This document shows positions 1 through 64,000 of a DNA stretch of 64,000 nt, piece after piece. A program made the translations under genes and the position numbers. How positions within the stretch are numbered: the stretch's first letter is position 1; each line of letters starts with the position of its first letter. This stretch comes from Vandiemenella viatica (Eukaryota; Arthropoda; Insecta; Orthoptera; Morabidae): the NCBI GenBank assembly GCA_031002005.1, contig JARYHS010013630.1:29351504-29415503 (forward strand), given 5' to 3'. Below the pieces are notes generated by a model. The model did not search any database. It had not been told where the DNA came from and saw only the letters and a program-made list of their open reading frames with translations.

Positions 1-597
1 CTGGAGAAGAATGTTGAAGTTCTATCTGAAATCGTAACTCTAAGAGGCCACATCATTTAGTGATAGAATTGATTTATGATGATGGTGGTCATGATGATGA
101 TGAATGCTTCTACTGCCTCACTTTCCTCAGCTTTACCAAATACTGAACATAGTACTCCTGATTAACTGTCTGAACTTATGGTACCCATTACACTATGAGG
201 ACACCATTAATATCGAAGAGAAAACTTGTAATCAGCATTGCCTTCATCTTAAACTTGTACATTCTTGACTTCTTCATTCTGAGTAATATGAGAGTTTTAC
301 ATTTAATGGGTTGTTTCTTGGTTTTAGGATCATACTGGAAAAACCATGTCTAGTGACATAAGAAAATCTATGCCTGTGGTCAGTCTCTGCAAAATACTAC
401 TGAAAATCTCACTTCAGATGTCATTCAGATGTGAATGCTTATGCGGCAACTGTTGTGAACAATTTTATTGGTGTTCATAATAGTTTGTTGCGTTTTTGCT
501 GTGATAGGGTGATCAACGCCTTCCCGTCTCCAACGTTCTGACATCCTTCAGAAAATCATTTGTGCCATTGAAATACATGCACATGTGTCATCACATT
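1..597. other. AT-rich non-coding stretch
   Basis: I see no gene here. There is a short GAT/ATG-rich low-complexity run near 76-105. If THOC5 continues to the left, this would be intron or 3' flank, but I could not identify a further THOC5 exon. Confidence 0.4.
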
Positions 598-845
598 AAG
601 ACTAGTAGCTCAGTGCTTAAGGTGCCCGACTACAGACTGAAAGGCCCCGGTTTGAATCCCAGTCTTGGATGGGATTTTCATAGACTCTTAACCCAAACTT
701 AACTTCTGTTACAACTTGCTGTGTAATGTGAAGTACACCTGAATGCTTCTGTGCTTCAGATTCCATGCTGAATATACTCAGTAGGTTTACTGAATTAGTT
801 TAGAGAAGCCTATTATAGGAGGTAATGTGTAGATAATAAAAACCC
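598..845 (+). repeat. tRNA-derived SINE (family 1)
   Basis: The head at about 603-660 reads like a tRNA gene: an A-box-like GTAGCTCAGTGCTTAAGG and, about 45 bases later, a B-box-like GGTTTGAATCCC. It is followed by a unique body and an AT-rich tail. This is the layout of an RNA polymerase III SINE. The cloverleaf is not convincing enough for a functional tRNA gene. Its tRNA head differs from that of the SINEs at 51291 and 62148, so it is a separate family. No target-site duplication was identified. Confidence 0.6.
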
Positions 846-1312
846 TTTCACCATGTCATTACAACCACACAAGCCTTTACCTTTTCACATTAAGACTATA
901 CACTACTTACAACATTTTTGAAAATTCACAGATGCTGCTAGTAGACTGACTGGGTGGTAACAGAATCCCGCTTGGTGTATATTATTCTGGAGTATTTATG
1001 GCCCTTTATTGCCTATTGTTCTGTGGTGTAGTAAGGGTATGTAAGTAAATGTGAGAATAGAAGGAACATTAATATAACTAGGTGGCATGCAAAAATTTTG
1101 CGAATGATATTCGATGAATAACAAGACTGGTGGTTTGTAGTGGTATGTAAGAACAGGCTCATTTGTAGCAACTGTTTATTTGTCAACTAAAATAGGTCCA
1201 CGGTTAAAATGAAAATTTCAATATGTGGTGTTGCTATCTAGTGGTCATGTAATCACTCCTTATTGACATCGAAGTCTAGTAGCTTTACTTAGAAATATCA
1301 CATACCCACAAC

Positions 1313-3283
1313 TAGAGATGTGCATTATTTGAAATACACGTATTTAAAATGTAAATACAAAATACCTATTTCCATTTTATATTTGAAATACTTTTAAATG
1401 ATAAGCATTTTGTATTTTAATTGAAATAATTTTTCAAATGTAGTTTATATTTGGAAAATACAAAATAAATTTCTTAGTTTTTCATACATTTATTTCATGA
1501 GAGTATATCTCATGAACATTGCTTTATTAACTCATTCAAACTATTGGAAACATTACCAACCAAAAGTCAAATGACAACTTGGTCTATTAAACAAATAACA
1601 ATGAATTTTACAATATTGAAACATCTTACGAAGCCTGCGCCAACTTGTGTTTTGTGATTGTTTTGTTTTTTGTTCACTTGGTGGATTCAAGTTATTAAAA
1701 GTAAGTAAAAAAAGATATTTTCATTTACTACTGCACACCATACAGAACACATCTAACTTGTTCCTAATTTAAAATTAATTTGCTATTTTATTCCTCTTTG
1801 CTGTATGAAGTGTTAATTCTTGCAGAGTCACCAATTTACAATTTATCTTTTTTCACTGTGAAACAAATGTTAAAATTTTCTTTAACAGAGCTCCAGTAAA
1901 ATCCTTTCGTTTATATTGAAGCTATGTTTCAAAGATGTCAAAAATGTAGTGCTGGAAGTAAAACCAAACTATCTACAGTTTGCTCTATATGCCTAGAATC
2001 TCTTAAAAGAAGTGTAGAATACAAGGAAAATATAAAACTAACTTTAGAAGTGATTGATTTTCTATGCACCATGACAAATAAGCTGTTGATGAGATGTTAT
2101 TACTGAGGAAATTTCCAAAACCGTCTGAAAAAAATTTGAGGAGTATCAACTGCCTAATAGTGAAAGATGTAAAGTTCATTGCATTTAATTGCACCACAAG
2201 TTATAGGCAAGACGTCAAAACAACTCGCGCTAGAAATTTCATGATGTACGAATGGTAAAATATAAAGCATTTTGAAATTTGTTCAAGCTTTCCAGAAGTG
2301 CGTGAAACAGACTTAGAATCTACTGAAAAACCCCGTTTCTATGTCCAACACTATGTAATCATATTATAATTCTATTCCAGATCATCTGGCAGCAAAGGAG
2401 TCACTGAATGGTACAGTTAGCAAATGAAAGTGAAATTCATTTTCTTACATAATTTATACAGAGCCTATTGCTGAAAGCATCAGTAGTTTCGATGGGGACA
2501 AAGACAACCTCTATGAATGATTACTTCCAGAATTTATGAGAATTCAATGGATGCTAGGCAGTTTACAAATTGATAACCCCACACACTGTGTTGTGTTGAT
2601 AGATGTAACTAAAATAAGCTTTAAAGGTCATTTTGAGAGATTCTGTCAATCAGAGGAACCCAATGCATATTATAACATGTTAGTATCTTTATCTTTTCCT
2701 TTTTTTAAATTCAAATTGTTGTTGAAGGAAAACAAGAAATTCATAAATGAATAGATTGTTGCTGAAGTACTAAATACGTAACAAGAAGAGGAAAGTACAC
2801 ACAGCCTAACTGTGGAAAAAAGTAAAAGAATTTTATTGCATGTTTGTAGAGGGCTCAGATTCTTCTGTAGCAGGGTCGGTGCAAACACTATGATAGACTA
2901 GAAATACTGCAATATTTAAAGGATAATGATGTTAGTATAGATTGCTTAAATAAAAATCCAACAATAAAAAAGGTGCTCCTAAAAATAATACTTGTTCAGC
3001 AAGGTCTGCTCCAGTAGAATATGGATGATAATGAGCCCACATAGACTGATTATGAAGGATGACTTATTTGAACAAGTAGCAGTGTTGAAATTCATGAATT
3101 AAGTGAAATAAATAATTTACATAATAAAAAAGTATATTATTTTAATAAACACCTAGTTTGCATTTTGGATTAAAATACTAACATTTCAAACCATTCTGTA
3201 TGTGAAATAGAAAAACAAGAAAGTATTTGCATTTTGTATTTGAATGCTTCTTAAAAACTATTTTGTATACCTTTGCCCACAAC
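1313..3283 (+). mobile_element. Decayed hAT-superfamily DNA transposon
   Basis: The left end starts TAGAGATGTGCATTATTTG, a variant of the common hAT terminus (TA/CA)GAGATGGGCAAA. The right end carries TTTGCCCA near 3272-3279, its inverted counterpart. CCCACAAC occurs at 1305-1312 and at 3276-3283 and could be an 8-bp target-site duplication, although the right copy overlaps the expected terminal repeat. The interior carries a broken transposase frame (2455-3021). Many stops and frameshifts indicate an old insertion. Confidence 0.7.
2455..3035 (+). pseudogene. hAT transposase C-terminal remnant
   Basis: Conceptual translation gives EPIAESISSFDGDKDNLYE at about 2461-2519, then a stop, then LLPEFMRIQWMLGSL and a passage ending GHFERFCQSEEPNAYYN. 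This follows the usual order in BED-type hAT transposases (a block near QGEKD, then LLPTL..L...L, then the RF segment). Downstream, around 2891-3019 and in a shifted frame, come LKDNDVSID, CLNKNPTIKKVLLK and finally SAPVE at 3005-3019, the core of the hATC dimerisation domain. Several in-frame stops and at least two frameshifts make it non-functional. The N-terminal BED finger was not recognised, although a short Cys-containing frame at 1924-2106 may come from it. Confidence 0.72.
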
Positions 3284-3289
3284 CTTGAT

Positions 3290-5590
3290 TGTTCATAATT
3301 TGGTCATTTATGGAGCATCCATAAACTATGTGGTTCAGTCTAAGGGGAGGAAGGAAGTAAAAAGCTATGTTGGGCTATGTGGGGAAAGTGAGGTGTTTGG
3401 AGCCAAGTCATGTAGCTTTTCGTTTATATTATTTGTCACAGCTAAAATTAAGTACAGTACAACAACAGCATATGATTAATTATTCCCATGATTTAATTAC
3501 CTCTGAATGTAATTTATGATAGTCTGACAAGAGAAAACAGTACAAAATGTCTTCTAGAAAAAACAAAAAAAAGCTATGTGGCACATGGGGAAGGGAGGAG
3601 GGAGGGAAGTGTAGAGGCAGAAGCCACATCTGCTGCACCGTGAGGTGGGGGTGGGGGTTCAAAGGAGGCCAAAATGAGGCTACGTATTTTAGCTGTTCAC
3701 AAAAAAATCCTTTTAGAAATAATATACATGATAGTAACTTTATGGGTTTCTAACATTTTAAAGTAGAAAAGACGAGTTTTACAGATTTTAACAATGGGAT
3801 GCAATCAGATAGCAAAAATGTTGAGATTTGAAACAGCGGAAATTAAAGGTGAGCACACAGATGAAAGATCATTTAAAAATAATAAGAGGTTGTAGTTTCA
3901 TTTCAAAAATTAAAGGGACGTATTTCATTTCAGAGTTAAGTTAACTGGCCTGTAAATGCATAATAGATTGTTTATATCGATATCCAATGATTAAATGTTT
4001 GCGAAGGGTAATAATGGATACCAAGAGAAACCACAATTAAACAGTAATTTTTCTGTTACAAAGTTTCAACACAGACACAAAAAAATTGAAGGGAAAATTA
4101 AATTTTTATTTTGGAAACTTTGATTACTTTTTGTGAGTAAGTTAAGACATATTTTGAAAAAAATATAATAACAAAAAGTGTTTTGAATGTTGCATTAAAA
4201 TTTTGGGATAATTGATAAAGATTTTGGAAAATAATTGAAAATATTTGAGGAAGTCTGAAGGGTGAATGGTGACACATCAATCAGAAAATTCCAGAATTAA
4301 AAGTAGAAAAATTCAGAAATAACCAGATTTGGTGTGAGACTATAAAAGAAGTGGTACAACTGACCTTTTACTTGATTCTGCAGACAGATTTTGAAAAGCG
4401 AATATCGGTAAGAATATGAAGGAGTGAATTTATAATGTGAAGCTGGTGAGAGGCTAGGCAGGCCCCAAGTAGGAGACTGAATCATACAAATTTTGGACTT
4501 TGAAAGGGTGGCAAATTGGACTCAGATACATTTTAAACAAGGTGAAGAAAAGCTTTTACAGTTCTAAAATGAGTGCTTTAGAGATAGTGGTTTTCAGATA
4601 GAATGATTAACCGGAAACTAGCATGAATTTAATAGGATTGAAGCTGATAATTCATTTTTCAGTAAAATGTAGCTGACAACAGAGACTATTTCTTTCTTTA
4701 GTGAAATAGCTGATAATTCATTTTTCAGTAAAATGTAGCTGACAACAGAAACTATTTCTTTCTTTAGTGAAAATACAGTGATTTCTTAATAGCACTGCAA
4801 TTCTTCTTTTACAACCTCTAATCCTTCAGTCATTTGGATATTGATAAAATCTCACTTAATAAGTTGATGACTGCAATTCAATGGGAACAAACTGCCTGCA
4901 GAAACTTTTAATAGTAATAGCTCCATGGTTGACCATGGTCATGGATTGTAGAGCTATTTTTAAAGAACTGTTAGCTTAAACAGTATGCAATAAACTAACT
5001 AAACCCTTTCACTATACAACAGTTCCACCTGTCGGAGGTATGGTGACTACAAGGTGCAGTATTTTTATCTAACAGTCGTGCCTTGAAAAAGTGTTTGACT
5101 AACCTATTTAAATGCAACCTTCTTTCTTTGCAATGCCAGAGACAAGTATTGAATTCAGTTGGCCATGTATAGAAGCATTAATTTCTATTTTTATTTGTTA
5201 TAGGAATTATGTTCCCATTTTAATTTCCCCATGCATCTCATCACCATCTTTTCCAATCCAATATCCCAAGTTTGGTATCCAAGTCTTTGCCACTTGTTGC
5301 TGTTACCACAAATCTCTTGTACATCTACTTGCAACTAGAAGCACATTTTTACTTCAAATTCTTTTTATGTTTATTGCTTAGCATCTTCTTCAACTCAAGA
5401 AAAACCTAAATAGATAGTCCGCTCCGTTATTTAATATGAGATTACACACTTACTAAATAATCTACTAGTAATGGGCAATGAGTTAGATAATGAGATAGTA
5501 AAATACTTAACTTTAAGCTAAAATGAATAAAAATAATTTTCATACTATTAAAAAGTAAATGACAACTCATAAACACCAATAATTTCAAAA
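3290..5590. other. Intergenic or intronic AT-rich DNA
   Basis: No gene is recognised over these 2.3 kb. The open frames present are short and biased, with no domain signature. The only structure found is the 66-bp tandem duplication listed separately. Confidence 0.4.
4642..4773. repeat. 66-bp tandem duplication
   Basis: A 66-bp segment beginning AGCTGATAATTCATTTTTC occurs at 4642-4707 and again at 4708-4773 with one visible difference (GAGAC versus GAAAC). There are two copies only. The near-identity implies a recent local duplication. Confidence 0.9.
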
Positions 5591-5595
5591 CCCAC

Positions 5596-5787
5596 CTGTT
5601 CCTCTTGCAAGAATTGCTCTGTAAAATGAATCAGTGGAACACACAACATTTTCTTTCACCATAATTGATGTGTATCCTGCTGCTTTGTAATCATCCCATG
5701 TAAGAGGTTGCCAAGAATTGAGAGTGCAACAGAGTTTTGATGAAAAATTTGATCTCAATGTGTGTGGCAATGATACCACACCCGCTT
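5596..5787 (-). CDS. THOC5: THOC5 (THO complex subunit 5), internal exon
   Basis: On the minus strand an acceptor (ATTACTTTTCAG) opens a 192-bp frame that closes at a GTGGGT donor. The exon starts with two bases of a split codon and ends with one. Its peptide contains AGVVSLPHTLRSNFSSKL, WQPLTWDDYKAAGY and FYRAILARGT. This lines up with the human THOC5 region that, as I remember it, runs from LEHGIVPV through DYMELHF to YYMALIERGT. The previous exon (18270-18387) ends in G and this one begins AA, so the joined codon is GAA (Glu), matching the Glu of the human SLEHG. THOC5 is a nuclear coiled-coil subunit of THO/TREX that couples transcription to mRNA export. The continuation (AKL..., expected next) was not found before the left edge. 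Confidence 0.72.
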
Positions 5788-5799
5788 CTGAAAAGTAAT

Positions 5800-6215
5800 G
5801 GTAGCATCATACATAAAGCTGCATCAAGTGTTAGGTATTGGCAAATACATTTGACTGTTAGTTAAATGTATGTTGCTTTGTTAACAAAATTTAATCAATA
5901 AAAACATCAACAGCCCCCGTAAACACAACACATGAACATAATCACAAATTTATAGCAATTGAAACACACATAAAAATGATAAAAATTAAAAACAAATTCT
6001 TTACTGCTTTTCAATCAGTGTAGTCTTTAAATAATTAGGAATAAATAAAATAATTAAAATGAATTTGTTTGAATTATTTTGGTTGAACATATTTAAGTGC
6101 ATCAATCAAAATGGTAATAAATACAGTTGAAAATTTTAACTCTGTTTGTGGTGTAGCAACAAATTCATCACATTTAAGAAAGAAACAAAATGATGCCTAA
6201 TATGTTAAGCCCAAG
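5800..6215. other. AT-rich intron DNA
   Basis: This lies between the THOC5 exon and the fragment at 6218. I see no gene, repeat or RNA signature. Confidence 0.4.
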
Positions 6216-6217
6216 AA

Positions 6218-6385
6218 TAGTTAGTACCTGGCCTCGAGTCCATCAATCAAATCTTGTGACAGGTGAATGACTTCCTTCACTCTTTTCCAGAAATGCGCAC
6301 CCTTCTACCTAAAATTGTACCACTGTTCACTGTATGTGTTTTAGCAGACCACCCAATCTCAAGAACAGCTTGGTCCACAAAAGGG
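6218..6385 (-). pseudogene. C-terminal end of an unrecognised protein (ends DGLEARY-stop)
   Basis: The minus strand reads AHFWKRVKEVIHLSQDLIDG, then LEARY and TAA at about 6219. Upstream, after a one-base frame change near 6305, it continues as FVDQAVLEIGWSAKTHT. The sensible composition and clean stop suggest the tail of a real coding sequence, broken by a frameshift. I do not recognise the family with confidence. A transposon-encoded protein is likely, given the THAP remnant 340 bases away on the other strand. It is not a THOC5 exon, because the frame needed for splicing from 18270 hits a stop. Confidence 0.45.
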
Positions 6386-6641
6386 TATATGGATGTATTT
6401 TTTTAATTTTTTAAACCGTTATTTATATTCGTACATAACAGTAAAAAATATAACGTTGATGTAAATATTAAGATTTAACATCAAAATAAATACTTTCAAA
6501 CTGAAATCCAGTTCCGCCGATTTAAACGCTGCCATTTTGGCGCCCTCTACTGTGACTTGTAAGTACACGAACGCATTGGCGTACTGTATTGCGTGGAGTG
6601 TTTCATCTCAAAACTTTCATGTTTTCTAACTAATGTCGATA

Positions 6642-6842
6642 TGGAAGGAGGTCCAAAACGATGTTAAAAGTACTGTATTGGGTACCTGTGTGCAAAAATA
6701 CTAAAAGAAATACACTTTATAAAGTGTATTTTCTTGTCCCCCGAGATGCGAATATAGGAAAAAAGTGGTGTACAGCTATGAGAATAGATCTGCAACTAGT
6801 TGTTTATATTATTGTGAAGATGATTTTTATGTAAGTACTTAG
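6642..6842 (+). pseudogene. THAP zinc-finger domain remnant
   Basis: An ATG at about 6642 opens MEGGPKRC, then a stop. In a shifted frame come PVCKNTKRNTLYKVYFLVPR and KKWCTAMRID. A second frame change gives SATSCLYYCEDDFYV, immediately followed by GTAAGT. The order C-x4-C ... FxVP ... W ... C-E-D-x-F is that of the C2CH THAP DNA-binding domain found in P-element-type transposases and related insect proteins. The two frame changes and the stop indicate a pseudogene. GTAAGT at its end suggests the ancestral gene had an intron here, so this is a copy of genomic DNA rather than a processed copy. Confidence 0.6.
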
Positions 6843-7251
6843 AATTTCTGTATTTATGTATTTTAGGAAACGTAACATAAAAATTCGTTACCTGTTCAAA
6901 CTCTTAATCATGTCTTACTTGGAAGCCATCAGAAATTTTAAGAACGGATTTCGATCTCCTTCATATATGTTGAAGGGTACACAGCTTATATGTGTGTGCT
7001 ATAGTCGTTTTTCAAAAGTGCCCTAATTTTTTAGATATTTACACTGCTTGCCAACGGCCTCCGAAAGGAGGGCGGAAGAGCGGGGAGCAGTTCAGGGCAC
7101 CCTCTTGCCCTTGGGGTTGGAAACGGCCCCTAAAGGCGGATGAATCAGAAATGATCAAAGGCATGGGGATGCAGAAGGCAACAGGAAACCACTGCATTAA
7201 AGACCCAAAGGGTATCCCGAGGACATGTAATCCTCTCAAATTACATATATC

Positions 7252-8196
7252 ATGATGGCTTCTTCCTGGGTAAAATATTCCGGAGGTAAAATAGTCCCCC
7301 AATCGGATCTCCGGGTGGGGACTGCTCAGGGAGGAGTCATCAGAATGGATAGAAACATTCTACGAGTCGGAGCATGGAATGTTAGAAGTCTGAATAGGGC
7401 TGGCAGGTTAGAAAACTTAAAAAGGGAGATGGAACATCTTAAGTTAGATGTTGTTGAGATTAGCACACTAGCTGTCAATGGAGTCACTGGTGTAGGATTT
7501 GTAATGAACAAGAAAGTAGGGAAACGGGTGAGTTATTATGAACAGTTTAGTGACAGGATTATTTTGATAAGGTTAGAAACTAAGCCCGTCCCAACCACAT
7601 TGGTACAAGTATATATGCCAACGTCACAGGAAGATGACGAAGAAATAGAAAAAATATACGCTGAAATTGAAGAATTAATCCAATATGTGAAGGGGGAAGA
7701 AAATCTAATAATCATGGGCGATTGGAATGCAATAGTGGGAGAAGGAAAAGAGGGGAATACTGTAGGATGTTTTGGTCTAGGAGAAAGAAATGAGCGAGGA
7801 AGCAGGTTGCTAGAATCTTGTGAAAGATATAAGCTAGTATTGGCAAACACACTGTTTAAGAACCATGAAAAAAGAATATACACCTGGAAACGTCCTGGGG
7901 ATACAGGCAGATATCAGCTAGATTATATCATGGTCAAACAGAGCTTCAGGAATCAAGTTCTAGACTGTAAAGCGTACCCAGGAGAAGACATAGACTCGGA
8001 CCATAATTTGATAGTAATGAAGTGCAGGCTGAAATTCAAGCGAATAAGGAAGCAGCATAAGCAGAACAGACTGGCAGTGAATAAACTGAAACAATCTAGC
8101 ACAAGAGAAAAATTTGCAGAAATGGTAGACAGAGGTCTAAGAAGTAACTGTGAAAGGAGCTCAACCGAGGGCGAATGGAATGCATTAAGGGGAGCC
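7252..8196 (+). pseudogene. RTE endonuclease domain
   Basis: The frame starts near the ATG at 7252 and carries the AP-endonuclease landmarks in order: LRVGAWNVRSL (catalytic Asn), a degraded VVEIS block (catalytic Glu retained, the usual R-W segment lost), LIIMGDWNAIVG (Asp and Asn), the QLDYIMV block and DSDHNLIV (Asp-His pair). The domain would nick target DNA to start target-primed reverse transcription. Coding similarity stops at about 8196 after WNALRGA. The frame runs a little further into inserted DNA and stops at 8235. Confidence 0.82.
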
Positions 8197-9289
8197 GGAG
8201 GTGCCTATGCTACCCATGTTAAAATCACTAGTTAAGGAACATTTATGAACAATCTACCAAACAGAATAATTTGAAATTTTTTCAACATAAAAAGTGGTTT
8301 AGTATTGCAGTTATGATGGAGGGATATTGGAGTATCTTTTATAGTTTCCTTTCAATATTTTTTTATTTAATGATCCAACTTTTTTTACAAAAATTGCTTT
8401 ATTTTAATCAAACTGACATGAAACTACTGAACATATTGTTAAATATCTGTGTTACAATTTAAGTTTGACTACTATGAATGTTGTATAAAAATTTTATCTC
8501 CCTAGTTTCATGGGATTTTGAGAAAATGTTCCTTACATTAGGAAAATTCTAATTCACGGGAAATGGCTATCAAAGTTTCTCAATACATTCCTGCACTATA
8601 GGATGGATTATCAGGGTCTTCTTCTTCATTATCCAAAAAGCTTCCTTTTTGGTCTTCTTTTCTGGCCTGTTGTTCCATCATATTTCATATTCCTTTCTCT
8701 TCTTTCTCTTATCCTCTCTCTGTCACTTCCACCAGTCAACTTCTTTCTATAAGATGTCTCAGGGCGCTGGCCAGCCGTGTTTTGCTTAGCAGAAGAGCGC
8801 ATTGTTTCCGTAATTACGGCATCGCAACTTGGTATTAGTGTTAATTTTCTTTTCCCTACATTCTTCCTCTTCTTATATACACGATTACTGAAATGTGGCA
8901 TCGTAACCAGAAGAATGCTTTACACAAGAAATATAATATTATTATCAACAGGCGCAACACTGACGTAATTCGAAACAAAGATACAATGTTCAGCGCTCTT
9001 AGCGCTTCATTTGTCACAGAAAACATTGTAGCCAACCCTTGCAAACTCACTGTATGGGTAACATAAGGAAATATTCAACTTCAGGTCAAGAAAAGCCAAG
9101 TAGTTCGCCAAAAAGTCACGAGATGCACTCAGCGGCCCCGCCAATTTCCTATGCAGGCGCGGGAGAAAATGGTAATAACTCCACTTCTAGGGCAAGTAGA
9201 ACAATAATTCAAAGTTTTCATTAAAGAGGAATGTTCCAATTAATTTTTGATAGCAAAAAAAAAATCGTATTTCTTTTTATTTGACCCCT
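8197..9289. mobile_element. Insertion inside the RTE element
   Basis: RTE coding sequence stops at about 8196 and resumes at about 9290 (LKTEIMKAGKETLG). The intervening 1.1 kb contains GGAACATT at 8236-8243, directly preceded by TTAA, and the inverse AATGTTCC at 9230-9237, followed two bases later by TTAA. A further AATGTTCC lies at 8526. This suggests a DNA transposon of about 1 kb with short terminal repeats in a TTAA context (piggyBac-like or Kolobok-like), but the ends do not coincide with the RTE breakpoints. A broken reading frame lies on the minus strand (8570-8901). Confidence 0.45.
8570..8901 (-). pseudogene. Basic protein fragment within the RTE insertion
   Basis: A 90-codon minus-strand frame begins MPHFSNRVYKKRKNVGKRK and runs through DAVITETM and DRERIRERRERNMKYDG. 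After a one-base frame change near 8640 it continues FLDNEEEDPDNPSYSAGMY and stops at about 8572. The highly basic first part followed by an acidic tail looks like a genuine N-terminal region of a transposon protein. The family is not recognised. Confidence 0.35.
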
Positions 9290-9295
9290 TAAAGA

Positions 9296-11002
9296 CCGAA
9301 ATAATGAAAGCTGGCAAAGAAACATTAGGCTTTAGGGAACAAGCTGCCCGAAAACCTTGGATCACAGAAGAAATTTTGCAGCTGTTGGATCAGAGGAGAA
9401 GGTACAAACATGCTCAGGATGATGCAGGAAGAGAGCACTACAGGCAATTTAGAAATCAAATAAATAGGAAATGCAAAACAGCAAAAGAAAAATGGCTACA
9501 AGAAAAATGTGAAGAAGTAGAAAAGGAATGGTCATAGGAAAAGTAGATGTTGCATATAGAAAGATCAAACAGAATTTTGGAGAAATGAAGAAAAGAGGTA
9601 TGAACATTAAAACTGCCGATGGGAAACCTCTTTTAAGCTTAGAAGATAGAGCTAACTGATGGAAGGAATACATTGAGAAACTGTATGTTGGGGACGACTT
9701 GAACAATAGTGTATTGGAAAAGGAAGGCGATGTTGACATTGATGACTTAGGAGAACCTGTTTTGAGGACAGAATTTAATAAAGCTCTGAATGACTTGAAA
9801 GCAAGTAAGGCAGTTGGATTTGATGAGATCCCTGCAGAACTTCTTAAATCCCTAGGAGAGGAAGGAATCGAAAGATTATTCAAAGCTGATATCAAAAAGT
9901 TATGAAACAGGAGAAATTCCAACTGATTTTAATAAAAATATCATCTTCACACTTCCAAAGAAAGCACAAGCCGACAAATTATCGCACCATTAGTCTACAC
10001 ATGCTTCAAAATTACTGACCAGAATAATACACAGAAGGATGGAAAGGGTAGTAGAAGAGATAGTAGGTGAAGATCAGTTTGGGTTTAAGAAAAATCGCAG
10101 TACAAGGGAAGCAATTCTGTCTTTAAGATTAATACTTGAAGGGAGGATCAAGAAAAACAAAGATACTTTTATGGCATTTGTTGATTTAGAAAAAGCTTTT
10201 GATAATGTTAGGTGGGACAAGATGTTCAAAATTTTAAAGAAGTCAGGTCTAAAGTATCGAGATAGAAGAATACTCTATAAACTATATAAGAATCAAGTGG
10301 CTGTAATAAAAGTAGAGAATCACGAGAGACATGCATCAGTTAAAAAGGGTGTGAGACAAGGTTGTAGTATGTAGAAGAAGCAATGAAGAAAGTAAAAGAA
10401 AAATTTCCATGTGGCATAAGTTTTCAGGGAGAAAAAATTAGCATGCTACGATTTGCTGATGACATTGTCTTGTTAGCAGAGAGGGATGAGGATATTGAGA
10501 AGTTATTGAATGGCATGAACCAAATACTGAAGGAAGATTTTAGACTGAATATAAATCAAAGTAAGACAAAAGTGATGAAATGTAGCAGAAATGATACCAA
10601 TACTAGCAGATTAAATATAAAAATAGGATCGGATGCAATAGAAGTGAGTGAGTCCTGTTACTTGGGAAGCAAAATTATAACCGATGGCCGAAGCAGGAAT
10701 GATTTTAAAAGCAGAATAGCACTAGCAAAAACAGCCTTCATGAAAAAGAGAAACCTTTTAGTTTCAAATATTGATCTAGGAATTAGAAAGAACTTTTTAA
10801 AACTCTATGTGTGGAGCACAGCACTTTACGGTAGCGAAACATGGACTTTAGGAATACCGGAAAGAAAGAAACTTGAAGCATTTGAAATGTGGTGCTACAG
10901 AAGAATGCTGAAAATTAGATGGACAGACAAAGTAAGAAATGAACGAGTTTTGGAAATGATGGATGAGAAAAGAAGTTTATGGAAGAAGCTTAAAAAGATG
11001 AC
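9296..11002 (+). pseudogene. RTE reverse transcriptase domain
   Basis: The linker (ARKPWITEEILQLLDQRRR) leads through LKASKAVGFDEIPAELLK to the RT core: EDQFGFKKNRSTREAI, TFMAFVDLEKAFDNV (motif A Asp), KKGVRQGC (motif B) and MLRFADDIVLLAE (motif C, the catalytic FADD, at about 10445-10480). The tail has CYLGSKIITDGR, ALYGSETWT and EMWCYRRMLKI, typical of the RTE C-terminus. About 36 bases after GVRQGCS are missing (the LSPTLFN segment), and stops occur near 9535, 9905 and 10372, so the protein is inactive. Confidence 0.85.
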
Positions 11003-11986
11003 GGGTATATAGTAAATTATTGCCCCACTATATCAAATGGGGGTAGGGTGCTGGCTTCATAATTTTGTGACGAGTTCAAATCCCCCAGAATCAAATATTT
11101 TTACTTATTTATCTTCAAAAATTGTCAAGCTTCACTTATTTATTTTGTTAAAATTTTATTTACATACTTATATAGTGCGAATTAAAATTTAAAACAAGTC
11201 ACGTTGCTTATAACAAATACATGAAACATAATTTCGTACCATTTATCAACAATGGCTTCCTAATATGACTCGCTCCATACCCAATGAAATTAAGTTATGA
11301 GGCGAATCTGCTAGTAAACTGGAATCTGATACAAGAATTTTGCAATGTTTATAACTAGTTCTTCCATTTCCTTGTCGAGCTCCATTTTTCGTCACGGATA
11401 GGCCTACTATTTTATTTTCAACCATTTACACGCAACCGTTCTTGGAACAAATTGAGTGTAGAAGAAAGAAAGAAAAAACTATCTTCCCAATGCTACGTAT
11501 TTTATTTAAAATACCTCTTGTTGATATACAAGTAAAGAAATGCCGAAGATGAAATAAATAACATGATAGGGACTATTTCAATTGAAAACACACCGAAACA
11601 ACTTATTAACAAAAAAATGTAAGAATGGAGACTCTATTGACGAATGTTTGCAAAGAAGTTTTTAAGCGTGTGCGGCCGATTTGTGTTGTGAAAAGACAAT
11701 CCATTGGTAGACCCATGAATTCATTATGAAAAAAAAAAGGAATTTTGGGAAAAAAAATTACGCTGAATTGTAGGTAATATGATTTGTTTTAAATATTATT
11801 TTACTCAATAAAAGAACTTAACGAAGTTTCAACAAAATAAAAAGATCATGCTTGACAATTTCTGAAGATAAAAATATTTAATTCTGCGGGGAATTGAACG
11901 CGGGTCAGAAAATTATGAAGTTAACACCATACTGCATATACCACGCTGCCACTTGATAAAAAAGGGTTATAATTTAATATATACCC
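11003..11986. mobile_element. 1-kb element with long inverted arms carrying tRNA-Met-like sequence
   Basis: The left arm (about 11003-11170) and the reverse complement of the right arm (about 11815-11986) align over roughly 165 bases. Both begin GGGTATATA, both carry CTTCATAATTTT (an elongator-tRNA-Met-like CAT anticodon loop), then a B-box-like GAGTTCAAATCCCC or GCGTTCAATTCCCC, then AATATTTTTA...ATTGTCAAGC. About 640 AT-rich bases with no reading frame separate them. It may be a transposon whose termini captured a tRNA, or two SINE copies in perfect inverted placement. The sharp shared outer ends favour one element. No clear target-site duplication is visible. Confidence 0.6.
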
Positions 11987-12480
11987 AACATCTAGAATTG
12001 TTTGTTTATTTGCATGCGAATATTGAAATATCTTAATTACCTTTCAGCTTTCCCTGCACTGAGCTGAGCGGCCATAAAATTTGGATTTGTTGCAAAATTT
12101 CTTGTCATCATGAAAGCATCAATTTTTGGAAGATTATATGACTGTGCATTCAGAAAACTGCTTTCAGTCATTATTTGGTGTGTGTATTGTAGCAAGAATA
12201 CAATATCTCACCAGTTATGCTGATACGTTAATATAAACTTCAACACAATTGCAAAGCTATTAGAACTCCCAGCAACTTCGCCTCTGTTCACAATAATATT
12301 GTTTACTCGATCGTCACGATTCGATTTGACCAATAGCGTTGTGTTTTACGAAGTTACATTTCCCTTGTATTTTTAGCACTTTTGATTAATTAAAATCAGT
12401 AAATAAAAATCGAATAAATAGGAAAAAACATTATAGCGACAATTCTACACTAATAAAGTTTCAAAATAAAAATACTAATC
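11987..12480. other. AT-rich intron DNA
   Basis: I see no gene or repeat structure here beyond AT-rich sequence. Confidence 0.4.
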
Positions 12481-12486
12481 GCAAAT

Positions 12487-12900
12487 TTGAATTTCATGCA
12501 TATTCCCTCAGACTCTCCAAAAGCACCATATGGATCTTTTTCATGCAATAGACCTCGCTGCAAAACCTGCAGGATGCTTCCACCCACTACTACATATTCC
12601 AACTCTACTACAGGGGAAACCTTACCCCATTATTGGACACACTATGAGTTCAACCTTCTCACATCATATACCAACTAATGTGTCATCACTACACAAGTTC
12701 CTACATTGAACTCACCACACAGCAGCTCTCAGTCAGAATGAATGGCTACAAACAAACAGTCCACACCTGCCACTTATACCTTCCAATGCCAGAACAGCCA
12801 ATAGCCATGATTTCAACAACCGCAATGCTTTACTGTCACATGCATTCGGAGATTTCCCCGAAACCGCCACTGCTTCAGACACTCACTTGGCCTAAGCCAC
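12487..12900 (+). pseudogene. Penelope-like element, C-terminal GIY-YIG region fragment
   Basis: The first frame carries CNRPRCKTCRMLPPTTTYS, the Cys-rich linker (C-x4-C-x2-C) that precedes the GIY-YIG nuclease in Penelope-like elements. After a frame change at about 12678 the sequence reads CHHYTSSYIELTTQQLSVRM and NGYKQTV. This corresponds to the nuclease core (C..C...YIGET...L..R..GH) with the glycine of YIG lost. Only this 3' portion is present, as expected for a short 5'-truncated copy. Confidence 0.65.
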
Positions 12901-13093
12901 CAATAAATTCCTACCACTTCATCCAACCCTTATTATTTTTATTTTATATATGTTATATGTAGCAATAATAATTTATATCAGATTTCTTTTTTTGAATCAA
13001 CACTAAGTACCCCTAGCTATATATATTCATTTTACCAGCACCCGCAACACTTATCTCAGACATTTTCAATGTATTGTTTTTTGTGTCCATCTT

Positions 13094-13339
13094 TCATCTT
13101 ATGCACTCCTTGCTGCCCTCACAGTTTGGTAAGTGATTGGTTATTTTTCCTATCCTTCCTTTTTCCTTAACATCATTACTCTTAAGAACAGAGTTTTCTG
13201 ATTTCAAGGCCCTTAAATTCCTTTCTGCAGATGCCAGATCAGACTGGATTTTGAGAATCTGCTGCTGCTGATCATTTATTCTGCATGGGTGACAGATGCA
13301 ATCCTCAGTGAAACCAGCATTCCAGTCCCGGCACATCAT
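13094..13339 (-). CDS. Cys-containing coiled-coil frame, unidentified
   Basis: An 81-codon minus-strand frame begins MMCRDWNAGFTEDCICHPC, a cluster of four Cys in a zinc-binding-like pattern. It is followed by INDQQQQILKIQSDL, then ASAERNLRALKSENSVLK, a regular leucine-heptad coiled coil. This could be the ORF1-type RNA-binding protein of a LINE or a host exon. No splice sites were convincing. I do not recognise the protein. Confidence 0.3.
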   Translation of the reverse strand: MMCRDWNAGFTEDCICHPCRINDQQQQILKIQSDLASAERNLRALKSENSVLKSNDVKEKGRIGKITNHLPNCEGSKECIR

Positions 13340-13683
13340 TCCCTCCTTTACTTATCCTGGCAATTTCCACACTTAAGTAAAAAAATTTTGCGCATATTTG
13401 AGAAAAACTGAGAACTAATTTCATAACATTTGAGCATCATGTGACACTATCCTAATGATGTCTACCTGCTCAAACAAATATTTACATGTACAAAATCCAC
13501 AGGCAGAAAAGTGCAAGCAATTATAATAACTGTAAAATATATTTTGTGCTGCTTCATGAAATAGTTGGAAAGAATTCTATTGTATTTCTGCAAGATCTGT
13601 CACTATTTCAGTTGATGTCTATTGTTCTTGTGCACAGAAACAGAAAGTTAGGGTATGAAATGCAGTATCAAAAGAGGTGGATG

Positions 13684-14240
13684 TGACATTACAGTAGCCT
13701 AGCGATCCATGATTAAAGAGTATCTGTGCATGTATCGATAATCGACACAGAGCGAGAAGCGACACTCTGTGCTAAACTCACAGTCAGTCAAGTATTAACT
13801 CTCGTGGCAGCAGCCCGGGAAAAGTATAGTTGCTTAAGAGTGAAGTGGTGTGTTCTTGAAGACTATTCTGGCATATGGATACATTATACGCGTGTCTGTG
13901 ACGGGAAACGAATATTGGCCTGATGTTGCTGATCTAAGACAAGCCAGATGGTATGAAAATACATGGGGACGTTCCTGGAGAACTGTTAATGTGCTGTTGT
14001 GAACTGGTGATTGTTGTACAGGCATTTAATATATTGCTGATTGAAGGAGAGTATTTTGTGATTAAACATTCCACTCATAAAGAACTTGTAATCTTCGGAT
14101 AAGAGATAATTCATTCCAGTTGGTGGTCGGCATACTAATGTGTAACACAAACTGTTGGAATAAAAAAGTTGTTCGACTTAGTACTTCCTATGTGCGAGTG
14201 TGTTTTGGCTTATTGCTGAGTCCTGTGAACTTTTGAATTT
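13684..14240 (+). repeat. Diverged LTR related to the 22.8-48.1 kb array (solo or partial)
   Basis: It starts TGTGACATTACAGTAG exactly like the LTRs of the large array and follows them for about 550 bases: GTCAGTCAAGTATTAAC, the GTTGGAATAAAAAAGTTG polyadenylation region and GAGTGT...CCTGTGAAC are all aligned, at perhaps 75-80% identity. Similarity fades near 14240, before the hairpin modules that end the array LTRs. It is an older or sister-family insertion, probably a solo or truncated LTR. No matching target duplication was found. Confidence 0.75.
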
Positions 14241-14499
14241 AGAGCATCACAGAGAACCGTAAGTGTTAAGATTTTTAAATATGATACAAGAAATTATTGA
14301 ACACGATACGTATTTATTATGTATTAGAAATACATATAACCGCACAACAGAAATGTAGCCGAGAGCAGCTTAGCACGGAATAACAACTGAACTGTTTATA
14401 CATTGGTCAGAGTATAAACTAAGCTAGAGATATAACAGAGATATTATTGAAGTATAGAAGGCAGTAATTCAAATTAATACACAAATAAAAAACTAAAGG

Positions 14500-15190
14500 T
14501 TGATTATGATTATAAGATGTGCGAAAGAATGTTTGTTGAAGAATTCAAATGTAGATATCTTGGCATTACATTTTGATAACAAACTTAACTGGGCAGAACA
14601 CATTGGAAAATGTTTCAAAATTCTGCACTTGTCGGAAAGAGTGATGAGGGGATGTACGAGAGAAGTAAAGGAATTGGGTTACAAAACTTTGGCCAGACCA
14701 TTGCTTAAATATGTTAGTGTAGTACAGGATTTGGAGAGGGTGCAAATAAGGGTTGCTAGATTTGTTTCTGGTAATTATTGCTGAATGCAATCAGTAACTT
14801 ATATAATAAAAGAGCTGGAAGACAGGGGGAGGGTGAAGAGGGTCATGGGAGTGTACAAGGCATATATTGGTGATGAGGCATGGAAAGATATTGGTGATGA
14901 GGCATGGAAAGATATTGGTGTAAGAATTGAAAGTAATGCATGGAAGGGAAAAGTTGACCATGACCACAAGCCGGCACTCGATTTCAGGCACGAGGGTGTA
15001 GGAAGATTCTATTTTTTAGGTAAGGGTGTCAGGGATTGAAATAATTTACCAAGAGAAATGGTGCATAATTTGCCAAAAACGATGAAAGAATTTAAAGTTA
15101 AATTTGTAGAGAGCAAATGTAGTTGGGTGCAGAAAAGGGGGTGTTTAGGGAAATTGCCAGCGGATCGTAGGCTACATTGCAATTTAGTTA
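14500..15190 (+). pseudogene. CR1/jockey-group LINE, RT C-terminal fragment
   Basis: The reading gives LHFDNKLNWAEHIGKCFK, CTREVKELGYKTLARPLLKY and DLERVQIRVARFVSGNY, then a stop, then IKELEDRGRVKRVMGVYKAY, GDEAWKDI (twice) and NNLPREMVHNLPKTMKEFKV. This is the conserved tail of CR1/jockey-group reverse transcriptases (YLG..LDNKL.W..H ... ERIQRKAARFV ... WN.LP). The stop at 14782 and the next at about 15037 break it. A 24-bp segment encoding GDEAWKDI is duplicated in frame at about 14870-14917. Confidence 0.75.
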
Positions 15191-16080
15191 AAATATTATA
15201 AAATAATTACTCAGTGCTGAGACTGAAAAACTGAAAAATATAATACCTAATTTCTGTATGATTTTAAAGCCTCACTGACTTCATTACAGGCACAAAAGCA
15301 CTGGGGCAAGGAATTTTAACAAATTTGGCCATGGTGTTTCTGAATGAACTATCATGGCTTTAACCCAGAGTGTTTTGGGGAAACAGTGGGAAAACCAAAT
15401 CTGGATCGCTTGATAGGTTGTAATATTCTATAGACTTAGAAATTTCGAGAAGAGTAATTGTCAACTTGAACGAATTTTCCTGTATTCATTCCCACAGTGA
15501 CGATTCACCATAAAAATCATTTTAAAGTGTATTTATCATATCGCGAAATGTTTATTTTAAGAGATATTCCGGTTTGTTCACGTTTTGAAACACGCAATCG
15601 GAAAAGTAAAAATCTAAGATTTGAAATATCTTTGGATCGCGCAAAGCTACAACTGATCTTTTATCACCAGCTATAGTCAGCATTGTTCCTGAAATTTTGA
15701 TAGTAAAATTATATAATTTGGCAAAGTTTAATTAGCAGTTTTAATTATGAGAAAAAATGAACTTTTTTACTTATATCAGTAAACAGCCCAAATTAAGACA
15801 ATTACGAATATATAACGGTTTCGGTAAAAAGTTTAAGCATTTGTCTGGTAATTAAGTTTTTGAAAAATAGATTGTCGCTGATTGTTGTTGAAGCGCGTAA
15901 AAATTCCGCCAAGTTGGTCATGTGATGACTTTAATTTTAAGATTATAGAAAACCCTTTGGAATGTTAAATTAAATGAAAACAGATAGAACATGACAATAG
16001 AAAGTCCCTGTAAAAATTTCAAGTTAAACTATTATCTATTTTTGGAGATATTAATTAAAGAAAGATTCGCCAAGGTCATA
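15191..16080. other. AT-rich DNA containing a degraded SINE body (about 15305-15410)
   Basis: Between 15305 and 15410 a degraded piece (AAGGAATTTT ... GGCCATGG ... GAAAACCAAATCTGGAT) matches the body of the SINEs at 51291 and 62148. Nothing else is recognised in the remaining AT-rich sequence. Confidence 0.5.
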
Positions 16081-16092
16081 GGCTCTGGGAAG

Positions 16093-16205
16093 TCTATAAA
16101 AGACCTTGCTGTAAGCTCACTCTGGTCTCATTCTTACGCCGGAAAGTGATCGCACAACTCTGTGCTAGTTCGCGGCGCAAATTAGGGTAGCAGTTTAGGT
16201 AAGTT
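16093..16205 (+). promoter_or_regulatory. Candidate core promoter, short first exon and splice donor
   Basis: TCTATAAAAGAC at 16093-16104 is a good TATA box. About 30 bases downstream lies TCACTCTGGTCTCATTC, with initiator-like TCA starts near 16120-16133. A more GC-rich stretch of about 70 bases then ends in TTTAG followed by GTAAGT at 16200. TATA, initiator, short exon and consensus donor in order suggest a promoter with a non-coding first exon on the plus strand. It could also be the promoter of an unrecognised retroelement. No coding start lies between the TATA box and the donor. Confidence 0.35.
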
Positions 16206-16767
16206 CTAACATGCCATAATACTCACTAATGTTAGGGGGACTTTGTGAGTTTTTGTCTTCTCGTAGAATTGTACTTAACCTGCAATCTTCAAAGAAAATG
16301 TTGTTCGATGCTTTATTGACGTTTCTGGTACCGACAATGTACGAGTGAACTTTTGCTAGAATATAAGTACTGTGTTATTCTCAAACTGTGTTAAATGACT
16401 ATCTTGTTTACCCTTCGCATTTGGGGTTTACTAATTCGAATGCGTGGCAGCCGATCTATTTAATATTATAGGCACCAGAGGGCTACACATGGTCACGAAT
16501 AGAGATGGGCAAAGTGATTCACTAAAAAGAGCGGTTGTTCATTTGATCACTCAATGAAAAGAACTAGTTCTTTTGAATGGTTCACTTGCTCAGTAGCTCA
16601 GTTTTGTTTGAGACCTTTTTTTTTAGGTCTCACCCCTCACAATCCGGTTATACCCCTACTTTCCGTTGAAAATACCCCCTTATGTCGACTTCAATACAAA
16701 TAGTATACATTTTTTTTAGCTTAGAAGAACTACCGTTCACTTTAAGTGAGCGTCTGCTCCATCTCTA

Positions 16768-17280
16768 ATTCTTACGTATTTCTGAAATTCCTCATCCTCT
16801 ACAAGAGAGAAGGGGTGTATATTCTTTACACATCACTTTTAGTAACTGAATATCTAAAACCCGTTTCCTAGTAATTGAGATTGGTTGATTTACATCAACG
16901 AATGTATTCATCGATCTCTGAGCAAACCGCGGCGTCGATAACGGTGACGGTCTCCGAGCCATGGTGTCGTCCAAGCTGCACCATTCCAGAGAAAACGTAG
17001 AGGCACTGGCATTAGAACTACTTGCTTTTGGGAGTGGATTAGAGTCACTTCGATGAGAAGTTCTAACCCCGGAGTCATCCACTGAAGGCGAACGTGATCG
17101 CTGCGCATTTCCCTCGCGTTTTAATGGTATCGACCGGTGCAAACTCTTAAGGTGTCTCTTCAAATTGGTAGTCGATCCTGACGATATAGATAAAAACGCC
17201 TTGCAATAGTTGCATTTCCCTTTCTTGTCCTTCTCGTTCTTTTCGAAAAGATACCAAACATCACTGGTAAGTCTGCTCAT
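16768..17280 (-). pseudogene. hAT transposase N-terminus, BED zinc finger
   Basis: The frame starts MSRLTSDVWYLFEKN. Residues 8-50 form a BED finger: S-x-V-W-x2-F, then KCNYCKAFLSI (first Cys pair) and TTNLKRHLKSLH (His-x5-His at the end). A Ser/Pro/Arg-rich linker follows, then RKRVLDIQLLKVMCKEY. A one-base frame change near 16800 leads into HPFSLVEDEEFQKYV, the conserved hAT block after the finger. The RNase-H-like catalytic domain and hATC are missing, so it cannot catalyse transposition. It might still bind the element ends. Confidence 0.82.
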
Positions 17281-17498
17281 TTTCTTGACCTGTTACAGAC
17301 AAGGGGAAACTTGAAATAAACACGCAAATCTATGAAAAACGTATCGATAAATATTTGGGGTTACGATTATGTTTAAACGTTTGTAGTGGTCATTTAAATA
17401 CACTTGGATCGTAGTTTAGATTAAAAACTTAAAATAACATATAGCATGAACGCTTATCAGAGAGAGAGAGAAAGAGAAGCGGTTAGCGGAGCGGTAAA

Positions 17499-17711
17499 GA
17501 ACTAGCTCTCCAGTGGCACTGCTCCGAGCTGTGCTGAGCGAGTGAATCGAACGTCGCGAACGAACTAGCTCTCCAGTGGCACTGCTCACTGCTCCGAGCT
17601 GTGCTGAGCGATTGAATCGAACGTCGCGAACGAACTAGCTCTCCAGTGGCACTGCTCACTGCTCCGAGCTGTGCTGAGCGATTGAATCGAACGTTGCGAA
17701 CGAACTAGCTC
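17499..17711. repeat. 70-bp tandem repeat inside the hAT element
   Basis: The unit begins GAACTAGCTCTCCAGTGGCA and ends with an ATCGAACGT-type segment. Starts are at 17499, 17562, 17632 and 17702 (the last partial), giving spacings of 63, 70 and 70. The first unit lacks a 7-bp ACTGCTC. The repeats lie 220-430 bases upstream of the transposase start and could be transposase-binding or promoter repeats. Confidence 0.9.
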
Positions 17712-17993
17712 TTCTCGATCTTCGGCGTTTCTTATTCTTCATAGCGGAGTGGATAAACAATGAACGGCGTGGAACAGAGAACAAACAAGGGTCGGGCGAG
17801 AATGGCAAAGCCGAAACCGACATTGTATGCGCCCACTCGACTGAAGTTCAATCGACGCCGACACACCACCGTTATTACGGCTTCCAAGAAGAACTACCGC
17901 TCACTTTTAGTGAGCGACTGCTCACATCGCTCTTTCAAAAGAACTGTTCTAAAGAGCTGATTCACTCACGAACGACCCATCTCTAGTCACGAA

Positions 17994-18262
17994 CTTAATT
18001 GTTCATAGTTCAGGTGAAGGTGTTGCATAACCCCCATGCAGCCTTGTTGCCTGACAAGGTAAAGACCTACATCCTCCCAAATCTGAGGCCAGAATGTTAT
18101 TTCTCACCCACCACACTCGGGTTTAGAATACCAACGTGACAATAGCAGTTGGGATAAACAAAGCATGGCATACTGATATGTCATTGCAGCAAGCTCAAAC
18201 CTCAATCCAGACACTACCAGAGAAGTACTTGCTCCAATAATAATAAAAAGGAAATGTAATGC
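17994..18262. other. Intron DNA with a degraded SINE head
   Basis: At about 18066-18122 a piece (CCTCCCAAATCTGAGGCCAG ... TCACCCACCACAC) matches the tRNA-related head of the SINE at 62148. Nothing else is recognised. Confidence 0.45.
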
Positions 18263-18269
18263 ATCTTAC

Positions 18270-18387
18270 CTAAGGCCTGAACCTGTCGACATAATGCCAG
18301 CCGAGCTTTTAATCTCTGACGAATTCCTCTCATTACATTTTCTACACAGGCTTGGCTAACTGCAATTTTTGGTTCCACTGGCACAGA
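18270..18387 (-). CDS. THOC5: THOC5 (THO complex subunit 5), internal exon
   Basis: On the minus strand, acceptor GTTTTATTTTAG opens a 118-bp frame that closes at a GTAAGATG donor. It starts in phase 0 and ends after the first base of a codon. The peptide contains SVPVEPKIAVSQACVENVM and RQRLKARLALCRQVQAL. This matches the human THOC5 stretch that I recall as ending RVQSRLALHKQFASLE. Splicing to 5787 joins G with AA to make Glu, so the pair reads QAL-E-AGVVSL against human ASL-E-HGIVPV. Independent phase agreement between exons 12.5 kb apart is the strongest support. Upstream exons of this minus-strand gene should lie at higher coordinates, and I could not locate one. Confidence 0.72.
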
Positions 18388-18844
18388 CTAAAATAAAACA
18401 AACAGATTTTAAAACATGTAAAAGAGAAAGAAAAAAATCTAAAGAATTATATCACTAAACAGAAACAAAAATATAAACGGTTTAACTGGATTAAAATTTA
18501 TATGATTTTTCTCCTTCCGCTTTTATTTCATTGCCTAGTATCATTGGCAGCTATGCATTATATAGTACACATAAAATTAAGATTCAGAATGATTCTATTG
18601 TATGACAAGGACAATGGTGTGTTGAAATCAATACATGCACACAGAGTTGGACTCTTCACCAGCTGAAGAACACTGTATGCACAAGGTGTGAATTAAAATT
18701 AACTGCTCCTGCGGCAGTTGAGGAAGTGGGTGGAAGCATGTCCCAAATTGAATAACTAAGGAATGGGAGTAGGGTTAAATACCAGAAATGAGATACTTGC
18801 CATTTTCAAAAATTAACAACAGTGACAAATAAACCAAAAAAGGC

Positions 18845-19170
18845 AATACAATATGGTAGTGAGACTTAAACAGCAACAGTACAGAATGAGAAGAGAATAG
18901 AAAGAGCAAACATGATATTAGTATGAAAATCAGATGAATACACTCAGACAAGGAATGAAAAATGCAAGTAATAGAAGAATTGAAGATAGAAAAATGTGTC
19001 TAAGAACATGTGATTCGAATGAAAGACAACACAACCCCAAAGTAGATAATGAATTAATGCCTCTATGGGAAAAGATCTAGACCAAATAAAACGTGCATTG
19101 ATGGAAATATTTATCGGACGTAACTTCAAGTAAAAAGAAGGTGAAATAAACCAGCACAAGTAAAACAGAA
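18845..19170 (+). pseudogene. LINE reverse transcriptase C-terminal scrap (RTE/BovB type)
   Basis: Translation gives YGSET-stop-TATVQNEKRIERANMI, then LKIEKCV, EHVIRMKDNTTPK and GKRSRPNKTC, with stops and frame changes. The order (YGSETW ... N.KRIE..EM ... GHV.RM ... GKR.RGRP...W) is that of the RTE-group C-terminal tail. It is short and heavily decayed. Confidence 0.55.
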
Positions 19171-21890
19171 TCACAGTAATGTGGTTTTTTTTCTAGATAA
19201 GCAACATTACCTTTGGTAACTGATTGATGTTGGGGCAGAGGCTGCAAATAAAAACATGATTCTTGAGGGATCTTAAGGAGGAGATAAAAACTGCAAATTG
19301 GGGGGGGGGGGATTAAAAAATTTGGTTTATCTCAAGTTGAAAACTGGATATTAGCTAGTGTTTAGTTCATACTGTAAACTCAGTTACCATTATTCGAATA
19401 TTGGAGTCTCCTACAGTACCCTGCCTCCCCAATGTTCTCTTGTTGATGAAGGGATAAGAAACGAAATTTTCAATGTTTCGTGTGTGTGTGTGTTGGTTAT
19501 GTGCAGAAGGGATATGATGAACACATAAAAAATGAGATGACTAAAATTGTGCAATATTTTAGTTGAATACCTTGTTCATGCAGAGCAATACAAGACATTC
19601 AGCAACTGAGTTCTAGCAAAATGTGGTCTACTGCACAACTGGATGTGCCGTTGAGAACATGGTTGCAGAAGTAGAGGTGGAAATGGGTTGTAACAGCCCA
19701 CAAACTCAGCCTTTTATGAAATTTAATCTTGGAAATTGAGTACAGCGAGATGAAAGTTAGTTAAATATGAATTTGTATATTTTTTCGTATGAATTAATGT
19801 TATTTTTATTGAAAGTGACTGTGTAAATGATAGATAATATGATCCAAAACAGTACTATGTTTGAAATATTAACTGAAAGCTTGGAATTATAAATATTGAT
19901 ATAATCCACAATGTTGAGGATGCTTTGCTCGATAACCATCAAGCGGCACTTTTATTCAATTTCTCGATGTTTCTCTGGCGCTTATTTAAGCTCGCAGCAA
20001 GAGCGAGCAGAAACAGTCATCATCAGTATTTCTTAAAAGTTTTACAGTAGTTTTTGCTAATTGTTTGTGAGTCGATAAGCAGTTTTTTTCACTGAAGTTT
20101 AATTGCTGGAATTGTTTTGTAATGTGCTTTATTCTCTTTGCACAAGTCTTACCTTGCCAACATATGTTTGTTATAAACATTTCATCGAAATAAATAGTGC
20201 TGAAAAGTGTATTTGGCTGTCATGTTGTTCATTGAACTCATAATTTAATTTAGAGGTTGTGTTTATCTTCCTTTGGTAAAAGCAGTGGGAAAAAAATCAC
20301 CTGGTCACCGAACAGTAAAAACTTGTTAGTTAAAGAACTAACAAATTAACTTGCAATCAGTATTGTTTGTAAGAACCAGATAAGCTTTTGGTTAATTCTT
20401 GCTATCCACACCTGTCATCAATTAATAAATGATTTCTTCTATTCACTACATCCTCCAATCTACAGATTGCTGTTGTCGATCACCAGATGGTTTTACCTTC
20501 CCCCAAAGGATGATTACTACTATTTTTGTCAGAATTAAATAGTTCTATCAAATGACAACACTGACGAATTGCTTTTCAATTAATATTTATTTTTCTATGA
20601 GCTCGAAGATAATATAAGGCCCCTGACATCTCCAAAGATACTAAAGCACAAACATACAATTATTCCAGTGATTAAACTCACAAATGACTGTAAAACTTCC
20701 AAAATCAATTGATATACACCAGCTCTGCTTGCAATTTCCGTCAATTTAAATAAGCACCACAGAATCATCCTGAGTGTCGACGGACATTTCTCAATCATTA
20801 ACAATTAAATCAATACAAAAATAACAAATTTTACAAAATCACTCACAATTATTACAAAACACCTTAAAATGAAAGTTAATACTATTTACACGCATTTACA
20901 CACAAAATAATCAACACAAACCAGACATAAACTTTTAATTAATGTTTATGTATAATACTGTCCTTGATTGTATTACATATCATTTTCACAGTTTCTCTCC
21001 AATTACTCATTTACATGACTAATATACACAAATTCACATTTAATCACCTGAAAAATATACAAATCCACAATTAATCAACTCCCATCGTATTATACATAAT
21101 TCTTAAAATAAAATTTTATAAAAGGGCTGGGCCTGAAGGCTGTTATACCAGCCAGCGAGCTTCCTGGAGGGAGAAAAAGAGGTGGAGGTTCTGTGTGAAT
21201 AAAACAGAAGAAACAATAGATAATTATGAAAAACAGTACCGCTAATGGAGGGCAGATACATGAAGTTAAATAATAATGAAAAATAAATAAGGGAACAATA
21301 ATGGAAAAAAGAAACAAAGAATAGTTAAATAAACAATAAGTTGAGGGTTTGCTGGTAGCATCTTATGGTAGGATGAGGCCAGGTGATAACTGGTTCCAGT
21401 ATATATTAATAAGCTTGCGCAAAAGTGTGGCTCAATGGCCTGAGGTGTGCACACTGGGTCAGTGAGGTAAAATCCAGGTCCCCATATACTGGCCATCCTA
21501 ACTGCAGTTTTAGGCAACGATAAAAGGCAAATGCTGGGACAGTCCCCCAATCTCTGCCTCATAAACTACGCATTTCACAAACAAGAAAGACAATCATCAT
21601 GCACAGAAAAGAAGTATACATTTCACATATGATGTCAAAATTTCACTTCCCACATTAGCATGTAGTACGACCTCGTGGTAAGTAAAAAATGTTTGGTGTT
21701 AGCAAGGGTATGTGGCCGCAAAACAACAGCTTCAAATATGACCATATCAATGATGAGTAAAACTCATCCAAGCCAGTCGACCCTAAAATGTTGGGAAAAG
21801 GTGTTAATGAAGAAGTAATATACATTAATTACTTAGTTTCTATTAAAGATGTTAAGATGTGGAGAAGATTCCTGCAAAAACTCTGACAGC
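19171..21890. other. Repeat-poor stretch with minor SINE-like fragments
   Basis: No gene is recognised. There is a G11 run near 19306, a short GT run near 19480, and SINE-like material at about 21405-21545 (TGTGGCTCAATGGCCTGAGG ... GGCAAATGCTGGGACAGT). Around 19980-20195 a TATTTAA, a TCAGTATT initiator-like site and an AATAAA occur in LTR-like order, but no LTR ends were found. Confidence 0.4.
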
Positions 21891-21892
21891 TC

Positions 21893-22845
21893 TTACAGTA
21901 AAACATTTGTGGGTAATGGCATGAAAAGTTGAAAGTATATATTGCGGCCATTCATTCTGGTGAGACGTATGTAAAAACTAGAGTAGTAGAAGCAACTAAG
22001 TTGGTATTTTAAGTGTGGTTGGCACAAGTAGCACTGTGTCACAGTAGATGGATGTATGTTGCAAATTTTGCAACAAGGTCTGCTGCATGGATTATGTAAC
22101 GATTTGGAAGAGTCTGAAAGGTTTTTTTTTTTTGGACCGTGATGTTCTTCAGATTGGGTGGTTAGCTGAAACATGTGTAAGTGGAAGTGTGTAGGAGTTT
22201 TGGGGGGAGGAATGCATGTTTAATGGTTTGGTGAATTAATTCAAGACCATTAGAAGTGGGTGACAAAGTCAGGCTCTGATGGGTTTATAGAGGACAAGTG
22301 TGGTTGTGTGATAGGAGAATTTGGTGTGATAAGGATGGAACTGTCAAATTGAAGATCTGTAGCAGAATAGTGGGTGTAATGTGTACTGAGGACCTGAGAT
22401 AGCCATTGGAGTGTGGCAAGTCTTTATCCAGAAAAGTTGCCTATTTGTGAGAAAGGCCAATTTGAAGTTATATTACTGTACAAGTGAGTAACATCAATTT
22501 TTACTCATTAGGAAGAAATGTGGTCATAGTAGAAAGACAAACGAGGAAGTAATGCGTGTCCTCGATGTGGAAGGATGAAGGGGGTGACTATATGACTATT
22601 GGTTGTAGATATTGGTCTGAAAAGGCAGAGATGTGCTCAGTAAGAGTGTTACAAGAAGGCTTATGTATTTCAGGAAGCAGGTACAGGGTAGGGGTGTGCA
22701 GATTTTTTGGAGTGAAGACTGAGACAGATTGTATGGTTAGACCTAGGAGAAGCACATTGGACTCTATTAATTCCTCAATATTCTTGTTGAGAGCAGGTGT
22801 TGGATCTTAGGCGAAGGAGCAGAAGGAATCTGATACCTGACAGAA
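21893..22845 (-). pseudogene. Penelope-like element, 3' half (RT and nuclease linker), split by the LTR array
   Basis: Reading the minus strand from 22845 downward gives DPTPALNKNIEELIES, TLYLLPEIHKP, FSDQYLQPIV, KIDVTHLYSNI (RT motif A region, about 22468-22501) and, near 22080, CSRPCCKICNIHPSTV (linker before the GIY-YIG nuclease), ending RMNGRNIYF. This order is specific to Penelope-like elements. The RT middle is poorly preserved and there are many stops. The 5' continuation lies at 48146-48590, on the far side of the LTR array. Confidence 0.78.
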
Positions 22846-22849
22846 AGTT

Positions 22850-23804
22850 TGTGACATTACAGTAGTCATGCAATCCTTGATTAATCAATATCGGTGTAGA
22901 TATCAATAATCGATATACAGCGAGAGGCTACTCTCTGAGCTAGACTTGCAGTCAGTCAAGTGTTAACCCACTTAGCAGCAACCCAGGAAAAATGGTATGA
23001 CTGTGTGTAAGTGAAGTGGAGTATTCTTGAAGACATTTCGGGCATATGGACACGTAAAATGCGCTTCCGCGACGGGAAACTAATGTTGGCGTGACGTCGC
23101 TATTCGTGAGATACGCCAAACGGTGCAAAAATACGCTGATACTTGCTTACAGAACTGTGAAAGTGCTATTGAGTATTGGTAACTGTTGTACAGACATTCA
23201 GCATATTTCTTATTGGAAGGAGAGTATTTTGTGATTCAACTTTTCACTCCAAAGAACTTGTAATCTTCTGAAAAGTAATAATTAATTCCAGTTGGTGGTC
23301 AGTGTACGGATGTAAGATACAAACTGTTGGAATAAAAAAGTTGTTCTACTTGTACTTCCAAGGTGTGAGTGTATCTTCATTATGGTTGATTCCTATGAAC
23401 TTGTGAATATTCAATATTCCTAGTACGTTTGACTAATCACTGGTGGCGACCAAGACAAAATAATAAACTACAAAGTATCAATGCCTCCATGAGGTAGGTC
23501 AAATCATAGTGTTGTGGTAACATCACTATCTGTAACTGAACATTAACTCCAGTAAAACGCGAATAAGTAAAACTTGTAGTTTTACATTGCAAGCCGTGAC
23601 TGGACTAACTGTTATTAATTAACCAAGTGTAAAACCTTGTAGTTTTACATCGCTCAACGTGACAGGACTCGGCCCAGGTGAAGCTGTTAATTACGGACAG
23701 TGATTAATAAACAACATATAAAAGAAAACCTTGTGGTTTTACATTGCAAGCAGTGACAGGACTAACTGTTATTAATTAACCGAGTAAAACCTTGTAGTTT
23801 TACA
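22850..23804 (+). repeat. LTR 1 of array (955 bp)
   Basis: It runs TG...CA. There is an arthropod-type initiator TCAGTC at 22952, with GATATA about 40 bases upstream, and a polyadenylation signal AATAAA at 23331. The last 240 bases hold four hairpins with GTAAAAC/GTTTTAC-type stems at 23567-23585, 23629-23648, 23725-23740 and 23784-23803. The left flank is the target copy AGTT. Confidence 0.88.
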
Positions 23805-24039
23805 TGGCGCACGTGAAATGGACTTGGGTTTTGAAGTTGTTTAAAGTGAAGTAATAAAAACCAGCGGAAACGCAAACTGTGAGTGAAAAGTGAAATGGAA
23901 AATAACAATACGATACGTGTAACGCAAGTATTGGATCAAATACATTGTTAAGTGCAGTGGTTGCGGAACTGAGTGCAAAGAAGTGACGAGAGAAAGAGAC
24001 AGCATTGCTAACCAAAGGCTAACATTATAGAAATAAAGT

Positions 24040-24300
24040 CAACGACCAGGTACTACATCTCGCTGCGCAGTAACACATCGAGGAAGGAGACGGAGAGGAG
24101 CTACGTCACGCGGAGCAGTAACACATCGAGGAAGGAGATGAAGAGGAACTACTTCACGCTGCGCAGTACTACATCGCGGAAGGAGACGGGAAGAAACTAC
24201 TCCACAGCAACCGACTACCAATCGCAGAGGAAGGCTGCAGCAGGGCTGTCTACTGCAGATAAGAAGACATCGAACAGGCAATCTAAAATAAGTTCTAAAA
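24040..24300 (+). pseudogene. Basic tandem-repeat frame (ORF-A), unit 1
   Basis: Three tandem repeats of about 48 bp encode 16-residue units of the type NTSRKETERSYVTRS, then a tail YQSQRKAAAGLSTADKKTS that runs into the poly-T tract. It is strongly basic and Ser/Thr-rich, as expected of a nucleic-acid-binding Gag-like piece, but it is not recognised. The frame lacks a proper start: the nearest ATG frame (23895) stops after 19 codons. A single-base change near 24138 separates the first repeat. Confidence 0.4.
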
Positions 24301-24302
24301 TA

Positions 24303-24347
<45 letters not shown>

Positions 24348-24991
24348 TTGAGAAAGTGAATGAGAAGTAATTTTTTTAGCGCCGGGTAATATTCACACTG
24401 AGCTTCATAAGTACCATAAGAATAATATACCATCAGACTGAATCGTAATTCGCAGATAAATAAATATTTAACAGGAAGAAAAATTGTAAATCTTAATATA
24501 AATGCATGCTTACTAGTTTTCAGTCTAAAATTTTCAGTTTTGTTTTTGATCGGGAAAAAATTTTTTTTTTGCACAGTAACATTGGTAATTGAAATCATTT
24601 TTGCGTTTGGAATTTTTTTTTGCATGCAATCTTACAGTTTACCAGCCTGTGAACTACCAGGGTGGGGTAAAGTGAATGAAGCTTACACCCACTGTAGCAA
24701 TCATCAGTAATTAATTCCTACATTCCTATGTGAGTGATGTGTTATTTTCAGCTATTCCTGATTGGAGCATAGTAGCAGCAAAGATTACTGCTGATCCACG
24801 ATGTATGCTTCCTAGCAAGTTTGTTTAAGTTTGAAAAATTACTATCATCGGCGTTGCACTAACTCCACCAGTGACTGGTTGATTTGTTGGTCTATCGGCG
24901 TTTTGATGGTGAAGCTTATGTTGGTTTTGCTTTTGATATCATGGAACAAGCTGTGTGTCTTTAGTTACTGGTTTCTTTGTCTTGATTTTGA

Positions 24992-25059
24992 GTGTGGGCA
25001 ACTTAGTGGCTTTAACCCCCACCCCACCTTTCGTGTTCGAATCCTGCATAGTTTTTTTC
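24992..25059 (+). repeat. tRNA-like polymerase III box segment (unit 1; repeated in all units)
   Basis: GTGGGCAACTTAGTGGC resembles an A box and GTGTTCGAATCCTGC is a good B box about 35 bases later. It is followed by a T7 run that could end polymerase III transcription. It lies directly upstream of the coiled-coil frame in all six internal regions and is probably a captured tRNA or SINE fragment. Confidence 0.45.
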
Positions 25060-25072
25060 TTAGTCTGTGAAA

Positions 25073-25967
25073 ATGGATACTGAGGAAACTTTTGTGGAAG
25101 GAACAAAAGAGCTGATTGAGGAGATGTCTGTTAAAAAAATGCTTATGCAGTTGATGAACCAGTTAAAGACAGAAAATGCTGAGAATATCAAGGCTTTAAA
25201 GACAGAAATGGCTGAGAGAAGTTACTCCATGGGAGAAAGACTCATCCACTCCATGGAAGAAGTGGATGAGTCAGGCATTTTAAGAGCTAAAAATGCTGAA
25301 AACTTCAAGACCCTAAGAAATGAATATGGAAAAATAAATCGTGCCATTGATGAACACTTCAAGGATCTAAGAGCTGGAATTGCAGACAGCTGCAATTGTC
25401 AAAGAGATTCAAATCAGACAAGAGAGTGTTAGAGTTCTGTGGGCCAGCAGAATCTTTAAGACAGAGATCACACAGCCGATAAGGTCAGAGCAAGTGGAGA
25501 CGAACTCCCATTCGCAGAATGTAATAAAAGTCATGGAAGGGGTAGGCACAGAAGAAGAAGAGGAGGAAGGGAGCGAAACAGAATACTGCAGTGGAGAAGA
25601 AGACAATGTCGTTGGAGAATTTGAGCAGATTTGCAGAGCAGTAGATTACCCTATCATGGATGCACTCAAACTGGAAGATGGACAGTTGATCAGAATTGGA
25701 GTGGAAGGGGTGATCTCCACGACAAACGGTCAACTGACAGTGGAAAACACCAACGTCATAAGGGAGGATGAACCAAATTTCGACTGGGTGATAGATGAAC
25801 AAATGAAGAACAGTGGGAGTGAAGAAAAGAAAGATGATGTCAAGTTGAAGAAAGGAAGAAGCGGGGCGCAAGTGAAGAATGTCTGCCCTGGAAGGGGTGG
25901 AGAAGCAAGCACGATTGAAGATGATCCGGATGGAAAAAGAAAAGAAGACAAGAAGGGTATTGGTTGA
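25073..25967 (+). pseudogene. Acidic coiled-coil protein of the array (ORF-B), unit 1
   Basis: ATG 25073 follows a splice-acceptor-like TTTTTTTCTTAG (ending 25063), so the protein may be made from a spliced RNA. It starts MDTEETFVEGTKELIEEM and continues with heptad-rich helix (LMNQLKTENAENIKALKTE), then an acidic stretch (GTEEEEEEGSETEYCSGEED) and a charged tail ending DKKGIG. Unit 1 has an extra G in GAGTCAGGCATT that keeps the first part open further than in other units, but a 17-bp deletion near 25387 shifts the frame. The resulting pieces are 25073-25432 and 25380-25967. No known domain was recognised, and it contains no zinc knuckle or enzyme motif. Confidence 0.6.
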
Positions 25968-26721
25968 AACTATTCAAGCAAGACATTCTCAGTGTGGGGG
26001 AAGAGAAGGGAGTGCCTAGGGGTGAGGAGCATCCTGAACACCCCGTGAAACCCTCCACATCCATTTTGTAAATACTCCAGTTTGTAAATATTTTCTCCTT
26101 TTTTGTTTATATGTATTTAGATGTTAGGTTGTTTTAAAATTAACCAACCCATTTCAATACTTCAGATGTATCGGGAGGTCAATGACCTTTATCTCCAATG
26201 GGCATTTCTTTTCTTTATGAACCATGAGATTGATGTAAGAAGCTAGGAGGTGATATTAACCCGGTTGCTAGTGGCCTAGTAGTGCACTCTCTAGGTCCTT
26301 ACAGTTGGCCGTTTACAGTGACGAAGTGAGTGGTCTCTGGTCCGACGTGTGAATTTCATTTTTTGTTGCAATGTGTGTGTTAGAGGGTAAGTTTTGAGAA
26401 TGAACAGCTGACCAGATAACAGCAATGAAGGACACGGTGCTATGGGATCAAAAACTAGTTAACTGTTTTGTATGTACAAGTGGTTGTTTATGTCATATGA
26501 ATTTTGTGTTCGCATATTTGATGTCAATGTAAACATGAAAATGTAACTTTTTTTTGGAGGAGTACCGACCACCAACAACGTTGTGCAGGAGGTTAATTGT
26601 GTGTGTGATTTTGTACCTATGAGCAGTAAGTGAGCTACCCAGTCACGCCTCGACTGTTTGTAGTTTCTATTTAAATTGTTTACTGTTTGTTTATTATTTT
26701 AAACATAGACCTGGAAGGGGT

Positions 26722-27674
26722 TGTGACATTACAGTAGTCGTGCAATCCTTGATTAATCAATATCGGTGTAGATATCAATAATCGATATACAGCGAGAGGC
26801 TACTCTCTGAGCTAGACTTGCAGTCAGTCAAGTGTTAACCCACTTAGCAGCAACCCAGGTAAAAATGGTATGACTGTGTGTAAGTGAAGTGGAGTATTCT
26901 TGAAGACATTTCGGGCATATGGACACGTAAATGCGCTTCCGCGACGGGAAACTAATGTTGGCGTGACGTCGCTATTCGTGAGATACGCCAAACGGTGCAA
27001 AAATACGCTGATACTTGCTTACAGAACTGTGAAAGTGCTATTGAGTATTGGTAACTGTTGTACAGACATTCAGCATATTTCTTATTGGAAGGAGAGTATT
27101 TTGTGATTCAACTTTTCACTCCAAAGAACTTGTAATCTTCTGAAAAGTAATAATTAATTCCAGTTGGTGGTCAGTGTACGGATGTAAGATACAAACTGTT
27201 GGAATAAAAAAGTTGTTCTACTTGTACTTCCAAGGTGTGAGTGTATCTTCATTATGGTTGATTCCTATGAACTTGTGAATATTCAATATTCCTAGTACGT
27301 TTGACTAATCACTGGTGGCGACCAAGACAAAATAATAAACTACAAAGTATCAATGCCTCCATGAGGTAGGTCAAATCATAGTGTTGTGGTAACATCACTA
27401 TCTGTAACTGAACATTAACTCCAGTAAAACGCGAATAAGTAAAACCTTGTAGTTTTACATTGCAAGCCGTGACTGGACTAACTGTTATTAATTAACCGTG
27501 TAAAACCTTGTAGTTTTACATCGCTCAACGTGACAGGACTCGGCGCAGGTGAAGCTGTTAATTACGGACAGTGATTAATAAACAACATATAAAAGAAAAC
27601 CTTGTGGTTTTACATTGCAAGCAGTGACAGGACTAACTGTTATTAATTAACCGAGTAAACCTTGTAGTTTTACA
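26722..27674 (+). repeat. LTR 2 of array (953 bp)
   Basis: Near-identical to LTR 1. Differences include a G at GTCGTGCAATCC and the loss of one A in the fourth hairpin stem (GAGTAAACC). It is flanked left by the purine tract GGAAGGGG and right by the primer-binding site. Confidence 0.88.
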
Positions 27675-30529
27675 TGGCGCACGTGAAATGGACTTGGGTT
27701 TTGAAGTTGTTTAAAGTGAAGTAATAAAAACCAGCGGAAACGCAAACTGTGAGTGAAAAGTGAAACTGGAAAATAACAATACGATACGTGTAACGCAAGT
27801 ATTGGATCAAAATACATTGTTAAGTGCAGTGGTTGCGGAACTGAGTGCAAAGAAGTGACGAGAGAAAGAGACAGCATTGCTAACCAAAGGCTAACATTAT
27901 AGAAATAAAGTCAACGACCAGGTACTACATCTCGCTGCGCAGTAACACATCGAGGAAGGAGACGGAGAGGAGCTACGTCACGCGGAGCAGTAACACATCG
28001 AGGAAGGAGACGAAGAGGAACTACTTCACGCTGCGCAGTACTACATCGCGGAAGGAGACGGGAAGAAACTACTCCACAGCAACCGACTACCAATCGCAGA
28101 GGAAGGCTGCAGCAGGGCTGTCTACTGCAGATAAGAAGACATCGAACAGGCAATTCTAAAATAAGTTTTTTTTTTTTTTTTTTTTTTTGTTGAGAAAGTG
28201 ATTGAGAAGTAATTTTTTTTTTTAGCTCCGGGTAATATTCACACTGAGCCTTCATAAGTACCATAAGAATAATATACCATCAGACTGAATCGTAATTCGC
28301 AGATAATAAATATTTAACAGGAAGAAAAATTGTAAATCTTAATATAATGCATGCTTACTAGTTTTTCAGTCTAAAATTTTCAGTTTTGTTTTTGATCGGG
28401 AAAAAATTTTTTTTTGCATGCAATCTTACAGTTTACCAGCCTGTGAACTACCAGGGTGGGGTAAAGTGAATGAAGCTTACACCCACTGTAGCAATCATCA
28501 GTAATTAATTCCTACATTCCTATGTGAGTGATGTGTTATTTTCAGCTATTCCTGATTGGAGCAGAGTAGCAGCAAAGATTACTGCTGATCCATGATGTAT
28601 GCTTTCCTAGCAAGTTTGTTTAAGTTTGAAAAATTACTATCATCGGCGTTGCACTAACTCCACCAGTGACTGGTTGATTTGTTGGTCTATCGGCGTTTTG
28701 ATGGTGAAGCTTATGTTGTTTTGCTTTTGATATCATGGAACAAGCTGTGTGTCTTTAGTTACTGGTTTCTTTGTCTTGATTTTGAGTGTGGGCAACTTAG
28801 TGGCTTTAAACCCCCACCCCACCTTTCGTGTTCGAATCCTGCATAGTTTTTTTCTTAGTCTGTGAAAATGGATACTGAGGAAACTTTTGTGGAAGGAACA
28901 AAAGAGCTGATTGAGGAGATGTCTGTTAAAAAAATGCTTATGCAGTTGATGAACCAGTTAAAGACAGAAAATGCTGAGAATATCAAGGCTTTAAAGACAG
29001 ACATGGCTGAGAGAAGTTACTCCATGGGAGAAAGACTCATCCACTCCATGGAAGAAAGTGGATGAGTCAGCATTTTAAGAGCTAAAAATGCTGAAAACTT
29101 CAAGACCCTAAGAAATGAATATGGAAAAATAAATCGTGCCATTGATGAACACTTCAAGGATCTAAGAGCTGGAATTGCAGACAGCTGCAATTGTCAAAGA
29201 GATTCAAATCAGACAAGAGAATGTTAGAGTTCTGTGGGCCAGCAGAATCTTTAAGACAGAGATCACACAGCCGATAAGGTCAGAGCAAGTGAGACGAACT
29301 CCCATTCGCAGAATGTAATAAAAGTCATGGAAGGGGTAGGCACAGAAGAAGAAGAGGAGGAAGGGAGCGAAACAGAATACTGCAGTGGAGAAGAAGACAA
29401 TGTCGTTGGAGAATTTGAGCAGATTTGCAGAGCAGTAGATTACCCTATCATGGATGCACTCAAACTGGAAGATGGACAGTTGATCAGAATTGGAGTGGAA
29501 GGGGTGATCTCCACGACAAACGGTCAACTGACAGTGGAAAACACCAACGTCATAAGGGAGGATGAACCAAATTTCGACTGGGTGATAGATGAACAAATGA
29601 AGAACAGTGGGAGTGAAGAAAAGAAAGATGATGTCAAGTTGAAGAAAGGAAGAAGCGGGGCGCAAGTGAAGAATGTCTGCCCTGGAAGGGGTGGAGAAGC
29701 AAGCCACGATTGAAGATGATCCGGGATGGAAAAAAGAAAAGAAGACAAGAAGGGTATTGTTGAAAACTATTCACGCAAAGACATTCTCAGTGTGGGGGAA
29801 GAGAAGGGAGTGGCCTAGGGGTGAGGAGCATCCTGAACACCCCGTGAAACCCTCCACATCCATTTTGTAAATACTCCAGTTTGTAAATATTTTCTCCTTT
29901 TTTGTTTATATGTATTTTAGATGTTAGGTTGTTTTAAAATTAACCAACCCATTTCAATACTTCAGATGTATCGGGAGGTCAATGACCTTTATCTCCATGG
30001 GCATTTCTTTTCTTTATGAACCATGAGATTGATGTAAGAAGCCTAGGAGGTGATATTAACCCGGTTTGCTAGTGGCCTAGAGTGCACTCTCTAGGTCCTT
30101 ACAGTTGGGCCGTTTACAGTGACGAAGTGAGTGGTCTCTGGTCCGACGTGTGAATTTCATTTTTGTTGCAATGTGTGTGTTAGAGGGTAAGTTTTGAGAA
30201 TGAACAGCTGACCAGATAACAGCAATGAAGGACACGGTACTATGGGATCAGAAAACTAGTTAACTGTTTTGTATGTACAAGTGGTTGTTTATGTCATATG
30301 AATTTTGTGTTCGCATATTTGATGTCAATGTAAACATGAAAAATGTAACTTTTTTGGAGGAGTACCGACCACAACAACGTTGTGCAGGAGGTTAATTGTG
30401 TGTGTGATTTTGTACCTATGAGCAGTAAGTGAGCTACCCAGTCAGTCCCCTGCCCTCGACTGTTTGTAGGTTTTCTATTTAATTGTTTAGTTTGTTTATT
30501 ATTTTAAAACATATAGACCTGGAAGGGGT
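27675..30529 (+). mobile_element. Internal region 2 of array
   Basis: Same order of parts as region 1. The T tract is about 23 long (28166-28188). About 52 bases are missing between two T-rich GCA repeats near 28410, a deletion shared only with region 3. This unit and the next carry many one-base indels, as expected of pseudogene decay or consensus error. Confidence 0.85.
28868..29713 (+). pseudogene. ORF-B coiled-coil protein, unit 2
   Basis: Same start and acceptor as unit 1. An extra A near 29054 ends the first part at MEESG (29065). The second part is open from 29327 through the acidic run to GGEASHD, where an extra base changes the tail. It carries the common 17-bp deletion, and a missing G near 29291 (GTGAGACG) shifts the frame again. 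It is broken in at least three places. Confidence 0.55.
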
Positions 30530-31480
30530 TGTGACATTACAGTAGTCATGCAATCCTTGATTAATCAATATCGGTGTAGATATCAATAATCGATATACAG
30601 CGAGAGGCTACTCTCTGAGCTAGACTTGCAGTCAGTCAAGTGTTAACCCACTTAGCAGCAACCCAGGAAAAATGGTATGACTGTGTGTAAGTGAAGTGGA
30701 GTATTCTTGAAGACATTTCGGGCATATGGACACGTAAAATGCGCTTCCGCGACGGGAAACTAATGTTGGCGTGACGTCGCTATTCGTGAGATACGCCAAA
30801 CGGTGCAAAATACGCTGATACTTGCTTACAGAACTGTGAAAGTGCTATTGAGTATTGGTAACTGTTGTACAGACATTCAGCATATTTCTTATTGGAAGGA
30901 GAGTATTTTGTGATTCAACTTTTCACTCCAAAGAACTTGTAATCTTCTGAAAAGTAATAATTAATTCCAGTTGGTGGTCAGTGTACGGATGTAGATACAA
31001 ACTGTTGGAATAAAAAAGTTGTTCTACTTGTACTTCCAAGGTGTGAGTGTATCTTCATTATGGTTGATTCCTATAAACTTGTGAATATTCAATATTCCTA
31101 GTACGTTTGACTAATCACTGGTGGGACCAAGACAAAATAATAAACTACAAAGTATCAATGCCTCCATGAGGTAGGTCAAATCATAGTGTTGTTGTTAACA
31201 TCACTATCTGTAACTGAACATTAACTCCAGTAAACGCGAATAAGTAAAACTTGTAGTTTTACATGCAAGCCGTGACTGGGACTAACTGTTATTAATTAAC
31301 AAGTGTAAAACCTTGTAGTTTTACATCGCTCAACGGGACAGGACTCGGGCCAGGTGAAGCTGTTAATTACGGACAGTGATTAATAAACAACATATAAAAG
31401 AAAACCTTGTGGTTTTACATTGCAAGCAGTGACAGGACTAACTGTTATTAATTAACCGAGTAAAACCTTGTAGTTTTACA
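30530..31480 (+). repeat. LTR 3 of array (951 bp)
   Basis: The same LTR with several one-base losses and gains (GGTGGGACC instead of GGTGGCGACC, GTTGTTGTTAAC instead of GTTGTGGTAAC). All four hairpin modules are present. Confidence 0.87.
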
Positions 31481-34325
31481 TGGCGCACGTGAAATTGGAC
31501 TTGGGTTTTGAAGTTGTTTAAAGTGAAGTAATAAAAACCAGCGGAAACGCAAACTGTGAGTGAAAAGTGAAATGGAAAATAACAATACGATACGTGTAAC
31601 GCAAGTATTGGATCAAATACATTGTTAAGTGCAGTGGTTGCGGAACTGGTGCAAAGAAGTGACGAGAGAAGAGACAGCATTGCTAACCAAAGGCTAACAT
31701 TATAGAAATAAAGTCAACGACCAGGTACTACATCTCGCTGCGCAGTAACACATCGAGGAAGGAGACGGAGAGGAGCTACGTCACGCGGAGCAGTAACACA
31801 TCGAGGAAGGAGACGAAGAGGAACTACGTCACGCTGCGCAGTACTACATCGCGGAAGGAGACGGGAAGAAACTACTCCACAGCAACCGACTACCAATCGC
31901 AGAGGAAGGCTGCAGCAGGGCTGTCTACTGCAGATAAGAAGACCATCGAACAGGCAATCTAAAATAAGTTTTTTTTTTTTTTTTTTTTTTTTGTTGAGAA
32001 AGTGATTGAGAAGTAATTTTTTTTTTAGCTCCGGGTAATATTCACACTGAGCTTCATAAGTACCATAAGAATAATATACCATCAGACTGAATCGTAATTC
32101 GCAGATAAATAAATATTTAACAGGAAGAAAAATTGTAAATCTTAATATAAATGCTTACTAGTTTTCAGTCTAAAATTTTCAGTTTTGTTTTTGATCGGGA
32201 AAAAATTTTTTTTTGCATGCAATCTTACAGTTTACCAGCCTGTGAACTACCAGGGTGGGGTAAAGTGAATGAAGCTTACACCCACTGTAGCAATCATCAG
32301 TAATTAATTCCTACATTCCTATGTGAGTGATGTGTTATTTTCAGCTATTCCTGATTGGAGCAGAGTAGCAGCAAAGATTACTGCTGATCCACGATGTATG
32401 CTTCCTAGCAAGTTTGTTTAAGTTTGAAAAATTACTATCATCGGCGTTGCACTAACTCCACCAGTGACTGGTTGATTTGTTGGTCTATCGGCGTTTTGAT
32501 GGTGAAGCTTATGTTGTTTTGCTTTGATATCATGGAACAAGCTGTGTGTCTTTAGTTACTGGTTTCTTTGTCTTGATTTGAGTGTGGGCAACTTAGTGGC
32601 TTTAAACCCCCACCCCACCTTTCGTGTTCGAATCCTGCATAGTTTTTTTTTTTTCTTAGTCTGTGAAAATGGATACTGAGGAAACTTTTGTGGAAGGAAC
32701 AAAAGAGCTGATTGAGGAGATGTCTGTTAAAAAAATGCTTATGCAGTTGATGAACCAGTTAAAGACAGAAAATGCTGAGAATATCAAGGCTTTAAAGACA
32801 GAAATGGCTGAGAGAAGTTACTCCATGGGAGAAAGACTCATCCACTCCATGGAAGAAGTGGATGAGTCAGCATTTTAAGAGCTAAAAATGCTGAAAACTT
32901 CAAGACCCTTAAGAAATGAATATGGAAAAATAAATCGTGCCATTGATGAACACTTCAAGGATCTAAGAGCTGGAATTGCAGACAGCTGCAATTGTCAAAG
33001 AGATTCAAATCAGACAAGAGAATGTTAGAGTTCTGTGGGCCAGCAGAATCTTTAAGACAGAGATCACACAGCCGATAAGGTCAGAGCAAGTGGAGACGAA
33101 CTCCCATTCGCAGAATGTAATAAAAGTCATGGAAGGGGTAGGCACAGAAGAAGAAGAGGAGGAAGGGACGCGAAACAGAATACTGCAGTGGAGAAGAAGA
33201 CAATGTCGTTGGAGAATTTGAGCAGATTTGCAGAGCAGTAGATTACCCTATCATGGATGCACTCAAACTGGAAGATGGACAGTTGATCAGAATTGGAGTG
33301 GAAGGGGTGATCTCCACGACAAACGGTCAACTGACAGTGGAAAACACCAACGTCATAAGGGAGGATGAACCAAATTTCGACTGGGTGATAGATGAACAAA
33401 TGAAGAACAGTGGGAGTGAAGAAAAGAAAGATGATGTCAAGTTGAAGAAAGGAAGAAGCGGGGCGCAAGTGAAGAATGTCTGCCCTGGAAGGGGTGGAGA
33501 AGCAAGCACGATTGAAGATGATCCGGATGGAAAAAGAAAAGAAGACAAGAAGGGTATTGGTTGAAACTATTCAAGCAAGACTGATTCTCAGTGTGGGGGA
33601 AGAGAAGGGAGTGCCTAGGGGTGAGGAGCATCCTGAACACCCCGTGAAACCCTCCACATCCATTTTTGTAAATACTCCAGTTTGTAAATATTTTCTCCTT
33701 TTTTGTTTATATGTATTTTAGATGTTAGGTTGTTTTAAAATTAACCAACCCATTTCAATACTTCAGATGTATCGGGAGGTCAATGACCTTTATCTCCAAT
33801 GGGCATTTCTTTTCTTTATGAACCATGAGATTGATGTAAGAAGCTAGGAGGTGATATTAACCCGGTTGCTAGTGGCCTAGTAGTGCACTCTCTAGGTCCT
33901 TACAGTTGGCCGTTTACAGTGACGAAGTGAGTGGTCTCTGGTCCGACGTGTGAATTTCATTTTTTGTTGCAATGTGTGTGTTAGAGGGTAAGTTTTGAGA
34001 ATGAACAGCTGACCAGATAACAGCAATGAAGGACACGGTGCTATGGGATCAAAAACTAGTTAACTGTTTTGTATGTACAAGTGGTTGTTTATGTCATATG
34101 AATTTTGTGTTCGCATATTTGATGTCAATGTAAACATGAAAAAATGTAACTTTTTTTTGGAGGAGTACCGACCACCAACAACGTTGTGCAGGAGGTTAAT
34201 TGTGTGTGTGATTTTGTACCTATGAGCAGTAAGTGAGCTACCCAGTCACGCCTCGACTGTTTGTAGGTTTCTATTTAAATTGTTTACTGTTTGTTTATTA
34301 TTTTAAACATAGACCTGGAAGGGGT
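31481..34325 (+). mobile_element. Internal region 3 of array
   Basis: The T tract is about 24 long (31969-31992). It shares the 52-bp deletion with region 2 (near 32205) and the GGGACGCGAAAC variant (33167) with region 5. Confidence 0.85.
32669..33564 (+). pseudogene. ORF-B coiled-coil protein, unit 3
   Basis: The first part runs from ATG 32669 to a stop after VDESAF (32878). Middle pieces follow in other frames. The tail is open at 33253-33564 (MDALKLEDGQLIRIGVEGVI ... DKKGIG). The extra base in GGGACGCGAAAC splits the acidic run from the tail, and the 17-bp deletion is present. Confidence 0.55.
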
Positions 34326-35282
34326 TGTGACATTACAGTAGTCATGCAATCCTTGATTAATCAATATCGGTGTAGATATCAATAATCGATATACAGCGAG
34401 AGGCTACTCTCTGAGCTAGACTTGCAGTCAGTCAAGTGTTAACCCACTTAGCAGCAACCCAGGAAAAATGGTATGACTGTGTGTAAGTGAAGTGGAGTAT
34501 TCTTGAAGACATTTCGGGCATATGGACACGTAAAATGCGCTTCCGCGACGGGAAACTAATGTTGGCGTGACGTCGCTATTCGTGAGATACGCCAAACGGT
34601 GCAAAAATACGCTGATACTTGCTTACAGAACTGTGAAAGTGCTATTGAGTATTGGTAACTGTTGTACAGACATTCAGCATATTTCTTATTGGAAGGAGAG
34701 TATTTTGTGATTCAACTTTTCACTCCAAAGAACTTGTAATCTTCTGAAAAGTAATAATTAATTCCAGTTGGTGGTCAGTGTACAGATGTAAGATACAAAC
34801 TGTTGGAATAAAAAAGTTGTTCTACTTGTACTTCCAAGGTGTGAGTGTATCTTCATTATGGTTGATTCCTATGAACTTGTGAATATTCAATATTCCTAGT
34901 ACGTTTGACTAATCACTGGTGGCGACCAAGACAAAATAATAAACTACAAAGTATCAATGCCTCCATGAGGTAGGTCAAATCATAGTGTTGTGGTAACATC
35001 ACTATCTGTAACTGAACATTAACTCCAGTAAAACGCGAATAAGTAAAGACCTTGTAGTTTTACATTGCAAGCCGTGACTGGACTAACTGTTATTAATTAA
35101 CCAAGTGTAAAACCTTGTAGTTTTACATCGCTCAACGTGACAGGACTCGGCCCAGGTGAAGCTGTTAATTACGGACAGTGATTAATAAACAACATATAAA
35201 AGAAAACCTTGTGGTTTTACATTGCAAGCAGTGACAGGACTAACTGTTATTAATTAACCGAGTAAAACCTTGTAGTTTTACA
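34326..35282 (+). repeat. LTR 4 of array (957 bp)
   Basis: Intact TG...CA LTR with all hairpin modules. The first hairpin is altered to GTAAAGACCTTGTAG. Confidence 0.88.
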
Positions 35283-35450
35283 TGGCGCACGTGAAATGGA
35301 CTTGGGTTTTGAAGTTGTTTAAAGTGAAGTAATAAAAACCAGCGGAAACGCAAACTGTGAGTGAAAAGTGAAATGGAAAATAACAATACGATACGTGTAA
35401 CGCAAGTATTGGATCAAATACATTGTTAAGTGCAGTGGTTGCGGAACTGA

Positions 35451-35798
35451 GTGCAAAGAAGTGACGAGAGAAAGGCTAACATTATAGAAATAAAGTCAAC
35501 GACCAGGTACTACATCTCGCTGCGCAGTAACACATCGAGGAAGGAGACGGAGAGGAGCTACGTCACGCGGAGCAGTAACACATCGAGGAAGGAGACGAAG
35601 AGGAACTACTTCACGCTGCGCAGTACTACATCGCGGAAGGAGACGGGAAGAAACTACTCCACAGCAACCGACTACCAATCGCAGAGGAAGGCTGCAGCAG
35701 GGCTGTCTACTGCAGATAAGAAGACATCGAACAGGCAATCTAAAATAAGTTTTTTTTTTTTTTTTTTTTTTTTTGTTGAGAAAGTGATTGAGAAGTAA
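35451..35798 (+). pseudogene. Basic tandem-repeat frame (ORF-A), unit 4
   Basis: Because of the 20-bp deletion the frame is open from GTG 35451, through all three 16-residue basic repeats (TSRKET core) and into the T tract, which encodes polyphenylalanine. It is the longest uninterrupted version together with unit 6. The polyphenylalanine run argues that the T tract is an insertion into what was once coding sequence. Confidence 0.4.
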
Positions 35799-36499
35799 TT
35801 TTTTTTTTAGCTCCGGGTAATATTCACACTGAGCTTCATAAGTACCATAAGAATAATATACCATCAGACTGAATCGTAATTCGCAGATAAATAAATATTT
35901 AACAGGAAGAAAAATTGTAAATCTTAATATAAATGCATGCTTACTAGTTTTCAGTCTAAAATTTTCAGTTTTGTTTTTGATCGGGAAAAAATTTTTTTTG
36001 CACAGTAACATTGGTAAATGAAATCATTTTTGCGTTTGGAATTTTTTTTGCATGCAATCTTACAGTTTACCAGCCTGTGAACTACCAGGGTGGGGTAAAG
36101 TGAATGAAGCTTACACCCACTGTAGCAATCATCAGTAATTAATTCCTACATTCCTATGTGAGTGATGTGTTATTTTCAGCTATTCCTGATTGGAGCAGAG
36201 TAGCAGCAAAGATTACTGCTGATCCACGATGTATGCTTCCTAGCAAGTTTGTTTAAGTTTGAAAAATTACTATCATCGGCGTTGCACTAACTCCACCAGT
36301 GACTGGTTGATTTGTTGGTCTATCGGCGTTTTGATGGTGAAGCTTATGTTGTTTTGCTTTTGATATCATGGAACAAGCTGTGTGTCTTTAGTTACTGGTT
36401 TCTTTGTCTTGATTTTGAGTGTGGGCAACTTAGTGGCTTTAACCCCCACCCCACCTTTCGTGTTCGAATCCTGCATAGTTTTTTTCTTAGTCTGTGAAA

Positions 36500-37393
36500 A
36501 TGGATACTGAGGAAACTTTTGTGGAAGGAACAAAAGAGCTGATTGAGGAGATGTCTGTTAAAAAAATGCTTATGCAGTTGATGAACCAGTTAAAGACAGA
36601 AAATGCTGAGAATATCAAGGCTTTAAAGACAGAAATGGCTGAGAGAAGTTACTCCATGGGAGAAAGACTCATCCACTCCATGGAAGAAGTGGATGAGTCA
36701 GCATTTTAAGAGCTAAAAATGCTGAAAACTTCAAGACCCTAAGAAATGAATATGGAAAAATAAATCGTGCCATTGATGAACACTTCAAGGATCTAAGAGC
36801 TGGAATTGCAGACAGCTGCAATTGTCAAAGAGATTCAAATCAGACAAGAGAATGTTAGAGTTCTGTGGGCCAGCAGAATCTTTAAGACAGAGATCACACA
36901 GCCGATAAGGTCAGAGCAAGTGGAGACGAACTCCCATTCGCAGAATGTAATAAAGTCCATGGAAGGGGTAGGCACAGAAGAAGAAGAGGAGGAAGGGAGC
37001 GAAACAGAATACTGCAGTGGAGAAGAAGACAATGTCGTTGGAGAATTTGAGCAGATTTGCAGAGCAGTAGATTACCCTATCATGGATGCACTCAAACTGG
37101 AAGATGGACAGTTGATCAGAATTGGAGTGGAAGGGGTGATCTCCACGACAAACGGTCAACTGACAGTGGAAAACACCAACGTCATAAGGGAGGATGAACC
37201 AAATTTCGACTGGGTGATAGATGAACAAATGAAGAACAGTGGGAGTGAAGAAAAGAAAGATGATGTCAAGTTGAAGAAAGGAAGAAGCGGGGCGCAAGTG
37301 AAGAATGTCTGCCCTGGAAGGGGTGGAGAAGCAAGCACGATTGAAGATGATCCGGATGGAAAAAGAAAAGAAGACAAGAAGGGTATTGGTTGA
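36500..37393 (+). pseudogene. ORF-B coiled-coil protein, unit 4
   Basis: The first part is 36500-36709 (stop after VDESAF). The second, 36806-37393, is open for 195 codons from MQTAAIVKEIQIRQENVRVL, through the acidic run, to DKKGIG. It carries the 17-bp deletion. Among units 1-5 this copy and unit 1 keep the longest distal frame. Confidence 0.58.
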
Positions 37394-38148
37394 AACTATT
37401 CAAGCAAGACTGATTCTCAGTGTGGGGGAAGAGAAGGGAGTGCCTAGGGGTGAGGAGCATCCTGAACACCCCGTGAAACCCTCCACATCCATTTTGTAAA
37501 TATTTTCTTTTGTTATTTTCTTTTTTTGTTTATATGTATTTTAGATGTTAGGTTGTTTTAAAATTAACCAACCCATTTCAATACTTCAGATGTATCGGGA
37601 GGTCAATGACCTTTATCTCCAATGGGCATTTCTTTTCTTTATGAACCATGAGATTGATGTAAGAAGCTAGGAGGTGATATTAACCCGGTTGCTAGTGGCC
37701 TAGTAGTGAGTGCACTCTCTAGGTCCTTACAGTTGGCCGTTTACAGTGACGAAGTGAGTGGTCTCTGGTCCGACGTGTGAATTTCATTTTTGTTGCAATG
37801 TGTGTGTTAGAGGGTAAGTTTTGAGAATGAACAGCTGACCAGATAACAGCAATGAAGGACACGGTGCTATGGGATCAGAAAACTAGTTAACTGTTTTGTA
37901 TGTACAAGTGGTTGTTTATGTCATATGAATTTGTGTTCGCATATTTGATGTCAATGTAAACATGAAAAATGTAACTTTTTTGGAGGAGTACCGACCACCA
38001 ACAACGTTGTGCAGGAGGTTAATTGTGTGTGTGATTTTGTACCTATGAGCAGTAAGTGAGCTACCCAGTCACGCCTCGACTGTTTGTAGGTTTCTATTTA
38101 AATTGTTTACTGTTTGTTTATTATTTTAAACATAGACCTGGAAGGGGT

Positions 38149-39105
38149 TGTGACATTACAGTAGTCATGCAATCCTTGATTAATCAATATCGGTGTAGAT
38201 ATCAATAATCGATATACAGCGAGAGGCTACTCTCTGAGCTAGACTTGCAGTCAGTCAAGTGTTAACCCACTTAGCAGCAACCCAGGAAAAATGGTATGAC
38301 TGTGTGTAAGTGAAGTGGAGTATTCTTGAAGACATTTCGGGCATATGGACACGTAAAATGCGCTTCCGCGACGGGAAACTAATGTTGGCGTGACGTCGCT
38401 ATTCGTGAGATACGCCAAACGGTGCAAAAATACGCTGATACTTGCTTACAGAACTGTGAAAGTGCTATTGAGTATTGGTAACTGTTGTACAGACATTCAG
38501 CATATTTCTTATTGGAAGGAGAGTATTTTGTGATTCAACTTTTCACTCCTAAAGAACTTGTAATCTTCTGAAAAGTAATAATTAATTCCAGTTGGTGGTC
38601 AGTGTACGGATGTAAGATACAAACTGTTGGAATAAAAAAAGTTGTTCTACTTGTACTTCCAAGGTGTGAGTGTATCTTCATTATGGTTGATTCCTATGAA
38701 CTTGTGAATATTCAATATTCCTAGTACGTTTGACTAATCACTGGTGGCGACCAAGACAAAATAATAAACTACAAAGTATCAATGCCTCCATGAGGTAGGT
38801 CAAATCATAGTGTTGTGGTAACATCACTATCTGTAACTGAACATTAACTCCAGTAAAACGCGAATAAGTAAAACTTGTAGTTTTACATTGCAAGCCGTGA
38901 CTGGACTAACTGTTATTAATTAACCAAGTGTAAAACCTTGTAGTTTTACATCGCTCAACGTGACAGGACTCGGCGCAGGTGAAGCTGTTAATTACGGACA
39001 GTGATTAATAAACAACATATAAAAGAAAACCTTGTGGTTTTACATTGCAAGCAGTGACAGGACTAACTGTTATTAATTAACCGAGTAAAACCTTGTAGTT
39101 TTACA
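38149..39105 (+). repeat. LTR 5 of array (957 bp)
   Basis: Intact LTR. CACTCCTAAAGAAC is intermediate between the CACTCCAAAGAAC of LTRs 1-4 and the CACTCCTAAGAAC of LTRs 6-7. Confidence 0.88.
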
Positions 39106-42000
39106 TGGCGCACGTGAAATGGACTTGGGTTTTGAAGTTGTTTAAAGTGAAGTAATAAAAACCAGCGGAAACGCAAACTGTGAGTGAAAAGTGAAATGGA
39201 AAATAACAATACGATACGTGTAACGCAAGTATTGGATCAAATACATTGTTAAGTGCAGTGGTTGCGGAACTGAGTGCAAAGAAGTGACGAGAGAAAGAGA
39301 CAGCATTGCTAACCAAAGGCTAACATTATAGAAATAAAGTCAACGACCAGGTACTACATCTCGCTGCGCAGTAACACATCGAGGAAGGAGACGGAGAGGA
39401 GCTACGTCACGCGGAGCAGTAACACATCGAGGAAGGAGACGAAGAGGAACTACTTCACGCTGCGCAGTACTACATCGCGGAAGGAGACGGGAAGAAACTA
39501 CTCCACAGCAACCGACTACCAATCGCAGAGGAAGGCTGCAGCAGGGCTGTCTACTGCAGATAAGAAGACATCGAACAGGCAATCTAAAATAAGTTTTTTT
39601 TTTTTTTTTTTTTTGTTGAGAAAGTGATTGAGAAGTAATTTTTTTTTTAGCTCCGGGTAATATTCACACTGAGCTTCATAAGTACCATAAGAATAATATA
39701 CCATCAGACTGAATCGTAATTCGCAGATAAATAAATATTTAACAGGAAGAAAAATTGTAAATCTTAATATAAATGCATGCTTACTAGTTTTCAGTCTAAA
39801 ATTTTCAGTTATGTTTTTGATCGGGAAAAAATTTTTTTTTGCACAGTAACATTGGTAAATGAAATCATTTTTGCGTTTGGAATTTTTTTTTGCATGCAAT
39901 CTTACAGTTTACCAGCCTGTGAACTACCAGGGTGGGGTAAAGTGAATGAAGCTTACACCCACTGTAGCAATCATCAGTAATTAATTCCTACATTCCTATG
40001 TGAGTGATGTGTTATTTTCAGCTATTCCTGATTGGAGCAGAGTAGCAGCAAAGATTACTGCTGATCCACGATGTATGCTTCCTAGCAAGTTTGTTTAAGT
40101 TTGAAAAATTACTATCATCGGCGTTGCACTAACTCCACCAGTGACTGGTTGATTTGTTGGTCTATCGGCGTTTTGATGGTGAAGCTTATGTTGTTTTGCT
40201 TTTGATATCATGGAACAAGCTGTGTGTCTTTAGTTACTGGTTTCTTTGTCTTGATTTTGAGTGTGGGCAACTTAGTGGCTTTAACCCCCACCCCACCTTT
40301 CGTGTTCGAATCCTGCATAGTTTTTTTTCTTAGTCTGTGAAAATGGATACTGAGGAAACTTTTGTGGAAGGAACAAAAGAGCTGATTGAGGAGATGTCTG
40401 TTAAAAAAATGCTTATGCAGTTGATGAACCAGTTAAAGACAGAAAATGCTGAGAATATCAAGGCTTTAAAGACAGAAATGGCTGAGAGAAGTTACTCCAT
40501 GGGAGAAAGACTCATCCACTCCATGGAAGAAGTGGATGAGTCAGCATTTTAAGAGCTAAAAATGCTGAAAACTTCAAGACCCTAAGAAATGAATATGGAA
40601 AAATAAATCGTGCCATTGATGAACACTTCAAGGATCTAAGAGCTGGAATTGCAGACAGCTGCAATTGTCAAAGAGATTCAAATCAGACAAGAGAATGTTA
40701 GAGTTCTGTGGGCCAGCAGAATCTTTAAGACAGAGATCACACAGCCGATAAGGTCAGAGCAAGTGGAGACGAACTCCCATTCGCAGAATGTAATAAAAGT
40801 CATGGAAGGGGTAGGCACAGAAGAAGAAGAGGAGGAAGGGACGCGAAACAGAATACTGCAGTGGAGAAGAAGACAATGTCGTTGGAGAATTTGAGCAGAT
40901 TTGCAGAGCAGTAGATTACCCTATCATGGATGCACTCAAACTGGAAGATGGACAGTTGATCAGAATTGGAGTGGAAGGGGTGATCTCCACGACAAACGGT
41001 CAACTGACAGTGGAAAACACCAACGTCATAAGGGAGGATGAACCAAATTTCGACTGGGTGATAGATGAACAAATGAAGAACAGTGGGAGTGAAGAAAAGA
41101 AAGATGATGTCAAGTTGAAGAAAGGAAGAAGCGGGGCGCAAGTGAAGAATGTCTGCCCTGGAAGGGGTGGAGAAGCAAGCACGATTGAAGATGATCCGGA
41201 TGGAAAAAGAAAAGAAGACAAGAAGGGTATTGGTTGAAACTATTCAAGCAAGACTGATTCTCAGTGTGGGGGAAGAGAAGGGAGTGCCTAGGGGTGAGGA
41301 GCATCCTGAACACCCCGTGAAACCCTCCACATCCATTTTTGTAAATACTCCAGTTTGTAAATATTTTCTCCTTTTTTGTTTATATGTATTTTAGATGTTA
41401 GGTTGTTTTAAAATTAACCAACCCATTTCAATACTTCAGATGTATCGGGAGGTCAATGACCTTTATCTCCAATGGGCATTTCTTTTCTTTATGAACCATG
41501 AGATTGATGTAAGAAGCTAGGAGGTGATATTAACCCGGTTGCTAGTGGCCTAGTAGTGCACTCTCTAGGTCCTTACAGTTGGCCGTTTACAGTGACGAAG
41601 TGAGTGGTCTCTGGTCCGACGTGTGAATTTCATTTTTTGTTGCAATGTGTGTGTTAGAGGGTAAGTTTTGAGAATGAACAGCTGACCAGATAACAGCAAT
41701 GAAGGACACGGTGCTATGGGATCAAAAACTAGTTAACTGTTTTGTATGTACAAGTGGTTGTTTATGTCATATGAATTTTGTGTTCGCATATTTGATGTCA
41801 ATGTAAACATGAAAAAATGTAATTCTTTTTTTTGGAGGAGTACCGACCACCAACAACGTTGTGCAGGAGGTTAATTGTGTGTGTGATTTTGTACCTATGA
41901 GCAGTAAGTGAGCTACCCAGTCACGCCTCGACTGTTTGTAGGTTTCTATTTAAATTGTTTACTGTTTGTTTATTATTTTAAACATAGACCTGGAAGGGGT
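39106..42000 (+). mobile_element. Internal region 5 of array
   Basis: The T tract is about 21 long (39594-39614). It retains the 20-bp segment missing from regions 4 and 6 and carries GGGACGCGAAAC (40840) like region 3. Confidence 0.85.
40343..41237 (+). pseudogene. ORF-B coiled-coil protein, unit 5
   Basis: Same break pattern as unit 3: a first part 40343-40552 ending VDESAF, a frame change at GGGACGCG, and an open tail 40926-41237. It carries the 17-bp deletion. Its closeness to unit 3 rather than to its neighbours is part of the alternating pattern discussed in the findings. Confidence 0.55.
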
Positions 42001-42956
42001 TGTGACATTACAGTAGTCATGCAATCCTTGATTAATCAATATCGGTGTAGATATCAATAATCGATATACAGCGAGAGGCTACTCTCTGAGCTAGACTTGC
42101 AGTCAGTCAAGTGTTAACCCACTTAGCAGCAACCCAGGAAAAATGGTATGACTGTGTGTAAGTGAAGTGGAGTATTCTTGAAGACATTTCGGGCATATGG
42201 ACACGTAAAATGCGCTTCCGCGACGGGAAACTAATGTTGGCGTGACGTCGCTATTCGTGAGATACGCCAAACGGTGCAAAAATACGCTGATACTTGCTTA
42301 CAGAACTGTGAAAGTGCTATTGAGTATTGGTAACTGTTGTACAGACATTCAGCATATTTCTTATTGGAAGGAGAGTATTTTGTGATTCAACTTTTCACTC
42401 CTAAGAACTTGTAATCTTCGGAAAAGTAATAATTAATTCCAGTTGGTGGTCAGTGTACGGATGTAAGATAAAAACTGTTGGAATAAAAAAGTTGTTCTAC
42501 TTGTACTTCCGATGTGTGAGTGTATCTTCATTATGGTTGATTCCTATGAACTTGTGAATATTCAATATTCCTAGTACGTTTGACTAATCGCTGGTGGCGA
42601 CCAAGACAAAATAATAAACTACAAAGTATCAATGCCTCCATGAGGTAGGTCAAATCATAGTGTTGTGGTAACATCACTATCTGTAACTGAACATTAACTC
42701 CAGTAAAACGCGAATAAGTAAAACTTGTAGTTTTACATTGCAAGCCGTGACTGGACTAACTGTTATTAATTAACCAAGTGTAAAACCTTGTAGTTTTACA
42801 TCGCTCAACGTGAAAGGACTCGGCGCAGGTAGAAGCTGTTAATTACGGACAGTGATTAATAAACAACATATAAAAGAAAACCTTGTGGTTTTACATTGCA
42901 AGCAGTGACAGGACTAACTGTTATTAATTAACCGAGTAAAACCTTGTAGTTTTACA
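42001..42956 (+). repeat. LTR 6 of array (956 bp)
   Basis: It differs from LTRs 1-5 at CTTCCGATGTG (others CTTCCAAGGTG), ATCTTCGGAAAAG (others TTCTGAAAAG) and AATCGCTGG (others AATCACTGG). These variants are shared with LTR 7. Confidence 0.88.
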
Positions 42957-43124
42957 TGGCGCACGTGAAATGGACTTGGGTTTTGAAGTTGTTTAAAGTG
43001 AAGTAATAAAAACCAGCGGAAACGCAAACTGTGAGTGAAAAGTGAAATGGAAAATAACAATACGATACGTGTAACGCAAGTATTGGATCAAATACATTGT
43101 TAAGTGCAGTGGTTGCGGAACTGA

Positions 43125-43421
43125 GTGCAAAGAAGTGACGAGAGAAAGGCTAACATTATAGAAATAAAGTCAACGACCAGGTACTACATCTCGCTGCGCA
43201 GTAACACATCGAGGAAGGAGACGGAGAGGAGCTACGTCACGCGGAGCAGTAACACATCGAGGAAGGAGACGAAGAGGAACTACTTCACGCTGCGCAGTAC
43301 TACATCGCGGAAGGAGACGGGAAGAAACTACTCCACAGCAACCGACTACCAATCGCAGAGGAAGGCTGCAGCAGGGCTGTCTACTGCAGATAAGAAGACA
43401 TCGAACAGGCAATCTAAAATA

Positions 43422-43461
<40 letters not shown>

Positions 43462-43556
43462 TTGAGAAAGTGAATGAGAAGCTAATTTTTTTAGCGCCGG
43501 GTAATATTCACACTGAGCTTCATAAGTACCATAAGAATAATATACCATCAGACTGA
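43125..43556 (+). pseudogene. Basic tandem-repeat frame (ORF-A), unit 6
   Basis: The same frame as unit 4, open through three TSRKET repeats and the long T tract and then a further 30 codons. Like unit 4 it owes its continuity to the 20-bp deletion. Function unknown. Confidence 0.38.
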
Positions 43557-44186
43557 AATCGTAATTCGCAGATAAATAAATATTTAACAGGAAGAAAAAT
43601 TGTAAATCTTAATATAAATGCATGCTTACTAGTTTTCAGTCTAAAATTTTCAGTTTTGTTTTTGATCGGGAAAAAATTTTTTTTTGCACAGTAACATTGG
43701 TAAATGAAATCATTTTTGCATTTGGAATTTTTTTTTGCATGCAATCTTACAGTTTACCAGCCTGTGAACTACCAGGGTGGGGTAAAGTGAATGAAGCTTA
43801 CACCCACTGTAGCAATCATCAGTAATTAATTCCTACATTCCTATGTGAGTGATGTGTTATTTTCAGCTATTCCTGATTGGAGCAGAGTAGCAGCAAAGAT
43901 TACTGCTGATCCACGATGTATGCTTCCTAGCAAGTTTGTTTAAGTTTGAAAAATTACTATCATCGGCGTTGCACTAACTCCACCAGTGACTGGTTGATTT
44001 GTTGGTCTATCGGCGTTTTGATGGTGAAGCTTATGTTGTTTTGCTTTTGATATCATGGAACAAGCTGTGTGTCTTTAGTTACTGGTTTCTTTGTCTTGAT
44101 TTTGAGTGTGGGCAACTTAGTGGCTTTAACCCCCACCCCACCTTTCGTGTTCGAATCCTGCATAGTTTTTTTCTTAGTCTGTGAAA

Positions 44187-45097
44187 ATGGATACTGAGGA
44201 AACTTTTGTGGAAGGAACAAAAGAGCTGATTGAGGAGATGTCTGTTAAAAAAATGCTTATGCAGTTGATGAACCAGTTAAAGACAGAAAATGCTGAGAAT
44301 ATCAAGGCTTTAAAGACAGAAATGGCTGAGAGAAGTTACTCCATGGGAGAAAGACTCATCCACTCCATGGAAGAAGTGGATGAGTCAGCATTTTAAGAGC
44401 TAAAAATGCTGAAAACTTCAAGACCCTAAGAAATGAATATGGAAAAATAAATCGTGCCATTGATGAACACTTCAAGGATCTAAGAGCTGGAATTGCAGAC
44501 AGCTACAATGCACTGGGAGCTGCAATTGTCAAAGAGATTCAAATCAGACAAGAGAATGTTAGAGTTCTGTGGGCCAGCAGAATCTTTAAGACAGAGATCA
44601 CACAGCCGATAAGGTCAGAGCAAGTGGAGACGAACTCCCATTCGCAGAATGTAATAAAAGTCATGGAAGGGGTAGGCACAGAAGAAGAAGAGGAGGAAGG
44701 GAGCGAAACAGAATACTGCAGTGGAGAAGAAGACAATGTCGTTGGAGAATTTGAGCAGATTTGCAGAGCAGTAGATTACCCTATCATGGATGCACTCAAA
44801 CTGGAAGATGGACAGTTGATCAGAATTGGAGTGGAAGGGGTGATCTCCACGACAAACGGTCAACTGACAGTGGAAAACACCAACGTCATAAGGGAGGATG
44901 AACCAAATTTCGACTGGGTGATAGATGAACAAATGAAGAACAGTGGGAGTGAAGAAAAGAAAGATGATGTCAAGTTGAAGAAAGGAAGAAGCGGGGCACA
45001 AGTGAAGAATGTCTGCCCTGGAAGGGGTGGAGAAGCAAGCACGATTGAAGATGATCCGGATGGAAAAAGAAAAGAAGACAAGAAGGGTATTGGTTGA
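44187..45097 (+). pseudogene. ORF-B coiled-coil protein, unit 6 (keeps the 17-bp segment)
   Basis: The first part is 44187-44396 (stop after VDESAF). The distal part is in frame from about 44500, through the acidic run, to DKKGIG at 45097. Here GACAGCTACAATGCACTGGG precedes AGCTGCAATTGTC, whereas units 1-5 have GACAGCTGCAATTGTC. The longer form keeps the helix in register and is probably ancestral. The stop after VDESAF remains the only break apparent here. Confidence 0.58.
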
Positions 45098-45863
45098 AAC
45101 TATTCAAGCAAGACTGATTCTCAGTGTGGGGGAAGAGAAGGGAGTGCCTAGGGGTGAGGAGCATCCTGAACACCCCGTGAAACCCTCCACATCCATTTTT
45201 GTAAATACTCCAGTTTGTAAATATTTTCTCCTTTTTTTTTTTTTGTTTATATGTATTTTAGATGTTAGGTTGTTTTAAAATTAACCAACCCATTTCAATA
45301 CTTCAGATGTATCGGGAGGTCAATGACCTTTATCTCCAATGGGCATTTCTTTTCTTTATGAACCATGAGATTGATGTAAGAAGCTAGGAGGTGATATTAA
45401 CCCGGTTGCTAGTGGCCTAGTAGTGCACTCTCTAGGTCCTTACAGTTGGCCGTTTACAGTGACGAAGTGAGTGGTCTCTGGTCCGACGTGTGAATTTCAT
45501 TTTTTGTTGCAATGTGTGTGTTAGAGGGTAAGTTTTGAGAATGAACAGCTGACCAGATAACAGCAATGAAGGACACGGTGCTATGGGATCAAAAACTAGT
45601 TAACTGTTTTGTATGTACAAGTGGTTGTTTATGTCATATGAATTTTGTGTTCGCATATTTGATGTCAATGTAAACATGAAAATGTAACTTTTTTTTGGAG
45701 GAGTACCGACCACCAACAACGTTGTGCAGGAGGTTAATTGTGTGTGTGATTTTGTACCTATGAGCAGTAAGTGAGCTACCCAGTCACACCTCGACTGTTT
45801 GTAGGTTTCTATTTAAATTGTTTACTGTTTGTTTATTATTTTAAACATAGACCTGGAAGGGGT

Positions 45864-48141
45864 TGTGACATTACAGTAGTCATGCAATCCTTGATTAATC
45901 AATATCGGTGTAGATATCAATAATCGATATACAGCGAGAGGCTACTCTCTGAGCTAGACTTGCAGTCAGTCAAGTGTTAACCCACTTAGCAGCAACCCAG
46001 GAAAAATGGTATGACTGTGTGTAAGTGAAGTGGAGTATTCTTGAACAGGGTGGCCACAAGGCAATAATTTAAAAATTCCCTGATATTTCCAGGTTTTCCA
46101 GAAAAATTTGCCATATTTTTCCCTGATTTAGAAAGTTTATTTGCATGATTAAGATATTTAAAGTTTTAATTAGATTTTGATTGTAAATAATTAAATCTGT
46201 ATAAAACAAAAAATCAAAAAAATAGAAAAAGAAACATGTTTAACAATGTTTATTTGAAAATTTTATAACTAATTTAGTAATCTTATGAAGCATAATTAAA
46301 TATGAGTAGCACAAAAATATAATGACTTATATGAACTAGAACAATTTAGTAATATTTCAATATTTGGTAGATAAAATAATTGAAGATTTGTAAATTGTTC
46401 TTTAGTAACGTGACTCAGTCAAAAGCTTAGCTTTTTTATGCCTTTCATCATTTGCTACACTTTTCTCTCCAAATCTTCTGGTTCAGTTATTGTAGCTTCT
46501 TTTGTTCCATCTTCAATTTCTTCTGTTGCCAAGTTAAAACTTGCGTAAGTTTCCGTGAGTCTACGCAAGATAGCATGAACACGAGTTTGTAGAAACCATG
46601 CAATCGTGTAGGCTCAACTTGCATGGTTGCTTGGGTGTGCCGCTCGCTTTGGCAGCGGTTTATTTGGTGCCAGTCAAAGGCACGAGCACGATGTTTATAC
46701 TATCGCATCAATTCAGCATTTGAAAGAGCTCTGAATGACACAAAACTTTATAAATCCTACCTATTTAGACCTCTGGTTAGTATTTACATGATCTTACGTA
46801 TTATTTTATTCCTGCTTTAATTCGCCTTATATCATTAATACGAAAAAGTTATAAAGCCGTATAATTATCGCTATTCACATTTTTGCTGGCATTGGTATCT
46901 TGAATCTAGGCTTTTGTTTTGATATTATAAGTTCAATTTTCTCAAAAGAAGTTCAAAGCCAGTTCTTCGAAGATTCTCCACAAATTCAATACTTTAGGAT
47001 CATCTGTTTCATACTTTGCTTGAAATTGTAAAACTGTTTAGTGAAACATAAAACATCTTTACAAACTTACTACTCTACGATTGCTGTTTTATTCAGTAAA
47101 AAATATAACTTCTGAGTTTACATGTAGTACTATAATTCTGATTTAGATGTCATCCACCTTTTTTTAAAGTATAATTTCGAATGCTGAGTTCCAGAGAGAG
47201 TTCATGTCAGCGCTCGCGTACGAACATCTCGTTATCCTATCTCGATGAGGCGCAAGACGAGATGCAAGTTGCTAGTGTAAATGTGGCATTTGTTAGCTAT
47301 TCTATGTCAAAAATATATAAGCTGAATTATTTAATGCAAAAGTTCAATATTAAAATAAATTATCAAAAAATTTCCAAATTTTGGGTTGTTGCAATTAAAA
47401 TTACCTGATAATTTTTGAAATTACTTGGATTCCCTGATATTTCCATGATATTTCAAGGTTGCTTTAAATTCCCTGATAATTCCATATTTTTCAGGTTTTC
47501 CAGGTCTGTGGCCACCCTGTTGAAGACATTTCGGGCATATGGACACGTGAAATGCGCTTCCGCGACGGGAAACTAATGTTGGTGTGACATCGCTATTCGT
47601 GAGATACGCCAAACGGTGCAAAAATACGCTGATACTTGCTTACAGAACTGTGAAAGTGCTATTGAGTATTGGTAACTGTTGTACAGACATTCAGCATATT
47701 TCTTATTGGAAGGAGAGTATTTTGTGATTCAACTTTTCACTCCTAAGAACTTGTAATCTTCGGAAAAGTAATAATTAATTCCAGTTGGTGGTCAGCGTAC
47801 GGATGTAAGATACAAACTGTTGGAATAAAAAAGTTGTTCTACTTGTACTTCCGATGTGTGAGTGTATCTTCATTATGGTTGATTCCTATGAACTTGTGAA
47901 TATTCAATATTCCTAGTACGTTTGACTAATCGCTGGTGGCGACCAAGACAAAATAATAAACTACGAAGTATCAATGCCTCCATGAGGTAGGTCAAATCAT
48001 AGTGTTGTGGTAACATCACTATCTGTAACTGAACATTAACTCCAGTAAAACGCGAATAAGTAAAGACTTGTAGTTTTACATTGCAAGCTGTGACTGGACT
48101 AACTGTTATTAATTAACCGAGTAAAACCTTGTAGTTTTACA
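45864..48141 (+). repeat. LTR 7 of array, internally deleted and split by a transposon
   Basis: It is formed by 45864-46045 plus 47525-48141, about 799 bp without the inserted element. It lacks about 158 bases between two internal copies of GGACTAACTGTTATTAATTA, so hairpin modules 2 and 3 are missing. It ends TTTTACA directly against the target copy AGTT, which fixes the LTR 3' end for the whole family. Confidence 0.86.
46046..47519. mobile_element. 1474-bp terminal-inverted-repeat element inserted in LTR 7
   Basis: It starts CAGGGTGGCCAC and ends GTGGCCACCCTG (perfect 12-bp terminal inverted repeat), flanked by TTGAA at 46041-46045 and 47520-47524. The intact LTRs show a single TTGAA, proving a 5-bp target duplication. 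Subterminal AATTCCCTGATATTTCC-like motifs are repeated near both ends. No transposase frame is present, so it is non-autonomous. The 5-bp duplication rules out hAT (8 bp), mariner (TA) and piggyBac (TTAA). I do not assign the superfamily. Confidence 0.85.
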
Positions 48142-48145
48142 AGTT

Positions 48146-48595
48146 TTAATCACATAGTCACAGTGATCCACGACTGCTGTGGTTGAGCCCTTGTCCGCTG
48201 ACAGGATGATCAAGTTCTGATTGGTAGAAAGTTGTTTCAAGGCATGGCATTTTGTACATGTAATGATTGATGGTTCTAAGAAAGTTTTTCAGGAAACCGT
48301 GACGCCAACCTGGTAGATAAGTAAGCTTGATATATTTGCAATGGGTGGCCCAGTGTGGATTGTGGCTGGAATTTCTGAACATTAGTTGCCAGGTCATCCA
48401 AATGATCTGGCTAAGTAACCTTACAATCAAAGTTGTACCACCAGTGGAGTATGTGACAGAATGACAGGAACTCATATATTAGGATTGCATGGTTAAATTT
48501 TGGGGTAGGTGTGCAGGTGAGACCTTCAGAGAGAACTGGCATTCGAGGTTCTGACAAATGTGGTTAGGCTTGTAAGAGACAATTATATTAATTAT
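48146..48595 (-). pseudogene. Penelope-like element, 5' part (continues at 22845)
   Basis: The minus strand reads GLTCTPTPKF near 48500 and NLIILSADKGSTTAVV, then DYVIK, just before the array (ADKG at about 48188-48198). LPADKG-type sequence upstream of the RT is a Penelope hallmark. Joining across the array with one AGTT continues DYVIK into TFCQVSDSF and then a stop and DPTPALNKN, in the same frame. The element is 5'-truncated near 48595, where Gypsy sequence begins. Confidence 0.75.
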
Positions 48596-48984
48596 ATATA
48601 ATTATATTAAGAATAATCAACCTCCACACTCCCAGCATAATAATAATAATAACTTCAACAGACAGGGACAACAAAGAGGGAATACTAAAACTGACAAACC
48701 CCACCAGCCCAGTCATAATAATACTAGTTCTCGAAATTATGTGGATCCACAGGATTTCTATAACCAACAGACTGTGCCAGCCTATGGGTGTTCAAATAGA
48801 AAGGAGCCCAACATACGTGGCATATCCAGTGACAGAGTTAGGGGTGGAGCAGGAAAGAATAACAAAGGACCTCATCAACTATTTGTTAATCCAGACCAAA
48901 TTGGCCAGATTGTAGAAACAATATCTACAACGCACTCAGAAGGGGGAAGATGGGCATACAAAAAACAATGATTCTACCAATGTC

Positions 48985-49269
48985 GTGGTACATACAGTAA
49001 TTTCAGGACCAAACCATTCACCTACAGTGTCCACTATTTTCCATAACAATTCTAGGGAAGATTTGTTGGGGGAGGATGAGTTAGAAGATGATTATTTGGT
49101 ACAGGTGCCAGTTATACCAATCTGTACCAGAGGTTTAAATAGTGATGTACTTTTAGATACAGGAGCAGAGTTGTCAGGCATTTCTGAGGTACTTTTTAAT
49201 ACACTGGATTCGATACTTCCAGTTCCTTATTATGATGTCCCACAAATGTCAGCTATTACCGCAATATAA
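48985..49269 (+). pseudogene. Gypsy aspartic protease
   Basis: The catalytic motif appears as DVLLDTGAELSGISE (D-T-G-A at about 49155-49166). The acidic linker LLGEDELEDDY precedes it. The frame ends at 49267 in a stop just before the continuation toward RT. It would have processed the Gag-Pol polyprotein. Confidence 0.7.
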
Positions 49270-49411
49270 AAAAAGAGTAAGACCATTAAAATTCAAGCTT
49301 TATCGGAAGGCAAGATTATGGAGGTCCCATTTGAGTTAAGAGTTTATGTGATCCCAGACCTTCAACCCCCTATGCACTTTTGGAACCAATTAGCTTTGGC
49401 AAACGGCAGTT

Positions 49412-51060
49412 ATGTTAGATTGTGCAAAAAATACCCTATCTTTTTCATTGGACAACCAATGGTTATCTATGCAACTGCAGCAAGGGTGGAGAAATAAAAG
49501 CCCTCCCATGGTGAAGATTTTATTTAAGAATGTTAAAATTAATATTGGTAGAGAACCATCATTTTACAGTACGGTAGTTCATTTTTGGGTTGACAAGTTG
49601 AAACTACAGGAGTGTGATGATGTATTGACAAAAGTTCTTCAAGATGTTGAAACACAACATAAAGGGAGACTGTCACATTTAACTGAGGAGTTTGCAGAGG
49701 TCTTCAACAATCAACCAGGTTTAATTAAAATTTACCATTGTCATTTTCAGGTGTCTTGTACCCAACCATTCTTTGTAAAGCCCTATCCAATACCCATTGC
49801 CAAACGTCAGATGGTAGAAGATGAAATCAACCATATGCTTCAATGGGAGATAATTGAAAGGTCACATAGCCCTAATAATAACCCACTAGTAGTTGTCATT
49901 AAGTCTGTTCAGAAAGTAAGGCTAGTTCTGGATTCACATGCATTAAATAAATACCTTCAGACTGAAAGAGACCATCCACTACCTATTGATGATATTCTTT
50001 ATAGTTTTCATGAGAAGATTGATCCTATTGGCAGGTGCCTATTGCACCAGAGTCTAGAACATATATAGCTTCCATTTATCATGGTCATTCTTATCATTTC
50101 AAGGTTCTGCCTTTTGGCTTGAATAATGCTGTTGCAAATTTTATCCGTGAACCTAGTTCTCGACCCTGAATAGTTTCACAAAGTACAGGTCTACGTAGAT
50201 GATATACTAATAGTGAGTCAGATCATACAGGACCAATACTTTAAGAGAGGTAATAACAGCTTTAAGGCAGGGAGATATGACTGCTAAATTAAAAAAGTAG
50301 ATTTTCTTTACTTCCAAGATCGAATTTCTGGGACATGTCATTACTCCACAGGGCATTACAGCATCACCGCATAAGCTGGCAGCAGTTAAATATTTCCCAA
50401 GAGCACAAAATAAAACACAGCTCAAAAGTTTCTTAGATCTTTGTGGATACTATAGGAATTTTATTCCAAACCAAATTCTTAACAGTCAACACTTTCAACT
50501 CTTACGTATACAAAATTCCACCTGGAAGTGGAAGCCTGTTTGTGAACATGACTTTATTAAGACAAAAGAGGCTTTACTACAAAATATTGTATTACACTCA
50601 CCGGACTGGAGTCTGCCCATATGCATGACAACAGATTGGTCAGATTATGGTCTAGGAATAGAACTTTTTCAAAGAATTCAAAACAGAGGACGGAACTCAA
50701 AAACACACTATTGCTTCTGCTAGCGAACTTCTAAACAAGGCAGAAATAAATTACTCTATTACTCAGAAAGAGGCACTTGCTGTGGTATGGACCTTCGAAA
50801 GATTTAGATATCTGCTGTTAGGATGGAAGATAGTAATATACACTGACCATAAGGTATTATCTTTTCTGCATAAATGCACCCTATTACCTGGCAGACTTAC
50901 CCACTGGACCTTGTGACTACAAGAGTTTTCATATGAAATATGGTACATACCAGGGGAAGAAAACGTAATAGCAGATGCTCTGCCACGCCTACCAGAGGGA
51001 TTAGACAAACTATCAGATACCATATTTGGTAATGTAAAGTTATGCATAGCTGAATATTTG
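49412..51060 (+). pseudogene. Gypsy reverse transcriptase and RNase H
   Basis: The thumb-side start VEDEINHMLQWEIIERSHSP leads to VRLVLDSHALNKYL, HPLPIDDILYSF, PFGLNNAVANFI and the catalytic VYVDDILIVSQ (Y-V-D-D at 50192-50203). RNase H follows: TDWSDYGLGIEL, ITQKEALAVVWTFERFRYLL, VIYTDHKVLSFL and IWYIPGEENVIADALPRLP. Multiple frameshifts and stops (for example after THWTL) show that it is inactive. Confidence 0.82.
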
Positions 51061-51069
51061 TTAGAACCC

Positions 51070-52321
51070 TTAATAAAATACTAACATTTAATTCATAGCC
51101 ATTGTGGACCACAAAAGTGTTTCCAAATTCTGAATCAGTATATTTGCTACCCAAATTAATTAAAGTGGACTAAAAGAATATTGGAGCCTTGTAAAATACG
51201 TCAGGTGAATAAGATAAATACTGTTCAAAGAGCTGGAGAGATAAAGCCCATTATTCCCACCCAGCCCTTACAGCTGATGGCACTTGATTTTTTTTTTTTA
51301 ACTGCTTAAAGTCTCTTAACAGCGAGATAGGAAAGGATGGGGGGCAAGGAATGGGAAGGAATTCGGCCATGGCCTTTTGAAGGAAGCATTCTGGCATTTG
51401 TCTGGAGTGATTTGGGACACCATAGAAAACCCAAATCTGGATGCCCGGACGGGGATTCGAACCGCCATCCTCCCGAATGCGAGGCCAGAACACTAACCGT
51501 TACAGTACCATGCTCAGTTTGATTTATTTGGCCCCCTCCCTAGCTCAAGAGGAGGAGTGGTGCATCTTTGTGTTATTATGGATGTTTTTTCTAAATTTAT
51601 TAAATTATTTCTTATCAAGAGGGTCACCACAGAGATAATTTTTTCAAAGATTTCACAGCAGTATATACAACAAGTAGGTCAAATGCAGGAAGTACTGATG
51701 GACAATGGACCTCAGTTTTCAAGCAATAATTGGAATGATTATTTACAGTCAGTAAAAATTCAGCCAGTGAAAACTGCATACTACCATCCATGTAGAGCAA
51801 GTAATGTGTCAGCTAGGAAGGTGGTTTCACCCCTACTGTACTGGGATATTCAGGTACCACAGATTGAAGATGTTTTAAATTCTCTCCCACATTCTTCCAA
51901 ATCTATATCACCTTTTGAGATAATGATTGGAAAAGGACCTCCTGACTTGATCACAGAATTAGTTACTTTCCCAACAGACCACATAGTTTCCTGTGAATGA
52001 GCTCTCAAAGTTGCATTGCAACAATTGCAAAAGAAAGCAGAAGAGAGGAAGACACACCACGACAAAACAATTAAACATACCTTATATCAGGTTGAAGATT
52101 TGATACTGGTCCAAAAACACATTAAGTCATCAGCAATAAATGAGAAGACTAAGAAGTTTTTTCTTATCTATGAAGGATCTTTTAAAATTTCTAATGTCAG
52201 GCATGTCAACAATTACACATTAGTAATTCCCCATACCGACAAGTACAAAGGCAATTACCATGTGTCAGCATTGAAACCTTTTCATTCAGATGTTGGCTAC
52301 ACAAAGATAGTGGTTACCTGA
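51070..52321 (+). pseudogene. Gypsy integrase, interrupted by a SINE
   Basis: A damaged zinc-binding start (IHSHCGPQKCFQIL, then ILEPCKIRQ where the second Cys is lost) is followed by LMALD, the SINE, then LFGPLPSS. The core keeps VIMDVFSKFIKLFLI and VLMDNGPQFSSNNW (two catalytic Asp regions). The block expected to hold the catalytic Glu reads RASNVSARK, so the Glu appears lost. The C-terminal domain is 52016-52321 (VEDLILVQKH ... NVRHVNNYTLVIP ... VSALKPFH). Confidence 0.78.
51291..51518 (-). repeat. tRNA-derived SINE (family 2) inside Gypsy integrase
   Basis: On the minus strand a tRNA-like head (AACGGTTAGTGTTCTGGC ... GCGGTTCGAATCCCCG) precedes a body with CCAAATCACTCCAGACAAAT and ends in a poly-A tail (poly-T at 51291 on the plus strand). 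Perfect 7-bp target duplications TTGATTT flank it (51284-51290 and 51519-51525). Removing one copy restores the integrase reading across the site. The same family recurs at 62148 and, degraded, at 15305 and 18066. Confidence 0.88.
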
Positions 52322-52325
52322 CACT

Positions 52326-54200
52326 AAAACCCTCAAAGGCACGCAACTGGCAACCTCACCTTTTCCACCCCCCCCCTCCCCCTACTTTTACTTATTTTAC
52401 CCAACCCACAGGTCAGTTCTGTGGAGACAGTTTTGTCCTTCCTTACACCCTTCCCCTATTCTTGTTGATTATTTTCTTCTCTACTTATACTTCCTACTGA
52501 ATAAATTTGACTGATAGACATTTTTTTTTTTTTTTTTTTTTGGCACAAATATTTTAATAAGCTCCGATGAGGGCCAATGTTTACATTGGAGGATGTCTTT
52601 TCAAACAACAATGACCACTAATCCAAGAAAATAAATGCCTTAACTTCTGGCATTGGTCACACATCAGCTTTGAATTTGCCATTTCATCAATATTTTTGAG
52701 TCTTTGGTGAGATTTGTATTTGTTTTATCTCATATTCAGAATTATATTTATATATATATATATATATGATTTTTAAGGCTAAATGTTTTGAATTTTTTCT
52801 TCTCTTTAAGTACTCTAAATATTCATATTTATTACATCTGTCTAGTTTTCCCTTGTGCTACTATTGTGATCATGGACGTACGTATACTGAGATTTACACA
52901 TTGTCTAATAGCACATTATTAACTTTGCAACCTTCCCTTAAAAGCAGCATTTATTGAGGACTTCAGCCTGCAATGAACTTCTGATCATTAAGAATTAAAT
53001 ACAGGGAATTACTTTAATTGCTTGTCTAAGTATTTATTTTCAACCAAAATATCGCTACACTAGGCACAGACCAGGTAGTCATAAATATGATAAATCAAAA
53101 GATTTGCAGGCACAAGTAGAAGACCACATTGCATTGGAGATACACAAATACAGAAGTTCAGGACAAAGGATACAGAAAAGAGAAACATAACAGAACACTA
53201 ACTCAATTACATAACTAAAACCATTAGAGGACATGGAGGGTACTTGCAATCTCACGAGACATATATATATATTGTCGACAGGGAAAATATAAAAGATATA
53301 TTCCAATATGATACATTTAATACAGGAGGTCAATACTATTACCCACTACATGACACTTCTAAGACTATTCTCTAGTTTCATGAGGGACCTTCACAGTATA
53401 CTACCATGAAAAAGACATATTCCCAGAATAGAGTCTTAGGGACCTTACCACAATTTGGGACATCTAGGTTAGCTATAGGCTATCCTTCTTACAAAATAAA
53501 AGCTAGGGCTGTATAAAACTTAGGATTTTTTTTTTTTTTTACCAGTGCACTGGTTTCCACAACTTTGTTGTGTTAGCATTAACAAGAATTTTGCCATTTT
53601 GTACAGCAGTGTACTGCTGATTTGAAACTTCATTTCCCTATCAGTGAATAAGCAGGTTTTCTTTTGAGTAACTATAAAATTTCATTTGAGATATGTTCAC
53701 CATACTGCTCTTCTTCTGTAAGAACTTCCATAATATATATATTTTGTAAACAGTGTTAGTTTAAAGTTCATAGTGCATAGAGACATTCACTGCAATGCTC
53801 TATTGATATTATTCCCACAATTTTGGGGAAATAGAGACATTCACCAACACGCTCTAGACAATAAAAACCTGTTATGTACTTGAGTGCATGTGTGTTATTA
53901 GGATTTTTTTTTTTTTTTTTTTTTTGGTAGCATTTTGCCTGTTAAAACATAATAATTTTTAAGCACTTCATGCTCTTGTTTTGTAATGTGGCGTGATGCA
54001 ACCAAACTTTATTTTAAGATAATTTCTTATCAGAATTTAATAATACTTGATCATTTAATTTCACGTAAGTGTATTTTTTTCTCTTCTTGACATATGTTTG
54101 TAACAATGATGTATTTACATGTATATACTTTTGTATTTTCTTGATGTTCTAGTTTAAGTTTGTAACATGTAAGAATAGACACTAATACATTTTTTAACAG
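52326..54200. other. AT-rich DNA with simple repeats and poly-T tracts
   Basis: There are poly-T tracts at about 52520-52542, 53526-53540 and 53905-53926, an (AT)n run near 52745-52768, a short TATA run near 53262, and a perfect 14-bp palindrome ACCAGTGCACTGGT at 53541-53554. A short diverged duplication (TAGAGACATTCAC...CTCTA) occurs near 53778 and 53832. No coding sequence is recognised. It is probably intron upstream of the exon at 54201. Confidence 0.45.
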
Positions 54201-54270
54201 CTGGCTGACCAAGGTCCCCAAGGTAACTCTGCTGTGACAGGCGCCGAGGACAAATCTGTGCACTCGACAG
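54201..54270 (+). CDS. Internal exon of an unidentified host gene
   Basis: CTAATAC (branch-point-like), then ATTTTTTAACAG, then a 70-bp GC-richer exon, then GTAAAG. The frame reads LADQGPQGNSAVTGAEDKSV, then HST, open throughout with no competing stop, and begins in phase 0 if the first codon is CTG. The contrast in base composition and the complete set of splice signals are good evidence, but 23 residues of low-complexity, charged sequence are not enough to name the protein. It lies on the strand opposite to THOC5. Confidence 0.55.
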
Positions 54271-54840
54271 GTAAAGCTGTGGGGCTTTGTTTTATATTCA
54301 GACTTGCCCCAAAAACCATGACAGGACTTGGAGATTCATCCATTTAGGGAGTTTTTTGTTTTCACAAAACAGGATAAATTCATACATTTTTGTAATATGA
54401 AGTGATTTTTTTTAAATTTGGTTTCAGATTTAGGGATTAAGTGATATAATTTAAGAAGAAATGAACAGTTGAACGAAAATTTATGACAAAAAGATGAACA
54501 GTTACAAAGAATATTAACAGTTTAAAAACAACAATACATGTTAATAAATCAAAACAATATTAAAAACAATTGTAGAAGAATCTAAGAATGACACTATTTC
54601 ATTGATATTTTTGATTTTTTAATATTTATGTGATTTTGATTTGATTTTGAAGAATAATTTTTATAATATCTGCATCAGTGAAAGAGAGGAGGTATTAACA
54701 GACACACCAATCCAAAGAGTAGATAGAAAAGAGGGGTTTGAAATTTTTTCTTTCCCTGAGTTTTTCAGTTTTTTTAAGATTTCAGTCAGTTTTCATGGAA
54801 AAATAACTTCAATATTCGGCGGTCATGTCACATAACCTAA
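54271..54840. other. AT-rich intron-like DNA
   Basis: Nothing is recognised. A GAAAATTTTTTCTTTCCCTG patch near 54740 may be repeat debris. Confidence 0.35.
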
Positions 54841-54899
54841 AAATTTTGTAACTGCGTAACACCAGGCAGAGTTAGATGTGTACACATAGACTGCCGTCT

Positions 54900-57800
54900 A
54901 GAGACTTGTGTTTCCCTATATTTCACATTTCAGTCGCCGCTACCTAGCACAGATCATTGGTGTTCGAATGCCAATAGCTGTGGGGGTATGGGAAATTTGG
55001 TGGTTAAAAGTGGTTGATGCAGGGCATTTTCATATTTTGACCAAAGACTTGCGTCTCCCTATACTTCTCTTTCCTGCCAATACTACATTGCAAAGATCAT
55101 TGGTGTTTGTGTATGGTAGTAGCAGTGAGACTCCCATCGTGCGCTATGGTAGTTAGATGTCAGTAGCTATGAGGATGTGGGAGATATGGTGGTTGAAATT
55201 TGTCAAAATATGAAAGTGCCCAAGGTCGACCAAAGACCCTTGTGTTCCTATGTATCACTTTTCAGCAAAACCATCTAGCGCAAATCACTGCTGTTTGTGT
55301 GTGATAGTAGCATAGACTCACCAAGTGTGCAAAACGTTGGCCGAATTTTGGAAGCTGTGGGGGTGTGTGAGATAGGGTGGTTGAAATTGGTCGATTGAGG
55401 ATATTTTCGTATTTCGACCAAAGACATGTATGTCTGTATATTTCACTTTGCTGCCTCAGCTACAATGCGCAGATGACTGGTGATTGTGTGTGGTACTGGT
55501 CTCAAGTCTACATTTAAGCTCTATGGTGGTTAGATGTCAGTAGCTATGGGGGTGTGGAAGATATGGTGGTTGAAATTGGTCGACCTGCGGCACTTTCATA
55601 TTTTTACCAAAGACGTATGTCTCTCTCTATGTATCATTTTTCAGCCAAAACTATATAGCACAGATCACTGTTTTTTGAGTGTAGTAGTAGCACAGAATCA
55701 CCGATCATGCACAACATTGGCCGAATTTTGGTAGCTGTGGGGGTGTAGGAGATATGGTGGTTGGAAGTGGCCTATCAGGGATATTTTTGTATTTGGACTA
55801 AACACATGTGTGTCCGTATATTTTACTTTGTTGACACAAATATACATAGCAGACCACTGGTCTTTGTGTGTAATAGTAGCATCAAAGTTTTTTGTGCGGC
55901 TAATTTTGCATAGTTGAGTTTTAGAGGAGTGAAGGAATTCTTTTGGTGCTAAAATAAGGACGGAAGGAAAAGTTTTGGAAGTAGCTGGGAAATCTGTAAT
56001 TATGGGAATGATTAAACAACTCAAACAAGAACTGCAAAAAATGAATCAGAAAATTAAAGATATTAACAAAAATCAGCTACAAACACTGCAACAAGGGAGA
56101 TGAAACAGGGATAATATTTATTCAGAAATAAACACGAAAGAGGGACAATTATATGGCCATATTTCCACCCATGAAGGTCTGATATTAGAAGAAATACAAA
56201 ATCTGGGGGTGAAAGAAGCGAGGAATCAGGAGGGGTCACTAAAAATGGCATCCGACAGGCAAAGCAGACTGAATAACAGATATGTCAAAGACCTAAGAGA
56301 AGTTAAACAAGATGGAATACGGATAAATTAAAGAGATGGAACATAGAACAATATATCTGCATGGAGAAATGGCAAGCTGTATAGTATTGGCTCAGCAAGA
56401 AATAGCAGAATTGAACCAACTGATCTCCAATATCTAAAGCCGAACGACGGATAATGTTGTTTACAATGTGGTACAGTCAGTGCAAATAAAGTTACCTGAG
56501 TGAGATTCGCACCTAATGGATAAATACATAGATACGTATTTTTAAAAATAAATAGAAATGCACTACCTAGGCAATGATTGGATGAAGAAAATATCAAGTG
56601 TGTTAGAATAATGATGAAAAATAAAGCCTTAGACTAGACCTGTGAAACAGAGAATGTGGTAGTAATTTTTGCAGGATTTTCTGAAGAAATATTTATCAAG
56701 CGAGAATTTCGGAACAGTACACCTTGTTGCAGACAATGTGGCAGCTTAAGGAATTATTGTGAGACACTTTTAAAAATTTGAAGTCTTTGTCATTGCTGAT
56801 AGAGCAATAAGGAACAAGTTAATGCCACAGTGAGGAAAGATGAAGAGACAATTGACAAAGAAGAGTAAGATGAAGCGGGTTGTTGGGTGAAACAAGTGAG
56901 GAAAGCATATAAAGAAAACCTGGGGATGGAAACTAAAGGAGACAGAAGCAAGATAGAAGATGAAGAACAGCAAAAGGATAACGTAGAGTTAAATAGCTAC
57001 TGGGCAGCAGCAACCCATTAAAATGGTAGGAATGTTTGCAGCAGTTAGATGAGTATAAAGAGGATACCAATACTGAGAAGGTTGGGATAGAGCAAGACAA
57101 GCTGGTTGATCTGGCAAGAATGACACAATGGGAAAGAAAATTCAAGAAGATAAGTTAAGAGATAAAACTAAAGGTTAAGAAAGCAATCATTGTAACTGCT
57201 AATGACGATAAAAGTTGAAATGGGAGCTGAAGAAGAGTATGTAGAAATAGAAGAAAATGAAGATGGTAGTGAATATGAGAAGAGATGTGACAAACAAGGG
57301 GAAGAAAAAATGAAAACAAGTATGAAATTAAGAAAAGAACAAAGTGAGATGTTTCGAAGTTAGAGAAAATGAGGAAGAGGCAAGTTGAAAAAGAAGAGAG
57401 GGCTCGATATACATTTTAAGCGGAACAATATTGTTAAATATAAAAAGAAGGAGAAGGAGTCTTGGCAAGGATTGAAACTGTATGCAGTAGGCAAGGATGT
57501 AGTAATGTATAAAGAAACAAAATCAGGTACAAGAGAACCAGAAGAAAAAAGAGAATACAAGAGTTTGAAATAGAGGAGGTATTGTTAGTGAAAATGCATT
57601 GAATGTTAAGTAGCATCAATGCAGTGATAAACAAATGTTTTGATGTATATGAGGAATCTGATGTAACTCTCAGTAAATTACATCAAAACACATGTTACCT
57701 CTGGTATCAAAAGTCATAAAAAATTTAGGTTTAAGGAATGTGAATGACTTAAAATTAATGTTGTAAGATTAAAGTGTGACAGTTGCAAATTTTACCTCGT

Positions 57801-58470
57801 ACAATTTGGCCAAAGTATGCGCTCCATCACAATTTTATCAGTTACTAGCTGGGGTACTTGGAATAAAAGGATAAACTTTAAAATATAAGAGGTACTGTTT
57901 TTATTGAGAACATATTCTAACTATTTATCTTGTGTGTGGAAGTAGCATGGAGTTTCCTATCGTGCACAATGTTGGCTGAATGTCGATAGCTGTGGGGATG
58001 TGGGAGATATGATGGTTAAAAGTGGTCGATGCAGGGAATTTTCATATTTCCACCAAAGCCTTGTGTATCATTATACTTCTCTTTCCTGCTGCAACTACAT
58101 AGCGTAGACCATTGGTGCTTGTGTGTGGTGGTAGGATTGTCTCTTCCGTCGTGCGCTATGGTGGTTAGATGTCGGTAGCTATGGGGGTGTGGGAGATATG
58201 GTGGTTGAAATTGGTCGACCTGGGGCTCTTTCATATTTCTACCAAAGACATATGTATCTCTTTTCGGCCAAAAATTTCTAGTGCGGATCACAGGTGTCTG
58301 CGTGTGGTTGTAGCACAGTTACGCATCGATCACAATGTTGGCTGAATTTTGGTAACTGTGCGAGTGTGGGAGATATGGTGGTTGGAAGTGGTCGATCAAG
58401 AATATAGCATCGAGTTTCCCATCGTGAACTTTGGTTGTTAGATGTCGGTAGCTGTCAATCCAAATTCTTT
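54900..58470 (-). repeat. 190-bp diverged tandem repeats linked to the Helitron, split by an insertion
   Basis: The motif AGCTGTGGGGGTGTGGGAGA recurs at about 54975, 55160, 55352, 55540 and 55735, and again at about 57988, 58178 and 58350. Each copy also carries GACCAAAGAC and a TAGCGCAGATCACTGGTGTT-like block. Period is about 190 bp. The right block runs directly into the end of the Helitron helicase, so the repeats are probably its 3' subterminal region. The series is interrupted by about 2 kb of other sequence (55880-57930). Confidence 0.7.
55880..57930 (+). mobile_element. 2-kb insert with gag-like, coiled-coil coding debris
   Basis: It lies between two copies of a GTGTG...AGTAGCAT segment of the 190-bp repeat. 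The plus strand holds broken frames: KSVIMGMIKQLKQELQKMNQ (coiled coil, about 55985-56060), a Cys-rich CCRQCGSLRNYCETL (about 56725-56770, resembling a zinc knuckle) and a highly charged Lys/Glu-rich region (56800-57570, for example LDIHFKRNNIVKYKKKE). The order helix, Cys knuckle, charged tail suggests a retroelement Gag of unknown family. No RT is present. Confidence 0.4.
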
Positions 58471-58502
58471 AAAAACACGAACGAAGTCGTGGGCACCAGC
58501 TA

Positions 58503-60860
58503 GTATTTGTTTATAAACAACATTTTTCATTTTGGTATCTGGGGTATTTATGTACAAATTTTTCAAATTTCCTACTTGAAAGGAAGTTACGTATAGTTGA
58601 TCGCGAGTGAAGCAGGAGTCTTTGAGGTTAATACCGCAATGTTTTAAAGTTTGTCCTTCATAATCAGTTTTCTGCCCTTGGGCAGGTTTTCACTTGGCTG
58701 CTCTCCATGCTCTTCTATCTTCTGCATTTCTCTTAAGGACTGTAGTTGCCGTCTTCCTTGATGTTGTCTATAACTTTGTATCTACTTCTTCCTCTTATTC
58801 TCCTCCCACAGACCAGGCCTTCCAAGGTGATTTTTTATCGGGCACTCCCCTCTCAACAAGTGTCCCATCCAGTTTTTCTTTCTCTCTTTGATTCCTTGGA
58901 GAATTTCCAATAATTTCTTCTAGGTAAAAATTGAATAATAATGGGGAAAGGCAACAACCTTGTCTTACGCCTCTCCCAACGCTGCTTTCTCCCAACATCT
59001 CGTTTCCGATCTTTATTTATACTTTCTGTTGTAAATATAGGTTATGTATCAACCTCCTCTCCTTCCAATCTACACCTTTCTTCTTCAAGATATCCATCAG
59101 CTTCTTCCATTGCACCCTATCAAAAGCTTTTTCCAAGTCAATAAAGTTGGCATAGATATTTCTTCCTTCCTCAATATATCTTTCCCCTATGATTCTTAAC
59201 AGGCCAATAGCATCTCTTCTTCCTTTTCCTTTCCTAAATCCAAACTGTTCTTCTCCAATCAATCTTCCCATCTTCCTTTGTTTCCTAAACACTTCAACAA
59301 TTCTGCAGGTAAATTATTGATTCCGCTTGCCTTCCGATTCTTCAACTCCTTCAGAGCCTTTCCTACCTCTGTCTCTAGGATATCATACTCCTTTGCATCT
59401 TCTGCCTCTTCTTCAATTTTACTTGGTATTTGGTCTCCCTTATATAAGCATTCAATATATTCTTGCCACCTACTCAGCACCTCATATAGCATAGAGTTTG
59501 TCCTTGTACTTTGTTAACTGTAAAACTAATTGATTGGCTAATTTGATTGGAAATTGCAGTCTTTTAAATTGTAATGGCAGTTCGGTAGAGATCAATGGTA
59601 TTCTGGGGATAAATACTGTTCATCCTTTTGCCTTTGCAAGCACAAGTACAGCTTCGATGGCGTTATTCAATAACTGTTTTACAATCATCCTTGTTCCATT
59701 ACTTAGGTTTGATGAGTTCAGATTTCTGAGTAGTATGATTGGAGATCCAATTTTCAGTAAAATGCAATGTAATGGCATTCCTGGTACTTGCAAACAGTTT
59801 AGAAATTTTTGTAGGGAAGTTGACACTTTCTTGAACGTTTACCATTGTGTCGATCGATTTGAATATTCTCTCCTCACCGGGAATTTTCTTTTGAATATTA
59901 AAGTTGATATCGTCTACAATATTATTTTTAGTTACCAAAATTTTCCTTTGAAATAGTCACTCTGGACTGGGATAGATGTGAACAATTTTTGGATAAATTT
60001 GGTCAATGAGTTCATTTTCAGTAGTGGCTATGTTGTGTTCAATGAGGCCAGTTGTCTGGTCAGCGTGATATGTGCCATCACCTATTTGTAAAAGTTTTTG
60101 AGCAAAATGTGATGTCGTTTCATTTTTCGAGAGTTCTACTTTCATATTTTTTGTTAGTCGTACTATTTGTATGTGTGGCCAGAGATGTGATATTTTTAAG
60201 AATGCATTGATCTTGTCTGCTAGTGTTGACTTAAGGATAACTGCAAGTGTTTGTAAAAAATCTCATGAGAGTATGAGTAGAGCTACTCCCATCACTTCAG
60301 AGTTTCCTCGCAAGTCTTGTAATGTTTTGTCCATGACTTCGAGTGATTTTTTTATGTGCCATTGTGCATTCGCTGTAAAAGATATTTTTAGCTTGTTTTA
60401 GAAATTCACCCCGTCCAGATCCTCTAGAGATTGTACATACCGGGAATTGTTCTTCGCCTATATTCAGCGGTAGTTGTAGGGCCGAATGAACAGTTCATCC
60501 TCCTTCCACAAGAGTGGCTTTAATGCCAGATGATGCCAGTGCAAGTGTGAGGTGTTGTTTAGCATGTATTTCTGCCAGCAATAGATTTATTAGAAACGTT
60601 TTCTCAGTGCCACCTGGTGTGTCCAAGTAACTAATTCCACCACTGTTGTTGTTGATTCAGTCCATGACAACATTCTAATTCAAAGTTTAGCACACTGAAA
60701 GCATCTTTTCGTGGTGCTGGCATCTCAAGTTGTAATAAGGCCTGTTTTTAATTGCTAAACATTTATACTCTAGGCGAATGAGTGTTTCATTGAAGATGTC
60801 GTAGTTGAATTCGATGGCCAGTTCTGCACGAGCTTGTTGGATTTGCTACAGTTATGTTAT
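58503..60860 (-). pseudogene. Helitron PIF1-type helicase, split by an RTE insertion
   Basis: The minus strand gives the Helitron helicase order: TPGGTEKTFLINLLLAE (Walker A, with Glu where Gly is expected, about 60580-60630), ASSGIKATLVEGG, SECTMAHKKSLEVMDKTLQD, DFLQTLAVIL, VDDINFNIQKKIPGE, LKIGSPIILLRNLN, LSNGTRMIVKQLLNN, VFIPRIPLIST and TVNKVQGQTL at about 59497. It resumes past the RTE as GQTLKHCGINLKDSCF, TRDQLYVTSF and NTPDTKMKNVVYK (58510-58660). The N-terminal Rep nuclease was not found. Frameshifts and stops throughout indicate an inactive rolling-circle transposon copy. Confidence 0.82.
58659..59494 (-). mobile_element. 5'-truncated RTE LINE inserted in the Helitron helicase
   Basis: The minus strand starts abruptly at SRWQEYIECLYKGDQIPSK and continues with NRKASGINNLPAELLKCLGN, EEQFGFRKGKGRRDAIGLLR, FIDLEKAFDRVQWKK (motif A) and GRGVRQGCCLSPLLFNFYLE (motif B). 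The motif C region is deleted. The tail reads RYKVIDNIKEDG. Flanking AGTTTGTCCTT (58648-58658 and 59495-59505) is an 11-bp target duplication. It is a second RTE family, distinct from the copy at 7 kb, and retains LSPLLFN, which the first copy lost. Confidence 0.85.
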
Positions 60861-62147
60861 CAATCACGCTCTCAGGGAAATTAATGATCTAACAAAAATC
60901 CACTTTTGGTACTATTAACGATATATATTTCGTAGACAGTTTTCTCTCACGCTTTTATAATCTTAACTCTTCAGTAAACACTATTTCAAAATCACAAAAC
61001 AAATATATAACTACATTTTGTTAGTCGCCTATCAGGGGCATTAATTCTAACAATCCTCATGTCTTACGGCCATTATCACTTCACACACATTTTTGCCAGC
61101 TTATTGCGACTGCTAACATAAAATCTTATACTACCAACTTAAATTATTCAGTAGCTAAATTACAATCTACTCACCGTGGAACCTTGCTTTACAGAACATA
61201 CAGGAAATTCAGGGTTATAACGATTTTATCTTTATAATACCATGAGGTCAGATTACGAAGGTGTCATTGACATACTGGATCCAATGTTCACGTTTTAGGT
61301 GTGCAGTGTTAAGAACCTTTTTTGAATACTTCCATGAATAGGTTCTAGGTTACAGATGAAAGTGGCGAGCCCATCAACCACTTTAACTTGAGCATATAGG
61401 TGTCTACCATATAGGATAACAGATTACTTTAGGCAGAATTTTTTGAGATCAGCCTATTCAGCAAAAATTTCATGAGCAAGAATTTTAGCATGTATTACTG
61501 AAATGACTTTGTCAACTGACACATTAGCAAATACTGATGCTACATCTTAAGACGGCCACAAAATCCTACAAAATTACACAGCTTAAATGTTCAAATCAAT
61601 TGGAAATACAATATTTATATCATATGTGAAGTTAACTTGCATCAGATCTCCACCAAGGACAAATTGAAGCAAATGTTCAGATTTCAAATTAAAAAAAATA
61701 TTTAATTTCCATATGAAGCCACATCCGGCCTATAATGAACTTTGGCACACAAATAGTAAATAGGAATGTTGTGATACAAACAGTACACAAAAGACACAAT
61801 ATTATGAACTTTGCCCTTACTCATGAGGTACTCTGATAACTATAATGTTACTTGTATGATATTAATAAATACTTGGAGGGAAGGTTACCTGCCTGCAGTC
61901 AACAAAAACCTAAAATTTAGGAAGTGTTGAATCTATTTTATTATTATTATTATTATTATTATTATCATTTAAAATTGCCTCATGCCATTTCTTACTGCTC
62001 CATAAAGTTTTGACATTTTTATACACTAACCATCAACATGAACCTTCAAATATTTCACATGTTCCTGCTCCCAAGTGACATAGCATCCACTTTACTTTAA
62101 CAAAGTCATTTGGATCCAGAGATCCAATGCTCATATTACTGAAGAAC
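60861..62147. other. AT-rich DNA without recognised genes
   Basis: A (TTA)n microsatellite lies at about 61937-61965. No coding or repeat family is recognised otherwise. It may include the remainder of the Helitron. Confidence 0.4.
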
Positions 62148-62398
62148 TTTTTTTTTTTTTACTTATAACTTTACGCCTCGTCGATGTCAAGGTCATTAGA
62201 GGCGGGATGGGACTGGGAACAAGGAACGTGAAGGAATTCGGCAATGGCCTTTTTGAAGGAAGCATCCAGGAAATTTGCCTGGAGTAATTTGGGAAAACCA
62301 TGGAAAACACAAATCTGGACACCCAGACAGGGATTTGAACCAGCGTCCTCCCAAATGCGAGGCCAGAACATTAACCGCTCACCCACCACACATGGTCT
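62148..62398 (-). repeat. tRNA-derived SINE (family 2), second copy
   Basis: Same family and orientation as 51291-51518, with a poly-T at 62148-62160 and a body containing GGCAATGGCCTTTTTGAAGG and AACACAAATCTGGAC. The head contains the inverse of GGCCTCGCATTTGGGAGGA. An extra segment next to the tail (CCTCGTCGATGTCAAGGTC) is absent from the other copy, so this one is longer. Target duplications are not clear. Confidence 0.8.
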
Positions 62399-62657
62399 TA
62401 CGAACTCTGTCACAATCTACCAAGTAAGGTTCTCAGACTACCATCCATGTAAGATGCCAATAGAATACAAGCATTTCACTGGGCAATCATCACCTACGGT
62501 ACCAGCATTCCTGATCTGCATCTGGCTGCAGTCTTTACTTCACTAGCACTGTAAACTTTACTTTCTGAATAAGCCATAGAAAAGATAATAGAGTTCAAGC
62601 TGAGTGACCTGCCCTCTCTGTGCCCAATGTTATTAATATTCCTAAAAGTGCAAATAA

Positions 62658-63131
62658 CCCGATATCCTCTTCAGTCCCGAGGTATCATATATGATACCCC
62701 CAGGTATTATTTTGTTTACTCTGGCGTGTACATGGCTGAAGTTTTTTTGTCCTGTGATATCATCTACAACACACACAGTGCTTCTCACAGCTCATTTTGT
62801 TCGAACGTCTGCCAAGCGTCACAAGTTGGCAGCACTGATTGGAAACATGGGATTATGTCTCGTCGAAATAAAGGTAAAGTCATATCTTTTTTCCATTTAC
62901 AAGTGTTTTCACTGATTTAATAACTTATTAAATCTGTACAGATATTTCTCAGTTAAAATCAAACTATAAATTAATGTTATAATGAATTTAAACCATCTAT
63001 AAAAAAATAATTATTGTTTCCAAAAAAATTTCATGCTCATTCATTGTTAACTAGTATTAACACGAAGTAAATAACACAATAGTAGTTCACTTGCACTTTT
63101 ATTATGAGCTCAGGACTGAAGAGAATATCCG
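62658..63131 (+). mobile_element. Short element with 22-bp terminal inverted repeats, piggyBac-like candidate
   Basis: The left end is CGATATCCTCTTCAGTCC. The right end, inverted, is GGATATTCTCTTCAGTCC, with GAG one base further inward in both. Just inside the left end is a perfect 18-bp palindrome GGTATCATATATGATACC. A short frame MSRRNKG begins at 62854 and is cut by GTAAAG, a splice donor. Such a start resembles piggyBac-type transposase N-termini as I remember them, and ATAA at the left flank could be a mutated TTAA. Superfamily uncertain. Confidence 0.5.
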
Positions 63132-63249
63132 TTCATATGGTTACCGACTCATTAACAATTTGACGGCTCACACTAACGTGAGTGGTGAAATATCGTCTGT
63201 TTCCTGAAAGTGAGAAACATAAAACTGGCTGACATTAATACCCAGATTC

Positions 63250-63720
63250 ATGAGATTATGAGAAAAGTGACTTGAGTGATGGAATGGTCAGGAGATGGCT
63301 AAGGAAGTTCAATGAGGGCCATGACAATGTGCATGGTGAGCGATGATTTGGCGAGTGAAGTTGAAGCAAAAATTAGTGAATACAGGAGGTTCACAATTTC
63401 TGCATTTTCCACAAATTTCATGGTATGTTCTTTACAACACTGAGAAAGAACGATTACAGTTTCGAAAGTTGTGCACATAGTGAGTGCCCAAGATGCACAC
63501 CGAGGAACACAAAACCAAACGGGCTTCAAATGCTTTGACCTAATTCACATGTGAGAAAGATAACTTCCTGGACAGGTGATGAGACTTGGGTGCGTCAAGT
63601 GACACCTGAATTGAAACAGCAGTCCATGGAATGAAGGCGCACTTCACATCAACGAAGAATGAATTACAACAAATTATGTCATCACAACAGAATGTATTTC
63701 AATCACTCGGCCAGTCAGTT
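63250..63720 (+). pseudogene. mariner transposase remnant
   Basis: Across frame changes the plus strand gives FNEGHDNVHGE, DDLASEVEAKISEYRRFTIS, AHRGTQNQTG, FLDR and DETWVRQVTPELKQQSMEW. This is the mariner order (FKEGR..VHDE, DDLV..V...I..NRRFTIS, EEHK.QR, GDETWV...TPE.K.QSMEW). DETWV carries the second catalytic Asp. The region before and after is decayed, and the helix-turn-helix start and the third Asp are not recognised. Terminal repeats were not found. Confidence 0.75.
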
Positions 63721-64000
63721 ATCTTGAACATGTCAATCGCTCGCCACCAACAACACACAAGGAGCAGCAATATTACACTATAAGTACAAGTTGCTTAGCA
63801 ACTGAGAACTAAACATACATGCATGCAATGACAAGCATTGCAACGGCAACAATCGATAACAGAACTTGTTTTAAAAATACGCCTCTTACTAGACTTACAA
63901 GGGAAAGCCGTCAATTGTAAAATTCGAATTCTGTTCACACGGTGTGTTAAAAAAGCTCATCGCCAAAGGTGTAATGTGGCAAAACAGTAACACGCTGTAA
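63721..64000. other. Unassigned DNA at the right edge
   Basis: No feature is recognised. It may contain the end of the mariner element. Confidence 0.35.

Follow-up and report, generated by a model that had tools for sequence, protein, structure and literature searches.

How a single target site comes to hold several retrotransposon units that share their LTRs is a question still open in the rice pangenome study of Morales-Diaz et al. 2025 (PMC11899658), which in the part considered here is undecided between exchange and multimer insertion. The 64,000-nucleotide stretch of Vandiemenella viatica DNA analysed here (henceforth the window) poses this question in the form of an array of seven LTRs and six internal regions (bodies). 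The array is a usable test locus for tandem formation because a related outgroup LTR lies nearby and its variants suffice to order some of its parts. We regard it as a known type of event in an unusually readable state of preservation, which leaves the general picture unchanged.

The array covers positions 22846-48145, a span that counts both copies of the AGTT at its edges. In the assembly it is L7I6: LTRs of about 800 bp alternate with bodies of 3.00-3.07 kb and an LTR stands at either end, giving the arrangement LnI(n-1). Along the plus strand the order is LTR1 (22850-23649, 800 bp), body 1 (23650-26721, 3072 bp), LTR2 (26722-27520), body 2 (27521-30529, 3009 bp), LTR3 (30530-31325), body 3 (31326-34325, 3000 bp), LTR4 (34326-35127), body 4 (35128-38148, 3021 bp), LTR5 (38149-38950), body 5 (38951-42000, 3050 bp), LTR6 (42001-42800), body 6 (42801-45863, 3063 bp) and LTR7 (45864-48141). 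Successive LTR starts are 3872, 3808, 3796, 3823, 3852 and 3863 bp apart, so that an LTR plus its body makes a unit of about 3.85 kb and a single LTR-body-LTR element would measure about 4.6 kb. LTR7 is longer than the others because a DNA transposon of 1474 bp (46046-47519, no strand assigned) sits inside it; this insert has inverted ends (CAGGGTGGCCACA) and its own target-site duplication, TTGAA (46041-46045 and 47520-47524), and we presume it to be hAT-like.

One AGTT duplication (22846-22849 and 48142-48145, unstranded) encloses the whole array. At the internal junctions there is no target-site duplication: every body joins the LTR that follows it directly, always by the same GGAAGGGGT, and no flanking DNA lies inside. 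Random pairs of 4-mers drawn 200,000 times from the window outside the array match by chance in 0.55% of draws. When the flanks are joined with one AGTT, a minus-strand frame crosses the site in a stretch of 61 aa; it meets a stop about 14 codons past the site and further stops beyond. The joined peptide matched one protein below E 0.01 among 2719 candidates (E = 3.1e-16), a protein that carries the Pfam RVT_1 domain; the alignment, with 56 of 150 columns identical, crosses the insertion point without a gap. Searches of the same peptide against Pfam and PDB sequences matched nothing. By this alignment the target is a decayed reverse-transcriptase frame that is restored when one AGTT is kept, and which we take, from its motifs, to be of the Penelope-like type. 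A preliminary description of this DNA had reported the alternation of seven LTRs with six bodies, a spacing of 3.80-3.87 kb, the shared AGTT at the outer edges and a Penelope frame continuous across the site when one AGTT is counted. The mapped boundaries (3796-3872 bp from start to start), the 61-aa frame and its gap-free alignment bear out all four.

The units have most hallmarks of LTR retrotransposons. All seven LTRs start with TGTGACATT and end in TTTTACA, forming direct repeats of the type TG...CA, and the AGTT at both edges, with the target frame restored, falls within the 4-6 bp usual for target-site duplications of such elements. The polypurine tract GGAAGGGGT precedes each of LTR2-7, with GGAAGGGG(T) immediately before all six of these internal or right LTRs. 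No tRNA primer-binding site (TGG...) directly follows the 5' LTR: all six bodies start with TCGCTC, and four of them have the primer-site-like GTGACAGGACT 9 bp further on, which we presume to match a tRNA-Arg site. ARAGORN found no tRNA gene within the window for comparison. In six of the seven LTRs TGGCGACC lies about 200 bp inside the LTR. It looks, from the placement of these motifs, as if priming had shifted downstream and the LTR had been extended over a former primer site; a presumed tRNA-Arg binding site appears split over the stretch 23441-23815. This stretch and its counterparts in the other units also have recurrences of an LTR-end motif, (G)TAAAAC(C)TTGT(A/G)GTTTTACA followed by T.GC...GTGA..GGACT-like bases, of which the first unit has one copy within LTR1, one at the LTR end and two in body 1 (23576, 23639, 23733 and 23794). 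Further repeats of the bodies are a 48-bp tandem repeat of 3.2-3.3 copies, present in all six (24048-24205 and equivalents), and a poly-T tract whose length is very uneven from unit to unit (body 1 has 42 T).

For coding capacity we scanned two body ORFs and, in body 6, three partial frames of the plus strand. The longest body frame, of 237 aa from stop to stop, is in body 6 (44384-45097, plus strand); it had no Pfam family above the cutoff, and none of 169 candidates was a homologue at E 0.001. Across the scanned frames there was no reverse transcriptase, integrase, Gag or other gag-pol Pfam domain, only weak sub-cutoff matches to unrelated families, and hence nothing of the protease, RT, RNase H and integrase set of an autonomous Ty3/Gypsy element. 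Because no retroviral domain was seen in these frames and the longest is of 237 aa, the copies are probably non-autonomous, and the earlier statement that all of them are so is probably right.

Comparable arrays are known from several systems, and the preliminary view that they are exceptional was overstated in the light of rice and other plants (PMC11899658), TRIMs (PMC4717578) and a clam (PMC6934838). The rice pangenome yielded 266 tandem LTR-retrotransposons; LTR-body tandems with one target-site duplication are described there as frequent in rice and as occurring in further plants, and cases from kangaroo centromeres, yeast and Drosophila are cited (PMC11899658). As in the rice tandems, LTRs and internal regions alternate here, LTRs are shared and one duplication surrounds the array; unlike the 28 selected Nipponbare tandems, which encode retrotransposon domains, the L7I6 array has no detected domain, and TLI2, one of the two rice loci presented in detail, is L3I2 (PMC11899658). 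Tandem TRIMs of plants, such as the L3I2 and L5I4 forms of maize, likewise have the LnI(n-1) structure, duplications around the array and non-autonomous units; TRIMs are, however, defined as shorter than 1,500 bp (PMC4717578), which excludes an element of about 4.6 kb, and the maize element Wukong, a small plant TRIM, is also unlike the present array (PMC4528315). The bivalve biv-TRIM is a non-autonomous LTR element of animals that forms TDRx_I(x-1) arrays up to TDR58_I57, with up to 58 LTRs in one array at a clam locus and recombination between element LTRs discussed as the origin (PMC6934838); it differs in its short unit, about 0.3 kb if the longest locus, of 16,618 bp, is the TDR58_I57 array. 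Cassandra too forms non-autonomous LTR-body tandem arrays, for which both recombination and template switching have been proposed, but it is a plant element with a 5S RNA domain in its LTR, and its authors report that repeat units do not differ (PMC7215508). The architecture has thus already been described, and the array is a further example, L7I6 with kilobase-sized units. A tandem of non-autonomous units of this size is also a plausible seed of satellite DNA.

The order of events might be recorded in the differences between the LTRs. Over about 800 positions, pairs within LTR1-5 differ by 0-6 substitutions (LTR1 and LTR5 by none), LTR1-5 differ from LTR6 by 6-10, and the most diverged, LTR7, is 13-17 away. 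Five substitution sites (402, 420, 511, 513 and 590) group LTR6 with LTR7 against LTR1-5, and on these sites LTR1-5 and LTR6/7 are two sequence classes. A blastn search with LTR1 over the remainder of the window turned up one diverged relative (13682-14238, plus strand, 76.9% identity over 562 alignment columns), which we used as the outgroup. Its similarity breaks off at position 559 of the LTR, short of the internal TGGCGACC, and the remainder of the window gave no match to body 1. By this outgroup LTR1-5 are derived at positions 420 and 513 of LTR1, where it sides with LTR6, and at 454 LTR7 has the outgroup base and LTR1-6 a common derived one. At 402 the outgroup as aligned has the base of LTR1-5, which would make LTR6/7 derived there, with gap placement uncertain because the outgroup has an adjacent T and LTR5 an extra T; positions 511 and 590 give no polarity because the outgroup has a third base. 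LTR7 alone is derived at 241, 247 and 623. The reading of LTR6 as a cleanly joined left/right chimera from a crossover, which we considered, is weakened by the outgroup bases that LTR6 has at 420 and 513 around a derived base at 454, which leave no clear breakpoint. Private substitutions number 0, 1, 3, 1, 0, 1 and 5 in LTR1-7, which is not a significant departure from equal rates (p = 0.053), and on that value we dropped unequal mutation rates as proof of the order of ages.

The six bodies are near identical (0.17-1.15% substitutions), and each of the 15 pairs differs by at least five substitutions and ten gap events. Bodies 1-5 are without 17 bp that body 6 carries, at a site between short direct repeats AGCTRCAAT. 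Because the frame of body 6 is open with these 17 bp, and is the longest of all, a deletion in bodies 1-5 is the likelier direction of change. LTRs and bodies thus both separate the left five units from the right end at the sites compared, with exceptions in body 6, which has states in common with body 4 (near alignment column 349), body 1 (717 and 742) and bodies 2 and 5 (25); a 21-column gap is common to bodies 4 and 6. Because of these shared states the left five bodies are not a clean clade. A compatibility test of eight hand-chosen characters that are not homopolymer-length variants (body 3 scored as unknown at column 25; informative length variants such as those at columns 1379, 2461 and 2952-2967 omitted) found 9 of 28 pairs incompatible, implying at least three exchange intervals, at columns 25-349, 349-717 and 927-1963. 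Body 5 is closest to body 3, from which it differs by 5 substitutions, and body 4 between them differs by 15 from body 3 and by 14 from body 5; a duplication of two units, or conversion, would give such closeness across an intervening unit. Mosaic characters of this kind are what one expects when the units of a tandem array undergo unequal exchange or conversion, although mosaicism at single characters may come from recurrent mutation.

Taken together, the observations are probably best explained by one insertion followed by unequal exchange between LTRs and conversion between units. A non-autonomous LTR retrotransposon would have inserted once into the Penelope-like element, duplicating AGTT; misaligned sister chromatids or homologues would then have recombined LTR to LTR, giving LTR-body-LTR-body-LTR, and repeated unequal exchange together with gene conversion would have raised the number of bodies to six, the left five units being younger and the right end (LTR6, body 6 and LTR7) older. 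Strict alternation, the single AGTT pair, the lack of flanking DNA inside the array and the target frame that continues across the site support a single insertion followed by exchange, and exchange after insertion is favoured because LTR1-5 and bodies 1-5 have states absent from LTR6/7 and body 6 and because the body characters are mosaic. It is from these that we infer the crossover along with its direction, order and timing. Counting against this account are the polarity at 402, the third bases of the outgroup at 511 and 590, the private derived bases of LTR7, the lack of a clear breakpoint in LTR6, the polarity of the 17-bp change resting on the open frame, the states that body 6 shares with single left bodies and the p of 0.053 for the LTR private counts.

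An unlikely alternative is that a multimer, made of circular or recombined cDNA or of template-switched concatemeric transcripts, integrated in one step with one AGTT duplication. It predicts the single duplication and strict alternation equally well, and both it and exchange are left open for the rice tandems (PMC11899658) and Cassandra (PMC7215508). Yet a multimer of identical units predicts no states shared by subsets, such as LTR1-5 and bodies 1-5 have, nor an LTR7 at 13-17 substitutions from LTR1-5 when these differ among themselves by 0-6, and would additionally require a heterogeneous concatemer or later conversion; conversion after insertion of a concatemer could produce a similar sharing of states. 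Of the three mechanisms offered in the preliminary description, LTR-LTR unequal exchange accordingly suits the subset-shared states and mosaics best, and amplification of circular cDNA or integration of a concatemer suits them less well. That the family itself moves or amplifies as multimers, with arrays recurring at many sites of the genome as forerunners of a 3.85-kb satellite that grows from one end, we consider quite doubtful.

It is improbable, more so again, that the number of units is an artefact of assembly and the true array shorter or longer. Body 2, with 20 substitutions and 34 gap columns private to it, and LTR3, with 3 and 7, have an excess of mostly small, often 1-bp, indels that looks like low consensus quality and resembles poor polishing. 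Against an artefact stand the differences in all 15 body pairs, because of which no two units are simple copies of each other, and the differences that span several bases (17 bp, about 48 columns and 20-21 bp), which are not of read-error types. The differences between body pairs may still leave room for a collapsed array of more than six units. That members of one family inserted here several times, independently or nested, is a reading for which the window offers at least one further relative (13682-14238); it is highly improbable and we rejected it, given the near identity of the six bodies and junctions without foreign DNA or target duplications.

Elsewhere in the window, frames with Exo_endo_phos_2 endonuclease and RVT_1 domains at 7231-8235 and 10368-11012 mark a decayed non-LTR element, and Gypsy-type pol fragments lie at 50301-52000 (RT_RNaseH_2 at 50301-50723 and an rve integrase at 51497-52000). 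A BED zinc finger is encoded in a minus-strand frame at 16792-17292, near a 70-bp tandem repeat (17517-17712), and a 380-bp tandem repeat is present in two copies with 78% matches at 55144-55871.
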